Assembly (NCBI RefSeq): GCF_013184775.1 | Contig: NZ_JAATVV010000013.1 | Coordinates: 1 to 64,000 of the forward strand | DNA: 64,000 bases | Source: Martelella sp. HB161492 | Lineage (GTDB): Bacteria; Pseudomonadota; Alphaproteobacteria; Rhizobiales; Rhizobiaceae | Direction of reading: 5' to 3' | Shown here: positions 1 to 64,000 of the stretch, piece after piece | How the letters are laid out: each line of letters opens with the position of its first letter | Numbering within the stretch: position 1 is the first letter of the stretch | Program-made: the position numbers and the translations under genes | The notes under the pieces: generated by a model | The model's input: the letters and a program-made list of their open reading frames with translations, nothing else | Told to the model about the DNA's origin: nothing | Databases searched by the model: none

Positions 1-136
1 GCCCAGCTGCAGGGGTTTTGGCGTTTCTCCGCCAATGACGAGCCGATCACCAGCGAGCTCAGACCCAGCTTCCGCCCGCGCGCTGAGATGCCTGCCCTCT
101 CTCAGCAGGGTGATTCAGGGCCTGGCTGGTATTCGT
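1..136. other. left edge, no gene assigned
   Basis: The third plus-strand frame is open from the edge to a TGA at 36-38 and could be the last 11 codons of a gene that starts outside the window. The first plus frame is open further, but its translation is Arg/Pro-rich and runs antisense into the epimerase gene. Neither can be identified. Confidence 0.3.
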
Positions 137-1087
137 TTATGATGCGGGTCTTACTGTTCGCCAAATTGCGGACTGCGCTACGAAGCGCTCAAGGATGGCC
201 CCGAGCGTATCATAATCCGGTTTCCAGCCCCATTCGGCCCGGGCACGGCTGTCATCGATCCATCTGGTGGTCACCCGTGGCTCCGTGGTTTCCCGCCAGG
301 TGACCGTGAAGAGCGGATAGTGCTGCTGCAGGAACGCGGCCAGGGCGTCGGCACGGGTCATCATGTTCATGCCGGCAATATTGTAATTGACCTCGTGGAT
401 CCCCTCCGCAGGGGCATTCATCAGTTCGACGGCTGCGCGTGCGGCATCGGAAATCTCGATAAACACGCCGTTGTCTTCTCTGGCGGCAAATTCTGCATGG
501 TGAGGCATTCCACTGATCGCATCCTCGATCATTGCCGATGCCCAGTGTCCCTTTGTGCGCACGCCCGGTGCCAGGATGGTCGGATAGCGCAGTGAGCGCA
601 CGTCAACAGCGCGGTTGTTGCGGTACCAGCGGCCGATATTTTCGACATAAAGCTTGCCGCAGCCATAAAATGTATCCGGGCGCTGCAGCGTGCGGTCGTC
701 AACCGTATCGCCGATGTGCAGACCATAGACACCGCGGGAGGAGGCAAAGAAGACACGCGGGACATCATGGGTTCTGGCTGCTTCGAACACATTCAGGCTG
801 CCCTTGACATTGACGTCGAAACTGCGCGCCGGGCTCGCCTCTGAAACCCGGTTCAGCAATCCGCCGAGATGGTAGATGGTCTCCGGACGGGACGCCTTCA
901 CCACGTCGAGTACCTCCGGCATCATCGAGACATCGCAGGCACGGACAGGAACACGGCCCGCAAGGGCGCCGGGAGAGGCACCGGCAAGGTCGGCAATGAT
1001 GACCTCGTCACCACGTGCAAGAAGGTGTTCGCAAATGGCCCGGCCGATATGGCCGCAGCCGCCGATCACGAGATTTATCATCTTCAT
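137..1087 (-). CDS. NAD(P)-dependent epimerase/dehydratase family protein
   Basis: This 316-residue protein is an extended short-chain dehydrogenase. It opens with a Rossmann beta strand and the dinucleotide motif GGCGHIG at residues 9-15. The catalytic Tyr-x3-Lys is YGCGK (Y141, K145), preceded by an FFASS strand (about 114-118) that supplies the active-site serine. Family members epimerise, dehydrate or oxidise sugar nucleotides and also reduce other carbonyls, so the substrate cannot be read from sequence. The gene is last in a three-gene minus-strand operon. Its start overlaps the stop of the amidohydrolase by 4 bp (ATGA), which implies translational coupling. In this context a role in the catabolic pathway is more likely than cell-envelope sugar synthesis, but that is inference. 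Confidence 0.85.
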   Translation of the reverse strand: MKMINLVIGGCGHIGRAICEHLLARGDEVIIADLAGASPGALAGRVPVRACDVSMMPEVLDVVKASRPETIYHLGGLLNRVSEASPARSFDVNVKGSLNVFEAARTHDVPRVFFASSRGVYGLHIGDTVDDRTLQRPDTFYGCGKLYVENIGRWYRNNRAVDVRSLRYPTILAPGVRTKGHWASAMIEDAISGMPHHAEFAAREDNGVFIEISDAARAAVELMNAPAEGIHEVNYNIAGMNMMTRADALAAFLQQHYPLFTVTWRETTEPRVTTRWIDDSRARAEWGWKPDYDTLGAILERFVAQSAIWRTVRPAS

Positions 1088-1899
1088 CGCTCCTGAAAAT
1101 AGAGCCTGTCCGGCGTATCGACGAGGATCAACTGCCGTGCCTCCGCCGGATAGGTTGCCAGCATGTCCACCAGGGCAAGGTCGTCGACCCTGCGAACATT
1201 GATATGCGGCCAGTCATTGCCCCAGACGAGGCGGTCGGCAGCATGATCGATCAGCCGGATGACACTGCGCGCGCCAATGGTCAGATCGTCTTCGTCAACC
1301 CGTTCAATGCCGGAAATCTTGCAATAGACCCGCGGCAGGTCGAGTGCGCGCAGGACTGAACCTGAAAGCTCCGGCGCCGGATAGGCCATATGATCGATCA
1401 CCGCCGGGCAATCGAGCCGGGCAATGACGGGCAGCAGTGCCTCGAGCTCGGCCCCGTGCAGATGCAATTCGATATGCCACCCGGCATCCGCGCAAAGCCT
1501 GGACAGTCCGAGAAGCTGCTCAGGTCCGGCGGCATTCGGGATATGCCCGGCGATATGGGCCCGGATGCCGACGAAGCCTCTCCTTGCAAGAGTTGCTATT
1601 TCATATTGGTCCGTGTCGGCCGTGACGAGAGCAATACCGCGGGCATTTTGTCCGAAGGAGGCGATGGCGTCCGCAGTCACGGTGTTGTCACAGCCATGCG
1701 CCAGCGACTGGACGATCACGACGCGATCAAGCCCCAGTCGTTTTTGAAGTGCTGCCAGCGCCTCTGCCGGAGCATCGGGCGGAACTGCCGGGTGAGCAGG
1801 ATCAACGGGGTATCGCGCCCGGGGACCGACCACATGGCAATGGCAGTTGCAGGCACCGGGAGGCGGTCTGAATGCGGGCGTCTGCGTCATGCCGGTCAC
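1084..1899 (-). CDS. LigI-like amidohydrolase (2-pyrone-4,6-dicarboxylate lactonase family)
   Basis: This is a 271-residue amidohydrolase-2 (TIM-barrel metal hydrolase) protein. The N-terminal metal motif H-x-H is in NCHCHVVGP (H20, H22) and the C-terminal catalytic Asp is in WGNDWPH (about residue 228), both typical of the LigI/PDC-hydrolase group. That group opens lactones such as 2-pyrone-4,6-dicarboxylate in protocatechuate 4,5-cleavage and also acts on sugar lactones. The gene couples by a 4-bp ATGA overlap to the ThDP-enzyme gene before it and to the epimerase gene after it, so the three proteins probably serve one route. No ring-4,5-cleavage dioxygenase of LigAB type is visible here, so the lactone is probably not PDC itself. 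Confidence 0.82.
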   Translation of the reverse strand: MTGMTQTPAFRPPPGACNCHCHVVGPRARYPVDPAHPAVPPDAPAEALAALQKRLGLDRVVIVQSLAHGCDNTVTADAIASFGQNARGIALVTADTDQYEIATLARRGFVGIRAHIAGHIPNAAGPEQLLGLSRLCADAGWHIELHLHGAELEALLPVIARLDCPAVIDHMAYPAPELSGSVLRALDLPRVYCKISGIERVDEDDLTIGARSVIRLIDHAADRLVWGNDWPHINVRRVDDLALVDMLATYPAEARQLILVDTPDRLYFQER

Positions 1900-3617
1900 C
1901 GGTCGAGCGTGCCGGCGAAGATCGAGAGGGCCGGGTGGGCGTCGGGGGCGGTGATGATCTCGATCAGGTGCGGCTTGCGCGCGGCAATCGCCGCCTTCAG
2001 AACCGGGGCGATGTCGCCGACGGCATCGATCCGGCTCGAGGCCATGCCGACGGCGCGGGCGATCTCGGCGTGGTTGACCGCGTGGAAATGGCAGGCCGAT
2101 GTGTACTGTCCGAATTTCACCGTCTCGGCATCCTTCTGGAAACCGAGCACGCCATTGTTGAGCACGATGGTGACCAGCGGCACGGCGTGACGGACCGCGG
2201 TTTCGAGTTCGGCCCAGCTATGCGCAAAGCCGCCATCGCCGACAAGGGCGATCACCGGCGCATCGGGGCGGGCAATCGCGGCGCCGAGCCCCATCGGCAT
2301 GCCCCAGCCGAGCCCGGCAAGGCCCCGGGGGGTAAGGAAGCGTGCGCCCGCCGTGCGCGTCAGCAACTGCCCGACGATCCACATCGATGAATAGGATGCA
2401 TCGGCTGTCACGATGGTGTCAGGCGTCAGAAGCGGCTGCAGTTCGGCCATCACCCGCTCCGGCCGGATCGGGCTTTCGTTCGATCCGGCATATTTGGCGC
2501 GCGCCGCCTCGAAGGCGAGCCAGGCCTGTTTCAGGGTGGCTTCGAGAGCGGGGCGGGCGCGAAGGCGTTTGCCGAGATCAAGGCCCTTCAGCGCCGATAC
2601 CAGCGCCTCGATGGTTTCGCGGGCATCGCCCTGCAACCGCAGCGCCTCATAGGTGCGACCAATCTCTAGCGGATCGATGTCGATATGGATGAAGCGGGCG
2701 GATTTCGGATAGATCTTCCAGTTGTCGGTGCCATTCTGGTTGGTGCGCGTGCCGATCAGCAGCACGACATCGGCGGCATCGAGCAGGCCCTGCGTCTGCC
2801 TTGCGATCGAGGCGGGGCCGTTGAGCGCGCCCTGAACGCCGCCTGCAAGCGGATGCGCCTCGCTGACCGCGCCCTTGCCCATATTGGTGGTAAACGCCGG
2901 AATATGCGCTGTGTCGATCAGCTGCATCAGGGCCTCGCAGGCGCCGGAGCTGTGAACGCCGCCGCCGGCAATGATGACCGGCGCTTTCGCCTCGCTCAGA
3001 AGCCGCGCCGCCTCGGCGATGGCGGCCTTTGCTGCTGCGGTGCGGTCAAGCGGGCAATGACCGAGCGAAAGGGTGCGGGGGAAGGGGGCTTCTGCGGCCG
3101 GATCGCGCAGCACATCGGCGGGCAGGAGAAGCGCCACCGGGCCGGGCTTGCCGGTGGTCGCCGCGGTGATCGCCATGTCGATATAATCGTCGATGCGCGA
3201 CGGGTCATCGAGCTTGCGGCAGAACTTCGTCACGCCGGCAAAGAGGGCGAAATGATCGAGTTCCTGGAAGGCGTTGCGGTCGATCGTCGGCGTTTCCACC
3301 TCCTGCAGGAAGGCGATCATCGGAATGCCCGCCTGCTTTGCTTCCGCCATCGGCGCGACGAGAAGGGTTGCCGCAGGCCCGTTCTGGCCGACCACCATGG
3401 CGATGCGGCCGGTGATCCGCGCATAGGCATCGGCCATGGCGCCGCCGGTATTTTCCTGACGATAGGATATCTGGCGGATGCCGGCGGCCTCGCAGGCAAG
3501 CACCAGCTTGGAAGGAAGGCTCTGGCCGAAGAAGCATTCAATGCGGTGGCGCTTCAGCGCGCTCACGATGCGATCGGCGACGGTGTCAGTGGCTGCAGGC
3601 ATGTTCGGCAACTCCAT
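1896..3617 (-). CDS. thiamine diphosphate-dependent enzyme, acetolactate synthase-like
   Basis: About 573 residues long, with the usual three-domain layout: N-terminal pyrimidine-binding domain with the catalytic glutamate in RQENTGG, a central domain, and a C-terminal diphosphate-binding domain with VGDGG followed about 25 residues later by LNN. It resembles acetolactate synthase, IolD or cyclohexane-1,2-dione hydrolase relatives, which make or break C-C bonds next to carbonyls. No acetolactate synthase small subunit is nearby, so branched-chain amino acid synthesis is unlikely. The reading frame is open to 3704. I prefer the ATG at 3617, or more likely the one at 3602, which has GGAG nine bases upstream. 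The region above it holds a copy of the shared GGCGACTC motif (3658-3686). It is the first gene of a three-gene operon. Confidence 0.85.
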   Translation of the reverse strand: MELPNMPAATDTVADRIVSALKRHRIECFFGQSLPSKLVLACEAAGIRQISYRQENTGGAMADAYARITGRIAMVVGQNGPAATLLVAPMAEAKQAGIPMIAFLQEVETPTIDRNAFQELDHFALFAGVTKFCRKLDDPSRIDDYIDMAITAATTGKPGPVALLLPADVLRDPAAEAPFPRTLSLGHCPLDRTAAAKAAIAEAARLLSEAKAPVIIAGGGVHSSGACEALMQLIDTAHIPAFTTNMGKGAVSEAHPLAGGVQGALNGPASIARQTQGLLDAADVVLLIGTRTNQNGTDNWKIYPKSARFIHIDIDPLEIGRTYEALRLQGDARETIEALVSALKGLDLGKRLRARPALEATLKQAWLAFEAARAKYAGSNESPIRPERVMAELQPLLTPDTIVTADASYSSMWIVGQLLTRTAGARFLTPRGLAGLGWGMPMGLGAAIARPDAPVIALVGDGGFAHSWAELETAVRHAVPLVTIVLNNGVLGFQKDAETVKFGQYTSACHFHAVNHAEIARAVGMASSRIDAVGDIAPVLKAAIAARKPHLIEIITAPDAHPALSIFAGTLDR

Positions 3618-3657
3618 GGAACGGTTTTTTCCTGATTGCCACGGCTTGGCCGGCGGG

Positions 3658-3686
3658 GATTGCCTGAGAGTCGCCGATTTGAGGCT
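3658..3686 (-). promoter_or_regulatory. regulon motif copy 1 (ThDP operon)
   Basis: Read on the minus strand this is AGCCTCAAATC, then GGCGACTC, then TCAGGCAATC. The 8-bp core is identical in four promoter regions of the locus. It points toward the ThDP-enzyme operon and ends 40 nt from the ATG at 3617 (55 nt from that at 3602). Proposed binding site of the AraC-family regulator at 19981-21018. Confidence 0.6.
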
Positions 3687-3702
3687 GAGACCTTCGTGAG
3701 CC

Positions 3703-3731
3703 ACCCAAAAGCTGGCGACTCCTGATCAAGA
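3703..3731 (+). promoter_or_regulatory. regulon motif copy 2 (monooxygenase operon)
   Basis: Reads ACCCAAAAGCT, then GGCGACTC, then CTGATCAAGA, on the plus strand, ending 58 nt before the monooxygenase ATG. Together with copy 1 it forms a divergent pair in the 172-bp space between two operons that are transcribed apart. Confidence 0.6.
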
Positions 3732-3789
3732 CCCGTTCGTCATTCTGTCAGAGGCTTGGAGGCAGACACATTCAAGGACGAGGAAACCC

Positions 3790-5334
3790 ATGACCGTGAC
3801 AATGCCTCAGAGCCCCGGGCACGCCCTTGCCGGCGGCACCCGCCCGCAGACAGGCGCGGAATATATCCAGTCGATTGCCGGTGACGGCCGCGAGATCTGG
3901 ATGAATGGCGAGCGCATCCACGACGTGACCACCCATCCGGCCTTCCGCAATTCGGTGCGGATGATCGCCAGGCTCTATGACGCCATGCATGACGAGGCCA
4001 ATGCAAGCGTGCTGCGCGCGCCGCTGCATGAGGGAACCGGCTGGACCCACCCGGCCTTCCAGGCGCCGCGCACGCTTGAGGAAAGCCTGCAGCAGAAGGA
4101 TGCCTATGCCGCCTGGGCGCGGATCGGCTATGGCTGGCTCGGCCGCTCGCCCGATTTCATCGGCGCCGCCTTCGGTCCGAGCTTCGCCGTCGAATCCGAT
4201 TATTTCGGCGCGTATCAGCAAAACGCCGCCGCCTTCGCGAAATATCTGCGCGAGACCGTCTCCTATATCGGTCATGCGATCGTCAACCCGCCGATCGACC
4301 GCTCGACACCGGGCACCGCCAAGGACATCATGATCCGCGTCGAGAAGGAGACGGATGCGGGGCTTTATGTTTCCGGCGCCAAGGTGGTTGCCACCGGCAT
4401 GGCGATTGCCCAGCAGGTGCTGATCGCCCACCACTTCATTCCGGTGTCCGACAAGAAATACGCCCCCGTCTTCGTCATCGACATCAACACGCCGGGGGTG
4501 AAGATGTATTGCCGCCGTTCCTACGAGCAGGACGCGACGCTGACGGCGACGCCCTTCGATGCGCCGATCTCCTCGCGGCTGGACGAGAACGATTCCATCC
4601 TCGTGCTCGACAATGCCTTCGTGCCCTGGGATCGGGTGCTGATGTATGATGCCCAGAAGGCCAACACCTTCATGGCGGTGCCCGGTCAGGCCGGTCGCGG
4701 CCTGCTGCAGGCCGGCGTCCGGCTGGCGGTCAAGCTCGATTTCATCTGCGGCCTGTTCATGAAGGCGGTCGAGGTCGGTGGCACCAAGGATTTTCGCGGC
4801 GTTCAGGCCGGCGTCGGCGAGTGCATCGCCTTCCGTCATGCGATCTGGGCGATCATGGAGGCAATGACGCGCGACGGCAGGCCCTGGCGCGAGCAGTATC
4901 TGCAGCCCAATCCGGTGCATGGCCACGCCTACCGGGTGCTTGCCGGCGATCTCTATTCGAAGATGCGCACCAATATCCTCAAGCATGTCGCTTCGGGGCT
5001 GATCTATCTGCCGTCCTCGGCGAAGGATTATCTCAATCCGGAGGTCAAGCCGATGCTCGACCAGTATGCGCGGGGTTCCTTCGGCATCAGTTCGGAAGAG
5101 CGTTCGAAGATCCTGAAACTGCTCTGGGATACGGTCGGTTCGGAATTCGGTTCGCGCCACGAGCTTTACGAGCTCAATTATTCCGGCAGCCAGGAACAGG
5201 TGCGCGTCGATCAGTATGTCCGCAGCTTCGACAATGGCACGGCGGCGCAGATGCTCGGCCTCGTCGACACCTGCATGGCCGAATATGATCTCAACGGCTG
5301 GACCGCGCCGGACCTCTTCAATCCCGGAGCCTGA
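3790..5334 (+). CDS. HpaB-family FADH2-dependent monooxygenase
   Basis: This 514-residue protein matches the 4-hydroxyphenylacetate 3-monooxygenase large-component family (acyl-CoA dehydrogenase-like fold) over its full usual length. It has the N-terminal segment found in HpaB (TGAEYIQSI, REIWMNGERI, HPAFRN), the central FAD-binding beta domain, and a C-terminal helical domain. Such enzymes use FADH2 supplied by a separate reductase to hydroxylate phenols. The reductase candidate is at 17227-17784 in the same locus. A 4-hydroxybutyryl-CoA dehydratase-type function shares this fold, but the iron-sulfur cysteines of that enzyme are not evident. It is first in a five-gene plus-strand operon with a bicupin, DUF3500, FAH and alpha/beta-hydrolase protein. 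A copy of the regulon motif precedes it. The substrate is unknown. Confidence 0.85.
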   Translation: MTVTMPQSPGHALAGGTRPQTGAEYIQSIAGDGREIWMNGERIHDVTTHPAFRNSVRMIARLYDAMHDEANASVLRAPLHEGTGWTHPAFQAPRTLEESLQQKDAYAAWARIGYGWLGRSPDFIGAAFGPSFAVESDYFGAYQQNAAAFAKYLRETVSYIGHAIVNPPIDRSTPGTAKDIMIRVEKETDAGLYVSGAKVVATGMAIAQQVLIAHHFIPVSDKKYAPVFVIDINTPGVKMYCRRSYEQDATLTATPFDAPISSRLDENDSILVLDNAFVPWDRVLMYDAQKANTFMAVPGQAGRGLLQAGVRLAVKLDFICGLFMKAVEVGGTKDFRGVQAGVGECIAFRHAIWAIMEAMTRDGRPWREQYLQPNPVHGHAYRVLAGDLYSKMRTNILKHVASGLIYLPSSAKDYLNPEVKPMLDQYARGSFGISSEERSKILKLLWDTVGSEFGSRHELYELNYSGSQEQVRVDQYVRSFDNGTAAQMLGLVDTCMAEYDLNGWTAPDLFNPGA

Positions 5335-5338
5335 GGCG

Positions 5339-6139
5339 ATGCGCAATATCGTCAGGAACCCTGAAGCGCAGTTTCCGGAGACCTTCAGGTCGCTGTTCCT
5401 CAACGGTCCGGAAGGCGGGCTCGACAGCTGCAACTGCCTGATCTCGCGCGTTCCGCCGGGGCATAAGGGGCCCCGGCTGCATACCCATCTGGTCGATCAG
5501 TTCTATTTCGTGCTCGAAGGCGAGACCACGGTGCAGATCGGCCGTGACATCTTCAAGGTCGGGCCGATGACCATGGTGTATTTTCCGGCAGGCACGCCGC
5601 ATTGCAACTGGAACGAGACGGACGCCTATGAGAAGCATTTCGAGTTCATGGTGCCGCGCCCGCCGAAGGACCGGCTGCTCGATTATTTCGAGGGCGAGGC
5701 TCCGGTCGTCGAAAATGCCGGTGACCTGATCACGCCGCTCAGCGAAGACGGCTATGCCATGGGCCGGCTTTTTGCCTCACAGCATCTCGCCCGCCGGGAG
5801 ACCGGTTCGCAGCACGCCCGCATCTATGCCGCGCGGGTTGCGCCGGGTTCCGGCGGGCCGGCGCTGCATTTCCACGATTTCGACCAGTTCTACTATGTGT
5901 TCGGTGGCGAACTCACCGTGCAGGTCGGTCATGAAAAGGCCGTCGCCCGTCCGGGCGATCTGGTGATGCTACCCAGGGGGGCGGTCCATACCAATTTCAA
6001 CGAGGGCGCGACCGACGAATATCACCTGGCGATCCTGGTGCCCGAGCCGGAGCCGGGAGCGCAGTTCGATTTCAAGGTGGCCGTCACCTATTCCGACGAG
6101 AAGCCTTTCATCAACGAGCCGGAGGCGAAACGCCGATGA
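5339..6139 (+). CDS. bicupin protein, probable ring-cleaving dioxygenase
   Basis: A 266-residue protein with two cupin domains. The frame is open upstream, but the ATG at 5339 has a GGAG/GAGG site just before it and sits 4 nt after the monooxygenase stop. Domain 1 carries H48, H50, Q54 and H88. Domain 2 carries H177, H179, Q183 and H217. Each fits the cupin metal motif H-x-H-x3-E...H except that the glutamate is glutamine in both domains. Bicupins include gentisate and quercetin dioxygenases. Sitting right after a phenol hydroxylase, ring cleavage of the hydroxylated product is the natural guess. An isomerase, sugar-binding or storage role cannot be excluded. It overlaps the DUF3500 gene by an ATGA. 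Confidence 0.8.
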   Translation: MRNIVRNPEAQFPETFRSLFLNGPEGGLDSCNCLISRVPPGHKGPRLHTHLVDQFYFVLEGETTVQIGRDIFKVGPMTMVYFPAGTPHCNWNETDAYEKHFEFMVPRPPKDRLLDYFEGEAPVVENAGDLITPLSEDGYAMGRLFASQHLARRETGSQHARIYAARVAPGSGGPALHFHDFDQFYYVFGGELTVQVGHEKAVARPGDLVMLPRGAVHTNFNEGATDEYHLAILVPEPEPGAQFDFKVAVTYSDEKPFINEPEAKRR

Positions 6140-7407
6140 CCCATAACAAGACCCTCAATCCGCTGACCGACGAGAAGCTGAAGGCAGCCTTTGGCGCAAT
6201 GGCGCATCCGCGCGATTTTCGCCCCTTCGTGCCGAAGGAAAAGGCCCCGGCTTCGCTCAACACCAGTCGCAGGGACCGCACCGACGAGGTGATGGAGACG
6301 GCGCTGATCCGCGAGACCCACGATCTCTGGGGCGCGCTGATGGCCGAACCCTACAAGGGCATCACCACCGATGGCACGCTGTGCCCGCCGGGCCGCGTGC
6401 TCCAGCCGAACGGGGCGCCACGGGCGGCGATGGAAGAGGCCGCAAAGGCTCTGCTCGCCGTCCTCCGCCCGGAGATTGCGGCAAAGATCCGCTTTGCCGC
6501 CGATGCGCCGGAATGGCGGCGCTGGCACAATATGCCGGTGCAGTGGCATCGTGACGGCTTCGGCCTTGAGGAGATGAATGAAGCCGAGCGGGCGGCAACG
6601 CATGCGCTGCTCGCCGCATCGCTCTCCAGGGCCGGCTATGCCCATCTTCTGGAACTCATGGAGATCAACCGCTTCTCCGGAGCCCTGATCGGCCGGGAAA
6701 AATATCTGAACGAAAACTGCTATCAGATCGGCCTGTTCGGCGAACCCGGCGAGCGGATCTGGGGCTTCCAGATCTACGGCCATCATCTCTGCCTTGCCTG
6801 CCGGCTGATCGGGGATACCTATGTCTTGTCGCCGACCTTTCTGGCCGCCGAACCCTCGGTGGTCGATGAGGGCAGGTTTGCCGGAACCGATGCCTTTGTC
6901 GAAAACGAGGATGCAGCGCTCGCGCTCTTGCGCGGCCTTGATCCGGAGCTGCGCCGCAAGGCGGTGACGCTTAACAGCATCCTTTCCGCCGATGTGCCCG
7001 AAGGCCGGCGTCACTGGGCCGACAGCCTGCATCTCGGCGGGGCCTTTCAGGACAACCGGGTGATCCCGCTGGAAGGCGTCTCGGCGTCGCACTTTCGACC
7101 CGAGGACAAGAAACGGCTGATGGCGCTGTTCGAGACCTTCTTCCTGCTGTTGCCGGAAGGACCGAAGGCTTCGCGTCTGGCCGAGATCGAGGCGCATCTC
7201 GATGAAACCTGGCTCACCTGGATGGGCGGTTATGATGACTGGGCGCCGTTCTATTTCCGGCTTCATTCGCCGGTGGTGCTGGCGGAATTCGATCACCATC
7301 AGGCCGTCTTCCTCACCAATGCCGAGCCTGCCCGCTTTCACATCCATACCCTGACCCGCATTCCCGAGGGCGGGGATTACGGCATGGACCTTCTGTCCGC
7401 GATCTGA
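6136..7407 (+). CDS. DUF3500 family protein
   Basis: A 423-residue protein I assign to DUF3500 from the central GFQIYGHHL segment and the C-terminal HIHTLTRIPEGGDYG segment, both of which recall that family. No signal peptide or membrane segment is seen. The function of the family is not known to me. Conserved histidines (the HH pair in the centre and H-x-H near the C-terminus) suggest metal or acid-base chemistry, which is inference. It starts inside the bicupin stop codon and is followed 10 nt later by the FAH-family gene, so it is made with the ring-modifying enzymes and is a good candidate for an unassigned step. Confidence 0.75.
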   Translation: MTHNKTLNPLTDEKLKAAFGAMAHPRDFRPFVPKEKAPASLNTSRRDRTDEVMETALIRETHDLWGALMAEPYKGITTDGTLCPPGRVLQPNGAPRAAMEEAAKALLAVLRPEIAAKIRFAADAPEWRRWHNMPVQWHRDGFGLEEMNEAERAATHALLAASLSRAGYAHLLELMEINRFSGALIGREKYLNENCYQIGLFGEPGERIWGFQIYGHHLCLACRLIGDTYVLSPTFLAAEPSVVDEGRFAGTDAFVENEDAALALLRGLDPELRRKAVTLNSILSADVPEGRRHWADSLHLGGAFQDNRVIPLEGVSASHFRPEDKKRLMALFETFFLLLPEGPKASRLAEIEAHLDETWLTWMGGYDDWAPFYFRLHSPVVLAEFDHHQAVFLTNAEPARFHIHTLTRIPEGGDYGMDLLSAI

Positions 7408-7417
7408 AGAGAGACCG

Positions 7418-8257
7418 ATGAAATTTGCAACCGTCAGCCATCAGGGCGAAACCCGCTTCGGTCTCGTCGAGGGCGAGGTGATCCACCTCGCCGATGCGGG
7501 CCGTCCGCTCAAATCCGTGCTTGCAGGCGATCTCGCCGCCGTTGCGCAAGAGCTGCGCCGGCGTCCCGCCGTGTCGCTGTCCGAAATTACCTTTCTGCCG
7601 GTGATCCCCGATGTCGAACAGATCATCTGTGCCGGGCTGAATTACCAGAAGCACCGTGACGAGACCCGGCCGGAAGCCCGCAAGGCCTATCCGGAATTCC
7701 CGGTGCTTTTCACCCGCTTTGCCACCTCGCTCACCGGCCATGGCGCGCCGATCATCAAGCCGAAGAATTCGAAGGTCGTTGATTACGAGGGCGAACTTGC
7801 CGTGATCATCGGCAAGCCCGGACGCCATATCGACAAGGCCGATGCCATGGCCCATGTCGCGGGCCTTGCCTGTTTCAACGATGTGTCGATGCGCGACTGG
7901 CAGATGCGCGGCGAGCAATGGGGGCCGGGCAAGAATTTCCCGACATCCGGGCCTTTCGGTCCCTATCTCGTGACGCTGGAGGAGACCGGCCCGGTCGATC
8001 AGCTGGAACTGCGCACCATTCTCGATGGTGAAGTGCTGCAGCAGGCGGGGCTCGACACGCTGATCTTCGATATCCCGACGCTGATTTCCTATTGCTCCGG
8101 TTTCTGCGCGCTGTCGCCGGGCGATGTGATCGTTACCGGAACACCGGGCGGCGTCGGCTTCACCCGCAATCCGCCGGTCCTGCTCGAACCGGGCAAGACC
8201 GTGGTGGTCGAGGTCACCCGCGTCGGGCGGCTCGAAAATCCGGTCGTTGGCGAATGA
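7418..8257 (+). CDS. fumarylacetoacetate hydrolase (FAH) family protein
   Basis: A 279-residue protein of the FAH / 2-hydroxyhepta-2,4-diene-1,7-dioate isomerase family. Visible family marks are the IICAGLNYQKH segment, the metal-binding DYEGELAVIIG (about 125-135), FNDVSMRDWQ, and the C-terminal GDVIVTGTPGGVGF. Members use Mg2+ to hydrolyse 1,3-dicarbonyl acids (fumarylacetoacetate, fumarylpyruvate) or to decarboxylate and isomerise ring-cleavage products. Its place after a hydroxylase and a bicupin fits hydrolysis of a ring-cleavage product. The last 4 bases overlap the next gene (ATGA), so it is translationally coupled. Confidence 0.87.
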   Translation: MKFATVSHQGETRFGLVEGEVIHLADAGRPLKSVLAGDLAAVAQELRRRPAVSLSEITFLPVIPDVEQIICAGLNYQKHRDETRPEARKAYPEFPVLFTRFATSLTGHGAPIIKPKNSKVVDYEGELAVIIGKPGRHIDKADAMAHVAGLACFNDVSMRDWQMRGEQWGPGKNFPTSGPFGPYLVTLEETGPVDQLELRTILDGEVLQQAGLDTLIFDIPTLISYCSGFCALSPGDVIVTGTPGGVGFTRNPPVLLEPGKTVVVEVTRVGRLENPVVGE

Positions 8258-9024
8258 ATTTTGCGACCGTCAACGGCATCTCCCTGCGCTACGACCTTCG
8301 GCCGGGCGATGGCGTTCCGCTTGTGCTTCTGCATGAAATGGGCGGGGCAATCGAAAGCTTCGATCTGGTCGTGAGGGCCTTGCCGGGGCGCACCGTGCTC
8401 CGGCTCGATCTGCGCGGCTTCGGCCTTTCCGAAAAGCCGGCCGGACCGCTGTCGATGGAGAATTTCGTCGATGACGTGATCGCATTGATGGATCATCTTG
8501 ATATCGCCGCAGCGCATCTTGCCGGATGCGCCGTTGGCGGTGGTGTCGCACTTGCAGCGGCGGCGCGGCTTGGCGGCCGCGCTGCGTCACTGACGGCGAT
8601 GGCGCCAGCGACGGGGGTTCCGCCGGAACGCCGCGACGGCTTGCTGAAACTGGCCGACATGCTGGAAGAAAACGGGGTGCGCGGCTTTCTCGAGGCCGAT
8701 ACGATCCCGAAAGCCTGGCCGGGCGATCATTTCGACCGGGGCAGCGAAGGCTTTGCCATTTTTCTGGCGACCCAGCTCGGGACATCGCCGGCCACCCTTG
8801 CCAGGACCTATCGCATGCTCGCAGACCTCGATCTTGCGCCGGCTTTCGCCGCGATTACCTGTCCGACGACACTCATCGCCGGGCAATATGACATCGCCCG
8901 CCCGCCGGTGCTCATTGAAACCATTGCCCGGCAGATACCGGGAGCGCGTGCTGTCACCGTTGCGAGCGGACATTTCATGGCGCTGCAAAATCCGGACATC
9001 GTTGCCGGACTTCTCGTCCCCTAA
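8254..9024 (+). CDS. alpha/beta-hydrolase-fold protein, PcaD-like, nucleophile replaced
   Basis: A 256-residue alpha/beta-hydrolase most like 3-oxoadipate enol-lactonases. It shows LLHEMGG (oxyanion-hole region, about 25-31), LDLRGFGLSEKP (about 51-62) and a late acid/His region (ITCPTTLIAGQYD and SGHFMAL). The nucleophile elbow, normally G-x-S-x-G, reads GCAVG (residues 91-95): alanine A93 replaces serine and a cysteine, C92, sits beside it. It may therefore use another mechanism or act as a non-hydrolytic protein. E. coli RutD has a comparable GHALG elbow, as I recall it. The start at 8254 makes an ATGA overlap with the FAH gene. An upstream in-frame extension to 8092 is antisense-like noise. 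Confidence 0.83.
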   Translation: MNFATVNGISLRYDLRPGDGVPLVLLHEMGGAIESFDLVVRALPGRTVLRLDLRGFGLSEKPAGPLSMENFVDDVIALMDHLDIAAAHLAGCAVGGGVALAAAARLGGRAASLTAMAPATGVPPERRDGLLKLADMLEENGVRGFLEADTIPKAWPGDHFDRGSEGFAIFLATQLGTSPATLARTYRMLADLDLAPAFAAITCPTTLIAGQYDIARPPVLIETIARQIPGARAVTVASGHFMALQNPDIVAGLLVP

Positions 9025-9635
9025 ACTGCTTTTGCCACCGCCGGAAAGGCTGTTGCCGTCATCGACGGTCGGCGCGCGGCTTCGGCGTGCCAGCGGGCGA
9101 CCGCCGGTGCATCGTCGCGCCAGGAGATCGCCGGGAAGCGGAAGTCGAGATAGGCAAGCAGCACGGCAAAGCAGATATCGCCGGCATCGAAGCGGGCGTC
9201 GGCGAGACGCGGTTCCATCCACAAAATGCCGCGCCGGATCGCAGCGATAAAGCCCTCGCGGTGTTCTGCCGTGTCGGTGTTCTGGACCCGGAACTGCTCG
9301 TCGAGAATGCGCACCGCCTTGTCGGTCATGGCATTCGCCATGGCGTGGCGGGTGAGGCATTCCCGTCGTCCGGCGCCGGTCGGAATGAGCGGACGGTCCG
9401 ACTGGCTCTCGAGGAATTCGAGAATGACGAAACTGTCGAAGATCATCTCGCCGTCAGCGACAAGGGCCGGTATCATCCCGACGGGATTGACCGGCAGCAG
9501 CTCCGGCGCCGGGGTCATCGGCGTGGTCACCACGTCGATGCGTGTCAGCCTGCCGGCAAGACCGAGTTCGTGGGCGGCGACCAGCACCTTGGCGACGAAG
9601 GGCGAGCGGGGGGAGGAATAAAGCTGCCAGGACAT
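9021..9635 (-). CDS. glutathione S-transferase family protein
   Basis: A 204-residue GST. The thioredoxin-like N-domain begins YSSPRSPFVAKV, with serines in the glutathione-activating position. It contains the cis-proline segment GMIPAL and the FDSFVILEFLE helix. An all-helical C-domain follows. In aromatic pathways GSTs of this size isomerise maleyl intermediates or cleave ethers, so a role beside the FAH-family enzyme is plausible. I start at 9635, where AAGGG lies a proper distance upstream. The reading frame continues to 9806 but that stretch overlaps the promoter side of the divergent MBL gene. It is convergent with the hydrolase gene, overlapping it by 4 bp. Confidence 0.85.
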   Translation of the reverse strand: MSWQLYSSPRSPFVAKVLVAAHELGLAGRLTRIDVVTTPMTPAPELLPVNPVGMIPALVADGEMIFDSFVILEFLESQSDRPLIPTGAGRRECLTRHAMANAMTDKAVRILDEQFRVQNTDTAEHREGFIAAIRRGILWMEPRLADARFDAGDICFAVLLAYLDFRFPAISWRDDAPAVARWHAEAARRPSMTATAFPAVAKAV

Positions 9636-9804
9636 GGAGAGCCCTTGTGGATGATATCTGCGGATGTCCACCAGTTTAAGGTCAAGACCGCCCCGGCGGA
9701 AGAGCCGGAACGGCATGCCGGACGGAAGAACAAGAACCCTTCCACCTGAGGCCAAGACCGGTTCGCCCCGCCGCGTCAGTTTCATGAAAATGGAGGAAAA
9801 ATTC

Positions 9805-10686
9805 ATGATGCATCATCGCCGGATCGGCGCAGCCGACGTCTATAATATTACCGAGATCATCGGTCCGACCCATGATCCGGCGGTCATTTACCCGGCACTT
9901 CCGGCGCACGAATTTGCAGCCCTTGCCGAAAAGCTTCAGCCCGCCCATTACGCCCCCGGCAACGGACGGCTGATCATCGGCATCCAGATCTGGCTTGTCC
10001 GGCTCGGCAACGACGTGATCGTCATCGATACCGGCATCGGCAATCGCAAGCCGCGCGGCCTGCCGCGCTTCGACCGGCTCAACACGCTGGTTCTCGCCTG
10101 GATGGAGGCGGCGGGGGCGGCCCGCGACAGGGTCACCATGGTGATCAACACCCATCTCCACGGCGATCATGTCGGCTGGAACACCATGGTTGATGGTGAC
10201 GGCTACGTGCCGACCTTTGCCAATGCCCGCTATCTGATGCCGCGCCTAGATTACGACTGGTGGCACCCGCGTTTCGTTGCCGCAAACGGCGTGGGCGAGA
10301 CCGAGGCCTTCACCGATGCGGTGATGCCGCTGGTGGATGCCGGACGGGTGGAATTCTACGACGCGGGCATGGAATTCGCACCCGGCCTCGTCGCCCGCGC
10401 CGCCTACGGCCACACGCCGGGCCAGATGCGCATCGACCTTGAAAGCCAGGGCGCGCGTGGCGTCTTTTCCGCCGATATCTTCCATTCGCCGCTGCAGATC
10501 CTGAGGCCCGATATCAACACGGCAATCGACGTTCTGCCCGAGGTGGCGCGCGAAACCCGCGCCGCCTTCCTCGCCGAAATGGCCGACAGCGGCACGCTGG
10601 TCATGCCCTGCCATTTCGGCGCTCCCCATTGCGTACGGATAACACGCGAAGGCGATGGCTATGGCTTTGTTGCAGGCGAGGGCTGA
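9805..10686 (+). CDS. metallo-beta-lactamase-fold hydrolase
   Basis: A 293-residue MBL-fold protein. The metal motif H-x-H-x-D-H is THLHGDH (H117, H119, D121, H122). Later ligands are visible in GHTPGQ, SADIFHS and the terminal HFGAPH. The overall pattern resembles lactonases and quorum-quenching-like MBL proteins rather than true beta-lactamases. The ATG at 9805 is chosen because GGAGG lies 8 nt upstream, and the reading frame upstream of it is not needed. It overlaps the next gene by 32 bp, so the two are co-translated. In the pathway it could open a lactone or hydrolyse a thioester. Confidence 0.85.
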   Translation: MMHHRRIGAADVYNITEIIGPTHDPAVIYPALPAHEFAALAEKLQPAHYAPGNGRLIIGIQIWLVRLGNDVIVIDTGIGNRKPRGLPRFDRLNTLVLAWMEAAGAARDRVTMVINTHLHGDHVGWNTMVDGDGYVPTFANARYLMPRLDYDWWHPRFVAANGVGETEAFTDAVMPLVDAGRVEFYDAGMEFAPGLVARAAYGHTPGQMRIDLESQGARGVFSADIFHSPLQILRPDINTAIDVLPEVARETRAAFLAEMADSGTLVMPCHFGAPHCVRITREGDGYGFVAGEG

Positions 10687-11455
10687 GACCGGCGATGGCG
10701 CGCTGATCGCCTTCCGTCACAGGCCGGGGCCCGGTCCGCTTGTCGTGTTCTGTCATCCGCATACCGGGCAGATGGCATCCTTCATGCCGCTGCTCGACGT
10801 CTGGAAAGGCAATGCGCTGGTCTTCGACCGGCGCGGCTATGGCCTGTCGACACGGGGGAAAGACCCGATGATAACCCAGGACGCGGATCTGGCGCTGCTT
10901 CTCGACCGACTCGGCATCGAGGCCGCAGTGCTGATCGGCGTTGCCGCCGGCGGTGCTCAGGCGGCAGGCCTTGCGGTCACGGCGCCTGAACGGGTCCTGG
11001 CGCTTGGCCTTGTTTCATCCTTTATCGGTCTGCCGCAAAGCGTCTGGCTGGAGGCGACGGGCGAGGCGCGGCCTGAGGGCGATGCCGCCCGGCGGGAACT
11101 CACCGCAGGCTTCCGCGCCGGGCCGCATTTTGCCGACTGGGCGGGGATCGCGGCGGAAAATGTCTCGGCCGGCGCCGGGGAGCCGCCGCAGCCGGTCACG
11201 GTTGATGTCGGGGCTCTGTCAGAATTTTCGCCGCTCATGCTGGCAACCGGCGAAGATGACCGGCTCTTCACACCGGCCATGCTTACCCATGCGAGCGGGC
11301 TGCTGCCTGAGGCGGAAACCCATGTCTTCGCAGGCGTCGCCCATGCGCCGCATGTTGAAAACCCGGCGGTCTTTGCGACCTGGACGGACCGGCTCGTCAG
11401 TCGCGCGTCAGCGTATCGTCCTCGCCCTCCGGCAGGCCGACATCGGCCTCATTGA
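10655..11455 (+). CDS. alpha/beta-hydrolase-fold protein, nucleophile replaced
   Basis: A 266-residue alpha/beta-hydrolase fold protein: LVVFCHPHTG (about 29-38), LVFDRRGYGLS (about 55-65), and a C-terminal His in GVAHAPHVENP. The nucleophile elbow reads GVAAG (residues 95-99), giving alanine A97 in place of serine with no neighbouring cysteine. This is the second protein of the locus with this loss, after the one at 8254-9024, and the two are not close copies. The gene begins 32 bp inside the MBL-fold gene. Its last 59 bp overlap the convergent CMD-family gene, so the C-terminal tail may not be conserved. Confidence 0.78.
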   Translation: MAMALLQARAETGDGALIAFRHRPGPGPLVVFCHPHTGQMASFMPLLDVWKGNALVFDRRGYGLSTRGKDPMITQDADLALLLDRLGIEAAVLIGVAAGGAQAAGLAVTAPERVLALGLVSSFIGLPQSVWLEATGEARPEGDAARRELTAGFRAGPHFADWAGIAAENVSAGAGEPPQPVTVDVGALSEFSPLMLATGEDDRLFTPAMLTHASGLLPEAETHVFAGVAHAPHVENPAVFATWTDRLVSRASAYRPRPPAGRHRPH

Positions 11456-11966
11456 GGATCATCGCGATCATCGAATAAAGACCGCAGAAGGCGATGAGAT
11501 CGACGATCTCCGCCTCGCTCATCACGGCCTTGAGGGCCTTCAGCACCGGTTCCGGCGTCGGCGTTCCGGCAGCGAGCGCGCTGACATAGGCATGCACGCG
11601 AACAAGGCGTTCATCGAGGCCTTCGGGAAGACGTTTTCCGTTGATGGCGGCAATCTGTGCGGGGGAAAATTCGCCGGCCGCCAGCGCCCGCCGGCGATGC
11701 GTCCACCAGGCATAACGGGCGCCGGATTTTCGGGCGAGGATCAGTACAGCAAGGCGGCGGGTGCGGCTGTCGAGATGCGATCCACCACCATTGAAATGGT
11801 CGAGCAGGTCCATGACCTTCGCGCCGGTCGCGGGCGATTTCAGCAGCATGTTGAAGGGACCGCCGATCCCGTCCGCCGAAACGCCAAGCGCCCGGTCGGC
11901 GAGTGCTTTCGCCGCGCCTTCCTGCGCGTCATAGGTTTCAATCTCGAAGCGCATGAAAAACCTCAC
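11397..11966 (-). CDS. carboxymuconolactone decarboxylase (CMD/AhpD-like) family protein
   Basis: A 189-residue single-domain CMD/AhpD-fold protein. The core helix pair is DSRTRRLAVLILARKSGARYAWWTHRRRALAAGEFS, in which WTH takes the place of the usual EW-x2-H and no CxxC is present. It therefore lacks the redox cysteines of AhpD peroxidases and looks like the decarboxylase-type branch. It lies downstream of dctP on the same strand but behind an apparent terminator. The final bases overlap the convergent alpha/beta-hydrolase gene. The exact reaction is unknown. Small CMD proteins are common in aromatic catabolic loci. Confidence 0.78.
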   Translation of the reverse strand: MRFFMRFEIETYDAQEGAAKALADRALGVSADGIGGPFNMLLKSPATGAKVMDLLDHFNGGGSHLDSRTRRLAVLILARKSGARYAWWTHRRRALAAGEFSPAQIAAINGKRLPEGLDERLVRVHAYVSALAAGTPTPEPVLKALKAVMSEAEIVDLIAFCGLYSMIAMILNEADVGLPEGEDDTLTRD

Positions 11967-11993
11967 TAAAAAGGCCGGGCATCACGCCCGGCC
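11966..11993 (-). terminator. intrinsic terminator after dctP
   Basis: On the minus strand GGCCGGGC and GCCCGGCC enclose a 5-nt loop and are followed by TTTTT. It lies just after the DctP stop and just before the CMD gene, so it should limit read-through into that gene. Confidence 0.7.
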
Positions 11994-12017
11994 CCGGATG
12001 ACCCGATCACGATAGCA

Positions 12018-13013
12018 CTATTTGCCGCCCTCCGCCGCGATCGCCTTTTCGATCGCCGCGACATAGTCGGCGTTTTCAGGCGCACTGGCGAGGAAGGCAT
12101 CGCGCCCGGCGTCGATGCCCCTGGCAAGCGCCTTCACCTCGTCGGGCGTTGCCACCTTCACCTCAACCCCCTGCATGGCGCCGATCTGATTGTTCTCCTC
12201 GTCGCGCAGATAGGCTGCCGCCCATTTCGAGGTTTCGTAGCCGGAATTGTCGTCGATCACCTTCTTCAGGTCATCGGGCAATTTGGCATAGAAATCCTTG
12301 TTCATCACGGTGATGGTGAGGCCGCCGCCAAAGGGCGCCTCGTAGACTTCCTTGACGAGCTCGTTGACGCCAAAGTCAAAGACCGAGCCCGCCGTGGTCA
12401 TCAGCCCCTGGACTGCCCCCTTGGATACGGCCTGATAATATTCGGAAACCTTCAGCGCCACCGGAACGCCGCCGAGGCCTTCAACGACCTTGGCGCGGAT
12501 CTGGCTGCCGAGACCGAGCTTTACGCCATCGAGATGGGTGGGATCGGCAAGCGGCTCGTGCAGGAAGAAGGAGTTGTTGTTGACCACCTGGACCCAGAGC
12601 AGCCGGACATCGTCGATCTTGCCAAGTGCGCCGCTTTCATAAGCGTTCCAGAGAGCCCCCGAGACCGGTTCCGGATCTTCGTAAAGGCCCGGAACACCGA
12701 CGGCGTTCAGACCGGCAAAGCGTGCGCCATAGATGCTCGGAATATCCCAGGCGACATCGGCGATGCCCTGCTGAACCCGGTTGACTGCATCGCCTATCTT
12801 GGCGAGCGATCCATCGCAATAGAGCTTGTAATCGATCCGGCCGCCGGACTGTTCCTTGATCTTTTCCGCCCAGACATCCAGATAGTTGTTGCAGACATTG
12901 CCCGACGACGATGCGCCGGCGGCGATCTTCATCGTATAGTCTGCGGCCTGCGCCCCTGAAGACGCGAGCAGCGCAAATGCGGCACCCGCCATCCATTTCA
13001 TCATTGCTTTCAT
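12018..13013 (-). CDS. dctP: TRAP transporter substrate-binding protein DctP
   Basis: A 331-residue periplasmic binding protein with a Sec signal peptide (MKAMMKWM, hydrophobic core, cleavage near AQA-AD, about residue 23). It has the DctP fold, with the long helix region SEYYQAVSKGAVQG and the GGLTITVMNKDFYAKLP segment. TRAP systems import carboxylates with a sodium gradient. The only membrane partner in the window is the fused DctQM protein 4.8 kb away, beyond catabolic genes. I start at 13013, where GGAGGAG is ideally spaced. The longer frame to 13244 would run across the promoter. A copy of the regulon motif lies 72 nt upstream, nearly the same distance as for DctQM. Confidence 0.9.
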   Translation of the reverse strand: MKAMMKWMAGAAFALLASSGAQAADYTMKIAAGASSSGNVCNNYLDVWAEKIKEQSGGRIDYKLYCDGSLAKIGDAVNRVQQGIADVAWDIPSIYGARFAGLNAVGVPGLYEDPEPVSGALWNAYESGALGKIDDVRLLWVQVVNNNSFFLHEPLADPTHLDGVKLGLGSQIRAKVVEGLGGVPVALKVSEYYQAVSKGAVQGLMTTAGSVFDFGVNELVKEVYEAPFGGGLTITVMNKDFYAKLPDDLKKVIDDNSGYETSKWAAAYLRDEENNQIGAMQGVEVKVATPDEVKALARGIDAGRDAFLASAPENADYVAAIEKAIAAEGGK

Positions 13014-13085
13014 GAACTCCTCCCTGATTTCCGAAAACAAAGCTTGAACCCTGGTCGCCAACAATGAGAATGCGGGCGCCTCCTG

Positions 13086-13114
13086 TCTTGTCATGGAGTC
13101 GCCTACCTCTGGCT
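13086..13114 (-). promoter_or_regulatory. regulon motif copy 3 (dctP)
   Basis: On the minus strand: AGCCAGAGGTA, GGCGACTC, CATGACAAGA. It ends 72 nt before the dctP ATG. The distal part shares CAAGA with copies 2 and 6. Confidence 0.6.
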
Positions 13115-13242
13115 TGGCGCGGGAGCAAGTGGCCAGCGATAGGGCCTGGTCGAAAACGCAAGGCTTTGTCGTCTGCGGGACCAAAAGCAGAGGCGGAGGC
13201 AGGCTAGTCTCGCCGCGACGACCCAATGGAGGAGATTTAAGC

Positions 13243-13998
13243 ATGACCGACGAGGCTCTTTTTCACCGGCTGGAGAAAGCACTCGGCATCGCCCATCCGG
13301 CGCTTGCCGTGGTTGCCGAGATGGATCCGCCGCTGGCGGCAGAATTCACGGCCATGGCCGAGGCGATTGCCGATGCGAATGCGCTTTCGAAGAAGGATCA
13401 GGCGCTGATCCAGATCGCCATCAACGCGACGGTCGTTCATCTCAATGCCGACATGCTGCGTGCCCATATCGCCACAGCGCTTGCCGAAGGAGCGACCGCT
13501 GGCGAGATCCGCGAGGTGCTCGAACTCACCTCCGTGCTCGGCATTCACGGCACCATTCCCGGCATGCTGATCCTTTCCGAGGATGAGGGTGGCCTCGAGA
13601 CGATCCGCGAGACCGCCGATCCCGCGCGCAAGGCCAGCGCAAAGGCCGCGCATGCGGCCTTCGAGGCAAAGCGCGGCCCACTCACGCCCGCCTGGCAGAC
13701 GATGACCTATTTCGCTCCGGAACTCGTCACCGCCTATGCCGGCTTTTCCGGCGTGCCATGGTCGACCTCGCATCTTCCGGCGAAGATGAAGGAACTCGTC
13801 TATATCGCCATCGATCTCCTGCCCCAGCATGTCCACATGGAGGGAACGCGGGTGCATGTGCGCAAGGCGCGGGAAAAGGGCGCGAGCGATGCCGAGATCA
13901 TCTCTGTGGTGCGGATGATCGCGCTGATGGGCGTCCAGACCCATATGCTGGCCCTTCCGATCCTGAAGGAGGAGCTGGAAAAGGCCGGGCGCGGGTGA
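13243..13998 (+). CDS. tandem carboxymuconolactone decarboxylase-like protein
   Basis: A 251-residue protein with two CMD-type helical domains: one around residues 40-115 (QALIQIAINATVVH, then RAHIATALAEGAT with the GEIREVLEL helix) and one around residues 170-245 (KMKELVYIAID, RVHVRKAREKGAS, DAEIISVVRMIAL). The helix repeat is clear but the redox CxxC pairs of peroxidase relatives are absent. Family members decarboxylate lactones or serve as ancillary catabolic proteins. The ATG at 13243 has GGAGGAG upstream. The open frame from 13093 crosses the dctP promoter. It is divergent from dctP and is the only plus-strand gene before the convergent dehydrogenase. Confidence 0.8.
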   Translation: MTDEALFHRLEKALGIAHPALAVVAEMDPPLAAEFTAMAEAIADANALSKKDQALIQIAINATVVHLNADMLRAHIATALAEGATAGEIREVLELTSVLGIHGTIPGMLILSEDEGGLETIRETADPARKASAKAAHAAFEAKRGPLTPAWQTMTYFAPELVTAYAGFSGVPWSTSHLPAKMKELVYIAIDLLPQHVHMEGTRVHVRKAREKGASDAEIISVVRMIALMGVQTHMLALPILKEELEKAGRG

Positions 13999-14008
13999 GC
14001 GGCAGGCA

Positions 14009-14962
14009 TCAGAAATCGAGGACGCGGACCGGATTTCCGTCGATGAAGGCGAGAATGTTCTCGATCGACTGGCGATAGAACATGCCCATGCATTCCTGCG
14101 TCGCGTAGCCGAGATGAGGTGTCAGCGTCACATTTTGAAGGCGGCGGAAGGGATGGTCCGCAGGAAGGGGTTCCTCCTCGAAGACATCGAGCGCGGCGCG
14201 GATGCGCCCCGCCGTAAGAGCTTCGAGCAGGGCCGGCCCGTCCACTAGCGCTGCCCGCGCCGTGTTGAGGATAAGCGCGCCCGGTTTCATCAAAGCGAGT
14301 TCGCCCCGGCCGATCATGCCGCGGGTCTGTGGCGTCAGGGGAAGGTTGAGTGACACGATATCGCTCTGCGCCATCAGTTCGTCGCGCGAAACCGCCGTTA
14401 TGTCACGGGCGGCGGCCTCGGCCCGATCGAGGCTGCGCGACCAGGCAAGCACCTTCATATCGGCGGCAAGCGCCATGCGTGCCAGGCGTCCCCCGATCCG
14501 GCCAGGACCGAGGATGCCGAGTGTCCGGCCGGAAAGCCGCCGGCCAAGTCCCGTCTGCTCCATGAAGCCGCCACGGGCGATCGCCGCCGCACCATCAACG
14601 ATGCCGCGTTCGGCGGCGATCATCAGGCCGAAGGCGAATTCGGCGGTTTCCTCGGGATGATAATCGCCGGACCAGCAGACGGTGACGCCGCGCTCGCGCA
14701 GTGTGGCGATATCGAAATGGCGGACCGTGGCCCCGGTCTGGGCGACAAGCTTCAGCCGGTCGAGCGACAACAGCGTTCTGCGGTCGAAGACGCTGCGCTC
14801 GCGCAGCGGCACGATGACATCGCTTTGAGAAAGTGCCGCTGCCAGCGCGTCGCCGGCAAGAGCGGTGCGATGGATGATCACGTCAGCCCGCTGTCGCAAT
14901 TCGCTCCAGTCAGCGGCGCTCTCGGCAATATCCGCCCAGTCGTCGAGTACATCGATGCGCAT
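14009..14962 (-). CDS. D-2-hydroxyacid dehydrogenase family protein
   Basis: A 317-residue NAD-dependent D-isomer 2-hydroxyacid dehydrogenase. The Rossmann motif is LGPGRIGGRLA, followed by the substrate-binding Arg in NTARAALVD, Glu in DVFEEEPLP and the catalytic His in LTPHLGY. It resembles phosphoglycerate dehydrogenase-like proteins but lacks the regulatory C-terminal domains, so serine synthesis is unlikely. It would interconvert a 2-hydroxy acid and a 2-oxo acid. The start at 14962 follows GGCGGAGG. The frame is open to 15226 but that stretch overlaps the SDR gene on the other strand. A fifth, weaker copy of the regulon motif lies 48 nt upstream. Confidence 0.87.
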   Translation of the reverse strand: MRIDVLDDWADIAESAADWSELRQRADVIIHRTALAGDALAAALSQSDVIVPLRERSVFDRRTLLSLDRLKLVAQTGATVRHFDIATLRERGVTVCWSGDYHPEETAEFAFGLMIAAERGIVDGAAAIARGGFMEQTGLGRRLSGRTLGILGPGRIGGRLARMALAADMKVLAWSRSLDRAEAAARDITAVSRDELMAQSDIVSLNLPLTPQTRGMIGRGELALMKPGALILNTARAALVDGPALLEALTAGRIRAALDVFEEEPLPADHPFRRLQNVTLTPHLGYATQECMGMFYRQSIENILAFIDGNPVRVLDF

Positions 14963-15010
14963 GGCTTTTCCTCCGCCTTTCCAATTGAGTAGCGTGGGGC
15001 AGGCGGGGTC

Positions 15011-15039
15011 GCTTGATCGCTTGTCGCCATTCTTTTGCT
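15011..15039 (-). promoter_or_regulatory. regulon motif copy 5 (2-hydroxyacid dehydrogenase), degenerate
   Basis: On the minus strand: AGCAAAAGAAT, GGCGACAA, GCGATCAAGC. The core matches six of eight bases but the flanks agree well with copy 2 (AAAA and GATCAAG). It ends 48 nt from the ATG. Confidence 0.45.
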
Positions 15040-15122
15040 CAGGACGCGAAACCTTCGCCGTGGCTCTGGACATCGCACGCTCCCGCCCGCGAGGGTCAAA
15101 AAAACAGTGAGCGAGGAGCGAC

Positions 15123-15875
15123 ATGCGATTTGAAGGAAAGACCGCCATCGTCACGGCGGCAGCATCAGGCATATGCAGGGCGACGGCGTTGCGGCTCGCG
15201 CGCGAAGGCGCGAAGGTTGCGGCCATCGACGTTTCACCGGCGGTCGAGGAGACGGTTGCGCAAATCCGGGCATCGGGCGGCAGCGCCGAGGCCTATATCC
15301 TCGATGTCACCGACCGTTCTCATCTTGCCGAAACCCTCGACAGGGCCGAGGCCAGGCTCGGGCCTTGTGATGTCCTGGTCAACGGCGTCGGCCGTTCCTC
15401 CGTCGGCAAGGGCGGCGGCGAGTTCTGCGACAGCAATCCGGAAGACTGGGCCGAGGTGCTCGATCTCTCGCTGACCTCGCAGATGCTGATCTGCCGGCGT
15501 ATCGTTCCCGGCATGAGGACACGCGGCTACGGAAGGGTGGTCAATATCTCCTCGGTGAGCTGGCTGATGCCGACACCGCGCTTTGCCGATTACGCCGCCG
15601 CCAAGGCCGGCGTGGTCGGCTTCACCCGGGTCCTGGCGATCGAGGTGGCGCGTCACGGCGTCACGGTCAACGCCGTCTCGCCCGGGCCGATCGAGACCGC
15701 AGCCACGGCGAAGCATCCGCCGGAAACCCGCGCCCGCGTCGAGGCGACCATTCCGATGGGCCATTACGGCGAGCCGGAGGATGTCGCCGCGGCGATCCTG
15801 TTCCTCGCCTCGGACGAGGCCCGTTTCATCACCGCGCAGAATATTGTCGTCGGCGGCGGGCGGGGGATCGTCTGA
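15123..15875 (+). CDS. short-chain dehydrogenase/reductase
   Basis: A 250-residue classical SDR. The catalytic Ser-Tyr-Lys set is present (S143/S144, Y157, K161 in ADYAAAKAG), as are the NNAG-equivalent VNGVG and the PG motif SPGPIETAA. The nucleotide-binding TGxxxGxG motif is degenerate: residues 11-18 read TAAASGIC, so the first glycine is alanine and the last is cysteine. It may prefer an unusual cofactor orientation or work slowly. It is first in a plus-strand group with the SnoaL-like, oxocamphor-hydrolase-like and flavin-reductase genes. Its stop and the next ATG share one base (TGATG). Confidence 0.87.
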   Translation: MRFEGKTAIVTAAASGICRATALRLAREGAKVAAIDVSPAVEETVAQIRASGGSAEAYILDVTDRSHLAETLDRAEARLGPCDVLVNGVGRSSVGKGGGEFCDSNPEDWAEVLDLSLTSQMLICRRIVPGMRTRGYGRVVNISSVSWLMPTPRFADYAAAKAGVVGFTRVLAIEVARHGVTVNAVSPGPIETAATAKHPPETRARVEATIPMGHYGEPEDVAAAILFLASDEARFITAQNIVVGGGRGIV

Positions 15876-16387
15876 TGCGCTACATTCCTGTTCAGGCCTG
15901 GGCAAGCCGTGCCGGACTGCTCACCTTGCCACCGCGCCAGCCGGTCACTCCGGATGGTGTTGCGGTGCGTCTTGCGATCGGCGAGCTCTTCGCGCGCTAC
16001 GGGATCGCCCATGACGAGGTTGACCACGCGGCGATGGTTGAGCTTTTTGCAGAAGATGCGGAGCTGAAGGTTTCCATTGCCGGGCCGCCTTTCGAAACCC
16101 ATCACGGCGCGGCGGCGATTGCCGCCAATTTCGGCCGGGTTGCGGCGACCCAGAGCGATCAGCGCCGCCATGCCATCACCAATATCGAAACGGCCGTCAT
16201 CGAATCCGGACGGGCGCAATGCCGCGCCTATGGCATCGTTTCGGCCGCCGATGCCGAAGGCATCCGCCTCGTCGTTTCCTGCGCCTATGAGGCCGAATGC
16301 CGGCTCGGGGGCGATGGCCTCTGGCGTTTTTCAAAGCTGTGGATCGGGATGGATACCTATCGGGGCCATGCCCCCGGAACGGACTGA
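15875..16387 (+). CDS. SnoaL-like / NTF2-fold protein
   Basis: A 170-residue protein with the NTF2-like cone fold seen in SnoaL-type cyclases, ketosteroid isomerases and small dioxygenase subunits: helix AIGELFARYGIAHDEVD, then FAEDAELKVS, HHGAAAIAANF and a C-terminal strand set ending WRFSKLWIGMD. A Tyr/His/Asp-lined pocket is suggested by YGIAHDEVDH but active residues cannot be fixed. It is coupled to the SDR gene (TGATG) and 11 nt from the oxocamphor-hydrolase-like gene. A dehydratase, cyclase or isomerase acting on the same ring is a reasonable guess. Confidence 0.75.
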   Translation: MRYIPVQAWASRAGLLTLPPRQPVTPDGVAVRLAIGELFARYGIAHDEVDHAAMVELFAEDAELKVSIAGPPFETHHGAAAIAANFGRVAATQSDQRRHAITNIETAVIESGRAQCRAYGIVSAADAEGIRLVVSCAYEAECRLGGDGLWRFSKLWIGMDTYRGHAPGTD

Positions 16388-16398
16388 GGGAGGACAAT

Positions 16399-17163
16399 AT
16401 GCGTAAGTTCAGCGACTACAAGGATGATTACGAGACCTTGCGGATGGAGCGGGATGGCGATGGCATCCTGCTCATCACCGCCCATACCGATGGCGGGCCG
16501 CTCCGCTGGGGGGCGCTGCCGCACGAGGAATGGCCGCATGCCTTCCATGACATTGCCATGGACCGGGAAAACCGGGTGGTGATCCTCACCGGCACGGGGG
16601 ATGAATTCTCCGGGCCGCGCCCGCCGGCAACATCGCGCCAGGCAAGGCCGATTGCGGATATGGACCGGATCGTCTTCGACGGGCGGCACCTGCTTGCCAA
16701 TCTGCTGGAGATCCAGGCGCCGATGATCTCGGCGATCAACGGACCCTGCATCCGCCATTCGGAAATCCCGCTGCTTTCCGACATCGTGCTCGCCTCGGAG
16801 AATACCGTGATCGAGGATGCCGGCCATTTCGACAGCGGTCTTGCGCCCGGCGATGGCGTCAACATCGTCTATCCGGCGCTGATGGGTTTCAACCGGGCGC
16901 GTTATTTCCTGATGACCTCGCAAAGCCTCTCGGCGCATGAGGCGCAGGCCATGGGCCTTGTCGGCGAGGTGCTGCCCCGCGATCAGCTGATGGATCGCGC
17001 CTGGTACTGGGCCCGCAAGCTTGCCCGCCATGATGACATGCATCTGCGCAATACACGTCAGATCATGACGCTCGAGCTCCGGCGCAAGCTTCAGGATCAC
17101 CTCGGCTATACGCTGATGCTCGAGGCGATGGCGATGTCGGGGCGGACGAAGACCGCACTCTGA
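16399..17163 (+). CDS. 6-oxocamphor hydrolase-like crotonase (beta-diketone C-C hydrolase)
   Basis: A 254-residue crotonase-fold protein that matches my recollection of Rhodococcus 6-oxocamphor hydrolase along its length: YETLRMERDG, FHDIAMDREN, VVILTGTG, SDIVLASE, APGDG and RARYFLMTSQ. The residues I recall as functional in that enzyme are all present: W37, H42, H120, H143, D152 and E242 (W40, H45, H122, H145, D154 and E244 there). That enzyme cleaves a cyclic 1,3-diketone by retro-Claisen hydrolysis without coenzyme A. This suggests the pathway makes a 1,3-diketone ring. The ATG at 16399 has GGGAGGA upstream. The frame from 16297 is not needed. A CoA-dependent hydratase is the alternative, but the diketone residues argue against it. 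Confidence 0.8.
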   Translation: MRKFSDYKDDYETLRMERDGDGILLITAHTDGGPLRWGALPHEEWPHAFHDIAMDRENRVVILTGTGDEFSGPRPPATSRQARPIADMDRIVFDGRHLLANLLEIQAPMISAINGPCIRHSEIPLLSDIVLASENTVIEDAGHFDSGLAPGDGVNIVYPALMGFNRARYFLMTSQSLSAHEAQAMGLVGEVLPRDQLMDRAWYWARKLARHDDMHLRNTRQIMTLELRRKLQDHLGYTLMLEAMAMSGRTKTAL

Positions 17164-17226
17164 CGTGCTGCGAAAGGTGTTCGCCCGGTTGGCGGGCGGC
17201 AAGGGCCGATCAGAAGGAGAAGAGCC

Positions 17227-17784
17227 ATGACGACAGGCGACACGGTGGCGGAAGCCATCGGCATTGCTGACTTCAAGCGGGCGATGCGCTCGCTTCCGGC
17301 GCAGGTGGCGATCATTGCCAGCCGCTCGGCCGGAACCCGCATCGCCATGACTGCGACCGCGGTGACCTCGCTCTCTGCCGAGCCGCCGCAGCTTCTCGTC
17401 TGCATCCACAGGATGGCGCGTCCGGCGGCGGTGATCGAGGCGGCTGGCGCTTTCTCGGTCAACCTCGCAAGCGTCGGGCAGGCGGATGTCGCCACCCAGT
17501 GCGCATTGCCGGGCCTTGAGCCCGATGAGCGCTTCGAGCGCGGATGCTGGACCGCTTCGCCATATCTTGCCCAGCCTCTGCTCGAGGGTGCCCTCGTCGG
17601 CTTCGAGTGCGAGCTTGTTTCGAAGACAGAGCACGGCACGCATTTCGTCTTCGTCGGCCTGATCCGGCATGTGCGGTTTTCTGACGGAGAGCCGCTTCTC
17701 TATCATGACGGAAGCTACCGGGAGATCGGTCGCCGGCTCGACTGGCGCGATCACGAATGGGACAATATCGGTCTCGCTTTCTGA
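17227..17784 (+). CDS. flavin reductase (HpaC-like), partner of the monooxygenase
   Basis: A 185-residue flavin-reductase-like (split-barrel) protein. Typical features are FKRAMRSLPAQVAII, GxRIAMTATAVTSLSAEPPQLLVCI and FSVNLAS, then HFVFVGLIRHV and LLYHDGSYREI near the C-terminus. Such proteins reduce FMN or FAD with NAD(P)H and pass it to two-component monooxygenases. The only such monooxygenase in the window is the HpaB-like protein 12 kb away, so the two probably pair. It is last in the SDR group, 63 nt after the preceding gene, with AGAAGGAG upstream, and is followed by a terminator. Confidence 0.87.
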   Translation: MTTGDTVAEAIGIADFKRAMRSLPAQVAIIASRSAGTRIAMTATAVTSLSAEPPQLLVCIHRMARPAAVIEAAGAFSVNLASVGQADVATQCALPGLEPDERFERGCWTASPYLAQPLLEGALVGFECELVSKTEHGTHFVFVGLIRHVRFSDGEPLLYHDGSYREIGRRLDWRDHEWDNIGLAF

Positions 17785-17810
17785 CCGCCCGCAACGATTG
17801 AGACACGAAA

Positions 17811-17840
17811 ACGGCCGGAGCAGCGCTCCGGCCGTTTCTT
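17811..17840. terminator. terminator between convergent flavin reductase and dctQM
   Basis: A 9-bp perfect stem (CGGCCGGAG / CTCCGGCCG) around CAGCG, with TTTCTTT after it on the plus strand and a short T run on the other side. It can serve both convergent genes. Confidence 0.7.
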
Positions 17841-17860
17841 TGTGCTCAGTCGACCGAACG

Positions 17861-19801
17861 TTACATGGTCGACGGCAGAAAGGTGACGATCGCCGGAAAC
17901 AGGATCAGCAGGATGATCTTGAGGATCGTGGAGCCGAAGAAGGGCCAGCAGCCGCGATAGACGGTTGCAAGCGGGATCGAGCGGTCAAGCGCCGAGATGA
18001 CGAAGATATTGATGCCGAACGGCGGCGAGATCATGCCAGCCTCGACGCAGATGATCGTCATCAGGCCCCACCAGATCGGATCATAACCGAGATTTTCCAC
18101 CAGAGGCACGAAGATCGGGATGGTGATCACCATCATCGCGAAGGCATCCATGGCGGTACCAAGAACCAGATAGCAGGCGATCAGCGCAATGATCACGCCG
18201 AGCGGCGGCAGGCCGAGCGTGTTGACGAGCGAGACAAAGGCGCCGGGCACATCGGAAATGCCGAAGAAGAAGGAGAGCATGGTGACGCCGAAGATCAGCG
18301 AATACATCATCGCCAGCGTCCGGGTCGTTTCCGCCATGGTCTGCCAGAAGCTTTCGACGTTGATCTTGCCGCGTGCAACAGCGATCACGAAGGCTCCGGC
18401 CGCCCCGACAGAACCGGCCTCGAGCTCGGTGAAAAAGCCGAAATAGATGCCGCCAAGGACGACGGCCAGCAGCAGCAGCACCGACCATGATTTCTTTGCC
18501 GCATCGGCAAGTTCTCCGAGGGGGGCACGCGGTCCGGCTTCAGCATGTTTGGGAAACAGGATCAGCCAGATCACCACAGCACCCATATAGAGGATGGTCG
18601 CGAGAATGCCGGGCAGAATGGCGCCGACGAACAGCTTACCGACGGATTCCTGCGTCATGATGGCATATAGGATCAGGGCTGATGATGGCGGGATCAGCTG
18701 TCCGAGCGTGCCGCCGGCGGCGATCGAACCGGACGATAATTCCGCCGAATAGTTGCGGGCGCGCATTTCACCAAGCGCGATGCGGCCAATCGACATCTGC
18801 GTTGCGATCGACGAGCCGGTCAGCGTGCCGAAAGCGGCGCAGGCGAGGATCGAGGCATGGGCAAGCCCGCCGCGAATATGGCCGACCATTGCATTGGCGA
18901 GGCGATAAAGGTCGGAGCCGATGCCAGCCACCGAGGCGAAGGCGCCCATCAGCAGGAACAGCGGCAATACGCTCATGCCATCCTGCAGCACGAAACTGGT
19001 GATTTCCGATCCGAGCACGTCGAGGGAGGCGCCACTGTCCAGCATTGTCGCCGTGCCGATGAGGCCGGCAATGCCCATGGCGACACCGATCGGGACCGTC
19101 AGCAGGATCAAGACCCACATGCCGATGAAGACGAGGAGCGCCAGGATGAGCGGGTTTTGAGGGGCAAGCACGGTGAATGGCCTGCCGGGCAGAATGCCCA
19201 TCATCGAGAGCGCGACCCAGGACAGGATCAGGCCGAGCAGAACCGTGCCCGCAAGACCGGGAAGGCCGCCAATCGCCAGCGCTTCGCGGGCATTTCTGAC
19301 GATCTGCACCGCCATGACCAGCGCGGCGAGCACCAGGGCGATCGTCATGCCATAGACGAAGGGCGCTGTTGCGACATTGGTCATGATCGTTGTCTGACCG
19401 GTTCGCTGCATTGTCTGGGCCACCTCGAACACGCGCCAGGCGACGAGCCCGAAGAACAGCATTGTCAGGCTGGCGGCGAACAGTGCCATCAGCTTCGACG
19501 CCGTGTGCGAGACCTTCCGTTCGAGAACGGTGATCACCAGAGCGGCGCCGACATGCAGCCCGTAAGGCAGGCAGGTCGCTGCGGCGATGGCGACGAGATA
19601 GGCGTTGATCTCGTTCAGCCCATAGAGCGAGCGGCCGAAGCCGTTTCTGAGAATGATGTCGAGGACATTGGCAAAGGCAATGAGCAATATGGCCGCCACG
19701 GCCACCGAGGCGACGCGACGGGCCGTACCTTCGAGCAAATGTGTGTGCGAACGGCCGGAACGCAGCTGTTCCGGCACGTCTGTGATTCTGGTGGACGTCA
19801 A
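17861..19801 (-). CDS. TRAP transporter fused permease DctQM
   Basis: About 646 residues. The first 165 or so (after EGTARRVASV) are the four-helix DctQ small subunit. The rest is the large DctM subunit with about a dozen hydrophobic segments, GTLTGSSIATQMSIG, AGGTLGQLIPPSS and MISPPFGINIF. Fused QM proteins work with a separate binding protein, here DctP at 12018-13013. I place the start at TTG 19801, because GGGGAGGAAAGG precedes it at good spacing while the ATGs further up (19849, 19915) lack one. The regulon motif then lies 71 nt upstream, matching dctP. It is divergent from the AraC regulator gene. Confidence 0.87.
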   Translation of the reverse strand: MTSTRITDVPEQLRSGRSHTHLLEGTARRVASVAVAAILLIAFANVLDIILRNGFGRSLYGLNEINAYLVAIAAATCLPYGLHVGAALVITVLERKVSHTASKLMALFAASLTMLFFGLVAWRVFEVAQTMQRTGQTTIMTNVATAPFVYGMTIALVLAALVMAVQIVRNAREALAIGGLPGLAGTVLLGLILSWVALSMMGILPGRPFTVLAPQNPLILALLVFIGMWVLILLTVPIGVAMGIAGLIGTATMLDSGASLDVLGSEITSFVLQDGMSVLPLFLLMGAFASVAGIGSDLYRLANAMVGHIRGGLAHASILACAAFGTLTGSSIATQMSIGRIALGEMRARNYSAELSSGSIAAGGTLGQLIPPSSALILYAIMTQESVGKLFVGAILPGILATILYMGAVVIWLILFPKHAEAGPRAPLGELADAAKKSWSVLLLLAVVLGGIYFGFFTELEAGSVGAAGAFVIAVARGKINVESFWQTMAETTRTLAMMYSLIFGVTMLSFFFGISDVPGAFVSLVNTLGLPPLGVIIALIACYLVLGTAMDAFAMMVITIPIFVPLVENLGYDPIWWGLMTIICVEAGMISPPFGINIFVISALDRSIPLATVYRGCWPFFGSTILKIILLILFPAIVTFLPSTM

Positions 19802-19872
19802 CCTTTCCTCCCCGGTCAATGGCACCGCCAGTTTTTGTCTGCCTCCCATGGTGCTCGGCCAGCAAAGGCCAG

Positions 19873-19901
19873 TCTTGTTCCAGAGTCCATCACCATTTGC
19901 C
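19873..19901 (-). promoter_or_regulatory. regulon motif copy 6 (dctQM), degenerate
   Basis: On the minus strand: GGCAAATGGTG, ATGGACTC, TGGAACAAGA. The core matches five of eight bases (GACTC) and the distal part keeps GA-CAAGA. It ends 71 nt from the proposed TTG start. Confidence 0.4.
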
Positions 19902-19980
19902 GATGAATTTATCAAAAGCCAAGTTTTCTTGCGCCGTTTTGCCGCAGGCGTATAGTCGGTTGAAAATGGGAGGAGATATC

Positions 19981-21018
19981 ATGGGAATGGGTTTGTCGGG
20001 TGCCGTCAAGGCGCCACCGGCAGAGGCGCCGCTTTACGGCAGTTTCATGCAGCCTTCGGTGAACAGTCTGGAGGTTCCGCCAGCCAAGCGATTGAGTTAC
20101 TGGAAGAGCAATGTCGATCGCCATAGCGGCATGGATATCCGTTGCAGCACCGCAAATTTCGTTGGCAGCATGGTCACCCGATCTTTCGGTCTTTGCGCCA
20201 TTCACGGCGTTGAAATTTCAACGGCGCATCGGGCCGTTCGCGCCCGCTCGCGCGAGAACCTCTGCTTCGCCCATGTTCAGGTGCGCAATGACGGCGCCCG
20301 GTTCAATGGCAATCGCGAAATGGCGATCCCGCAGGGTTCGATGATCATCTATGACGCGGCGGAACCCTATGAACTGGAATTCGACGGAGCGTCGCAAAGC
20401 CTGGTGCTGACGATCCCGAAGAGCGATCTCCTGAAGCGTGTGACCGATCTGCAAATGCATATCGACGAGCAGATCCGCTACGATCCGCACAAGGTGGCGA
20501 TGCTGGCCGGGCTGATGGGCGGATTGCTGGCCTCGCCGGTCGGCCAGCGGCAATCGGTGCTGGACGGGCTTGCCGAAAGCGTCATCAGTCTACTGGTGGC
20601 AACGCTTTACGACTGCGACGAAACCGTTTCGCATGGCGCTGCGACATTCGGAACCGCCGCGACGCTGCAGCGGATCAAGGCCTATATCAAAACGCATATC
20701 GACGATCCGGATCTCAACCCGGTGAAGACCGCTGATGCCATGGGCATCACCGTCAGCTACCTGCACAAGATCTTTCTGCAGAACAACACCACGCTGATGC
20801 AATATGTGCTGGCCGAACGGCTGGAGCTTTGCCGCCGCGACATCGCCAAGGCCGACAGGACCGGCGGCATCAGCCAGGTGGCCTATAATTGGGGGTTCAA
20901 CGACGCCTCGCATTTCTCGCGCAGTTTCCGCAAGCGCTTCGGCATCTCGCCGCGCGAATACCGGGCCGAGGTGCTTCAGCGCAATGCGCGCATCGACCAC
21001 TCGCCTCCCTCCGACTGA
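19981..21018 (+). CDS. AraC-family transcriptional regulator (FeaR-like)
   Basis: A 345-residue regulator. The N-terminal half resembles the AraC-binding-like domain of FeaR-type activators (ENLCFAHVQ, QGSMIIYDAAEPYEL), which senses the inducer. Residues 240-335 hold two helix-turn-helix motifs: LNPVKTADAMGITVSYLHKIF, and the signature ISQVAYNWGFNDASHFSRSFRKRFGISPREYR. The ATG at 19981 follows GGGAGGAGATATC. The longer frame to 19819 overlaps the DctQM promoter. It is the only pathway-type regulator inside the catabolic locus, so it is the natural owner of the six shared motif copies. Confidence 0.88.
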   Translation: MGMGLSGAVKAPPAEAPLYGSFMQPSVNSLEVPPAKRLSYWKSNVDRHSGMDIRCSTANFVGSMVTRSFGLCAIHGVEISTAHRAVRARSRENLCFAHVQVRNDGARFNGNREMAIPQGSMIIYDAAEPYELEFDGASQSLVLTIPKSDLLKRVTDLQMHIDEQIRYDPHKVAMLAGLMGGLLASPVGQRQSVLDGLAESVISLLVATLYDCDETVSHGAATFGTAATLQRIKAYIKTHIDDPDLNPVKTADAMGITVSYLHKIFLQNNTTLMQYVLAERLELCRRDIAKADRTGGISQVAYNWGFNDASHFSRSFRKRFGISPREYRAEVLQRNARIDHSPPSD

Positions 21019-21023
21019 AGCGC

Positions 21024-21052
21024 TGCCATGATTTGGCGACTCTGGGAAGAGC
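21024..21052 (+). promoter_or_regulatory. regulon motif copy 4 (aldehyde dehydrogenase)
   Basis: TGCCATGATTT, GGCGACTC, TGGGAAGAGC on the plus strand, just after the AraC gene stop and 64 nt before the aldehyde dehydrogenase start. The 8-bp core is exact. Confidence 0.55.
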
Positions 21053-21116
21053 GCGCCAATCGCCGATCGGGGAAGCTGCACGATGATGACAATCCTCAAT
21101 CGGAAAGGCGATCTCC

Positions 21117-22571
21117 GTGCAACTGAAAGATCCTTCACTCTTCCGCCAGCAGGCATTTATTGCCGGCCGGTGGGTTGATACCGTGCCGGATACGGCCATT
21201 GCCGTCACGGATCCGGCGACCGGCACCATCATCGGTCATGTGCCGGATCTCGGCGCGGCGTCTGCCCGTGAGGCGATTGCCGCCGCCGAAGTCGCCCAGA
21301 AACGCTGGGCAGGCGAGACCGCGAAAACCCGCAGCCTTATCCTGCGCCGCTGGTTTGAACTGGTCATGGAAAACCAGAACGATCTCGCGACAATCCTGAC
21401 GCTCGAACAGGGCAAGCCGTTCGCCGAGGCGAAGGGCGAGATCGCCTATGGCGCCAGCTTCATCGATTGGTTCGCCGAGGAGGCCCGCCGGGTCTATGGC
21501 GATATCATTCCCGGTCATCAGACAGACAAGCGCATCCTGGTGATGAAGCAGCCGGTCGGCGTCGTCGCGGCGATCACGCCATGGAACTTCCCCAATGCGA
21601 TGATTGCCCGCAAGGCGGCGCCGGCGCTTGCCGCCGGCTGCGCCATGGTGCTGAAACCAGCCGAACAGACGCCGTTCTCCGCCCTCGCGCTCGCCGTTCT
21701 CGCCGAACGCGCCGGTCTGCCGCCCGGGCTTTTCAGCGTCATCACCGGCGCACCGCGCCCGATCGGTGCGGAGATGACCGCAAGCCCGATCGTGCGCAAA
21801 CTCACCTTCACCGGTTCGACCGCGGTCGGGGCGGCGCTCTACAGCCAATGCGCGCCGACGATCAAGAAGCTCGGGCTGGAACTGGGCGGCAATGCCCCCT
21901 TCATCGTTTTCGACGATGCCGATCTCGATGCGGCCGTCGAGGGGGCGGTGATCGCCAAGTTCCGCAACAATGGCCAGACCTGCGTCTGCGCCAACCGCAT
22001 CTATGTGCAGGCGGGTATTCATGATGCCTTTGCGGAAAAGCTTGCCATTGCCGTCGGCGGGCTTGCGACCGGCAATGGTTTCGATGAAGGCGTCGTGCTC
22101 GGACCGCTGATCGACGAGGACGCCCTTACCAAGGTCGAGGATCATGTCGGCGACGCGCTCGGCAATGGTGCACGGCTGATGACGGGCGGAGCGCGCCATC
22201 CGCTCGGCGGAACCTTCTACGCCGCGACCGTGCTGGCCGGGGTCACGCAGGCGATGGCGATCGCGCGGGAGGAGACCTTCGGGCCGGTCGCGCCGATCTT
22301 CCGGTTCGAGAATGAGGCCGATGTGATCGCCATGGCCAACGACACGGAATTCGGCCTCGCCTCCTATTTTTACGCCCGCGATCTTTCACGTGTCTTCCGG
22401 GTCGCCGAAGCGCTTGAATACGGCATGGTCGGCGTCAATACCGGGCTCATTTCCACCGCCGAGGCGCCGTTTGGTGGCGTCAAGTCCTCAGGTCTCGGCC
22501 GCGAGGGCTCGAAATATGGCATCGAGGAATTCATGGAGATCAAATATGTCTGCCTCGGGGGAATCGCCTGA
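21117..22571 (+). CDS. NAD(P)-dependent aldehyde dehydrogenase (succinate-semialdehyde dehydrogenase-like)
   Basis: A 484-residue aldehyde dehydrogenase with a GTG start at 21117 preceded by AAAGGCG. The NAD-binding segment ITPWNFP, FTGSTAVG, the general base Glu in LELGG and the catalytic cysteine in NGQTCVC are all present, and the overall pattern is that of GabD-type succinate-semialdehyde dehydrogenases. It oxidises an aldehyde to an acid, here probably a late pathway fragment. It lies 98 nt after the AraC gene with its own copy of the regulon motif between, so it can be induced separately. Confidence 0.88.
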   Translation: MQLKDPSLFRQQAFIAGRWVDTVPDTAIAVTDPATGTIIGHVPDLGAASAREAIAAAEVAQKRWAGETAKTRSLILRRWFELVMENQNDLATILTLEQGKPFAEAKGEIAYGASFIDWFAEEARRVYGDIIPGHQTDKRILVMKQPVGVVAAITPWNFPNAMIARKAAPALAAGCAMVLKPAEQTPFSALALAVLAERAGLPPGLFSVITGAPRPIGAEMTASPIVRKLTFTGSTAVGAALYSQCAPTIKKLGLELGGNAPFIVFDDADLDAAVEGAVIAKFRNNGQTCVCANRIYVQAGIHDAFAEKLAIAVGGLATGNGFDEGVVLGPLIDEDALTKVEDHVGDALGNGARLMTGGARHPLGGTFYAATVLAGVTQAMAIAREETFGPVAPIFRFENEADVIAMANDTEFGLASYFYARDLSRVFRVAEALEYGMVGVNTGLISTAEAPFGGVKSSGLGREGSKYGIEEFMEIKYVCLGGIA

Positions 22572-22583
22572 GGGGCGTTGTTT

Positions 22584-23780
22584 TCAGGGTGTTTCGAGCA
22601 TTGCGCGCCGGCTGAGGCCGGCGCCTGCAAGCGCGAGGGCGGCGAGCAGAAGATAAAGACCGGCAAGGATCCGGAATGTGGCAAGCCCGCCGAAGGTTTC
22701 AGCGAGCGGGAATGTGAATGCCGGGGACAGGAACTGGCCGAGGAAGATGGACGCCGTCATCGCGCCTGCGACGCGGGCCCGCATGGGCGGCGCCGCCCTG
22801 GCGACAGCGGTTGCCGACAGGTTGGGGGTGAGAAGGCCGGCACCACAGCCGGTGATCGCCATGGCAAGAATGAGCCCGCCAACGCTGGTGGCAAACGAGG
22901 TTGCCGCAAAGCCGAGCGCAATTGGCGCGAAGCCGATCGCGAACATTGTTGCAGTGGATGTGCGCGCCCTGACCCATGGATAGACCATTGAAAGAAGCGC
23001 CGAGAACAGCGTCATCGTGCCGAGGATGATACCGACGGTGGCTGTCGAGCGGATACCGAGCTGGCTGGCGCGGAATGGGATCTCGGTGAAGATGAAATAG
23101 AAGGCCAGAAAGTGAACGATGCCTGCCAGATAGAGCAGAAGATGGCGCGCATGTTCCTGCCAGATGCTACGCCCGATCCCGTCTTCGGAGGGTGCGCGTG
23201 TGCTCGCCTCCGGCTCCCTGATCAAGCGCCAGGCCATTGGCAGGAAGATCAGTGCGACCAGATAGATGGCGAAGGGCGCTCGCCAGCTGAGGCTAGCCAG
23301 CGCCCCTCCCGCCACCAGAAACACGATGCCGCCGAGACTGATCGCCGTGGAGCGATGACCCATGAAGCGGATCCGCTCAGCCCCCTCGAAATAGTCGCCG
23401 ACCAGCGTTGTGGTGGCCGTCATCACGGCACCGACGCCGATACCGAGAACAGCGCGGCTGATCATCAGGGCCTTGATGGAATCGAGATAGAGGCCACCGG
23501 CGCCGGCAAGGCCATAGACAAGCAGGCTGGCGAGCAGCAGCTGACGCCGTCCGAAACGGTCTGCGATCATGCCAATAAACGGGGCCGTCACTGCGATGGT
23601 GAGCGCCGGGACGGTGAGGATCATCTGGGCGAAGAACGCCACGTCCGGTGTCTCGGAGAAGCGGTCGACAATGCCGGGAAGCGATGGCGCGATCGTCGTT
23701 CCGGCCAGAATCGTCAGCGTGCTCATTCCCATGATCAGGGCATTGCGCAGGCCGTTGTCCGATGCCAATAAAAATCCCAT
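22584..23780 (-). CDS. MFS transporter
   Basis: A 398-residue major facilitator with 12 predicted membrane segments. The loop 2-3 motif is GMIADRFGRRQLL. A central cytoplasmic loop (residues 190-215, charged) divides two six-helix halves. The pattern resembles Bcr/CflA and multidrug or metabolite exporters rather than sugar importers. It ends 13 bp from the convergent aldehyde dehydrogenase gene. GGGAG is 8 nt before the ATG. It may take up or expel a pathway compound. No copy of the regulon motif was found in the 181 bp above it. Confidence 0.85.
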   Translation of the reverse strand: MGFLLASDNGLRNALIMGMSTLTILAGTTIAPSLPGIVDRFSETPDVAFFAQMILTVPALTIAVTAPFIGMIADRFGRRQLLLASLLVYGLAGAGGLYLDSIKALMISRAVLGIGVGAVMTATTTLVGDYFEGAERIRFMGHRSTAISLGGIVFLVAGGALASLSWRAPFAIYLVALIFLPMAWRLIREPEASTRAPSEDGIGRSIWQEHARHLLLYLAGIVHFLAFYFIFTEIPFRASQLGIRSTATVGIILGTMTLFSALLSMVYPWVRARTSTATMFAIGFAPIALGFAATSFATSVGGLILAMAITGCGAGLLTPNLSATAVARAAPPMRARVAGAMTASIFLGQFLSPAFTFPLAETFGGLATFRILAGLYLLLAALALAGAGLSRRAMLETP

Positions 23781-23961
23781 GCGTCATACTCCCGGTGGTC
23801 CCCTCTGCTAGGCGCTGCAACTCTAGCACCTGGCCTTGGCCGCCACTCGGCTCGGGCGGGAGGAGATTTTGACTGGGAGAGGACACAACCGGTGACAGGC
23901 AGGCGGACGCGATGAAACCTTGGTGACGCTGCAATGTGGGCAGAACGGTTGCCCGGGTTGC

Positions 23962-25194
23962 TCAGATGGAGCGTTTATGCATGCGGCCCCGCGCCATGAT
24001 CATGTCCATGTGGGCGCCATCTCCGCCGAGAAGCGTGATATCATCGAGCGGATTGCCATCGATCACCAGGAGGTCGGCTGAAGCGCCCGCTGCGACAATG
24101 CCGATCTCACCGTCCATCTGGCACAGTTCAGCACCGACAACCGTTGCCGAGCGGATGATCTCGGCCGGTGTGAGAACCCGGGCGAGGATCTCGAACTCCA
24201 TGCAGTGATATTTGCGCAATTCGCCGAGAAGATCCGAGCCGAAAGCCATTTTGAGGCCGGCGTCGCGCATAATTTCCAGCGAGGCGAGCCCGCCCTGTCT
24301 GACGGTCTCGATCTTGGCGAATTCCGAAGCGCCGAGGCCAAGGGCTTCGCCTTCCAGCGCCAGCGCCTCATAGGCGACGAGGGTGGGAATGGATATGCAG
24401 CCTCTGTCTGCGGCTTTCTGCGCGGTTTCGGCCGTGATCAGATTGCAATGTTCAAGCGAGCGGACGCCAAGTTCGACACAGCGTTCGATGGCCCGGTCGG
24501 TATAGAGATGGGCTGCAACATAAAAACCGGCATTGTCGGCTTCCTCGACCATGGCCGCGATCTCGTCGCGCGAATACTGGATCGAGTGGATCGGGTCATT
24601 GGGGGAGGAGACGCCGCCATTGGCCATGACCTTGATGAATTTCGCGCCTTCCTTGATCATGGTCCGGCAGGCGGCGCGGACATTGTCGACGCCGTCGACG
24701 ATCAATCCCATGGAACCAACCCGGTCCGACAGCAGACCCGGCCGGTTGTCGCTGCGGGTTCTCAGGTCCGAATGGCCGCCGGTCACCGTCAGCCCCTTGC
24801 CACAGACGATCAGGCGTGGGCCATCGATCAGCCCATCTTCCACCGCACGGGCAAGGCCTGCATCGGCCCCGCCGAGATCGCGCAACGTGGTGAAGCCGCG
24901 TCCCAGTGCCTCTTCCATCACGCTTGCGGCGCGAAGGGCGGCCAGTGAGCCGGGCACGACCATGTTTCCCCACAGATCCAGCGACCACGCCCCGACGTGA
25001 ACATGACAATCGATCAGCCCGGGCATCAATGTGCGGCCGCCAAGGGCGATCTCGCGCGCATCCGCCGGCGCTTCGACATCGGCGCCAACCGCCTTGATGC
25101 GGTCGCCCTCAACCAGCACCGAAAGACCATCAACCAGTGTAGCCGAATGCGGGTCGAGAATGCGGCCGCCTGTGAAAAGCGTGGAATTGATCAT
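23962..25194 (-). CDS. metal-dependent amidohydrolase (prolidase/imidazolonepropionase-like)
   Basis: A 410-residue amidohydrolase-1 family enzyme with the complete binuclear metal set: H64 and H66 in DCHVHVG, carboxylated K188 in FIKVMANGG, H229, H249 in LEHCN and D320 in FGSDLLG. Relatives include Xaa-Pro and Xaa-Arg dipeptidases. It is the last gene of the minus-strand peptide-uptake run, 18 nt after the OppF-like ATPase gene, which supports hydrolysis of an imported dipeptide, acyl-amino acid or cyclic amide in the cytoplasm. Confidence 0.87.
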   Translation of the reverse strand: MINSTLFTGGRILDPHSATLVDGLSVLVEGDRIKAVGADVEAPADAREIALGGRTLMPGLIDCHVHVGAWSLDLWGNMVVPGSLAALRAASVMEEALGRGFTTLRDLGGADAGLARAVEDGLIDGPRLIVCGKGLTVTGGHSDLRTRSDNRPGLLSDRVGSMGLIVDGVDNVRAACRTMIKEGAKFIKVMANGGVSSPNDPIHSIQYSRDEIAAMVEEADNAGFYVAAHLYTDRAIERCVELGVRSLEHCNLITAETAQKAADRGCISIPTLVAYEALALEGEALGLGASEFAKIETVRQGGLASLEIMRDAGLKMAFGSDLLGELRKYHCMEFEILARVLTPAEIIRSATVVGAELCQMDGEIGIVAAGASADLLVIDGNPLDDITLLGGDGAHMDMIMARGRMHKRSI

Positions 25195-25212
25195 GGGAAT
25201 TATCCGTTTCGT

Positions 25213-26190
25213 TCAGCGATGATGGCAGGCAACGCGATGTTCCGCCGCTTCCCGGCGCGTCAGTGGCGGATCATCGGTCCGGCAGAGGTCGGTCGCCAGC
25301 GGACAGCGTTTATGGAAGGCGCAGCCCGAAGGCCGGTTGGTGGCGCTTGGAATATCATCGCTGGAGGTTGAGAAGGCGTGCCGATGGCGCGGGTCGAGCG
25401 ATGGCGCCGAGCGCATCAGCAGTTCGGTATAGGGATGGAGCGGCTTTTCGAACAATTGCGTTTTCTCACCGATCTCGACGATGCGGCCGAGATACATCAC
25501 TGCCACACGTGTGGAGATATGCTCGACAACACCGAGATCGTGCGAAACCGAAAGATAGGAAATGCCGAGATCACGCTGCAGGTCCATCAGAAGATTGAGG
25601 ATCTGTGCCTGAACCGAAACATCGAGTGCGGAGACCGGTTCATCGCAGACGATGACATCGGGTTTCAGCGCCAGAGCGCGGGCGATGCCGATGCGCTGGC
25701 GCTGGCCGCCAGAAAACTGATGGGCGTAATTATCGGCCTGATCGGGTCTGAGGCCGACGCGCTGCATCAGCTCGGCAACCGCTTGCTCGCGCTCCGCCGG
25801 CGTGCCGATATGGTGGACATCAAGCGGTGCGCGGATGATGTCGCGCACCTTGTGGCGTGGATTGAGCGATGAAAAAGGATCCTGAAAGACGATCTGCATC
25901 CGCCGGCGATACTGCTTGACGGCAGCACGCCTGAAACCCTCGATCTCCTTGCCCTCGAAGCGGACCCTGCCGCCGGTCGGCTTGACGAGGCCCATCAGCG
26001 CCAGGCCGGTGGTCGACTTGCCGCAGCCCGATTCGCCGACAAGGCTCAGCGTTTCGCCACGCTTGAGCGTGAAGGAAACGCCGTCGACTGCCTTCACTGC
26101 GCCGACCTGCCGCTTGAACACGCCAGCGCGGATGGGGAAATGCACTTCCAGGTCCTGAACCTCGAGCAGGGGGGCTTCATCATGCGGCAT
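25213..26190 (-). CDS. peptide ABC transporter ATP-binding protein, OppF/DppF type
   Basis: A 325-residue ABC ATPase: Walker A GESGCGKS, signature [15 protein letters not shown], Walker [13 protein letters not shown] and the C-terminal oligopeptide-transporter extension with HPYTELLM and a cysteine cluster ([14 protein letters not shown]). It energises import through the DppB/DppC permeases at 28.3-30.1 kb. The ATG at 26190 has GGGAG seven bases upstream and overlaps the DppD-like gene by 11 bp. The ATG at 26196 is an alternative. The frame to 26475 is antisense-type noise over that gene. Confidence 0.9.
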
Positions 26191-27181
26191 TGTCATGCTC
26201 CCAGCAGGCGGCCCAGTGGCCGGGGGTCTTTTCTTCAAAGGGCGGGCGTTCTTCAAGGCAGCGCTTCGAGGCACCCGGACAGCGCGGCGCAAAGGCACAG
26301 CCTTTCGGCAGATCGAAGAGCGGCGGCACGGTCCCGGGAATATCGGTGAGCCGTCCATCCTCGCGCTCAATGGTGGTGGCACGCGGCATGGCGCCGAGCA
26401 GCCCGCGCGTATAGGGGTGAAGCGGGCGGTCGAAGAGATCGTAAACGCTCGCCTCCTCGACCCGGCGGCCGGCATACATGACGATCACCTTGTCGGCGAC
26501 TTCGGCGACGACGCCGAGATCATGGGTAATCAGGATCTGGGCCGTGCCGAGGCGCTTCTGCAATTCGGAGATCAGCCCGAGGATCTGGGCCTGGATGGTG
26601 ACGTCAAGTGCCGTGGTCGGTTCGTCGGCGATGATGATCTTCGGGTCGCAGGCGACCGCAAGGGCGATCATGGCGCGCTGGCGCATGCCGCCGGACAGTT
26701 CGTGCGGATATTGTTTGGCCCGGCGTTCGGGATCCGGCATCTGCACCAGCTTGAGGACTTCGACAGCACGGGCAAGCGCTTGCCGGCGCGATGTCCGGCG
26801 GTGCTGCCGCACGGCTTCGACGATCTGTTCACCGATGGTCAGCACCGGGTTGAGCGCGGTGAGCGGCTCCTGGAAAATCATCGCGATCTGCTCGCCGCGC
26901 CAGTCTTCCACCTTGCGCTGCGGCAGCGACAGAAAATCGGTTCCATCGATCTCAATCCTACCGGATGTCACCCGGGCGGCTTCCGGCAGCAGCCGCATCA
27001 GCGAAAGGGCGGTCATGGATTTGCCGCAGCCACTCTCGCCGACGATGCAGAGCGTCTCGCCGGGCGCGACCGCCAGGTTCATGTCGGAGACAACCGGGAA
27101 GCTGCCGCGATCGCTGCGGATCTCGATATTGAGATCAACAACGCGGATCGCCGGTGCGGCCTCTGCTTTTGTCTGCATCAT
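26180..27181 (-). CDS. peptide ABC transporter ATP-binding protein, OppD/DppD type
   Basis: A 333-residue ABC ATPase: Walker [10 protein letters not shown], signature LSGGMRQRAMIALA, Walker B IIIADEPTTALD, and the HPYTRGLLGAMP segment with a C-terminal cysteine-rich extension (CAFAPRCPGASKRC). It forms the heterodimeric motor with the OppF-like protein encoded next, whose gene it overlaps by 11 bp. A 10-bp hairpin stands between it and the upstream deacylase gene. Confidence 0.9.
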   Translation of the reverse strand: MMQTKAEAAPAIRVVDLNIEIRSDRGSFPVVSDMNLAVAPGETLCIVGESGCGKSMTALSLMRLLPEAARVTSGRIEIDGTDFLSLPQRKVEDWRGEQIAMIFQEPLTALNPVLTIGEQIVEAVRQHRRTSRRQALARAVEVLKLVQMPDPERRAKQYPHELSGGMRQRAMIALAVACDPKIIIADEPTTALDVTIQAQILGLISELQKRLGTAQILITHDLGVVAEVADKVIVMYAGRRVEEASVYDLFDRPLHPYTRGLLGAMPRATTIEREDGRLTDIPGTVPPLFDLPKGCAFAPRCPGASKRCLEERPPFEEKTPGHWAACWEHDNAA

Positions 27182-27205
27182 CTGCGCTCCTGTTTCTCAA
27201 AGATG

Positions 27206-27240
27206 GCCGGCCACCCGTTTCGGGTCTGCAGGTGGCCGGC
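27206..27240 (-). terminator. hairpin between deacylase and DppD-type genes
   Basis: A perfect 10-bp inverted repeat (GCCGGCCACC / GGTGGCCGGC) with a 15-nt loop and no T run. It is more likely an attenuating or mRNA-stabilising hairpin than a full terminator. Confidence 0.45.
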
Positions 27241-27300
27241 GAACGGACCGGTTTGAGGCAGGTGAAAGGGGGAGCCTTCCTCACTGCGGTCCGAACTCTG

Positions 27301-28245
27301 TCAATCGGTTGATCCGTCGAGATTGCCGACCATGAACCCATAATCACCGGCCTCGACGAGGTTACGGGTCAGGTGCTGCATGATCATGATGCCGTTTTCA
27401 TAAGGGCTCCGGATTTCTTCCAGCACCTCGAAGGTGAAGGGGCTGACAACGCGGCCGAGCAGATCACCGCCCTTGATGAATTCACCATTGGCCGGGCAGA
27501 GCGGCTCCAGCCAGCCGCCGCGGGTCGGGCGGATGCCGGTGAGTTCGGTCACGACCGTCTGCTTCGGCGGGGCAACCGGTTCGCCTTCAATGGCACCGAG
27601 CGTCTTCAGCATGTTCAGGAGACCGTCGACGATGCGCTTGATATAGGGGCGCTGATCGACGATGCCGCCGCCAAGCTCGATCACGGCAACCGGGATATTG
27701 CGCTCCTGGACGGTGACTGCCGTCGTCGTGCCGCCAAAGACCGTGCCGCCCTTGCCCTTGGTCGGGCGGTAAAGCACGGTGGAGCCGAAGGAACGCGACA
27801 GTTCGTCATTGTTCCAGATATAGACATAGTCGACCGTCGGGCGATCCGTGCCGGAGTGAAGGTCGATATGAACGTCGATCTTGCGCAGGAATTCATTGGC
27901 GAAGCAGTAGGCAAGCTGCTGGCTGTAGGTGCCGGTCGGCGTGCCCGGAAACTGGCGGTTCAGGTCGTTCTCATCGTTCGGCGCGTAGCGATGGTTGACG
28001 GCAAAAGCATAGGGATTGACGACCGGCGCCAGCACGATCTTTCCCTTCAGCGGCAGATCCTTGATGATCCGGTAAAGTTCGAGGATGGCCTGCGAACCGG
28101 TGTTTTCATTGCCATGAATGGCAGCCGAAATGCCGATTGTCGGCCCGTCGGTCTCGCCGGTGATTTCATGCATCAAGAGCGCGGCTTCATTGCCATTGGC
28201 ATGATGGGTGAAAACCTTGCGGATCGGGGTAATGGATTTGACCAT
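27301..28245 (-). CDS. succinylglutamate desuccinylase/aspartoacylase family protein
   Basis: A 314-residue M14-fold zinc deacylase of the AstE/AspA family. The zinc motif HGNENTG (about 44-50) and the later His in HIDLHSGTD are present, with the substrate-arginine region DLNRQFPG. Members cleave N-acyl groups from amino acids (N-succinylglutamate, N-acetylaspartate) or other amides. Its position between the permease and ATPase genes of a peptide ABC transporter suggests it removes an acyl or amide cap from the imported compound. Confidence 0.87.
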   Translation of the reverse strand: MVKSITPIRKVFTHHANGNEAALLMHEITGETDGPTIGISAAIHGNENTGSQAILELYRIIKDLPLKGKIVLAPVVNPYAFAVNHRYAPNDENDLNRQFPGTPTGTYSQQLAYCFANEFLRKIDVHIDLHSGTDRPTVDYVYIWNNDELSRSFGSTVLYRPTKGKGGTVFGGTTTAVTVQERNIPVAVIELGGGIVDQRPYIKRIVDGLLNMLKTLGAIEGEPVAPPKQTVVTELTGIRPTRGGWLEPLCPANGEFIKGGDLLGRVVSPFTFEVLEEIRSPYENGIMIMQHLTRNLVEAGDYGFMVGNLDGSTD

Positions 28246-28271
28246 GTCTATGCAGTCCCTATTTCTAAATG

Positions 28272-29117
28272 TTATTTCGCCTTGCCGCCGCCGCGGGTGA
28301 GCTGGCGCGGATCAAGGATATCTCTGAGCCCGTCACCGAGCAGGTTGAAACCAAGCACGCTCACCATGATGGTGGCGCCGGCAATGATGGAAAGCCAAGG
28401 CTCATCGCGGATGAAGCGGGTGCCATAGGCAAGCGTCCAGCCCCAGGTCGGTGTCGGTGGTGGCAGGCCGAAGCCAAGGAAGCTGAGTGCGGATTCGGAG
28501 ATGATCGCTGTACCGACGCCAAGCGAGGCGAGCACGATGATCGGGCCCCAGGTGTTGGGGAGCAGCTCACGGAAGATGATGCGGGCAGGGCTGGCGCCGA
28601 TCGCCTTTGCGGCCTGAACATAATTCTGTTCGCGCAGCACCAGTGTCGCCGCCCGCACAACCCGGGCATATTCTGTCCAGTTCACCACGATGATGGCAAA
28701 GGCGATGTTGAGAATGCCGGGTCCCATCACGGCGACGATGGCAAGCGCCAGGATCAGCGGCGGAAAGCCGAGAAAGACATCGGTGATGCGCATCAGCACA
28801 TTATCGACCCAGCCACCGAAATAGCCGGATACAAGGCCGACAACGGTGCCGATGATCGCCGAGACGAGAACCGAAATCAGCGCGATCGACATCGACACAC
28901 GGGCACCGAAGACGAGGCGTGACCACAGATCCCGGCCGAAATTGTCCGTACCGAGAATATGACCGGCGCTTGGCCAGGCAAAGCGATGCATCATGTCCAT
29001 CTTCGCCACATCATAGGTGGCGATATAGGGCGCGAAGATCGCGGCCAGAACGATGGCGCCGGAGATCAGCGCACCGATGACGAGTGAGGTGTTGCGGAGA
29101 GCTTTTGGAACACGCAT
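28272..29117 (-). CDS. peptide ABC transporter permease, OppC/DppC type
   Basis: A 281-residue inner-membrane permease with a single N-terminal helix (SLVIGALISGAIVLAA), the GTDNFGRDLWSRLVFGAR segment typical of DppC, and five further membrane helices. The cytoplasmic EAA loop is visible around VQAAKAIGASPARIIFRELLPN. It pairs with the DppB-type permease encoded 5 nt upstream. Confidence 0.9.
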   Translation of the reverse strand: MRVPKALRNTSLVIGALISGAIVLAAIFAPYIATYDVAKMDMMHRFAWPSAGHILGTDNFGRDLWSRLVFGARVSMSIALISVLVSAIIGTVVGLVSGYFGGWVDNVLMRITDVFLGFPPLILALAIVAVMGPGILNIAFAIIVVNWTEYARVVRAATLVLREQNYVQAAKAIGASPARIIFRELLPNTWGPIIVLASLGVGTAIISESALSFLGFGLPPPTPTWGWTLAYGTRFIRDEPWLSIIAGATIMVSVLGFNLLGDGLRDILDPRQLTRGGGKAK

Positions 29118-29122
29118 GACCG

Positions 29123-30103
29123 TTACCCCAGCCTGATGCGCGGATCGACCGCGGCATAAAGAAGATCGACGATCAGATTGATCAGCGCGAACAGGATCGC
29201 GAAAGTCAGCACGATGCCCTGAATGAGCGGCAGGTCGCGTTGCGAGATCGCGGTGATGGTCAGCTGGCCAAGACCCGGCCAGGCAAAGATGCTTTCCGTC
29301 AGCACCGCGCCGCCGAGCAAGGCGCCGAAGCGCAGGCCGATGATCGACAGCACCGGCAGAAGCGCGTTTCGGAGCGCATGACGGATGACGACGCGCGGCC
29401 GGCGCAGGCCCTTGGCATAGGCGGTGCGGACGAAATCCTCGCGCATGACTTCGAGCATTGAGGCGCGCACCAGCCGCGAAATCACGGCAGCCGAATTGGC
29501 CGCCAGCGCCAGCGCCGGAAGGGCGATATGTTTCAGGGAATCGGTCAGCGGGGTCAGATTGCCGGTAAAGGCGTCACCAAGGGCCGGGACAATGCCCTCG
29601 CCACGGCCGACGGCCGGCAGCCAGCCGAGCTGTACGGCGAAGGCGAGCATCAGCAGCAGGCCGAGCCAGTAGACCGGCATCGACACGCCGAGCTGGGCAA
29701 ACAGCATGGCGAAGGTATCGATCCAGGACCCCTGGCGCATGGCGGCGAGCACGCCGAGCGTCATGCCGATGGCAACAGCGATCACGAGCGAGATAAAGGC
29801 CAGTTCCAGCGTGGCGGGCAGGCGGTCGGCAATGATCTTTGCCACCGGCTCGTTCTGGAAGATCGACATGCCCATATTGCCATGCAGAAGATCGCCGAAA
29901 TAGCCAAGCAGCCGCTGATACCAGGGCAGATCAAGGCCGAGTGCGGATCTGAGGCTGGCAATCGCTTCCGGGCTTGCCTCCTGACCGAGCAGAACGGCAG
30001 CCGGATCGCCGGGGATCAGGAGCAGGAGACAGAAGGTGACGATCACCGTGCCGATCGCCATCGGGATCAGCAGCAGGATGCGTCTTACGATATAGGCTAG
30101 CAT
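29123..30103 (-). CDS. peptide ABC transporter permease, OppB/DppB type
   Basis: A 326-residue permease with the DppB N-terminal pattern MLAYIVRRILLLIPM and six membrane segments. The EAA-like loop is in DFVRTAYAKGLRRPRVVIRHALRNALLP. It begins 36 nt after the M24 gene stop and forms the membrane channel together with the DppC-type protein. Confidence 0.9.
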   Translation of the reverse strand: MLAYIVRRILLLIPMAIGTVIVTFCLLLLIPGDPAAVLLGQEASPEAIASLRSALGLDLPWYQRLLGYFGDLLHGNMGMSIFQNEPVAKIIADRLPATLELAFISLVIAVAIGMTLGVLAAMRQGSWIDTFAMLFAQLGVSMPVYWLGLLLMLAFAVQLGWLPAVGRGEGIVPALGDAFTGNLTPLTDSLKHIALPALALAANSAAVISRLVRASMLEVMREDFVRTAYAKGLRRPRVVIRHALRNALLPVLSIIGLRFGALLGGAVLTESIFAWPGLGQLTITAISQRDLPLIQGIVLTFAILFALINLIVDLLYAAVDPRIRLG

Positions 30104-30139
30104 GGCTGCGCACCCCGCACCGCTCTTTCTCTGACGCGA

Positions 30140-31315
30140 TCAGGCAATGATGACCTCCTCGAATGCGCGCGGATAATGGGTCATGCTGTCGGGGCCATCC
30201 GGTGTCACCAGAACCGTGTCGGCGATGCGGTAGCCGGCAAAGCCGGGCACGAAGATGGCCGGTTCTGACGAGGTGATCATGCCGGGCTCGAGAATGGTCT
30301 CATCGCCGGCTTCCACCCATGGCGGCTCATGGAACATGACGCCCATGCCATGGCCGACCCGGTGCAGGAGATAGTCGCTCATGCCGGAGTTGCGGATATA
30401 GGCAAGCGCGCGATTGTCGGCGGAAGCGCAGGTGTGACCGGCGACAAGGCCGGCTGTGCCGAGGCGCTGCGCTTCAAAGGCGACGGCGTAATGTTCTTGC
30501 TGGGTCTTGGTCGGCTCGCCGATGAACAAAGTCCGTTCGCTTTCCGCTGCCCGACCGCCGACGCGGCAGCCGAGCGACAGGATGATGCTCTCGCCGCGTT
30601 TCACCGGATTGCCGGTCGGCATGCCGTGAGGAAAGGCCGAGCGCGCGCCGGAATAGACCAGCCCGCTGGCAAGGCCCTGCACCAGCATCACGCTTTCATG
30701 ATCTTCATGCATGATCTTCATCGCATGGCGCGAAACGTGGGATTCAATTTCGATCTCGCTTGGCAGCGAGCCGCCGGAGGCCATGGCTTCGGCGATCAGG
30801 GCGACGCCGGCCTTCACCATCTCATCGGAAATGCGGGCAGCCTCGCGGTGCAGCAGGATTTCTTCGGGATATTTCTTCAGCCGCATCTTCTGGACAATGT
30901 CCGTCGCGATCACCCGGTCTGCCTGAGGGAAGGCGGCCTTGATCGGGGCGATGCGTGCCAGCGAGATGCTGGCGGAATGGGCGATCGTGCCCTTCACATC
31001 GGCAAGGGCGCGGCCGAGGACGGCGGCCCAGGGATCGACGCCGGGGAACTCGAAATAGATGATTGGCTCGGCGGCGATGTTCTGATGCGCCGCATGGGCT
31101 TCCTCAAGCTTGGGGATCAGCAGGAAGGTGCGGTCTTTCGTGATGGCGAAGACCACCGGGCGCTCGGTCGTATAATGCGAAAAGCCGGTTGTGTAGATCA
31201 CATCGTCATTGGAATCGAGCAGCAGAAGATCGATCTCTGCCTCTGCCATTTTCGCCCGGATATCGGCATGCACTTTCGCATAGAAGTCCGGCCCGAGAAC
31301 CTGTTTGAAGGCCAT
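30140..31315 (-). CDS. M24 pita-bread-fold protein, creatinase/ectoine hydrolase-like
   Basis: A 391-residue M24-family protein with an N-terminal creatinase domain (1-150) and a C-terminal pita-bread domain. Three of the five metal ligands of true aminopeptidases are changed: the first Asp is S247 (IILSLG), the second is E258 (AESERTLF) and the last Glu is A365 (RIADTVLV). H322 (GHGMG) and E351 (SSEPAIF) remain. This is the pattern of metal-free members such as creatinase, and I recall DoeA ectoine hydrolase being similar, with LERTLF in the same place. A C-N hydrolase without metal is therefore more likely than an Xaa-Pro aminopeptidase. It sits between the binding-protein and permease genes of the ABC system. 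Confidence 0.83.
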   Translation of the reverse strand: MAFKQVLGPDFYAKVHADIRAKMAEAEIDLLLLDSNDDVIYTTGFSHYTTERPVVFAITKDRTFLLIPKLEEAHAAHQNIAAEPIIYFEFPGVDPWAAVLGRALADVKGTIAHSASISLARIAPIKAAFPQADRVIATDIVQKMRLKKYPEEILLHREAARISDEMVKAGVALIAEAMASGGSLPSEIEIESHVSRHAMKIMHEDHESVMLVQGLASGLVYSGARSAFPHGMPTGNPVKRGESIILSLGCRVGGRAAESERTLFIGEPTKTQQEHYAVAFEAQRLGTAGLVAGHTCASADNRALAYIRNSGMSDYLLHRVGHGMGVMFHEPPWVEAGDETILEPGMITSSEPAIFVPGFAGYRIADTVLVTPDGPDSMTHYPRAFEEVIIA

Positions 31316-31346
31316 GGTCTTTCACCCTGATTGAGGAAGGGGGGAG

Positions 31347-31369
31347 CCGGCCGGGACATGCCCGGCCGG
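31347..31369 (-). terminator. hairpin after the binding-protein gene
   Basis: A 9-bp perfect stem (CCGGCCGGG / CCCGGCCGG) with a 5-nt loop lies just below the binding-protein stop. There is no T run, so it probably stabilises the abundant binding-protein mRNA and lowers downstream expression. Confidence 0.5.
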
Positions 31370-31382
31370 TTATGATGTTGTT

Positions 31383-32921
31383 TTACTGGCCGATGCCGAT
31401 CAGACCACGGAAGGTGCCGCGCGGATTGGCGACGACCGGATAGGCGATGTCCTTGGAATAGAACAGCTGATAGCCCTGATCGGAGATGATGTAATAGGGC
31501 AGGTCCTTGGCAAGGATCGCCGCCGCCTTCTGATAGGCTTCGGTGCGGACGGATTGATCGAGGCTCGAGCGTCCCTCGTTCAGCAGCTTGTCAACCTCGG
31601 GGTTGGAATAGCCACCCCAGTTGGTCGAGCCATTGGTGGTCAGCTGCGCGTAGAGAAGGCGGTCAGGATCAACGATGTTGAGCCAGCCGAGCAATGCGAT
31701 CTGGTGTTCGCCCTTCTGGACATAATTGGTCGAGAAGGTCGGCCAGTCGGAAATGTTGACCTCGGCATCAATGCCGGCAGACTGGAAGACGGCCTGCAGA
31801 TATTCCACCGACTGAACGCGGTTCGGGTCTTCCGAATGGGTGGAAAGCGTGATCTTCAGCGGCTTGCCATCCTTGTCGAGAATGCCGTCGCCATTGGTGT
31901 CCTTCCAGCCGAGTTCGTTGAACTTGGCAACGGCGCCTTCAACATTAAAAGCCGGCTGCTTGATATCGGGGGAATAGGCCCAGGAGGTCGGCATCAGAAC
32001 CGAGGTCGCGACCGCATCAACACCCTGATAGATCTGGTTCACGATCGTATCCTGATCGACCAGCATGGCAAAGGCCTGGCGCATTTCCGGATCCGACAGC
32101 ATCGGGTCTGAAACGTTGAAGTTCAGATAGGTGACGCCAAGGCCAGGCATGATGGCATTGCCGAAACGGTCATCGCTTTCGAGCCGCTTGATATCCTGCG
32201 GTGACAGCGGCGACTGGATGGCATCAAGGTCACCGGCTTCCAGTGCCTGGGCGCGGGAGGTGTTGTCGGCAATGATCTGGATCTTGGCATCTGCGACCTT
32301 CGGCGCGGCGCCCCAGTAATTGTCGTTCTTTTCCAGTTCGATGTCACTGCCGCGGTTCCAGGCAACAAGCTTCATCGGCCCGGCGCCAAGCGGGTTTGTG
32401 GCAAGGTCACGGCCGCCTTCTGCCGCCGCCTTGGATACGATGCCCATGTCGAGATAGGACAGGAGCGGTGCATAGGGAGCCGAGAGCGTGAACTTGACCG
32501 TCTGCGGATCGACGGCCTCGACGGCGGAGATCGGCGTGTAGAGCGTGCGCTGCGGTGCATTGAAATCCGGATCAAGGATCGTCTGATAGGTATAGACGAC
32601 GTCATCGGCGGTCAGCGGCGAACCGTCGGAAAATGTCAGATCGGGACGCAGGTGAAAGATGATCGTGGTCGGATCCGGGCTCTCCCAGCTTGCTGCAAGC
32701 TCGGGCTTGGGTTCAAGCGAGGAGGAAAGATCGACAAGGCCCGAATAGATCAGGTTGGCGGTGCGCTGGGCGGTGGTGTCGCGGGTGAGACGCGGATCGA
32801 GTGTACCGGCATCGACATCGGTGCCGATGACGATGGTATCGGTTCCGGCGGCAAAGGTGCCATGGGCTGCACCAAGCGCCAGCGCCACCGCGAAAGTCGT
32901 GGAAAGCAGGAGTGATTTCAT
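31383..32921 (-). CDS. peptide ABC transporter substrate-binding protein (SBP_bac_5)
   Basis: A 512-residue periplasmic protein with a Sec signal peptide (MKSLLLSTTFAVALALG, cleavage near TFA-AG, about residue 24). The DppA/OppA family pattern is clear: TLDPRLTRD near the N-terminus, FHLRPDLTFSDGSPLTADDVVYTY, NPLGAGPMKL and the late TEAYQKAAAILAKDLPYY. It captures the substrate for the DppBCDF-like system encoded below. It is the first transport gene after the GntR regulator. Confidence 0.92.
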   Translation of the reverse strand: MKSLLLSTTFAVALALGAAHGTFAAGTDTIVIGTDVDAGTLDPRLTRDTTAQRTANLIYSGLVDLSSSLEPKPELAASWESPDPTTIIFHLRPDLTFSDGSPLTADDVVYTYQTILDPDFNAPQRTLYTPISAVEAVDPQTVKFTLSAPYAPLLSYLDMGIVSKAAAEGGRDLATNPLGAGPMKLVAWNRGSDIELEKNDNYWGAAPKVADAKIQIIADNTSRAQALEAGDLDAIQSPLSPQDIKRLESDDRFGNAIMPGLGVTYLNFNVSDPMLSDPEMRQAFAMLVDQDTIVNQIYQGVDAVATSVLMPTSWAYSPDIKQPAFNVEGAVAKFNELGWKDTNGDGILDKDGKPLKITLSTHSEDPNRVQSVEYLQAVFQSAGIDAEVNISDWPTFSTNYVQKGEHQIALLGWLNIVDPDRLLYAQLTTNGSTNWGGYSNPEVDKLLNEGRSSLDQSVRTEAYQKAAAILAKDLPYYIISDQGYQLFYSKDIAYPVVANPRGTFRGLIGIGQ

Positions 32922-32935
32922 CTGTGTCCCTCTGG

Positions 32936-33976
32936 TTAGGATCGAAGCGCCGAGGCGACCGCCTTCTCTTGCGGGCTGTGCGGCTCAGCGATTTCGGTTG
33001 ACATGTGCTGGCGCCGGAGCAGGGCAAGCTGGGGCGTCAGCACACTTTCGATATGCCCCGGATCCGGCGCATGCCGGTATTCGAAGCAGAAGGCGCCAGG
33101 GGCCGCGAGTGTCGCGACCTCGTCAGCGCCGGAGGCAAAGACCACGGCATCGCAACGGGCGAGTGTTTCCTTCAGGTCCGGTGCCGAAGACCAGGTCACT
33201 GCAATGTCCGAGACATGGGGCGCGAATTCGCGCACGCTCGGCCGCATGATCGCGATATATTCCTTGAAATGCGTGACTGCGGCGATATGGGCGCGCGGAT
33301 CGAGTCCGGCCAGATTCTGCCGTGTCTGTTGCGAAGGGATGAAGTGCAGTCCCAGAACATTGGCTTTTGGCGTATGGCTGCGCACTTCCGCTTCGCGATG
33401 CAGGAAGGTGAGCACGATATCGGCCTTCTCGCAGGCCTCGCGCCATTCCTGAGATTTGCCGAGCAGGTCCAGCGACACCAGACGCACATGATCCTGCGGC
33501 GCGAAGACCGGCTTCAACTCCTCGACGTAATCGCGGCCCGGGCCTTCGAAGATGCAGACGAAAATGATGTCGAGCGCGGCTTCCGCCTTTGGCAGGCGCG
33601 CCTGGGCATTGATCATCGACACCAGCGACATGGTCGACAGGCCAAAGCTTTCCGCCTTTTCGATCAGGTGGGCAATATCGTGCCTGAGCTCATCAATCGG
33701 CAGCGCGTCGCGGTTCTTGTGATGGGCGCCGAGAACGGAATAGGCGCCAAGGCCGGGGCGCATTTCCACCTGACCGGCGTCGCGAAGCTTCTTGTAAACC
33801 TCCGCCACGGTCATGGGTGCGATGCCGAGGTCGTTGGCGAGCTGGCGCACCGAGGGCAGCTTGGTGCCGTGCGGAATATTCCCGAAAGCAAGCGTATAGC
33901 TCATCAGCCCATGCAATTGCGTTCCCACCGGCACGGGGAGCGACTTGTCGATACTGGACGCTTCGATCGAGAACAT
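32936..33976 (-). CDS. GntR-family transcriptional regulator with a large effector domain
   Basis: A 346-residue regulator. Residues 20-90 form the GntR winged helix (KLPSVRQLANDLGIAPMTVAEVYKKLRDAGQVEMRPG). The remaining 250 residues alternate beta strands and helices (ALDIIFVCIFEG, DIVLTFLH, ANVLGLHF, IAAVTHFK, DAVVFASG) like a two-lobed ligand-binding domain; I could not match it to FCD or UTRA. It lies 14 nt upstream of the binding-protein gene and is divergent from the aldo/keto reductase, so it very likely controls both directions from the 214-bp AT-rich gap at 33977-34190. Confidence 0.85.
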   Translation of the reverse strand: MFSIEASSIDKSLPVPVGTQLHGLMSYTLAFGNIPHGTKLPSVRQLANDLGIAPMTVAEVYKKLRDAGQVEMRPGLGAYSVLGAHHKNRDALPIDELRHDIAHLIEKAESFGLSTMSLVSMINAQARLPKAEAALDIIFVCIFEGPGRDYVEELKPVFAPQDHVRLVSLDLLGKSQEWREACEKADIVLTFLHREAEVRSHTPKANVLGLHFIPSQQTRQNLAGLDPRAHIAAVTHFKEYIAIMRPSVREFAPHVSDIAVTWSSAPDLKETLARCDAVVFASGADEVATLAAPGAFCFEYRHAPDPGHIESVLTPQLALLRRQHMSTEIAEPHSPQEKAVASALRS

Positions 33977-34190
33977 GTGTTCTTTCCAATTGATACACCC
34001 TCAGCCTAGCAAGCATTTTGCAATTGGCAAGAGGGGGTGCCTATTTTTTGAATACAAATTGCATACGCGCTAATTTTGTGCATTCATGCTATCCGTACGC
34101 CCCGAATGGTGATCAAAGCTGACGGAACTCAGTTTCTGCGGTGACGAAACGCCTTTCGATACAGATTGCTGAACAGGAAGTAGTGTACTA

Positions 34191-35156
34191 ATGGATTATA
34201 TCTCTCTGGGGAAAACTGGTCTGAAAGTGTCGCGGCTGGGGCTTGGCTGCATGACATTCGGCTCACCGGACTGGGCGCCATGGGTGCTGGACGAGGCGCG
34301 CGCGCGCCCGATTGTGGAAAAGGCGCTCGATCTCGGCATCAATTTCTTCGATACGGCTGACATGTATTCGCGCGGCGCCAGCGAGACGGTGCTGGGCAAT
34401 CTCCTGTCCGGGCTTCCCCGTCACAAGCTGGTGATCGCCAGCAAGCTCTATAATCCGATGAGTGATGACCCGAATGATCGCGGCTTGTCGCGCAAGCATG
34501 TGTTCGAATCCATCGACGGCAGTCTCAAGCGGCTTGGTACGGACTATCTCGATCTCTGGCAGCTGCATCGCTTCGATTATGAGACGCCGCTGGAGGAAAC
34601 GCTGGACGCACTGAATGATGTCGTGCGTTCCGGCAAGGTCCGCTATCTCGGCGCGTCGTCGATGTTTGCCTGGCAGTTCATGAAGGCGCTTGGCCTGCAG
34701 CGCGCCCATGGCTGGGCGCCCTTCGTGTCGATGCAGCCGCACTACAATCTCATCTATCGTGAAGAAGAGCGCGAGATGCTGCCGATGTGCCGGGCCGAGG
34801 GAATTGGTGTCATCCCGTGGAGCCCGCTGGCCCGTGGCCGTCTGGCCGGGCGTGGCGACACGACGCGGGCAAAAACCGATGGCACGGCGGGCGCGCTTTA
34901 TGACCGCACCGCCGGGCAGGACAGCCAGGTCATCGAAGCCGTGCGGGCTGTTGCCGGGCGTCACGGCCGTTCGATGGCTGAAATTGCCTATGCCTGGGTG
35001 GCGACGCGCCCCGGAATCACCGCTCCGCTGGTCGGCATCTCCAAGCTGCATCAGTTTGATGCTGCCGTGGCGGCCCTTGAGGTGGAGCTGAGCGATGAAG
35101 ATGTCGCCCTGATGGAGGCGCCCTATCATCCCAAGGAGGTCGCCGGCCATGTCTGA
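34191..35156 (+). CDS. aldo/keto reductase
   Basis: A 321-residue NADP(H)-dependent TIM-barrel reductase. The catalytic tetrad is visible as Asp and Tyr in FFDTADMYSRG, Lys in VIASKLYNP and His in DLWQLHRFD. The C-terminal cofactor segment is in APLVGISKLHQFDAA. It resembles the YajO/Tas-type group. It is divergent from the GntR gene and overlaps the DUF885 gene by 8 bp. It may reduce a carbonyl formed from the peptide or amide substrate. Confidence 0.88.
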   Translation: MDYISLGKTGLKVSRLGLGCMTFGSPDWAPWVLDEARARPIVEKALDLGINFFDTADMYSRGASETVLGNLLSGLPRHKLVIASKLYNPMSDDPNDRGLSRKHVFESIDGSLKRLGTDYLDLWQLHRFDYETPLEETLDALNDVVRSGKVRYLGASSMFAWQFMKALGLQRAHGWAPFVSMQPHYNLIYREEEREMLPMCRAEGIGVIPWSPLARGRLAGRGDTTRAKTDGTAGALYDRTAGQDSQVIEAVRAVAGRHGRSMAEIAYAWVATRPGITAPLVGISKLHQFDAAVAALEVELSDEDVALMEAPYHPKEVAGHV

Positions 35157-36345
35157 ACGCGGGCGTGTCATGATGGAGTGTGGCCGGGAACTTGCAGAGA
35201 TCACCGCGGGGCTGGATCAGCTTTACCGCAGTCTGAGCAGCGCCGATGGCTTTCTGAATGCTGAAGGGCTGATCCCTGTTGCCGTCGCGCCCGTCAATGC
35301 CCGTGCCTTCACGGACTATGCCGAGGTGCGCGATGCACTTTCCGGCCTTGCAGAGAAAGTGACAGCCGCCGACATCGTGCCGCTCCGGCGTGACTACATG
35401 CTGGAGATGATCGATTCGCTTGAGGCGCTGATCGATACGTTCGAGGCGAAGCCGATCAGCTTTGCCGACCGGCTGCGACGGCAGATCCGCATCGAGCCGG
35501 GTCCGGTGTCGGACGAAATCCTTGATGAATACCGCATGGCCATGCGTCAGGCGCTCGATGAACTTGGGTTTCGCGACGGCGATCTTGCGACCGACATCTG
35601 CCGCTGGGAAGAGGCCAGACGGGTTGCGCCCGACGACGTGATCTCAGTCCTGCGCGTGATCATGGTCGAGGCGCGGCAACGCACCGTCCAGACCATGTAT
35701 GATTTTTCACAGGAATGGATCGAACCTGTTGGCGTCACGGACAAGCCGTTTTCGGCCTATTGTGACTATCTCGGCCGCAAGGTCCTGCTCAATCTGGATT
35801 TCCCCTATACAACCTATGACCTGAAGCATCTGGCGAGCCACGAGGCTTTTCCGGGCCATCTCGTGCATCTTGGGTTGCGCGATGCCTATGTCAATGATGG
35901 CATCATGCCGCTGGACGGTGCGCAGGTGGTCACGTCTTCGGCGTCTAGTGCGCTGTTTGAGGGGATTGCCGATAATGGCATGGCCTTTCTCGACTGGGAC
36001 GACACGCCCGACGATGCCGTTGCCATTGCCCTGCAACGCCTCAGAAGCGCCCTGCGCTGCAACGCGGCCTGGATGATGCATCACGAGGGCAAGCCGCTTG
36101 AAGCGATCGTTCCGGTTATCGCGCAGGCGAGCTTTCAGTCGGAGAAGACGGTTTCAGGCCGCCTTGCCTTCCTCGGTCACGGATTGAGGGCGCCCTTTGT
36201 CTATGCCTATTGGGCAGGTGAGCGGGCTGTGAATACAGTCTGGCAGAGCGTTGCGCGTGACGAGCGTCCAGTCTTCTGGGCGGCGCTTTACGGGCAAATG
36301 CATACGCCGTCGACCCTGAAGCGCTTCCGGGAGGCGGCGGGCTAG
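35149..36345 (+). CDS. DUF885-like putative metallopeptidase
   Basis: A 398-residue protein with the motif SHEAFPGHLVHL in the middle, the HExxxGH arrangement typical of DUF885 proteins, which are gluzincin-like. A third ligand may be the Glu in ALFEGIADNGM. Family members are usually longer (about 550-600 residues), so this is a short form. No signal peptide is seen, so cytoplasmic hydrolysis of small peptides is likely. ATG 35149 overlaps the reductase gene; 35170 is an alternative start. Confidence 0.75.
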   Translation: MSERGRVMMECGRELAEITAGLDQLYRSLSSADGFLNAEGLIPVAVAPVNARAFTDYAEVRDALSGLAEKVTAADIVPLRRDYMLEMIDSLEALIDTFEAKPISFADRLRRQIRIEPGPVSDEILDEYRMAMRQALDELGFRDGDLATDICRWEEARRVAPDDVISVLRVIMVEARQRTVQTMYDFSQEWIEPVGVTDKPFSAYCDYLGRKVLLNLDFPYTTYDLKHLASHEAFPGHLVHLGLRDAYVNDGIMPLDGAQVVTSSASSALFEGIADNGMAFLDWDDTPDDAVAIALQRLRSALRCNAAWMMHHEGKPLEAIVPVIAQASFQSEKTVSGRLAFLGHGLRAPFVYAYWAGERAVNTVWQSVARDERPVFWAALYGQMHTPSTLKRFREAAG

Positions 36346-36354
36346 CGCGCCGGC

Positions 36355-36528
36355 TCGAAAATCGGAATCGATTTTCGAAAAGAACGATGCGTGGATTCAG
36401 TAAGATAGAGCATCCCGGTGCGTCCAAAAGGACGCACGGCGTTCCAGCGAGCTGTCAGGGCCGCGGGGCTGACATTGGCGTCCCGCGGCGCGAAGGAGAG
36501 CATGTCCAGCAAAACCGAAACCGGTTTT
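36355..36528. repeat. rhizobial-type intergenic palindrome cluster
   Basis: Three inverted repeats stand in the 207-bp gap: 36355-36378 (TCGAAAATCG and its complement around GAAT), 36418-36437 (GTGCGTCC-AAAA-GGACGCAC) and 36511-36528 (AAAACC / GGTTTT). Similar short palindromes occur between genes in many rhizobia. The first has a relative at 46950-46995 in this window. Confidence 0.6.
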
Positions 36529-36552
36529 GGGCCGGGCCATGCAGAAACGGCC

Positions 36553-37209
36553 TCACCATGAGACCCATTTGGGTGCAACCTCAGTGGCAATTATATTGAC
36601 GATATAGGCAATCATTTGCCTGTAGAACTCGACGGCATCCGGGCTATAGCTACGGGTCAACTCACAGATATTGATCAGGTCGGCACAGCCTTTCTGCAGC
36701 ACGCCGGGGTGGCGCAGCAGGCAGGCATTGATGACGCAGAGCCTGTCGAGGAGCACCAAGGTCACCTCATATTCGTTCTTGGTGAGGAGTGCCCGGCTGA
36801 TCTCATGGGAGATCTCGATATAGGCATGCTTCGCGAACGTGCCATCGGCACCATGAAGTGCACTCACGTCAATTGCGGCCAGCGTCATTCTTCGGGATTC
36901 GATATAGCGTTCGATGGCACTGGTATAGATCGCCGCAAGCGCCTTGTAGATAATGGTAGCTTCTGCAGGTTCTATCGTGGCGACGCAATAGCCTGAGCGT
37001 CCGCTCTGGGTCAGCAGGCCGCGGGCCTTCAGCCGGATCATGGCCTCGCGGACCGGGATGACGCTGAAGACCAGTTTTTCTGCAATTTCGGCAGGATTGA
37101 GCAACATGCCGGCGCTGTATTCGCCATCCAGGATTTGCCCGCGAATAAAGGCATAGGCCCTGTCGGCGCAGGTTTCCGTGGCTGTTTTGGGTGGTTCTGC
37201 GTGTATCAT
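36553..37209 (-). CDS. GntR-family transcriptional regulator, orphan
   Basis: A 218-residue FadR-like regulator. The winged helix occupies residues 15-75 (AYAFIRGQILDGEYSAG, PAEIAEKLVFSVIPVREAMIRLKARGLL). A helical C-terminal domain of about 140 residues follows, which lacks the obvious metal-binding histidines of FCD domains. No gene is adjacent on the same strand that it would obviously control. The 474 bp above it are free of genes and AT-rich near its start, suitable for autoregulation. Confidence 0.8.
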   Translation of the reverse strand: MIHAEPPKTATETCADRAYAFIRGQILDGEYSAGMLLNPAEIAEKLVFSVIPVREAMIRLKARGLLTQSGRSGYCVATIEPAEATIIYKALAAIYTSAIERYIESRRMTLAAIDVSALHGADGTFAKHAYIEISHEISRALLTKNEYEVTLVLLDRLCVINACLLRHPGVLQKGCADLINICELTRSYSPDAVEFYRQMIAYIVNIIATEVAPKWVSW

Positions 37210-37683
37210 AGCATTCTCTTTTCGGCTTCGCCGTTCTTAAGGACAACATTCTGCCGAACAGCCACTTCAACCTTGGAGCGCGACGACAGTCTAATTCAAT
37301 TATTTTTGTCTTTTTGAGATTCTTCTTGGCAACTTGATGGCAAGATGAACTATTGTTCACGCTTTAATAGATTAATTTGATTTTACACGCAAAAAATGCA
37401 GCTTGAAATGCGGTGTCGGGCACATGGCGGCCTCAATCCGGACGGCCGTTGCGCGTCAACCTGCCGCGCCGGCGTCATCATCAAACCAGATGTGGCAGGG
37501 ACGGTGTCCCTGCACGCGCGGGCTGCCTCCTGCCGCAGTCGATCATCCCGGTGGGTCCTGGCGCGGGGCTTTCCAGCTATGCGCCGTGCCTGCCGCGACC
37601 GAGGATGCCGCAGCAATCATCCGTGATTGAACGGATGGTGTCGCGAAGACAAGGCGTGAAGCTTACTAACCAAGAGGTTAAAG
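37210..37683. other. gene-free stretch between GntR and tRNA-Phe
   Basis: About 180 bp nearest the GntR gene are AT-rich (promoter side). The rest (37400-37640) is GC-rich and open in several frames on both strands, but the translations are Arg/Pro/Cys-rich and unlike each other, so I call no gene. Confidence 0.5.
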
Positions 37684-37759
37684 TGGTGCCCAGACGCGGA
37701 TTCGAACCACGGACACGCGGATTTTCAATCCGCTGCTCTACCAACTGAGCTATCTGGGC
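37684..37759 (-). tRNA. tRNA-Phe (GAA)
   Basis: The minus strand folds as a 76-nt tRNA with encoded CCA. The acceptor stem is GCCCAGA / TCTGGGC with discriminator A, the D arm GCTC...GAGC, the anticodon stem GCGGA / TCCGC with loop TTGAAAA (anticodon GAA), and the T arm CGTGG-TTCGAAT-CCACG. Confidence 0.95.
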
Positions 37760-37850
37760 ATGACCTGCAATATGTGTTGCCGGTCTTTCCGGAGCCGCTT
37801 GCTGCGCCCCGTGAGTGAGCGCGTTTATAGCAGCTTGTTTTTTCAAGTCC

Positions 37851-37872
37851 AGCGTCAAATGACGCTTTTTTT
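37851..37872 (+). terminator. terminator-like hairpin facing the plus strand
   Basis: AGCGTC-AAAT-GACGCT followed by six or seven T. No plus-strand gene precedes it, while the neighbouring tRNA and ArsR genes are on the minus strand. Confidence 0.5.
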
Positions 37873-37926
37873 CAGAAAATTGCGTCAGGCGGTCCGGATG
37901 GTGAAACGCCGAAAAGCGGCCGGGGC

Positions 37927-38259
37927 TCAGTTGAGCTCCGGCACAACATCAAGCTCCGCCAGCGTGTCGAAAAACTGGCCAAAAGCTGGGTTGTTCAGGC
38001 GGTAATAGACAAAACGGCCATCGCGCTCGGTCGACACAAGACCGCTGCGCCGCAGCGTCGCCAGCTGCTGTGACAATTGTGCCTGTGCGAGCCCGGTTCT
38101 GTGGCACAGTTCCGTGACCGAACATTCTTCATTGCGCAAGGCTTCCAGGATGGCGAGCCGATGCGCATGCGCCAGCGTCTTGATCAGAACCGAAATCCGC
38201 GTGATGTCTTCAGTCGACAGAATCAGGGCTGACGGGCCCTCTATGTGATGCGCAACCAT
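37927..38259 (-). CDS. ArsR-family transcriptional regulator
   Basis: A 110-residue winged-helix repressor: LIKTLAHAHRLAILEALRNEE, then ECSVTELCHRTGLAQAQLSQQLATLRRSGLVSTERDGRFVYYRL. C46 and C52 lie in the recognition region, where ArsR-type thiol sensors place metal-binding cysteines, but the spacing differs from CVC, so metal, arsenite or reactive-sulfur sensing is only possible. I start at 38259, where AGGGGGA precedes the ATG. Other in-frame ATGs occur at 38274 and 38307. No target gene is adjacent. Confidence 0.82.
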   Translation of the reverse strand: MVAHHIEGPSALILSTEDITRISVLIKTLAHAHRLAILEALRNEECSVTELCHRTGLAQAQLSQQLATLRRSGLVSTERDGRFVYYRLNNPAFGQFFDTLAELDVVPELN

Positions 38260-38401
38260 GATTTCCCCCTGCATCTTGACACTGCAAGCGCTGTCATTCG
38301 TCTGCATAATCGGTTCCAAGCTTAGCAAATGCTGCGCGCTTGCCAAGTCAGGGTAGGGATTTATGGTTCGTTTCGGTGAACTTACCAGAAAAAGTCCGTT
38401 C

Positions 38402-38884
38402 CTAGAGATCAACCACCAGATGCGGTGCACCATCAGAGGTGCGTGCAGCGCTTATGCCGCTCGTGCGGTCGATTGTTGCATTGATCCGGCGGCGGGGGAA
38501 AGAAAAGCTTTCAAAGGAAACGACGTCGACCGGGTTGTCAAAGACGATGGTAAGCTTAAGTGACGTGTTACCGAGCGCTTGCAGCGCGATGATCTTTCCC
38601 GAGAACGGATTGCCGAGATAGCGCCCTGTCACGCTCTCGCCGAGCGCCAGGCTGGCCCTGCTTTCGGTTGCTGTGGCGGCCCTCTCGGTCCCGTCGGCGT
38701 TCCGGGCCGCAAGGGCCCTGAGGGTGTTCCAGTCGCGATAGCCAAGCTGTGCGGCGATCAGTTCAAGCGAAAGGCTGTGGGAAATAACGTGTTCCTGGGC
38801 CTGAAGCGCCTGGCGCAGGCGCCGTGCCTGCTTCTTGAGGTCCTCACATGAGGGAAGCTGGCTCATGCCATTATCGGTGTTCAT
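38402..38884 (-). CDS. glyoxalase-related domain protein
   Basis: A 160-residue cytoplasmic protein. Residues 10-60 match the glyoxalase-related N-terminal domain I know from many proteobacteria: LKKQARRLRQALQAQ, ISHSLSLELIAAQLGYRDWNTLRALAA. Residues 80-160 form a small beta-rich domain (GRYLGNPFSGKIIALQ, LKLTIVFDNPVDVVSFESF) that resembles the usual partner of that domain. The function is unknown. ATG 38884 or the ATG six codons later is the start. Confidence 0.7.
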   Translation of the reverse strand: MNTDNGMSQLPSCEDLKKQARRLRQALQAQEHVISHSLSLELIAAQLGYRDWNTLRALAARNADGTERAATATESRASLALGESVTGRYLGNPFSGKIIALQALGNTSLKLTIVFDNPVDVVSFESFSFPRRRINATIDRTSGISAARTSDGAPHLVVDL

Positions 38885-39047
38885 GGGTTGTCTCTCGTCA
38901 ATGCGCGCTGATACTGCTTGGGCTCCGCATTACCAGCCCGTCACGCCGAGAAAGCCATGATGGGAAAATCGGAAGTCTTCACCTTGTCCTGTTGCCAGGC
39001 TGCGGAGGGCGGGCGCTTCCAGCCGTTCTCCTCATAAATCAATAGCG

Positions 39048-39078
39048 CGGAAAATGGAAGCGGCGCCACGCCGCCTCC
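39048..39078 (-). terminator. terminator of the luxI operon
   Basis: On the minus strand GGAGGCGGCG and CGCCGCTTCC enclose a 3-nt loop (one mismatch) and are followed by ATTTTCC. It lies 12 bp after the stop of the 57-residue gene. Confidence 0.6.
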
Positions 39079-39090
39079 AGTTGTTCTACG

Positions 39091-39264
39091 TCAGTGAAGG
39101 CTCGCAGGATCGGATTTCTTGTTGATCTGTTCGAGCGCCATCTTGAGGATGTAGACGAGTGCTTCGTCGTTGATCTCCTCTGCATCCCAAAGGGCAAGCC
39201 GGACCCAGCCGCGAATCGCGGCGAGCTTGTTCTGGTCGGTTGCGAGTTTTGTCGTGTCCTGCAT
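39091..39264 (-). CDS. small protein encoded downstream of luxI
   Basis: A 57-residue open frame. ATG at 39264 has GGAGG four bases upstream, and TGA is at 39091-39093. The product begins MQDTTKLATDQNK and contains a predicted amphipathic helix pair (AAIRGWVRLALWDAE, DEALVYILKMALEQINKK), acidic in the middle and basic at the end. It starts 22 nt after the luxI stop and ends just before the terminator, so it should be cotranscribed with the AHL synthase. I do not recognise the family. It could be a small modulator of quorum sensing, but that is inference from position only. Confidence 0.7.
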   Translation of the reverse strand: MQDTTKLATDQNKLAAIRGWVRLALWDAEEINDEALVYILKMALEQINKKSDPASLH

Positions 39265-39286
39265 AATGCCTCCGTCTATGGGCCGG

Positions 39287-39949
39287 TCAGGCGGCCGAAG
39301 CCATCAGTGCCCTGCCGGGTTGCGGCGCTGAGGCATTGGTAAAAAGGGAATGGGTGACGCCGAGCTTGGCGCGCATGCGCTCCATCACTTCGTCGGAAAC
39401 TTCGAAGGCGCCGCAGCACACCGGGTGGCGACCGTAACCATCGGCACGGCCCAATTCGTCGACCTCGACGCCCGAGCGCCTGTAAACCCGCTTCATATGC
39501 GGCTCGTAATTCGAGATCATCGTATGGATGCCGTGGTCGAGGGCGCATTCGCAAAGGGCAAGGAGCAGCAGGCTGAAGGCATAGCCCGGGCTCATATCCT
39601 CATGGTCGCGCTGAACAGCTTCATCGTCGAGGCACATGCGCGTGCCTTCCCAGATGCCGGGGGCGACAAGGTCGATCGAGCCCGGGAAGGTGCTGCGGAA
39701 AACATCATAGAGCAGTGTCGGGCCGGTGGTCGGCATCAGCCGCATGCCGCCGTAAAGCGTCTTGCGGTCGTCGCTGCACCACAGAAGGTAAACCGGGTTC
39801 ATCCGGTCATAGGCATCAGCTTCGCGATCGCCCGAAACCTGAACCTCCCAGCCGAGCTGGTCGGCAAAGGTCTTCTTTCGCAGGCGCAGGAACTGGTCGA
39901 CGAGATCTGCGTATTGCTGCTGCTGAAACTCCTGAATCGTTACAAACAT
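39287..39949 (-). CDS. acyl-homoserine-lactone synthase (LuxI family)
   Basis: A 220-residue autoinducer synthase that makes AHL from S-adenosylmethionine and acyl-ACP. All the conserved LuxI residues fall at standard numbers: R24, F28, W34, D45, D48, R70, F84, E101 and R104 (in RLRKKTF, GWEV, ADAYD, GGMRLMP, YDVF, WEGTR). It is transcribed from the same strand as the luxR gene above it and is followed by the 57-residue gene. A 12-bp palindrome lies 83 bp upstream. The acyl chain cannot be predicted. Confidence 0.93.
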   Translation of the reverse strand: MFVTIQEFQQQQYADLVDQFLRLRKKTFADQLGWEVQVSGDREADAYDRMNPVYLLWCSDDRKTLYGGMRLMPTTGPTLLYDVFRSTFPGSIDLVAPGIWEGTRMCLDDEAVQRDHEDMSPGYAFSLLLLALCECALDHGIHTMISNYEPHMKRVYRRSGVEVDELGRADGYGRHPVCCGAFEVSDEVMERMRAKLGVTHSLFTNASAPQPGRALMASAA

Positions 39950-40031
39950 TGCCTTCTCCTAGTAAGGATTTCGTTTTGAGAATGAAGGCGCTCAATGGAT
40001 TTGAAAATTGCCACAATTGAACGAGCACCCC

Positions 40032-40043
40032 TGTACGCGTACA
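40032..40043. promoter_or_regulatory. candidate lux-type operator above luxI
   Basis: TGTACGCGTACA is a perfect 12-bp palindrome, with a further GTAC ten bases on and CCCC / GGGG flanks. Its placement between luxR and luxI suits a LuxR-AHL binding site, although it is not the classical lux-box sequence. Confidence 0.45.
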
Positions 40044-40159
40044 TTTGTACGGGGTTTTACGAGTAATTCAGATAGGCTTGCTGCGTTGCGGCGATAAAAA
40101 TACGCGTTTTACGCGACTGGCCGCAACGCCTGATATACAGGCGTGTCAGCGCGATCAAC

Positions 40160-40178
40160 CGTCCGCTGAAAGCGGACG
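40160..40178 (-). terminator. hairpin after the luxR gene
   Basis: An 8-bp perfect stem (CGTCCGCT / AGCGGACG) with a 3-nt loop, 30 bp after the luxR stop. There is no T run, so termination would be weak. Confidence 0.4.
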
Positions 40179-40207
40179 ATTGTCATGATACACGTTTAGG
40201 GGGAGGT

Positions 40208-40945
40208 TCAGGGATTGATCAGCCGCAGGCGGATTGCTTTGGCAACAGCCTGGGAAATGGTGGCGCAATCAAGCTTGTAACGCGCTGAGCGCATATAGGA
40301 GCGGACCGTGTGATCCGAGATGCCGATGATCTTGGCGATCTCGCGGAATTCCTTGCCCTGGGAAATCCAGTAGAGGGTTTCGATTTCGCGCGGGCTCAGT
40401 CCCGGTGCGGGATCGCTCTCACCGTAGAGCTCGCGGATCGCCTTCTTGTGAATGGCGTGGGAGACCTCCATCCAGCTCTTTTTGTTGCGGGCCACGCGCT
40501 GGGGCCAGCCGGTTTCGCCAAAACGGGCATTGAGCGACAGAAGCGCGCGCCGTCCGGCCTTGTCTGTGATCGGGATCGAGTAGCCCTCGTCGGACAGACC
40601 ATGGGCGAGGAAATCCGCCATCACGGCGCGGGAACCGGCCGTTTCTTCAAGTTCGGACCAGATGAAGGGCAGAGCGCGGCGCAATCCGTCACGTACGACC
40701 GGATCATGGGTGACGTAACCGCGGATGAGATAGCGCGATACCCATTCGGCCGGATAGGTCGTTCGCACGAAAGGCGCATCGATATTCATGTCGACCGGAA
40801 CGGTCTGCGCATGGTGATAGGTGACGTTGCCAAGGCTGTAGATTTCGCGCAACACACGAATGGCAGCGTCAACATCGGCTGCCTTGTCAATCGCGTCAAA
40901 GACGCTTTCGTCATCCGGTTCCGTCATCGGACTGTCGCCGGACAT
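40208..40945 (-). CDS. LuxR-family AHL-responsive regulator
   Basis: A 245-residue quorum-sensing regulator. The autoinducer-binding domain (residues 10-165) shows the conserved W-x3-Y-x8-D-P and W in AEWVSRYLIRGYVTHDP and FIWSEL. The C-terminal LuxR helix-turn-helix is LSPREIETLYWISQGKEFREIAKIIGISDHTVRSYM. I start at 40945, where AAAGGAGCAGG precedes the ATG; the frame to 41014 has no such site. It probably binds the AHL made by the neighbouring synthase and activates its promoter. Confidence 0.9.
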   Translation of the reverse strand: MSGDSPMTEPDDESVFDAIDKAADVDAAIRVLREIYSLGNVTYHHAQTVPVDMNIDAPFVRTTYPAEWVSRYLIRGYVTHDPVVRDGLRRALPFIWSELEETAGSRAVMADFLAHGLSDEGYSIPITDKAGRRALLSLNARFGETGWPQRVARNKKSWMEVSHAIHKKAIRELYGESDPAPGLSPREIETLYWISQGKEFREIAKIIGISDHTVRSYMRSARYKLDCATISQAVAKAIRLRLINP

Positions 40946-41414
40946 GCCCTGCTCCTTTGAATATGTGTGCACACCGTTGCGCAAGCAGTAGAGTGTAGAA
41001 TTTTCAGTCAGCAATGGACACCTGCCTTACGGCCTTAACCCTAACCATAATGTTTGTCGGTGTTCACCGAAAACAGCTTTCTCGTACAAAACCCAATCAG
41101 TGCACCATGCCTGCCATGCTGCTGAAATTGCTGCGCAGCAACAACAACAATGGAAAGCGCTCAGTGCACGTGGAAAGCCTTGCCCTGCCGGGCAGCTCGG
41201 TTTCCCGGATCCACTATCGCGAGGCAATGTTACCGTTATCTAAACGTATTTTAGGGTAATTGCACGTAAATTTGCCGTGTTCGCCAGACCGGCGAAGACG
41301 CTGTCATCCGCCGCTATTCTTGGTTGCGATGTTGGAGCGGGCGTTGATTGTTGATTGGGAATTGCCAATCAGGCTCGACATGCTAACGTTACCCGCAAGG
41401 GGAACGAGAGCTAA
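40946..41414. other. gene-free stretch above luxR and the GH13 gene
   Basis: It holds the divergent promoters of luxR and the GH13 gene. A plus-strand frame at 41014-41259 (81 codons) lacks a ribosome site and any family likeness. The only ordered element I see is the palindrome at 41352-41371. Confidence 0.5.
41352..41371. promoter_or_regulatory. operator-like palindrome above the GH13 gene
   Basis: TGATTGGGAATTGCCAATCA is a 20-bp inverted repeat with one mismatched pair, 43 bp before the GH13 start. Its shape suits a LacI/GntR-type operator. No regulator of that kind is adjacent. Confidence 0.45.
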
Positions 41415-43187
41415 ATGACGACGACAGATACACCGACCAGAACCACCGTGATCCCGCGCCGCTTGCGTGAGGGCATCAGGCTCCATCTCGAAAGCATTTA
41501 TCCCGACCGGGATTCCAGGGCGCTGACCCGGCAGGTGCTTGAAGCTTTCTGGGATGAAAATTCTGCACCGCGAAAACGAGGTCGCGTTGCCGGAAACAGC
41601 ATGTGGAGTGCCGAAAATGCCTATGTCATTACCTACGGCAATTCGCTGATCGATGGTGAGCACAAGCCGCTGGCACTGCTGCATCATTTTCTGACGGAGA
41701 ACCTCAAGGGGGTGATCCGTGGCGTTCATATCCTGCCCTATTTTCCGTATACCTCCGACGACGGCTTTGCCATTACCGATTATCGTGTTGTCGACAGTGG
41801 TCTTGGCGGCTGGGAAGACATCGAGCGGATCGGTCGCGAATTCCGGTTGATGTCGGATCTGGTGCTCAATCACTGTTCGAGCCAGAGTCCGTGGTTTTCC
41901 GAATTTCGCATGGGCCACGAGCCCTACAAGGATTTTTTCTTCACAGCCTCGCCGGATGATGACCTTTCCCAGGTGGTCAGGCCGCGCGCCCATCCGCTGC
42001 TGCGGCAGGTGGAGACGGCTGATGGCGAACGCTATGTCTGGTGCACCTTCAGCCATGATCAGGTGGATTTCGACTTTTCCAATCCTGAAGTGCTGCTGGA
42101 GTTCTTCCGGATCATGCGCTTCCACATCAATCGCGGTGTCCGCACGATAAGGCTTGATGCCTGCGCCTTCATGTGGAAGCAGGTCGGGACCTCCTGCATT
42201 CACCTGCCACAGACCCACGAGATCATCCGGCTGATGCGGCTTCTGGCCGATTTCAGTGAGGAAAGCATTGTGCTCATTACCGAGACCAATGTGCCGAATG
42301 TCGAAAACTTAAGCTATTTCGGCAATCGCAATGAAGCGCATATGATCTATAATTTCTCACTGCCGCCACTGATCGTGCATGCGCTTCTCAACGGAACATC
42401 GCAATTCCTCAATGCCTGGCAGATGGCGATGCCGCCGGCGCAGATGGGCTGCGCCTATTTCAACTTCACCGCCTCGCATGACGGGATCGGCCTTAGGCCG
42501 GCCGAGAGCCTTCTCTCCGACGAGGCGATTACCGGCATGGTGGAGACGGTCGAGCGTTTCGGCGGGCGTGTGTCCATGCGCCAGCTCTCGGATGGTTCCG
42601 TTCGGCCCTATGAGATGAATGTGTCGCTGTTTGATGCGTTGAAGGGCACGATCAAGGGCGAGGATGACTTCAACATCGAGCGCTTCCTGTGCTCGCAAAC
42701 CATCGCCATGGCGCTGGAAGGCATTCCTGCCTTCTACATTCACTCGCTGCTGGCAACCAGCAACGACATTACCGGTGTTGAGAAATCCGGTCATAACCGC
42801 GCCATCAACCGGCATCGCTGGAACTACGCCGCGCTTGAACATGCACTCGCCGACGAGACAACCCAGCACGCCAAGGTCTTCAATGCGATGCGGCGGCTGA
42901 TTGGGCTTCGGATCCAGCAGCCGGCGTTCCACCCCAACGCGACGCAGTTCACGCTGCATCTCGGTGAGAAGCTTTTCGGCTTCTGGCGCCAGAGTGTCGA
43001 CCGGTCGCAGAGCATTTTTGCCATCAACAATGTCTCTGACGAGGAGATCGAGATTCCGGCCATGTCGCTGAACCTGATCGGCGGCGAGAACTGGGTTGAT
43101 CTGATTACCGGCGAAAGCGTTGCCCAGGGCAACCAGAAGATCAGCTTTTCGCCCTATCAGTGCCGCTGGATTTCAAATCGCATCTGA
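41415..43187 (+). CDS. GH13 sucrose-phosphorylase-like enzyme (possible glucosylglycerate phosphorylase)
   Basis: A 590-residue alpha-amylase superfamily protein of the sucrose phosphorylase group (GH13 subfamily 18). Visible are HILPYFPYTSDDGFAITDY, the nucleophile Asp in TIRLDACAFMWK, the acid/base Glu in LITETNVPN, and the third acid in FTASHDGIGLRP. Such enzymes phosphorolyse sucrose, glucosylglycerate or sucrose 6-phosphate. The alternatives differ in a few loops that I cannot assign. It is a single-gene unit, with AAGGGG upstream and a terminator after it, and no sugar transporter is near. Confidence 0.85.
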   Translation: MTTTDTPTRTTVIPRRLREGIRLHLESIYPDRDSRALTRQVLEAFWDENSAPRKRGRVAGNSMWSAENAYVITYGNSLIDGEHKPLALLHHFLTENLKGVIRGVHILPYFPYTSDDGFAITDYRVVDSGLGGWEDIERIGREFRLMSDLVLNHCSSQSPWFSEFRMGHEPYKDFFFTASPDDDLSQVVRPRAHPLLRQVETADGERYVWCTFSHDQVDFDFSNPEVLLEFFRIMRFHINRGVRTIRLDACAFMWKQVGTSCIHLPQTHEIIRLMRLLADFSEESIVLITETNVPNVENLSYFGNRNEAHMIYNFSLPPLIVHALLNGTSQFLNAWQMAMPPAQMGCAYFNFTASHDGIGLRPAESLLSDEAITGMVETVERFGGRVSMRQLSDGSVRPYEMNVSLFDALKGTIKGEDDFNIERFLCSQTIAMALEGIPAFYIHSLLATSNDITGVEKSGHNRAINRHRWNYAALEHALADETTQHAKVFNAMRRLIGLRIQQPAFHPNATQFTLHLGEKLFGFWRQSVDRSQSIFAINNVSDEEIEIPAMSLNLIGGENWVDLITGESVAQGNQKISFSPYQCRWISNRI

Positions 43188-43214
43188 AATCCGAAGCGGT
43201 ACGGTCAAGTGTTG

Positions 43215-43244
43215 AAAAGGGGCGCTTCAGGCGGCGCCCCTTTT
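43215..43244 (+). terminator. terminator of the GH13 gene
   Basis: AAAAGGGGCGC and GCGCCCCTTTT form a stem with an 8-nt loop, 28 bp past the stop. Confidence 0.75.
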
Positions 43245-43324
43245 GCATGCGGTCCCGGCTGCACCGGTGCGTTCCAGCTTTGCGTGACGGCAGCTGATCG
43301 GATAACACGACCTGCCATTGGCAA

Positions 43325-43356
43325 TTGACAAATTCATAAATTCGTATATACGAATT
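43325..43356 (+). promoter_or_regulatory. promoter with overlapping 18-bp operator palindrome
   Basis: TTGACA (43325-43330) is followed 16 nt later by a TATACG -10 region that lies inside the perfect palindrome AATTCGTATATACGAATT (43339-43356). An AT-rich palindrome over the -10 is how the repressor BigR controls related sulfide-detoxification operons, as I recall. The motif here is a candidate for that repressor. Confidence 0.65.
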
Positions 43357-43407
43357 ACAGTAAATATGGACGGCTTCCTGACCGACCTGTCCAGAAGGAG
43401 ACCCTTC

Positions 43408-44301
43408 TTGCGCGAAATGCTTCCCTTTACACCGGATCTCTCCGAAACCGCTGCGGTTGAGCCCTTTTTTGATGCGGCCACCAACACGGTGACCTATGTG
43501 GTCGCCGATCCGAAGACCGGTGCCTGCGCCGTGATCGACAGCGTGCTCGACATCGACTATGCCGCCGGCCGGATTTCGAGCGACAGTGCCGACCGGGTGA
43601 TCGCCTTTGTCCGGGAGAAGGGGCTTCGTGTTGAGTGGATCATCGAGACCCATGTCCATGCCGATCACCTTTCGGCGGCGCCCTATATTCAGCAACATCT
43701 GGGCGGCAAGCTCGGTATCGGCGCCCGGATTATCGAGGTGCAGGATGTTTTCGGCAAGATTTTCAACGAAGGCACGGAATTCCAGCGCGATGGCTCGCAG
43801 TTTGATCGTCTGTTCGAAGATGGAGACAGCTACACGATCGGTGGATTGACGGCTCATGTGATGCACACGCCGGGGCACACACCCGCCTGCATGACGCATG
43901 TGATCGGCGATGCCGCCTTTGTGGGTGACACGCTGTTCATGCCGGATGGCGGTTCGGCGCGGGCCGATTTTCCCGGTGGTGATGCGCGCGCGCTCTACCG
44001 CTCCATCATGCGCGTCCTGTCCCTGCCGGATGCGGTGCGGCTGTTCATCTGCCATGATTACGGCCCCAACGGACGGGCGATTGCCTGGGAAACCACGGTT
44101 GGCGAGGAACGCCGCGCCAATATCCATGTGGGTGAGGGGATGGATGAAGAGGCCTTTGTGGCGCTGCGCGAGGCGCGCGACAGAACGCTTGCCATGCCGC
44201 GCCTGATCCTGCCCTCGCTGCAGGTCAACATGCGCGCCGGCCAGGTGCCGAAAGACAAGGATGGAAGACCAATGCTCAAGGTGCCGCTCAACGCATTTTG
44301 A
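43408..44301 (+). CDS. Blh-like metallo-beta-lactamase-fold protein, probable persulfide dioxygenase
   Basis: A 297-residue MBL-fold protein of the Blh/ETHE1-like branch. The metal motif is THVHADH, with later ligands in HTPGHTPACMTH, VGDTLF and ICHDYGPNG, and the C-terminal GxNxRAGxVP segment LQVNMRAGQVP is present. Such proteins oxidise glutathione persulfide in sulfide detoxification. The frame is open to 43318, but that lies above the proposed promoter. TTG 43408 with AGGAG seven bases upstream is the better start (ATG 43366 is an alternative). In the known bigR locus the DUF442 domain is fused to this protein; here it is the separate next gene. Confidence 0.85.
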   Translation: MREMLPFTPDLSETAAVEPFFDAATNTVTYVVADPKTGACAVIDSVLDIDYAAGRISSDSADRVIAFVREKGLRVEWIIETHVHADHLSAAPYIQQHLGGKLGIGARIIEVQDVFGKIFNEGTEFQRDGSQFDRLFEDGDSYTIGGLTAHVMHTPGHTPACMTHVIGDAAFVGDTLFMPDGGSARADFPGGDARALYRSIMRVLSLPDAVRLFICHDYGPNGRAIAWETTVGEERRANIHVGEGMDEEAFVALREARDRTLAMPRLILPSLQVNMRAGQVPKDKDGRPMLKVPLNAF

Positions 44302-44344
44302 GCACGGGCAGAAACGCCGCCGGATGCGGCACAGGAGTGAAACG

Positions 44345-44680
44345 ATGCATGCACGTCCCGTCACCCACAATTATCATGTCACTGGACAGCTGAAGCCAGC
44401 TGATATGGCCGAAGTCGCCAAGGCCGGCTATGAGGCCGTGATCTGCATGCGACCGGATGGCGAAGGCTTCTTTCAGCCGAAATTTGCCGATGTCGAGACT
44501 GCGGCCAAATCTCAGGGTCTGAAGGTCTTCTATCTGCCTGTTGGCGGAACGTCCTCGCCCATTACCCAGGCCCCGAAGCTGAAAGCGATCCTGAAGGAGG
44601 TTCAGGGTCCGGTTCTGGCCTATTGTGCGTCCGGCGGGCGTTGCGCCAGTCTCTATCAGCTGGCCCAGCAGGCGGGTTGA
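44345..44680 (+). CDS. DUF442 / TIGR01244-family sulfur transferase-phosphatase-like protein
   Basis: A 111-residue protein of the family found fused to or beside Blh proteins. It has the tyrosine-phosphatase/rhodanese-like fold with a loop near the C-terminus, LAYCASGGRCASLYQLA, where the active cysteine is in YCASGGR. A sulfur-relay or regulatory role in persulfide metabolism is likely. The ATG at 44345 has AGGAG seven bases upstream; the frame from 44261 overlaps the preceding gene. It is transcribed with the MBL gene 43 nt before it. Confidence 0.82.
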   Translation: MHARPVTHNYHVTGQLKPADMAEVAKAGYEAVICMRPDGEGFFQPKFADVETAAKSQGLKVFYLPVGGTSSPITQAPKLKAILKEVQGPVLAYCASGGRCASLYQLAQQAG

Positions 44681-45448
44681 TCACCTTGGCGTTTCGCGGC
44701 GGCGATAGCTGATCGTGTCAAAGCGGGCCGAGAGCGCATCATAAAGCAGCAGCCTGCCGATCAGCGGTTCGCCGGCGCCGGTGACAAGCTTGATCGCCTC
44801 CATGGCCATCAGCGTGCCGATAACCCCGGTCGCCGCCCCGAGAATGCCGGCCTCGGCACAGGATGGCACAAGGCCGGCTGGCGGTTTTTCCGGAAAAATA
44901 TCGCGGTAGCCGGGCAAAAGCCCGCCATCATGCGCCTTCTCATAAGGCTTCAGCACCGTCAGGGATCCATCGAAACGGCCGACAGCTCCGCTCACAAGCG
45001 GGATCTGCGCCTGTTCTGCAGCATCGGCGGCCAGATAGCGCGTGTCGAAATTGTCCGAGCCATCGATCAGCAGGTCGAAGCCGGAGAGCATGTTCGCCGC
45101 ATTGCCGGCGGAGAGCCGCGTGTGGAATTGCCGGCAGGTCACATGCGGATTGAGCCGGGCGATGGCGGCGCGGGCGCTTTCCGTTTTTTCCGCACCGATC
45201 ATGTCGGAGGAATGGATCACCTGGCGCTGCAGATTGGATAGGCTGACGCGATCGTCGTCGACAATGCCGAGCGTGCCAATGCCGGCGGCGGCAAGATAAA
45301 GCAGCACCGGCGCTCCAAGCCCGCCAGCGCCGATCACCAGCACACGGGCCCGTTTCAGTGCCTGCTGGCCAGGGCCGCCGATCTCCGGCAGCACGATGTG
45401 GCGGGCATAGCGTTCAATCTCTTCGTCGGACAGGAATTCGCTCATCAT
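44681..45448 (-). CDS. moeB: MoeB/ThiF-family adenylyltransferase
   Basis: A 255-residue E1-like protein that adenylates the C-terminus of a ubiquitin-like sulfur carrier (MoaD or ThiS). The ATP-binding glycine-rich loop is VIGAGGLGAPV (about residues 39-49), followed by DDDRVSLSNLQRQ. The catalytic Cys is in VPSCAEAGILG, then GxxGTLMAMEAIK. The zinc CxxC pairs of many MoeB proteins are not seen. The gene abuts the convergent DUF442 gene with no gap. I start at 45448/45445; the longer frame is antisense to slyX. Confidence 0.83.
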   Translation of the reverse strand: MMSEFLSDEEIERYARHIVLPEIGGPGQQALKRARVLVIGAGGLGAPVLLYLAAAGIGTLGIVDDDRVSLSNLQRQVIHSSDMIGAEKTESARAAIARLNPHVTCRQFHTRLSAGNAANMLSGFDLLIDGSDNFDTRYLAADAAEQAQIPLVSGAVGRFDGSLTVLKPYEKAHDGGLLPGYRDIFPEKPPAGLVPSCAEAGILGAATGVIGTLMAMEAIKLVTGAGEPLIGRLLLYDALSARFDTISYRRRETPR

Positions 45449-45574
45449 GGGGCGAAGATGGCGGTTTTGCGCCGTTTTGCAAGCCCTGCTTGACATCGCC
45501 TGTTGAGGAACGGAAGAAAGAGCCTGGAACGGTTCGGACTGAAGCAGGAGCGTTCTGCGGCAAGGAGGCCACTG

Positions 45575-45781
45575 ATGACTGAGAACGACCGGATAACCCA
45601 GCTTGAGGAAGTGGTGGCACATCAGTCGAACACGATCGAGGAACTGTCGGAACAGATTGCCGAACAGTGGCGCGTGATCGAAGGGCTGAAGCGGCAGGCC
45701 GAGGCCTTGACGGAAGGTTTCCTGGCGCTTGAGGAGCAGGCGCTGGAACGGCCATCCGTGGCACCGCCGCCGCATTACTGA
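45575..45781 (+). CDS. slyX: SlyX family protein
   Basis: A 68-residue coiled-coil protein (residues 5-50, RITQLEEVVAHQSNTIEELSEQIAEQWRVIE) with the Pro-rich, aromatic end VAPPPHY typical of SlyX. The function is unknown. AAGGAGG lies seven bases before ATG 45575. It lies 126 bp from the divergent moeB/thiF start and 3 bp from the convergent recF stop. Confidence 0.87.
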   Translation: MTENDRITQLEEVVAHQSNTIEELSEQIAEQWRVIEGLKRQAEALTEGFLALEEQALERPSVAPPPHY

Positions 45782-45784
45782 GGC

Positions 45785-46903
45785 TCAGTCCGCCACAACG
45801 CCACCGTCATTCACCTGAAAGAATTGTCCATTGTCGCCGATGGCCGCGAACAATGCCCGGTCGGTGCCGGTCATGAAGGCCTGGCCGCCGATCTCGTCGA
45901 TCATGGTAAAAAGGGCGGCCCTGCGATTGCTGTCCAGATGGGCGGCGACCTCATCAAAAAGCATGATGGGCGGATGGCCGGAAATCCGTCGCGTGAGCCG
46001 CGCATGGGCAAGCACAAGGCCGAGCAGCAGGGCTTTCTGTTCGCCGGTCGAACCAAGGGCGGCCTCGATTTCCTTCTGGGCGTGGTAAACAATCAGATCC
46101 GAGCGATGCGGACCATCAAGCGTTCGTCCGGCCGCCGCATCACGGCGTCGTCCCTCTTCCAGCATGACACTGTAGCGGTCCTCCAGATCAATGGCCGGCG
46201 CCTGGATGTCGTCGGCAAAAAAACCGGTCAGGCTGGTGCGGGGCGCGGGGAAGGGGGTATCCACCTCACTGACAAGGGCGGTCAGCAGCGACAAGAGCTC
46301 GCGCCGGGCGACCGCCATGGCAATGCCCAGGGATGCCATCTGGTGCTCCAGACCGGAAAGCCATGCCGGATCGAACCGTCCCTCCGAAAGCAGCCTGTTG
46401 CGGCTGCGCATGGCCTTTTCAAAATCCGTGACGCGCCGCCCATGGGTCGGGTCGATCGCCAGCACCATGCGGTCGAGAAACCGGCGCCGTTCGGCTGCCT
46501 GACCGGTAAAAAGCCCGTCCATGGCCGGCGTCAGCCAGATCACGCGCAAGTGTTCCAGCAGGTCCTCGGTGCTTGCAGCCGGTGCACCATTGATGCGTAA
46601 TTTCCGTGCCGAGCCTTCCGCACCATCCGTACCGGTGCCGATCGAGACCGCGCCGGCCATGCCATCAAGGGTGGCGAAGACGGAAAAGCCGGCCTCGGCA
46701 CCCTGCCGGCCGATCTGGGCATAGGTCGCCCGTCGCAGGCCGCGGCCCGGCGAAAGCAGGGAAACGGCTTCAAGCAGGTTGGTCTTGCCGGCACCATTAT
46801 TGCCGGTGAGAACAACATGGCGGCCGTCAAGCTGCAGGCCCGCTTGCCGGTAATTGCGGAAATCGGTCAGTTTGAGACTGCTAAGGCAGATATCTGCTGG
46901 CAT
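45785..46903 (-). CDS. recF: DNA replication and repair protein RecF
   Basis: A 372-residue SMC-like ATPase that helps load RecA at single-strand gaps. Walker A is GNNGAGKTN (about residues 34-42), the signature region is STGEQKALLLGLVLAHA and Walker B is IMLFDEVAAHLD, with the expected LSSLKLTDFRNYR start. The start at 46903 fits the family; the frame to 47008 crosses the promoter region. It is not beside dnaN or gyrB, as is usual in this order. Confidence 0.93.
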   Translation of the reverse strand: MPADICLSSLKLTDFRNYRQAGLQLDGRHVVLTGNNGAGKTNLLEAVSLLSPGRGLRRATYAQIGRQGAEAGFSVFATLDGMAGAVSIGTGTDGAEGSARKLRINGAPAASTEDLLEHLRVIWLTPAMDGLFTGQAAERRRFLDRMVLAIDPTHGRRVTDFEKAMRSRNRLLSEGRFDPAWLSGLEHQMASLGIAMAVARRELLSLLTALVSEVDTPFPAPRTSLTGFFADDIQAPAIDLEDRYSVMLEEGRRRDAAAGRTLDGPHRSDLIVYHAQKEIEAALGSTGEQKALLLGLVLAHARLTRRISGHPPIMLFDEVAAHLDSNRRAALFTMIDEIGGQAFMTGTDRALFAAIGDNGQFFQVNDGGVVAD

Positions 46904-47441
46904 AAGGCGACGTGCACTTTCGGAATCGGTTCCCCCTCTTAGCGCATCGGCCCAGAAATCGGAATCGCTTTTCAAAAAGCGCAATGCGAAGGCGCAACGT
47001 CCCGGCAACCCGCCTTAACCCGCAAGAAGGCCCGATGAAGGCTCTCTCGCCGGGTCTGATCGATAGGACACAGCCTGCCTGCCTGACGTGGCACCTGTCC
47101 GGTTTGCTGGCGATTCCTGTTCCGCATCAGGCTGACAGATGCGCGGAAAAGATGGGCTTGGACCACCTCAGAAGGGTGCGAGAAGGCAAACAGGATCGCG
47201 ATACAGCAATCGGCCGAGGCTGATGCGCTGGCTACTGTCGAAGCCGGGCCGGGCGCAGCGAACGGTCAAGGTCGGCGGACGAACGGTTCCAATTCCGGGG
47301 ACGGTGCCGCGCTGGCACAGGCCCCCCGCATTTTCCGTAGCGTAGCTGTTAACGTCTTTCCGCCTGGGCGGCAACGTTCGATGGTCTGCCCGCGAAGGCG
47401 CCGATCCAGTTCAGGCGGCCGAGTCGCATCCCCCTTGATTT
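46904..47441. other. gene-free stretch between recF and the secreted protein
   Basis: It contains a rhizobial-type palindrome (46950-46995), related to that at 36355. Short frames on both strands (for example 47223-47345 plus, with RTVKVGGRTVPI) lack length or recognisable domains. I see no RNA gene. Confidence 0.5.
46950..46995. repeat. rhizobial-type intergenic palindrome
   Basis: AATCGGAATCG, then CTTTTC, AAAAAG and CAATGCG resemble the unit at 36361-36390 (AATCGGAATCG, ATTTTC, AAAAG, CGATGCG). Confidence 0.5.
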
Positions 47442-48305
47442 TCAGGTGGGAGATACCGAGGTTGGGACCTCTAACTCAATGGTCGGCGTTATGATCGGCG
47501 TTATGATGGGTGTTATGACGGGTGTTTCGTCGGGTGTTGCTTCGGCTGTTTGATCCTGATTCTCACTCTGAGCCTGTTGCGATGTGCCCGGCACGGTCTT
47601 GCCATCGGCTGTGTCATTGCTGCTGTTTCCTGACGAACTTTCACTACTGTCAGTTCCGCCGCTCTCAGTCGAGCCGCCGGAGGTCGAACTGCCCCCTGTT
47701 GTGCCGGAACTTGGGCCTCCCCCTTCCGGCGAACCTGCTCCGCCGACACTTCCCGCGAAGTCGTCGCCTTCATTGTTCGGTGTCAGATTTCCCCCCGTTG
47801 TTCCCAATGCGTTATCGATAGCGGCATTGAGGGCCGCATTGACAGCATCTAGGTGGGACGCCGTGATTGTCACACTGATCGCATTTGCGACTGAACCTCT
47901 CGTACCGGGAGGGGCGGCCTGAAGGGCCGCCTGGGCAACCAAGCCCCTGTTCATCGCGGGCGTGGCAGCGACGGCCGCTTTCGTGATCTGGACAGCGGCG
48001 CCCGGATAGGCCGTGATGAAGTCACGTGTAATCGCGGCCGCCGCGTTCGGGTTTGCAATGATGACGCGGGCCACCAGCACGGCAATATTGACGTTGGGGC
48101 GTCTTAGAAGCAACTGTTGCAAGGCCGTCTGACGTTGTGAATCAGGCATGTTCGCAAGTTGCACGATCAGACTTTCATCGGAGGTGAGGTCTTGTGCCGA
48201 AGCAATCCCGGTTCCAATGAATGAATAAGTATGACCTGTCAGCATCGGCATGGGTGCTGTCAGAAAAACAATAGCAACAGTACATGACAATGCGACTTTT
48301 CTCAT
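47442..48305 (-). CDS. secreted repeat protein with Ser/Gly-rich linker
   Basis: A 287-residue exported protein of unknown function. It has a signal peptide (cleavage near ASA-QD, residue 38), then a helical region (about 41-168) that includes four successive 15-16-residue units with an A-x-P start (IIANPNAAAA, ITAYPGAAVQ, VAATPAMNRG, LQAAPPGTRG). A Gly/Ser/Thr linker (170-240) and a tail with repeated ITPI units follow. The arrangement resembles the next protein (48635-49225): signal, Ala-rich helices, disordered tail. AT-rich DNA above it holds two copies of a 16-bp sequence. Confidence 0.7.
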   Translation of the reverse strand: MRKVALSCTVAIVFLTAPMPMLTGHTYSFIGTGIASAQDLTSDESLIVQLANMPDSQRQTALQQLLLRRPNVNIAVLVARVIIANPNAAAAITRDFITAYPGAAVQITKAAVAATPAMNRGLVAQAALQAAPPGTRGSVANAISVTITASHLDAVNAALNAAIDNALGTTGGNLTPNNEGDDFAGSVGGAGSPEGGGPSSGTTGGSSTSGGSTESGGTDSSESSSGNSSNDTADGKTVPGTSQQAQSENQDQTAEATPDETPVITPIITPIITPTIELEVPTSVSPT

Positions 48306-48634
48306 TATGTCTCTCCAATATGTGACATTATGAAATTTTATAGTCTTTTATCACGTCGATTATTGAAAGTTAAATTACCTGTATAGAAAATATTGAATTT
48401 TTATAAAATTATATATACATGATATTGAATTTTTATACATGTATTGTATTGAGAGGAAACCATTAACACGAAAGTACAGAAAGATCTCCCACAGAGAAGG
48501 GGGGGCGGCTGTGCCTTGCAAAGGCCGGGGCGGAAGCGGGCAATAAAAAACCCGCCATTCGGCGGGTTTTTATTGCGCTATGTCAGGATATTCCAGCGCC
48601 CCCGCGAACGGGTTTCGGCGAGGAATGAAAATAC
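48306..48634. other. AT-rich promoter region and terminator between secreted-protein genes
   Basis: 48306-48470 is strikingly AT-rich for this genome. ATATTGAATTTTTATA occurs at 48390-48405 and again at 48422-48437, 32 bp apart. The rest holds the terminator at 48541-48575. Confidence 0.55.
48541..48575. terminator. strong bidirectional terminator
   Basis: CAATAAAAAACCCGCC and GGCGGGTTTTTATTG enclose only ATTC. It gives T runs on both strands and ends the gene at 48635-49225. Confidence 0.85.
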
Positions 48635-49225
48635 TCAGCTCGGCGATGCAGCGGTGGAATCTCCGCTGTTATTGCTCGAGGACGCCGTGGAACCACTCAC
48701 AGACGTTGTCGTGCTTGTGCCGTTCGCGGTGGTCGTCGTGGTCTGATTGCCCGTCGTCACCGAGGTCGCACCGGTCGTCTGATCGACAACAGTCGTCGTG
48801 CCGCCCGAAGTGGTCACGCTGACCGAGCGTGTTGCACTACCGCCGCCGCTGACCTGCGAGGCAGACTGGGTCGCAGCTGCAGCGGTCGTCGAGGTCAGGC
48901 TTGCTGCTGCCGGGGTCGAAGCTACCGAAGAGCTGGAGGCAACAGCGGCAACCGCACCAGCGACATCCGGAACGGAGAAGGTCGTGTTGGTTGCGGCTGA
49001 AATCTCAGCAACGGCTGCAGCAACAGCTGCCTGAACCTGTGCCGGTGTCGCGTTGACACCAAGCGCAGCAACCTTGGCTGCAATACGGCCAGCCAGAAGG
49101 CTCTGTGGCGTTGTTGCTGTCTGTGCGAATGCTGCAGTCGGTACGGCGACGCCCATCGCGGCCGTCGTACCAAGTGTCAGGGCAACGGCAGTTGCCGCAG
49201 CGTAGAATGACCGTGAAAGGGGCAT
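48635..49225 (-). CDS. secreted Ser/Thr/Ala-rich protein
   Basis: A 196-residue exported protein. It has a signal peptide (MPLSRSFYAAATAVALTLG, cleavage near AFA-QT, residue 34), an Ala-rich helical part (36-105) and a Ser/Thr/Gly/Asn tail (110-196) rich in TTT and SSS runs. It has no cysteine and no recognised domain. The tail is typical of disordered surface or biofilm-associated proteins. The start codon has AGGAG upstream. It is transcribed alone from an AT-rich promoter (49226-49320). Confidence 0.72.
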   Translation of the reverse strand: MPLSRSFYAAATAVALTLGTTAAMGVAVPTAAFAQTATTPQSLLAGRIAAKVAALGVNATPAQVQAAVAAAVAEISAATNTTFSVPDVAGAVAAVASSSSVASTPAAASLTSTTAAAATQSASQVSGGGSATRSVSVTTSGGTTTVVDQTTGATSVTTGNQTTTTTANGTSTTTSVSGSTASSSNNSGDSTAASPS

Positions 49226-49678
49226 CAGGGAACTCCTCTGTTTCTATCTTGTAAGATAGTCAAAACGCTATTTTAGTCAAAGCTCATATTTGGAAATTTC
49301 TGCTTTTATATCTATCAAGGCCTACCATCGCTTGTGAGTGTTGCGATGCAGCAACAGAAATTTGCCTTCCTCGTAAGACTTGGCCTTTAACTTACATGGC
49401 TTACCTGTATTTTCAAGTATCTGAAGTGCAATCAAATAGTGGTTTGCGCTAACAAAATCAGATTTTTCGTTCCGGGAAGGTTCTGATGCCGATTGATGAC
49501 ATCTGACTGATGTCATGGCGTTGCCAATACAGAGCCATAACTGCAGTGCAAGCGATGCAGCATTTGCTCATTTCGGGGGGGCAAGGATCGCGCCGGGAAA
49601 ATGCCGGATTTCAGGCCAGTCGAGGTGCCAGGGGGGAGGGTGCCGCGCGCATTCGTGCATGAAACGCGCGGCATGAAC
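49226..49678. other. gene-free stretch between secreted protein and dnaJ
   Basis: AT-rich nearest the secreted-protein gene and GC-rich toward dnaJ. A minus-strand frame (49322-49516, 64 codons) has no ribosome site or family likeness. It includes the dnaJ hairpin at 49642-49672. Confidence 0.5.
49642..49672 (-). terminator. hairpin after dnaJ
   Basis: GCCGCGCG and CGCGCGGC, a perfect 8-bp stem with a 15-nt loop, 7 bp past the dnaJ stop. There is no T run. Confidence 0.5.
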
Positions 49679-50818
49679 TCATTCGGTGCCGAAGAAATCC
49701 TTCATCCGGGCGAAAAAGCCGTTCGACTCGGGGCTGTTTTCGCTGGAGGAGATCTCGGCGAATTCTTCCATCAGCTCACGCTGGCGCTTGGTCAACTTCT
49801 GCGGTGTTTCGACACGGACCTGAATATAGAGGTCGCCGCGCTGGGATGAGCGCAGCACCGGCATGCCCTTGCCCTTCAGGCGGAACTGCTTGCCGGTCTG
49901 GGTTCCTTCCGGCACGGCAACGCGGGACTTGGCTCCATCAAGTGTCGTGACCTCGAATTTGCCGCCAAGGGCTGCCTGGGTCATCGAAATCGGTATTACG
50001 CAGTGCAGATCGGCGCCATCGCGCTGGAAGAAGGGATGCGGCGTGACAGAGAGGAATATGTAGAGATCCCCTGAAGGGCCACCGCGCAGGCCTGCCTCAC
50101 CCTCGCCTTGAAGGCGGATACGGGTTCCGTCCTCGATGCCGGCCGGAATATTGACGGACAGCGAGCGCTCCTGCATCACGCGGCCTTCGCCGCGGCATTT
50201 GGGGCAGGGGTCGGAAATGGTTTCGCCGCGGCCGTGGCAGGTCGGGCAGGTGCGTTCGACGGAGAAAAAGCCCTGGGCTGCACGCACGCGGCCCGCACCA
50301 TGGCAGGTCGGGCAGGTGGTGGGCTTGGTGCCGGGCTTGGCACCGGAGCCCGAACATTCGTCGCAGACGATCGAGGTCGGAACCCGGATCTGCGCCGCTT
50401 TGCCCTCGAAGGCTTCCTCAAGGGTGATTTCCATATTGTAGCGCAGGTCCGCGCCACGTTCGCGGCCGCCGGAAGAGCGTCGGCCGCGTGCGCCACCCAT
50501 CATCTCGCCGAATATATCTTCGAAAATATCAGAGAAACCGCCAGCGCCCGAGAAGCCGCCTGCACCAAAGCCCCCGGCGCCCGGGCCGCCATTTTCAAAG
50601 GCAGCATGGCCGAAACGGTCATAGGCCGCACGTTTTTGCGGGTCCTTCAGCGTTTCATAGGCTTCGTTGATTTCCTTGAACTTCTTCTCGGCGTCGGGAT
50701 TATCCGGATTCTTGTCCGGGTGATACTTCATTGCAAGTTTGCGGAAAGCGCTCTTCAGCTCCTTTTCGTCGGCCGTCTTGGCGACGCCGAGCGTTTCGTA
50801 ATAATCCGCTTTTGCCAT
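49679..50818 (-). CDS. dnaJ: chaperone protein DnaJ
   Basis: A 379-residue type I Hsp40. The J-domain has the HPD loop in [10 protein letters not shown], then comes a Gly/Phe-rich region (75-105). The zinc domain has four CxxCxGxG-type units ([32 protein letters not shown]) and is followed by the substrate-binding domains. It stimulates DnaK ATP hydrolysis. It is downstream of dnaK on the same strand, 90 bp apart, with a hairpin in between. Confidence 0.97.
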
Positions 50819-50846
50819 AAAGGTCCCAACCTCTTTATAGGAATGT

Positions 50847-50868
50847 CCGGCCGCGAATGCGCGGCCGG
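50847..50868 (-). terminator. hairpin between dnaK and dnaJ
   Basis: A perfect 9-bp stem (CCGGCCGCG / CGCGGCCGG) with a 4-nt loop and no T run. A partial terminator here would give more DnaK than DnaJ. Confidence 0.5.
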
Positions 50869-50908
50869 GCTTGTAGTGATGTGATGTTATCCTGTCAGAT
50901 CAGGATGC

Positions 50909-52834
50909 TCAGGCCGACTTCTTCTTGTCGTCGTCGTCGCTGACATCTTCGAAATCGGCATCGACAACATCGCTGTCGGCATCCTTCTGGGCGTCAGCCG
51001 AGGCCTGTGCAGTCTCATCAGCCTGCTGGGCTTCATAGATGGCCTGGCCAAGCTTCATGGACGCTTCCATCAGCGTCTGGGTCTTGGCCTGCAGGTCGTC
51101 GGCATCCGGCGTTTCGGCAGCAATGGCTTCCTTCAGTGCATCGATGGCACTCTGGATGGCATTGCGGTCGTCTTCGGAGACCTTGTCACCATGTTCTGCC
51201 AGCGATTTCTCGCTGGAGTGAACAAGGCTTTCGGCCTGGTTCTTGGCTTCAACACCGGCACGACGCTTCTTGTCTTCCTCGGCGTGCGATTCGGCATCCT
51301 TGACCATCTGGTCGATGTCGGCGTCGGAGAGGCCACCCGAAGCCTGAATGCGGATCTGCTGCTCCTTGCCCGTGCCCTTGTCCTTGGCCGAAACCTGGAC
51401 AATGCCGTTGGCGTCGATATCGAAGGTCACTTCGATCTGCGGAACGCCGCGCGGCGCCGGCGGCAGGCCGACGAGGTCGAACTGGCCGAGGATCTTGTTG
51501 TCGGCAGCCATTTCACGCTCGCCCTGGAAGACGCGGATCGTCACGGCCGACTGGTTGTCCTCGGCGGTCGAGAAGACCTGGGACTTCTTGGTCGGGATCG
51601 TGGTGTTGCGGTCGATCAGGCGGGTGAACACGCCACCCAGCGTTTCAATGCCGAGCGACAGCGGGGTCACGTCGAGCAGCAGAACGTCCTTGACGTCGCC
51701 CTGCAGGACGCCGCCCTGGATCGCAGCGCCGAGCGCCACGACTTCGTCCGGGTTAACACCCTTATGCGGCTCCTTGCCGAACAGCTGCTTGACGGTTTCC
51801 TGAACCTTGGGCATGCGGCTCATGCCACCGACCAGAACCACTTCGTCGATCTCGCTGGCGGAGACGCCGGCATCCTTGAGCGCTGCCTTGCACGGATCGA
51901 TGGTGCGCTTGACGAGATCCTCGACAAGGCTTTCGAACTTGGCGCGGGTCAGCTTCAGCGTCAGATGCTTCGGACCGGAAGCATCAGCCGTGATGAAGGG
52001 CAGGTTGACTTCGGTCTGCTGCGACGAGGACAGCTCGATCTTGGCCTTTTCGGCGGCTTCCTTCAGGCGCTGCAGAGCCAGCTTGTCGGATGTCAGGTCA
52101 ATGCCGTTGTCCTTCTTGAACTCGGCAGCCAGATATTCGACCAGACGCATGTCGAAGTCTTCACCACCGAGGAAGGTGTCGCCGTTGGTGGACTTCACTT
52201 CGAACACGCCGTCGCCGATTTCGAGGATCGACACGTCAAAGGTACCGCCGCCAAGGTCATAGACCGCGATGGTCTTGCCGTCATTCTTGTCGAGACCGTA
52301 GGCGAGCGCTGCTGCGGTCGGCTCGTTGATGATGCGCAGCACTTCAAGGCCGGCAATCTTGCCTGCATCCTTGGTGGCCTGACGCTGGGCGTCGTTGAAG
52401 TAGGCGGGAACCGTGATGACAGCCTGCTCAACCTTCTCGCCGAGATAGGCTTCTGCGGTTTCCTTCATCTTCTGAAGGATCATCGCGGAAATCTGCGAGG
52501 GGGAGTAGGGCTTGCCGGCAGCTTCGACCCATGCATCGCCATTGTCGCCGCGCACGATCTGGTAGGGAACCAGGCCCTTGTCCTTGGTCACGGTCGGATC
52601 GTCGAAACGACGGCCGATCAGGCGCTTGACGGCAAACAGCGTGTTCGTCGGGTTGGTGACGGCCTGACGCTTTGCCGGCTGGCCGACAAGACGTTCGCCA
52701 TCATCGGAAAAACCGACCATGGACGGCGTCGTGCGGGCGCCTTCTGAATTTTCGATCACCTTCGCGTCCTTGCCATCCATGATGGCGACGCAGGAGTTGG
52801 TGGTTCCGAGGTCGATACCAATTACTTTTGCCAT
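50909..52834 (-). CDS. dnaK: chaperone protein DnaK
   Basis: A 641-residue Hsp70 of normal length. It has the N-terminal ATPase domain with [13 protein letters not shown] and [12 protein letters not shown], the interdomain linker [16 protein letters not shown], the substrate-binding domain and lid, and an acidic tail ([14 protein letters not shown]). It folds and protects proteins, with DnaJ. GGAGACAG precedes the ATG. An RpoH-like promoter lies about 110 bp above. Confidence 0.98.
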
Positions 52835-52945
52835 TTTTCGCTGTCTCCTTGTAGCAGGCCATCAGAACCCGTCAGGCATTCAATGGATGGCCCCTTGAGC
52901 TATGGTCTTAAACGATTACGCGGCGAAATCACCGTTGTGAGCGCT

Positions 52946-52974
52946 ATATAATGAGCGAAAAAACGCTCTGCAAG
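52946..52974 (-). promoter_or_regulatory. RpoH-like heat-shock promoter of dnaK
   Basis: On the minus strand CTTG (52971-52974) and ATTATAT (52946-52952) are 18 nt apart, close to the alphaproteobacterial RpoH pattern CTTG-N17/18-CYTATNT. Confidence 0.6.
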
Positions 52975-53030
52975 GCACGTTCAATGGGTGATAACGGCAT
53001 TTGCATGGCTTTTCTTGCTGCAAGCCGTTC

Positions 53031-55199
53031 TCAGCCGCCTCCCAGAAGCTGCAACCAGCCGCCTGAACGGCGGGCAGGCTGCGGCTGGTCCTGTCCGACA
53101 TCGCCCGGTGGCACCGGCATGGCCTGGCCATTTTGCGATGGCGAACCCGGCGCCGGGGCGGTTTGCTGGCTGTTGCCGGACAGCTTTCCGAGAAGATCGC
53201 TGAGCGTTGTCGTTCCGCTATTGTCGCTGCCGGCAACGGCCGGAGCGCTCGAGGGCTCGATCAGTCTGCCACCGCCATAAAGCGGTTTGGGCGTCAGGCC
53301 CTTATGGGCGGCTGCCATGAAATTATGCCAGGTTTCCGCCGGCAAGGTGCCGCCTGTCACGCCCTTCATCGGACTGTTGTCATCATTGCCAAGCCAGACG
53401 CCAGCCGTCAGATTCGACGTGAAGCCGACGAAAAGCGCATCGCGGGAGGACTGCGTCGTGCCGGTTTTGCCGGCCACCTGCCAGCCGTCGATGGCGGCCT
53501 TGCGGCCGGTGCCTTCGGTGACGACATGCATCAGCATGCCGTCCATATTCGCAGCCACTTCCGGGGCGAGGACACGCGGCGGGGCGCCGAAATCTGCCTT
53601 GTAGAGCGATTTGCCCGATGAGGTTTCAATCGAACTGACGAGATAGGGCGTCGCCTTGTAGCCGCCATTCATGAAGGCGGTATAGGCGCTGGTCAGCTCC
53701 ATCAGTGTCACTTCCGAGGTGCCGAGCGCGATCGAGGCATTGGGAGCGATATCGGACTCGATGCCCAGCCGGTGGGCCAGCTTGACCACATGGTCGGGGC
53801 CGGCCTCCATCACCAGCTGCGCGGCGATCGTGTTGACGGAATGGGCCAGTGCTTCGGTCAGCGTGATCGGGCCTTCATAGGTCTTTTCATAATTTTCCGG
53901 TGTCCAGTCGCCAATCTTGATCGGCGCATCGTTGCGCACCGAATCGGGCCAGTCGCCGATTTCCAGCGCCGAGGCGTAGACAAAGGGCTTGAAGGCGGAG
54001 CCGGGCTGGCGTCTGGCGGTGGCTGCGCGGTTATACTGGCTCTTGGCATAGTCGCGTCCGCCGACGACGGCGCGCACCGCACCGGTTGCATCAACCGCCA
54101 CCAGAGCGCCCTGGCTGACGCGATATTTCTGCCCCTTGCTGTCGAGCGTATTCTGGATCGCCTCTTCGCCGGCCTTTTCCAGATGCGGGTCAATGGTCGT
54201 GTGGACAATGATGTCGCCCTTCACATCGCCGATCAGGTCGGGCAGATCGGACATCACCATGTCGGCGGCATAATGCTGCGCGCCGGACCAGTAGCTCGGT
54301 GCCTTGGTCGGCTTGCGCGCCATGGCGGCCGTCATGTCCTCGTCATCAATCATGCCCTGATCATGCATGGCCGTCAGAACCACCTGGGCCCGGTCCTCGG
54401 CCGCCTTCGGGTCATGGGCCGGCGACAGGCGAGAGGGGGCCTTGACGAGACCGGCGAGAAGCGCGGCCTCGCCCAGGGTGACATCGCTTGCGGATTTGTG
54501 GAAATAACGCTGGGAGGCTGCTTCCACGCCATAGGCGCCTGAGCCGAAATAGACGCGGTTGAGATAGAGTTCGAGGATCTGGTCCTTGGTGAACTTGGTT
54601 TCGAGCCAGACGGCGAGCAGCACTTCCTGCACCTTGCGCTCCAGCGTGCGGTCCGGTGACAGGAACAGGTTTTTCGCCAGCTGCTGCGTCAGTGTCGAAC
54701 CGCCCTGCACGGTATGGCCGGAAATCAGATTGGTCACCAGTGCGCGGGCGAGACCGATCGGATCGATGGCGAAGTGTGAATAGAAGCGCTTGTCTTCGAT
54801 GGCGACGATGGCTTCGGGAATATAGGGCGACATGTCCGAAAGCGGCACAGCCTCGCCGCCGGTCACGCCGCGATTGGCGATCAGCGAGCCGTCGACGGCG
54901 ACGATCTTGACATTGGGCGGTCGCTCCGGAATGGCCCAGGTCGAGGCCGAGGGCATCTGCGCACCGTAATAGATGACAATGCCGGCAACGGCGACCACGC
55001 ACCAGACGGCGGCAATGGCACCCCAGTAGAGCACAAACCGTGCGGTACGGGTGATCGGCCCCCTGCTCGTCTTGCGGCGGGCGCTGCTCTTCTTGCTCTT
55101 GCCTTTGCCCGAACCTGTGCTGCGCCGCTGTGGCGGCGTCTTGTCATTGTCGAACAGGGAGGGCTCGTGCTTGATGCGCGTTTTTTTCTTTCCCGCCAT
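53031..55199 (-). CDS. class A penicillin-binding protein (PBP1a/1C type)
   Basis: A 722-residue bifunctional murein synthase. A Lys/Arg-rich cytoplasmic start (residues 1-50) precedes one membrane anchor (FVLYWGAIAAVWCVVAVAGIV). The glycosyltransferase domain has the catalytic Glu in AIEDKRFYSHF and GGSTLTQQLAKN. The transpeptidase has SxxK in GSAFK, SVN and KTGTT. A Ser/Pro/Gln-rich tail follows. It makes and crosslinks peptidoglycan at the inner membrane. It is divergent from nothing and is transcribed alone. Confidence 0.95.
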   Translation of the reverse strand: MAGKKKTRIKHEPSLFDNDKTPPQRRSTGSGKGKSKKSSARRKTSRGPITRTARFVLYWGAIAAVWCVVAVAGIVIYYGAQMPSASTWAIPERPPNVKIVAVDGSLIANRGVTGGEAVPLSDMSPYIPEAIVAIEDKRFYSHFAIDPIGLARALVTNLISGHTVQGGSTLTQQLAKNLFLSPDRTLERKVQEVLLAVWLETKFTKDQILELYLNRVYFGSGAYGVEAASQRYFHKSASDVTLGEAALLAGLVKAPSRLSPAHDPKAAEDRAQVVLTAMHDQGMIDDEDMTAAMARKPTKAPSYWSGAQHYAADMVMSDLPDLIGDVKGDIIVHTTIDPHLEKAGEEAIQNTLDSKGQKYRVSQGALVAVDATGAVRAVVGGRDYAKSQYNRAATARRQPGSAFKPFVYASALEIGDWPDSVRNDAPIKIGDWTPENYEKTYEGPITLTEALAHSVNTIAAQLVMEAGPDHVVKLAHRLGIESDIAPNASIALGTSEVTLMELTSAYTAFMNGGYKATPYLVSSIETSSGKSLYKADFGAPPRVLAPEVAANMDGMLMHVVTEGTGRKAAIDGWQVAGKTGTTQSSRDALFVGFTSNLTAGVWLGNDDNSPMKGVTGGTLPAETWHNFMAAAHKGLTPKPLYGGGRLIEPSSAPAVAGSDNSGTTTLSDLLGKLSGNSQQTAPAPGSPSQNGQAMPVPPGDVGQDQPQPARRSGGWLQLLGGG

Positions 55200-55329
55200 A
55201 AGGCCTCGTATCCATCCTCGTCATTGGTCAGCTGATGCGATCATAGCTCGCGCGGCTTTAAGGCCCTGTTAAGGCGTGCTGGTGATCGGCTGTGAACAAA
55301 TGATCCATTCGGGATGAATGTAAGATGAA

Positions 55330-55360
55330 GGGCGGCGGCACATTTCCGGTGCCGCCGCCC
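55330..55360 (-). terminator. hairpin after the M20 dipeptidase gene
   Basis: A perfect 12-bp stem (GGGCGGCGGCAC / GTGCCGCCGCCC) with a 7-nt loop just past the stop. Confidence 0.55.
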
Positions 55361-55390
55361 CTGATCTGTCCGTTCAGGCCACGTTTTGCC

Positions 55391-56776
55391 TCAGCTGGCC
55401 AGTGCGGCCAGAATGCGGATCCACGAACGGATGCCCTTGTGGAAGGAATTCAGCTCGTATTTCTCGTTCGGCGAATGGATGCGGTCGTCGTTGAGGCCGA
55501 AGCCGACCAGCAGCGAATCCATGCCCAGCTTCTGGAAATCCCCGACGATCGGGATTGATCCGCCCATGCCAATGACCACGGCGGGCTTCGGCCATTCGTC
55601 GCTGAGCGCCACCTGTGCCTTTTTCAGGAAAGGCGCATCGTAATCGAGATGAATGGCAGGCGAACCGCCATGCGGGTTGAATGTCACCGAGCAGTCGCCG
55701 GGGATTTTCGATTGCACATAGGCGCGGAAGCTTTCGCGGATCTTGGCCGGATCCTGACTGCCGACGAGGCGGAAGGAGACCTTGGCAGACGCCTTGGCTG
55801 CGATCACGGTCTTGAAGCCTTCGCCGGTATAGCCGCCGGTGATGCCGTTGACCTCGGCCGTCGGCCGGGTCCAGGTCAGTTCCAGCACGGAGCGGCCCTT
55901 TTCGCCGGAGGGGATCGCCAGGCCGATCTCGCCGAGGAAGCGCTGATCGGTTTCCCCGAGGCTTTCCCAGCCCTGCTTGATCTGTTCCGGGGTTTCCTCG
56001 ACGCCGTCATAAAAGCCGGGCAGGGTCACGCGGCCGGTCTCATCGTGAAGGCCGGCAAGGATATCGGCGAGAATATGGATCGGATTGGCGGCCGCCCCTC
56101 CGAAAAAGCCGGAATGCAGATCGCGGTCGGCGGCGGTGATGACCACTTCGTCGCCGACGAGGCCGCGCAGCGAGGCGGCAATGGCCGGGGTTTCGCGATC
56201 CCACATGCCGGTGTCGCAGACGAGCGCAAAATCGGCCTTGATCAGATCGGCATGGTCTCTCAGGAAGGCCGGAAGCGACGGCGAGCCGGATTCTTCCTCA
56301 CCTTCGAACATGATGGTGACCTTGACCGGCAGCGTTTCGCCTTCCTCGCGATAGGCCCTGAGCGCTTGCAGGAAGGTCATCAGCTGGCCCTTGTCGTCGG
56401 AGGTGCCGCGGCCGGTCAGGATCTTGTGGCCGGGCTCGACTTCCTTGACCTTCGGGTCGAAGGGATCGTCATTCCACAGATCAATCGGATCGACCGGCTG
56501 AACGTCATAGTGGCCGTAAAAAAGCACATGCGGTGCCCCCTCGGGAGGCTCGGGGCTGTTGGCAATCACCATCGGGTGGCCGGCGGTCGGAACGGTTTGT
56601 GCGGTAAAGCCCAGTGTCTTCAGTTCGCCGACAAGCCAGTCTGCTGCCTTGGCGCAATCGGCCTTGTAGGCCGGATCGGTCGAAATCGAGGGAATGCGCA
56701 GGAGCTCGAACAGCTTGTCGAGGCTGGAAGGAAGGTTGCTGTCGGCACGCGCCAGAAGCGCGGAAAGATCGGTCAT
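55391..56776 (-). CDS. M20-family dipeptidase
   Basis: A 461-residue zinc metallopeptidase of the M20 (ArgE/DapE/CPG2) family. The metal and catalytic residues are visible as His and Asp in YGHYDVQPVDP, Asp in RGTSDDKGQ, the Glu pair in FEGEEESGSP, and the dimerisation domain with RDLHSGFFGG. It hydrolyses dipeptides or acyl-amino acids in the cytoplasm. In related genomes this gene stands beside polA, which supports a conserved order here. Confidence 0.92.
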   Translation of the reverse strand: MTDLSALLARADSNLPSSLDKLFELLRIPSISTDPAYKADCAKAADWLVGELKTLGFTAQTVPTAGHPMVIANSPEPPEGAPHVLFYGHYDVQPVDPIDLWNDDPFDPKVKEVEPGHKILTGRGTSDDKGQLMTFLQALRAYREEGETLPVKVTIMFEGEEESGSPSLPAFLRDHADLIKADFALVCDTGMWDRETPAIAASLRGLVGDEVVITAADRDLHSGFFGGAAANPIHILADILAGLHDETGRVTLPGFYDGVEETPEQIKQGWESLGETDQRFLGEIGLAIPSGEKGRSVLELTWTRPTAEVNGITGGYTGEGFKTVIAAKASAKVSFRLVGSQDPAKIRESFRAYVQSKIPGDCSVTFNPHGGSPAIHLDYDAPFLKKAQVALSDEWPKPAVVIGMGGSIPIVGDFQKLGMDSLLVGFGLNDDRIHSPNEKYELNSFHKGIRSWIRILAALAS

Positions 56777-56924
56777 GTCATGCCTCGGTCATATCCAGAA
56801 GAGACGGGATTCGTCGCGCCGACCATAGGCATTTTTATCGGCTGAGGAAACCGCTTTCACCAGCTGAAACCACATGCGGGGCCAGGCAGAGGGGTGACAG
56901 CTACAGTCAGATATCGTGATGGGA

Positions 56925-57076
56925 GAGAATGGAAATGCCGCCATGGCCTGGAGGGGGACGAGCCATGGCGGCGTTTTATGGGATAAAGGCCGGAGAGGGG
57001 GGATGGAGCCTTTATCCTTGTCTGAAGAGGCGGGGGACGGGCCTCGTTCAGGCATCGGCGTGATCAATCGCCGCTG
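56925..57076 (-). ncRNA. probable small RNA with three C-rich hairpin loops (alpha-r7-like)
   Basis: Read on the minus strand, three hairpins follow each other. The first is GAGGC / GCCTC with loop CCGTCCCCC. The second is a 10-bp stem (GGATAAAGGC / GCCTTTATCC) with loop TCCATCCCCCCTCTCCG. The third is an 11-bp stem (GCCGCCATGGC / GCCATGGCGGC) with loop TCGTCCCCCTCCAG. All loops are C/U-rich and can pair with Shine-Dalgarno sequences. A CTTGAA/TACATT promoter (57084-57111) predicts a transcript of about 150 nt. From memory, the S. meliloti sRNA Smr7C (alpha-r7 family) lies beside polA and is that long. The end is weakly U-rich, so the 3' end is uncertain. Confidence 0.62.
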
Positions 57077-57083
57077 GGTTCTA

Positions 57084-57111
57084 AATGTACTTCGAATTGT
57101 GTCGATTCAAG
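57084..57111 (-). promoter_or_regulatory. promoter of the small RNA
   Basis: On the minus strand CTTGAA (57106-57111) and TACATT (57084-57089) are 16 nt apart; CATTTA at 18 nt is the alternative -10. CTTG suits sigma-70 or RpoH in this group. Confidence 0.5.
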
Positions 57112-57245
57112 GGACGATTTCGCCCCGTTCGATTACAAATCAGTAATCTATGCTTATTTCTTTATCGCAAAGACCTATCATGATTGTCGGGGGGATTCCC
57201 CCTGTCTCAAGGCATTGCGGATGGACCTTTTTGAGCGGTCGGGTT

Positions 57246-60236
57246 ATGGCTTCCAGCATGAAGAAGAACGATCACATTTTCCTGATAGACGGTTCGGGTT
57301 TCATCTTCCGGGCCTTTCATGCCTTGCCACCGCTGACGCGCAAGCCAGACGGCCTGCCGGTCGGCGCGGTATCCGGCTTCTGCAACATGCTCTGGAAGCT
57401 TTTGACGGCGGCCCGTGACACCTCGGTCGGTGTCACGCCGACCCACCTGGCGGTGATCTTCGACTTTTCTTCCCAGACCTTCCGCAAGGAGATCTATCCG
57501 GACTACAAGGCGCATCGGCCGCCGCCGCCGGAAGACCTCGTGCCGCAATTCGCGCTGATCCGCGAGGCAACCCGGGCCTTCAATCTGCCCTGCATCGAGA
57601 TGGAAGGTTTCGAGGCCGACGACATCATCGCTACCTATTGTGACCTGGCCGTTGCCGCCGGCGCCGAAGCCACGATCATTTCCTCCGACAAGGATCTGAT
57701 GCAGCTCGTAGGGCCGCAGGTGCACATGTATGACGGCATGAAGGACAAGCAGATCGGCGTTGCCGAGGTGATCGAGAAATGGGGCGTGCCACCGGAAAAG
57801 ATGATCGACCTGCAGTCGCTGACGGGTGATGCGGTCGATAATGTTCCCGGCGTTCCCGGTATCGGACCAAAGACTGCGGCGACGCTTCTGGAAGAGTTCG
57901 GCGATCTCGATACGCTGCTTGAAAAGGCCGACACCATCAAGCAGACCAAACGCCGTGAGAACATCATCGCCAATCGTGATCTGGTGAAGATTTCCCGGCA
58001 GCTGGTGACGCTGAAGCGCGATTGCCCGGTGCCGGTCGCGCTCGACGATCTGGCGCTGGAAGCGCAGGACGGACCGAAACTGGTTGCCTTCCTCAAGGCC
58101 ATGGGGTTCACCTCGCTGACCCGGCGTGTCGCCGAGGTGACCGATACCGAGGCGGCGGAGATCGAAGCCGCCAGCGTCGATGTCGAATGGGGGGCGGATG
58201 CTCACGGACCGGATCTCGATCCGGGTGTGGCTGCAAAACCCGCGGATGAGGACGAAAAGCCTGCAGGCAAGGCATCCTCCGCAGCAGCGGTGGAGGGGGC
58301 GGAAACGCCATCCGCCTTTGCCGAAGCGCGGATGAAGCGCTTTGCCAGCCTGCCGATCGATCGTGAGGGCTATGTCGCAATCCGCGATCTTGACACGCTG
58401 AAGCAATGGGTGGCTGAGGCCAGGGAGCGCGGTCTTGTCGCCTTTGATACCGAGACGACATCGCTTGATGCCATGCAGGCGGAACTCGTTGGCTTTTCGC
58501 TGGCGCTTTATGATCCTCAGGCCAAGAGCGATGCGGCGCTGATCCGTGCGGCCTATGTGCCGCTTTCGCATAAATCCGGCACGGGCGACCTGCTCGGCGG
58601 CGGGTTGGTGGACGGCCAGATCCCGTTCGATGACGCGGTCGCTGTGCTGAAGGATCTTCTGGAGGACCGTTCTGTGCTGAAGATCGCGCAGAACCTCAAA
58701 TATGATTATCTCGTCATGGCACGGCTCGGCATCGGGATCGAGAATTTCGACGACACGATGCTGATCTCCTATGCGCTGGATGCCGGGGACGGCAGCCATG
58801 GCATGGACGCGCTGTCGGAGCGTTTCCTCGGTCACACGCCGATCCCCTACAAGGATGTCGCCGGTACCGGCAAGGCCATGGTGACCTTCGATATGGTCGA
58901 TATCACCCGTGCCACGGCTTATGCGGCGGAAGATGCCGATGTGACGCTGAGGCTCTGGCTGGTGCTGAAACCCCGCCTGGTGGCGGAAGGCGTGACCCGG
59001 GTCTATGAGCGGCTGGAACGGCCGCTGATGCCGGTTCTGGCGCGCATGGAAGCGCGCGGCATTTCGATCGACCGGCAGATCCTGTCCCGGCTTTCCGGCG
59101 AGCTTGCCCAGCGTGCAGCCTCTTTCGAAGACGAGATTTACGCACTGGCGGGCGAGAAATTCAATGTCGGCTCGCCCAAGCAGCTTGGCGAGATCCTGTT
59201 TGGCAAGCAGGGGCTTCCCGGAGGCAAGAAGACCAAGAGCGGCCAGTGGTCGACCTCGGCCCAGGTTCTCGAAGATCTGGCGGCCGAAGGCCATGATCTG
59301 CCGCGCAAGATTGTCGACTGGCGCCAGCTTACCAAGCTGAAATCGACCTATACCGATGCGCTGCCGGGTTTCATCAACCCTGAGACAAAGCGTGTTCACA
59401 CCTCCTATTCGCTGGCCGCGACCACGACCGGGCGCCTGTCCTCGTCTGATCCCAACCTGCAGAATATTCCGGTTCGCACGGCGGAGGGCCGCAAGATCCG
59501 CACCGCCTTCATCGCCACGCCGGGGCACAAGCTTCTGTCGGCTGACTATAGCCAGATCGAGTTGCGGGTGCTCGCCCATGTCGCCGACATTCCGCAACTG
59601 AAACAGGCTTTCGCCGATGGGATCGACATTCATGCGATGACCGCATCGGAAATGTTCGGTGTGCCGGTCGAGGGCATGCCATCAGATGTGCGCCGCCGCG
59701 CCAAGGCGATCAATTTCGGTATCATCTACGGCATTTCCGCCTTCGGTCTTGCCAATCAGCTGTCGATCCCGCGCGGTGAGGCTGGGGATTATATCAAGCG
59801 CTATTTCGAGCGGTTCCCCGGCATTCGCGACTATATGGAAGCGACCAAGCAGGAGGCGCGCGACAAGGGCTATGTCGAGACGATCTTTGGCCGGCGTATC
59901 CATTATCCGGAAATCAGCTCTTCCAACCACCAGGTCCGAAGCTTCAACGAACGGGCCGCCATCAATGCACCAATCCAGGGCTCGGCCGCTGATATCATCC
60001 GCCGGGCGATGATCCGCATCGAGCCGGCAGTGGAAGAGGCCGGGCTTGCCGGTGATGCCGAGATGCTGCTGCAGGTGCATGACGAACTGATCTTCGAAGT
60101 GAAGAATGACGCCGTCGACAGGACCCGCGATCTGGTCGTCTCGGTGATGGAAGATGCCGCCATGCCGGCCATCTCCATGGCGGTTCCGCTGAAGGTGGAT
60201 GCCCGTGCAGCGGATAACTGGGATGAGGCGCATTGA
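57246..60236 (+). CDS. polA: DNA polymerase I
   Basis: A 996-residue protein with three domains. The 5'-3' exonuclease domain occupies about 1-310 (FEADDIIATYCD, SLTGDAVDNVPGVPGIGPKTA). A linker rich in Ala/Glu follows. The 3'-5' exonuclease is about 390-590 (active acids in VAFDTETTSLD). The polymerase domain has LSADYSQIELRVLAH, KAINFGIIYG and VHDELIFEV. It fills gaps and removes primers. I choose the ATG at 57246 (57258 is possible); the open frame from 57150 would cover the promoter and has no better ribosome site. Confidence 0.96.
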   Translation: MASSMKKNDHIFLIDGSGFIFRAFHALPPLTRKPDGLPVGAVSGFCNMLWKLLTAARDTSVGVTPTHLAVIFDFSSQTFRKEIYPDYKAHRPPPPEDLVPQFALIREATRAFNLPCIEMEGFEADDIIATYCDLAVAAGAEATIISSDKDLMQLVGPQVHMYDGMKDKQIGVAEVIEKWGVPPEKMIDLQSLTGDAVDNVPGVPGIGPKTAATLLEEFGDLDTLLEKADTIKQTKRRENIIANRDLVKISRQLVTLKRDCPVPVALDDLALEAQDGPKLVAFLKAMGFTSLTRRVAEVTDTEAAEIEAASVDVEWGADAHGPDLDPGVAAKPADEDEKPAGKASSAAAVEGAETPSAFAEARMKRFASLPIDREGYVAIRDLDTLKQWVAEARERGLVAFDTETTSLDAMQAELVGFSLALYDPQAKSDAALIRAAYVPLSHKSGTGDLLGGGLVDGQIPFDDAVAVLKDLLEDRSVLKIAQNLKYDYLVMARLGIGIENFDDTMLISYALDAGDGSHGMDALSERFLGHTPIPYKDVAGTGKAMVTFDMVDITRATAYAAEDADVTLRLWLVLKPRLVAEGVTRVYERLERPLMPVLARMEARGISIDRQILSRLSGELAQRAASFEDEIYALAGEKFNVGSPKQLGEILFGKQGLPGGKKTKSGQWSTSAQVLEDLAAEGHDLPRKIVDWRQLTKLKSTYTDALPGFINPETKRVHTSYSLAATTTGRLSSSDPNLQNIPVRTAEGRKIRTAFIATPGHKLLSADYSQIELRVLAHVADIPQLKQAFADGIDIHAMTASEMFGVPVEGMPSDVRRRAKAINFGIIYGISAFGLANQLSIPRGEAGDYIKRYFERFPGIRDYMEATKQEARDKGYVETIFGRRIHYPEISSSNHQVRSFNERAAINAPIQGSAADIIRRAMIRIEPAVEEAGLAGDAEMLLQVHDELIFEVKNDAVDRTRDLVVSVMEDAAMPAISMAVPLKVDARAADNWDEAH

Positions 60237-60264
60237 TCGCGCGAAACAGGACAGGCGGTGAAAG

Positions 60265-60612
60265 ATGATGAATCCGGTTCTGGTGGCTTATGGCGCGCTG
60301 GCGATTGCCATTATCTCCGAGGTGATCGGCTCGACGCTGTTGCAGAAGTCGGACGGGTTTACCCGGCTCCTGCCGACACTGGGCGTTGCCGTCTTCTACA
60401 TCATCGCCTTCTTCCTGCTGTCGCAGGCGCTGAAGGCAATCCCGCTCGGGGTCGCCTATGCGATTTGGGCCGGGCTCGGTATCGTGCTGACGGCGGCGAT
60501 CAGCGTTGTCTATCTGCGCCAGCCGCTTGATCTTGCCGGCATGATCGGCATTGCCATGATTGTCGGCGGTGTCGTGGTGATGAACCTGTTTTCCTCCACG
60601 GCCGGGCACTGA
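60265..60612 (+). CDS. small multidrug resistance (SMR) family transporter
   Basis: A 115-residue EmrE-type protein with four membrane helices. The essential Glu lies in AIISEVIGST (about residue 16), and the usual GVAYAIWAGLGIVLTA segment is present. It exchanges cationic drugs or guanidinium-like ions for protons as a dimer. It lies 28 bp after polA on the same strand and may share its transcript. Confidence 0.92.
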   Translation: MMNPVLVAYGALAIAIISEVIGSTLLQKSDGFTRLLPTLGVAVFYIIAFFLLSQALKAIPLGVAYAIWAGLGIVLTAAISVVYLRQPLDLAGMIGIAMIVGGVVVMNLFSSTAGH

Positions 60613-60647
60613 ATGCGGCGCTCGGGCTGGTCAAGCAGTGCCGGCAA

Positions 60648-61229
60648 TCAGCCTGGCAGGTAGGCGCGGAGCGTGGTGATGAACATGGCGGCGGCGGTGT
60701 CGAGTTCACCGGAATTGTCGATGGATATCACGTCGAAATCGCCATGAACGGCCATATTGGCGCGCGACAGGCGGTTGAGGATCTCCTCCCGGCTTTCCCG
60801 TCCGCGTGCCTGAAGCCTAGCGGCGAGAATATCCGGCGTGGCCGTCACATTGATCACGGTCAGCCGCTTGAAGGCATCGCGAAACAGCGGCAGTGCCTTG
60901 CGCGATCCGTTGCAGATCGCAATGCCGCCGGCAGAAACAAAATCGCACGCATCGGCGGGAATGCCGTAATGGAGCCCGTGGGCGAACCACGACACGGCGA
61001 AGGCGCCGCGCTCTGCCATTTCGATGAAGGCGTCTGGCGTGGTGCTGTCATGATCCTCGGTTGCACCATCGCGCGGCCGTGTAATGACACGGCGCTGAAA
61101 GCGGATACCGTCATGGCCGGCAAGACTGACGGCGGCCCGGTTGATCAGACTGTCCTTGCCGGCGCCAGACGGGCCGACAACAACAATCACCCGGCCGCCT
61201 TCAGGCTTCGGTGTCACAAGGTTCATCAC
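60648..61229 (-). CDS. phnN: ribose 1,5-bisphosphokinase PhnN
   Basis: A 193-residue guanylate-kinase-like P-loop protein. Walker A is GPSGAGKDS (residues 19-27), and VITRPRD and FAHGLHYGIP are also present. It phosphorylates ribose 1,5-bisphosphate to PRPP at the end of the phosphonate (C-P lyase) route. Its start overlaps the phnM stop by 4 bp (ATGA), so the two are coupled. It is the last gene of the phn run in this window. Confidence 0.93.
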   Translation of the reverse strand: MMNLVTPKPEGGRVIVVVGPSGAGKDSLINRAAVSLAGHDGIRFQRRVITRPRDGATEDHDSTTPDAFIEMAERGAFAVSWFAHGLHYGIPADACDFVSAGGIAICNGSRKALPLFRDAFKRLTVINVTATPDILAARLQARGRESREEILNRLSRANMAVHGDFDVISIDNSGELDTAAAMFITTLRAYLPG

Positions 61230-62365
61230 GCGACCCGCTTTCCGCCACGCCAGACGGCGCGCGTCACCGGCACACCTTCCGGGCGATAGACCCGGACGAT
61301 ATCGGCGCGAAGGCCCGGCGCGATCCGGCCGCGATCGGTAAGGCCAACGGTCTTTGCGGGCGTTGCCGTTACCATTTTCAGGGCCTGCGGCAGGGTGATG
61401 CCGTCCACCTCGTCGGCCAGCACGAAGGGCGCGTAAAGCAGGCTGAGCGGCACATAATCCGATGACAGCACGTCGAGAACAGCATTTGCTGCGAGATCGC
61501 GCGCGGCGATATTGCCGGAATGGGACTTGCCGCGCACCACATTCGGCGCGCCCATCAGCACCGAAAGGCCAGCGCCGTGGGAGGCACGGGCGGCATCGAA
61601 ACTGGTCGGGAACTCCGCCAGCTTCACACCATGATCGATCGCTTCGGTGACATGGGCTTCGGTGGCATCGTCATGGCTCGCAACGGTGATCGCGCGGGCG
61701 GCGCAATGATCGGCAATGTAGCGGCGATGCTTTTCCGAATAGAGGGCGGAGGCTTCCTGGCGGCGTTTGATGAAGGCACTGAAAGCATCGTCGGACAGGC
61801 CGCGCTTGGTCTTGTAATAGAGCGTATATTGTTCGAGCTCGGTAAACTGACGCTGACCCGGGGCATGATCCATCAGTGAGGCAAGTTTCACATGCGGGTC
61901 ATCTTCGAAATCCGAGAAATGCTCCAGCACGTCACCTGCCGATACCTCGCAGCGCAGATGCAGGAAGTGCTGGGCGCGCAGCCGGTCTTCTCGTTCGGCC
62001 CTGGAAATGGCATCGGCCATCTCGCGCATTTCGCCCTGCTTGAAGCCGCCATCCTCGTCGGAGCCGAGGCGCAGGCAGTCGAACACGGTGGTGATGCCGG
62101 AGGTGACGATCTGGGCATCATGGGCCTGAACGGCGGCGATCTGGTTCCAGCGCACGCCGGGGCGCGGGGAATAATGCCCTTCCAGATGGTCGGTGTGCAG
62201 CTCGACGAGGCCGGGGATCAGGTAGTCACCCTCGAAATCCTCGCCATGGGCGCTTGTTCCTTCAGAAATATCGGCAATCAGTCCGTCGCGGACGAGGACC
62301 GAGCCCTGGACGATCTCGTCCTCGAGCACGATCGCGGCATTGGTGAATATGGTTTCCTTGGTCAT
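61226..62365 (-). CDS. phnM: alpha-D-ribose 1-methylphosphonate 5-triphosphate diphosphatase PhnM
   Basis: A 379-residue amidohydrolase. The metal motif is in VELHTDHLEGHY, later ligands are in VASHDDATEAH and the C-terminal RGRIAPGLRADIV segment is usual. It removes pyrophosphate from the phosphonate-ribose triphosphate intermediate before C-P bond cleavage. The C-P lyase core genes (phnGHIJKL) are not in the window and would lie beyond the right edge or elsewhere. Confidence 0.93.
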   Translation of the reverse strand: MTKETIFTNAAIVLEDEIVQGSVLVRDGLIADISEGTSAHGEDFEGDYLIPGLVELHTDHLEGHYSPRPGVRWNQIAAVQAHDAQIVTSGITTVFDCLRLGSDEDGGFKQGEMREMADAISRAEREDRLRAQHFLHLRCEVSAGDVLEHFSDFEDDPHVKLASLMDHAPGQRQFTELEQYTLYYKTKRGLSDDAFSAFIKRRQEASALYSEKHRRYIADHCAARAITVASHDDATEAHVTEAIDHGVKLAEFPTSFDAARASHGAGLSVLMGAPNVVRGKSHSGNIAARDLAANAVLDVLSSDYVPLSLLYAPFVLADEVDGITLPQALKMVTATPAKTVGLTDRGRIAPGLRADIVRVYRPEGVPVTRAVWRGGKRVA

Positions 62366-62387
62366 TTCGGTTCAAGCTTTCGTCTGT

Positions 62388-63074
62388 TCAGCCGGTCAGT
62401 TTCTGCCAGCGTCTTACGGTAAAGGGGTCGCCGCGATTTTCCTCGACAAAGAGTGCCAGCCCGTCAATTGCGAGCGGACGGCCGATGAAGGCCCCGAAAT
62501 ATGCAGCCGCGGCCGAGCGGATCACGGCGGCATCCGTGCCCTGGACCGGCCCGGTCAGCGTCATGTGGAAGCGGAATTCGTCAAAGACATAAGGATAACC
62601 CCAGCGCATCAGATTGGCACGCTCGGCATCCGACAGGCTCTCCGGCTTGCGGCGGGCAATATCCGCCTCGGAAAGCGGCGCGCGCATCGGCTCGAAATGA
62701 TCGACCACGGTCGCGGCAAAGGCCTGGAGATGCGGGTAGCGCTCGGTCGGCACCAGGGCGAAGAAATTGCCGAGTTCGCCAAGCGTGATTTCCGGCAGGG
62801 TGAAGGGGGAATGTTTACGGCAGAAAACGTCGAACGCGGCCTCAAGGGCGGACGGGGTGACGGTTTCTTTCAGCGTGAAGGGGGCCTTCAGCGTGGCGTG
62901 GAAGCCGTAACGGGCGGCGGCGGCTGTTACAACCTGCATCCGGTCGGGGCTGATCGGCACAGTTTCCGGGAAGGCGACCGGCGCTGCGGAAAAGGCGCTG
63001 CGGCCAAGCCAGTTGCTGGCCGCTGTGGTCAGCGGGTCGGTTGCCTCGGGAGTGAAATAGATGGCGTAGCGCAA
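62388..63074 (-). CDS. DUF1045 / 2H phosphoesterase-like phosphonate-locus protein
   Basis: A 228-residue protein of the DUF1045 family that accompanies phn genes. It has two H-x-T-L motifs, FHATLKAPF and FHMTLTGPV, the hallmark of 2H phosphodiesterases. It may therefore hydrolyse a cyclic ribose phosphate intermediate, which is inference from fold and location. I start at TTG 63074 (AAGGA nine bases upstream). The ATG at 63182 gives an N-terminal extension with no family likeness. Confidence 0.85.
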   Translation of the reverse strand: MRYAIYFTPEATDPLTTAASNWLGRSAFSAAPVAFPETVPISPDRMQVVTAAAARYGFHATLKAPFTLKETVTPSALEAAFDVFCRKHSPFTLPEITLGELGNFFALVPTERYPHLQAFAATVVDHFEPMRAPLSEADIARRKPESLSDAERANLMRWGYPYVFDEFRFHMTLTGPVQGTDAAVIRSAAAAYFGAFIGRPLAIDGLALFVEENRGDPFTVRRWQKLTG

Positions 63075-63187
63075 GAAACGAAATCCTTGAAAACATGAAA
63101 CCGGCAGCAAGGTGAGGGGATTCGTTGTTTCACACAAGCAACCGATGGGCGCGGGGGCAAAAACCTGAACTTTTGCCCGCACTTCAT

Positions 63188-64000
63188 TCAGTGGTGGTCA
63201 GTCTTCGCTGTTCCCATCAGGCGGGACCTGAGGGCATTGGAAATATTGTCGAAGATGAAGACCACAATAAGGATCAGCACCACCATATAGGCAACGTTTT
63301 CCCAGTCGGAATTGGTGCGCATCGCCTCCCACAGCTTCAGGCCGATACCGCCGGCACCAACCGCGCCGATGATGGTGGCCGAGCGGGTGTTGCTCTCCCA
63401 GAAATAGAGCGCCTGCGAGCAGAACAGCGGCAGAACCTGCGGCAGCACGCCGAAACGCTGGACGGCAATGGGCGAGGCGCCGACGGATTTGACGCCCTCG
63501 CGCTGCTTGTCATCGATGTTTTCCAGCGCTTCGGAATAGAGCTTTCCGAGCGTTCCGGTATCGGTGAAGAAAATCGCCGACATGCCGGCCAGCGGCCCGG
63601 GGCCGAAGGCGCGGGTGAAGAACAGCGCCCAGATGAACATGTCGACGGAGCGCTGGAAATCGAAGAAGCGCTTGACGATCTGGTTCACCGGCTTGTTGCG
63701 GAAGATGTTCCGCGCAGCGAGGAAGGACAGCGGAAAGGCAAGGATGCCAGCGAACAGCGTGCCGACAAAGGCCATGACGATGGTCTGGCCGAGCTTGATC
63801 CAGACATCGAGATGCTGCCAGGAGGGATTGTAGAGGAAATCATTCAGCGCCAGCGCGAAATTGCTCTTTTGCGGGTCGATGCGCGGCGCGGCAAGGATCG
63901 CCTGCGCCACCTGGCCGAAGGACATGCCCCAGAAGGCGGAATTGGTGTCGAAGAAGAAGTTTTCCCAACCGAGGAAACGGCGATGGACGAGAACCTTGTC
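63188..64000 (-). CDS. phnE: phosphonate ABC transporter permease PhnE, cut by the window edge
   Basis: An inner-membrane permease. The frame is open from the right edge, so the true start is beyond 64000 (at least 25 more codons upstream of the ATG at 63925). It has at least five hydrophobic segments, the EAA-like region QREGVKSVGASPIAVQRFGVLPQVLP and the PhnE-specific FFDFQRSVDMFIWALFFTRAFGPGPLAG. It is first of the minus-strand phn run in this window; PhnC and PhnD are not visible. Confidence 0.92.
   Translation of the reverse strand, partial: DKVLVHRRFLGWENFFFDTNSAFWGMSFGQVAQAILAAPRIDPQKSNFALALNDFLYNPSWQHLDVWIKLGQTIVMAFVGTLFAGILAFPLSFLAARNIFRNKPVNQIVKRFFDFQRSVDMFIWALFFTRAFGPGPLAGMSAIFFTDTGTLGKLYSEALENIDDKQREGVKSVGASPIAVQRFGVLPQVLPLFCSQALYFWESNTRSATIIGAVGAGGIGLKLWEAMRTNSDWENVAYMVVLILIVVFIFDNISNALRSRLMGTAKTDHH

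Follow-up and report, generated by a model that had tools for sequence, protein, structure and literature searches.

Class I and class II activation by AraC/XylS proteins, together with the consensus −35 and −10 hexamers, form the general background to this study. Among the closest described systems, the AraC-type protein CphR activates the cphA2A1 promoter of an HpaB-related two-component phenol monooxygenase in Rhodococcus sp. YH-5B, and is described as acting through two imperfect direct repeats that span −35 to −69 and of which the proximal one shares two bases with the −35 hexamer (PMC6205950). At the mannitol promoter of Pseudomonas fluorescens, the AraC/XylS-type activator MtlR is reported to use two blocks of 15 bp, one from −72 to −58 and the other from −50 to −36, from which we computed a period of 22 bp (PMC4514859). 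For RamA, another AraC-family activator, the published account gives sites that overlap the core promoter or lie further upstream (class I/II), with the protein probably facing opposite ways in the two kinds of site (PMC8811837).

The locus studied here is located in the window, by which we mean the whole stretch of 64,000 nucleotides of Martelella sp. HB161492 that was analysed. Judging from the sequence, we consider it quite probable that the repeated motif copies of this locus are operators of an AraC/XylS-family activator encoded in the locus itself, and the parallels with CphR, MtlR, and RamA make this a mechanism of a known kind. The differences lie elsewhere: the CphR boxes are given as TGCA-N6-GGNTA, with a period of 20 bp by the given positions, and that account concerns one promoter rather than the multi-operon set found here (PMC6205950); MtlR belongs to a sugar-alcohol system, and its site is described as upstream of the −35 sequence (PMC4514859); and RamA is described as a small monomer without a ligand domain that regulates stress and drug resistance (PMC8811837).

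The candidate regulator and relatives of the locus

The candidate binder is encoded within the locus:
19981..21018, plus strand: AraC/XylS-family regulator (PF12833, PF00165, PF14525)

Its C-terminal part is an AraC-type double helix-turn-helix (PF12833, 67.1 bits, cut-off 33.6; PF00165, 43.4 bits, cut-off 26.6), and its N-terminal part contains an AraC_binding_2 ligand domain (PF14525, 38.5 bits, cut-off 27). The best family match was FeaR (NF007243), which covers nearly the full length of the protein (residues 37–331) yet stays below the family cut-off (146.3 bits against 199). With the model of HpaA, the 4-hydroxyphenylacetate regulator (TIGR02297), only residues 227–329 matched, at 30 bits and a cut-off of 274.65.

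Loci of three relatives were compared with the window (W): Aquimixticola soesokkakensis (A; L011/L012), genome G786 (G; L013/L014), and the MAG NORP194 (N; L015/L016, overlapping L004). Their HpaB proteins are 76–81% and their AraC proteins 60–62% identical to those of the window, and a partial rearrangement of the gene order makes the loci informative to compare. AraC served as the query that led to A and N, and HpaB alone led to G; since AraC itself retrieved the first two, only the co-occurrence in G is unselected. The locus is rare. An AraC match was obtained in 1 of 13 genomes of the genus (E ≤ 1e-60), 1 of 297 of the family (E ≤ 1e-70), and 1 of 385 of the class (E ≤ 1e-80), each time in the organism's own genome only, and HpaB at E ≤ 1e-220 was found in 2 of 394 genomes of the family of A and 1 of 249 genomes of the order of N, counting A and N themselves. 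A plasmid collection searched for extra loci gave two records for AraC, both from Methylocystis and with 34.6% identity, and 162 for HpaB, all below 60% identity, and was not used. Two distant AraC loci (L005 and L006, 29 and 27% identity) were left outside the comparison.

A composite motif conserved at orthologous promoters

The initial annotation had described six copies of one motif, four with an exact octamer and two degenerate. The octamer GGCGACTC is indeed exact at 3668–3675 (minus), 3714–3721 (plus), 13096–13103 (minus), and 21035–21042 (plus) and occurs nowhere else in the window, and the degenerate copies have their cores at 15011–15028 and 19873–19890, both minus. With a seventh copy, before the MBL gene, which had been missed and was found by the matrix described below, the sites are as follows (ranks among 127,944 window positions):
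3705..3733, plus strand: operator of the HpaB monooxygenase operon, from CMARA to CAAGACC; 30.6 bits, rank 1; core present in A, G, and N
3656..3684, minus strand: operator of the TPP-enzyme operon; 23.0 bits, rank 3; W, A, and N share one identical 18-bp core, with which G agrees at 16 of 18 positions
13084..13112, minus strand: operator of dctP; 25.3 bits, rank 2; sites also before the dctP genes of A, G, and N
15009..15037, minus strand: operator lying upstream of the SDR operon in the orientation opposite to SDR, likewise in A, G, and N; 19.9 bits, rank 4
19871..19899, minus strand: operator of dctQM, reversed and 90 nt upstream of araC; 17.8 bits, rank 5; kept in A and G
9731..9759, plus strand: weak operator of the MBL hydrolase; 13.7 bits, rank 7
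21026..21054, plus strand: doubtful operator of the SSADH-type ALDH; 13.3 bits, rank 8

The recomputed distances from core end to start codon agree with the 40–72 nt given before, being 40 nt for the TPP enzyme, 48 for the 2-hydroxyacid dehydrogenase, 58 for HpaB, 64 for ALDH, and an almost equal 72 and 71 (TTG start) for dctP and dctQM.

The octamer, which had been stressed as the signal, is at background, with four occurrences in the window against 4.23 expected from shuffles. The degenerate pattern GGCGACTCN5CAAGA is at background as well, both with up to three mismatches in the window (28 against 26.05 expected) and with up to two in the whole genome (83 against 125 for the mirrored pattern), and neither was accepted as stand-alone evidence. 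The exact 18-mer, in contrast, has two matches in the 5.28-Mb genome (3714 and 13086), both inside the locus, with none for the mirrored control. The motif is real, and its support comes from the composite CMARA-N4-GGCGACTC-N5-CAAGAC and its conservation rather than from the octamer alone. Within the own genome, the composite with up to two mismatches recovers only the HpaB and dctP copies. In the genomes of A, G, and N, the exact 18-mer has a single match each, the HpaB site; with up to one mismatch, the three genomes together hold 12 matches, of which seven lie in the locus, and the mirrored control gives 10.

A 29-column matrix was built from 22 sites of A, G, and N only and scanned over the window. 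Five of the six copies took ranks 1 to 5, the weakest of them at 17.8 bits against a best score of 14.6 bits in 396,295 bp elsewhere in the same genome; the ALDH copy came only eighth. Scores of at least 13.3 bits, the ALDH value, were reached by two background matches in the 396,295 bp and by two other window matches, MBL and 35185, and the background rate gives about 0.001 matches expected per 250-bp upstream region. The match at 35185 (15.1 bits, rank 6) scores above the MBL and ALDH copies and was taken as background. When each relative was left out of the matrix in turn, using a set of 28 sites that included the window MBL site and omitted ALDH, the seven listed sites of A took ranks 1–7 of 56,030, the six of G ranks 1–6 of 73,890, and the nine of N ranks 1–7, 9, and 14 of 72,026; these sites had first been picked by likeness to the window 18-mer, and orthologous sites are not independent. 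Altogether 47 upstream regions were screened, and those without a match judged near consensus were excluded from the site set, among them W_CMD2, W_GST, W_MFS, A_CMD2, A_GST, N_2HADH, N_dctPb, and N_araC2.

The sites themselves, their conservation, and their promoter-like spacing are computed results. In A, G, and N, sites are kept at the HpaB, TPP-enzyme, dctP, dctQM/araC, SDR, and MBL promoters, so that the homologous loci keep the motif along with the promoters, and the flanks of orthologous sites have diverged between the window and the relatives. All four loci have a site before HpaB, the TPP enzyme, and dctQM, and on the opposite strand upstream of SDR. The dctP genes have one in every locus, weak at A_dctP1 and N_dctP1 (four mismatches), and MBL has weak sites (three to four mismatches) at a similar position in the three relatives. 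N has dctQM and araC at separate places, and each still has a site. A common operator therefore does join scattered and differently oriented genes, as had been claimed.

The octamer and degenerate-pattern counts are what one would see if the copies were short GC-rich matches near start codons that had been picked by eye, and chance of this kind may hold for the ALDH copy; for the other five it is refuted by conservation at orthologous promoters in three relatives and by the matrix ranks, which leaves it an extremely improbable account of the set. Reading all six as one motif is accordingly well founded for five. The ALDH copy at 21035 is plausible as a predicted site, but only suggestive. It has no comparator in the relatives, as the ALDH genes of A and N come after ECH and the stretches of G yielded none.

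Two copies call for a different gene assignment. The copy at 15011–15039 had been given to the 2-hydroxyacid dehydrogenase, which is the wrong gene or one of two. In N, the dehydrogenase has no site within 250 bp (best candidate, five mismatches) while SDR keeps its site; the copy thus belongs to the SDR operon, from which it faces away, while its assignment to the dehydrogenase is doubtful. For this copy the claim that every site points at its gene does not stand: the orthologous reversed sites of A and G are directed at the 3' end of the CMD gene, and that of N at a divergent MFS gene, which lies over 500 bp off and has a closer candidate of its own. That candidate, before the MFS gene (L016:8777), scored 17.6 and 13.2 bits in the two matrix runs; another candidate, in G before CMD (L014:1268), scored 15.1 bits. 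The copy at 19873–19901 probably also autoregulates araC, a role overlooked before, since in N araC keeps a site although dctQM is elsewhere, and this site is directed at the 3' end of a CMD gene.

Operator architecture and proposed mode of action

The upstream block reported as AGCC, TGCC, or ACCC is present, but across the 28 sites used for alignment and column counts it reads C(−9) M(−8) A(−7) R(−6) A(−5). Columns that had not been used in choosing the sites were tested on 29 sites, the window MBL site being added. Columns −9, −7, and −5 hold 1.10, 1.28, and 1.24 bits (largest of 5000 shuffles, 0.83), and, downstream, A at column 38 and T at column 42 hold 1.14 and 0.94 bits (largest shuffle, 0.92). 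These two would correspond to the second and sixth positions of a −10 hexamer, so that a −35-like AAGACC (columns 14–19) is followed after 17 bp by a −10-like CANNNT (columns 37–42). On sequence grounds, the proximal half-site overlaps the −35-like hexamer with the −10-like element at normal spacing, which is the predicted layout of an AraC-family activator site overlapping −35. Two further elements were placed in the window:
3751..3756, plus strand: −10-like hexamer of the HpaB promoter (columns 37–42; conserved A at 38 and T at 42)
15066..15072, plus strand: CTGGACA between the reversed site and SDR, invariant in the alignment of the four loci

In self-sliding with the 28-site set, the best off-register shift was −22 both for the proximal box and for the core as a whole. 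We read the site as a putative 22-bp direct repeat with a complete downstream unit, GGCGACTC-N5-CAAGA, and an upstream unit reduced to the single box CMARA; against this reading speak the distal box, which alone fits best at +11, and the presence of only one conserved box in the upstream unit. CphR/XylS-type half-sites (TGCA-N6-GGNTA) were considered and are absent, the counts over 28 sites giving CMARA, GGCGACTC, and CAAGA.

As to the protein that would bind, the AraC of the locus is the best candidate, as had been proposed. It is present in all four loci, G included, and its DNA-binding part is 75–81% identical across them against 51–57% for the N-terminal part. The operators could instead be truly conserved sites of a regulator encoded elsewhere, with the neighbouring AraC controlling something else, and the retrieval of two of the three relatives by AraC does make the co-occurrence partly a product of selection; we regard this as unlikely, however, because the locus retrieved with HpaB alone contains AraC too, because in N a site persists beside araC though dctQM is elsewhere, and because the putative 22-bp repeat overlapping −35 is a layout of the AraC family. 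Moreover, the composite is at chance in 198 other genomes of the family, where no match to this AraC reached E ≤ 1e-70 (at most seven candidates per genome were scored): with up to two mismatches it occurs five times, and its mirrored control seven times.

From these data we infer binding by AraC, as a dimer, activation rather than repression, and the nature of the inducer, which is presumably the pathway's substrate or one of its intermediates. The inducer-bound dimer would occupy the operator, where the 3' end of the full unit overlaps the −35-like AAGACC, and assist RNA polymerase in initiating transcription (class II). This would switch on the operons of the monooxygenase, the TPP enzyme, and the two TRAP transporters, probably also the MBL operon, and AraC would act on its own gene as well. 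The sites at SDR and araC, which face away from those genes, count against this account. It is conceivable, though rather doubtful, that AraC is dual, activating at the −35-overlapping sites and repressing at the reversed ones: the araC-adjacent site, 90 nt upstream of the start, is reversed like that of SDR, but reversed upstream sites are described as activating in related systems too (PMC8811837). Under the activator reading, the reversed SDR site upstream of the conserved CTGGACA, a possible −35 of the SDR promoter, suggests class-I-like activation.

A possible pathway and what the regulon offers

The HpaB-type monooxygenase scores 530 bits to TIGR02310, below the cut-off of 885, and the TPP enzyme matches NF004772 above the cut-off. 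The locus further encodes a cupin, a DUF3500 protein, an FAA hydrolase, an amidohydrolase, the TRAP protein DctP, a fused DctQM, a CMD protein, an SDR, a 2-hydroxyacid dehydrogenase, and an SSADH-type ALDH. For the "enoyl-CoA hydratase", the closest solved structures are 6-oxocamphor hydrolase (232 bits) and a beta-diketone hydrolase (217 bits). The protein at 17272–17742, 67.5% identical to its counterpart in N, is by its sequence a likely flavin reductase, the expected partner of HpaB. A DUF3500 protein has been proposed, in the account of the Aspergillus nidulans gallate route, as a putative dioxygenase acting on 1,2,3,5-tetrahydroxybenzene (PMC12388069).

These genes could describe a route in which a cyclic or polyhydroxylated aromatic acid would be taken up through the TRAP system and hydroxylated by the HpaB-type monooxygenase with the flavin reductase; the DUF3500 protein might then open the ring, and the 6-oxocamphor-hydrolase-like beta-diketone hydrolase and the TPP-dependent enzyme would follow. 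Tentatively, and with the balance still somewhat against it, the regulon may mark one coherent, undescribed bacterial pathway under an AraC with a new inducer specificity and a three-box, 22-bp-phased operator used in both orientations.

The locus and its operator were not named in the titles or abstract openings found by our literature search; the operator sequence and the pathway are without a match there, while the regulatory design is ordinary and the mechanism of a known kind. Our findings define an operator, name a candidate for its regulator, and list the genes concerned, with five strong sites, one weak but conserved, and one doubtful. For a locus this rare, the regulon can assist in settling the gene content of the pathway, and its promoters are usable as a sensor to find the inducer.

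Conserved boxes beside the predicted operators

The following short sequences of the window accompany predicted operators and recur in the homologous loci:

15066-15072, CTGGACA, between SDR and the reversed site (the operator that points away from SDR), invariant in 4/4 loci
3630-3642, GTGGCAW, downstream of the operator at the TPP-enzyme gene, kept in 4/4 loci

Judged from sequence, CTGGACA could be the -35 element of SDR or another regulatory box, and GTGGCAW occupies the position expected for the -10 region of the TPP-enzyme promoter.

A DUF3500 protein

6136-7407, bacterial DUF3500 protein, adjoining the monooxygenase gene

For a fungal DUF3500 member, PMC12388069 proposes a role in the gallate route as a dioxygenase that cleaves the ring.

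Homologous loci in other genomes

The locus of the metagenome-assembled genome NORP194 encodes a second AraC paralog (L015:14260-15237), 43% identical to that of the window, and close to it a second dctP with its own site at L015:12031. An additional site-like sequence of NORP194 (L016:8777; 17.6 bits with the operator matrix) precedes the MFS gene.

Because the ends of the 300,070-bp Aquimixticola contig (L011/L012) share 127 bp and the dctP gene spans them, the Aquimixticola locus is probably carried by a circular 300-kb replicon.
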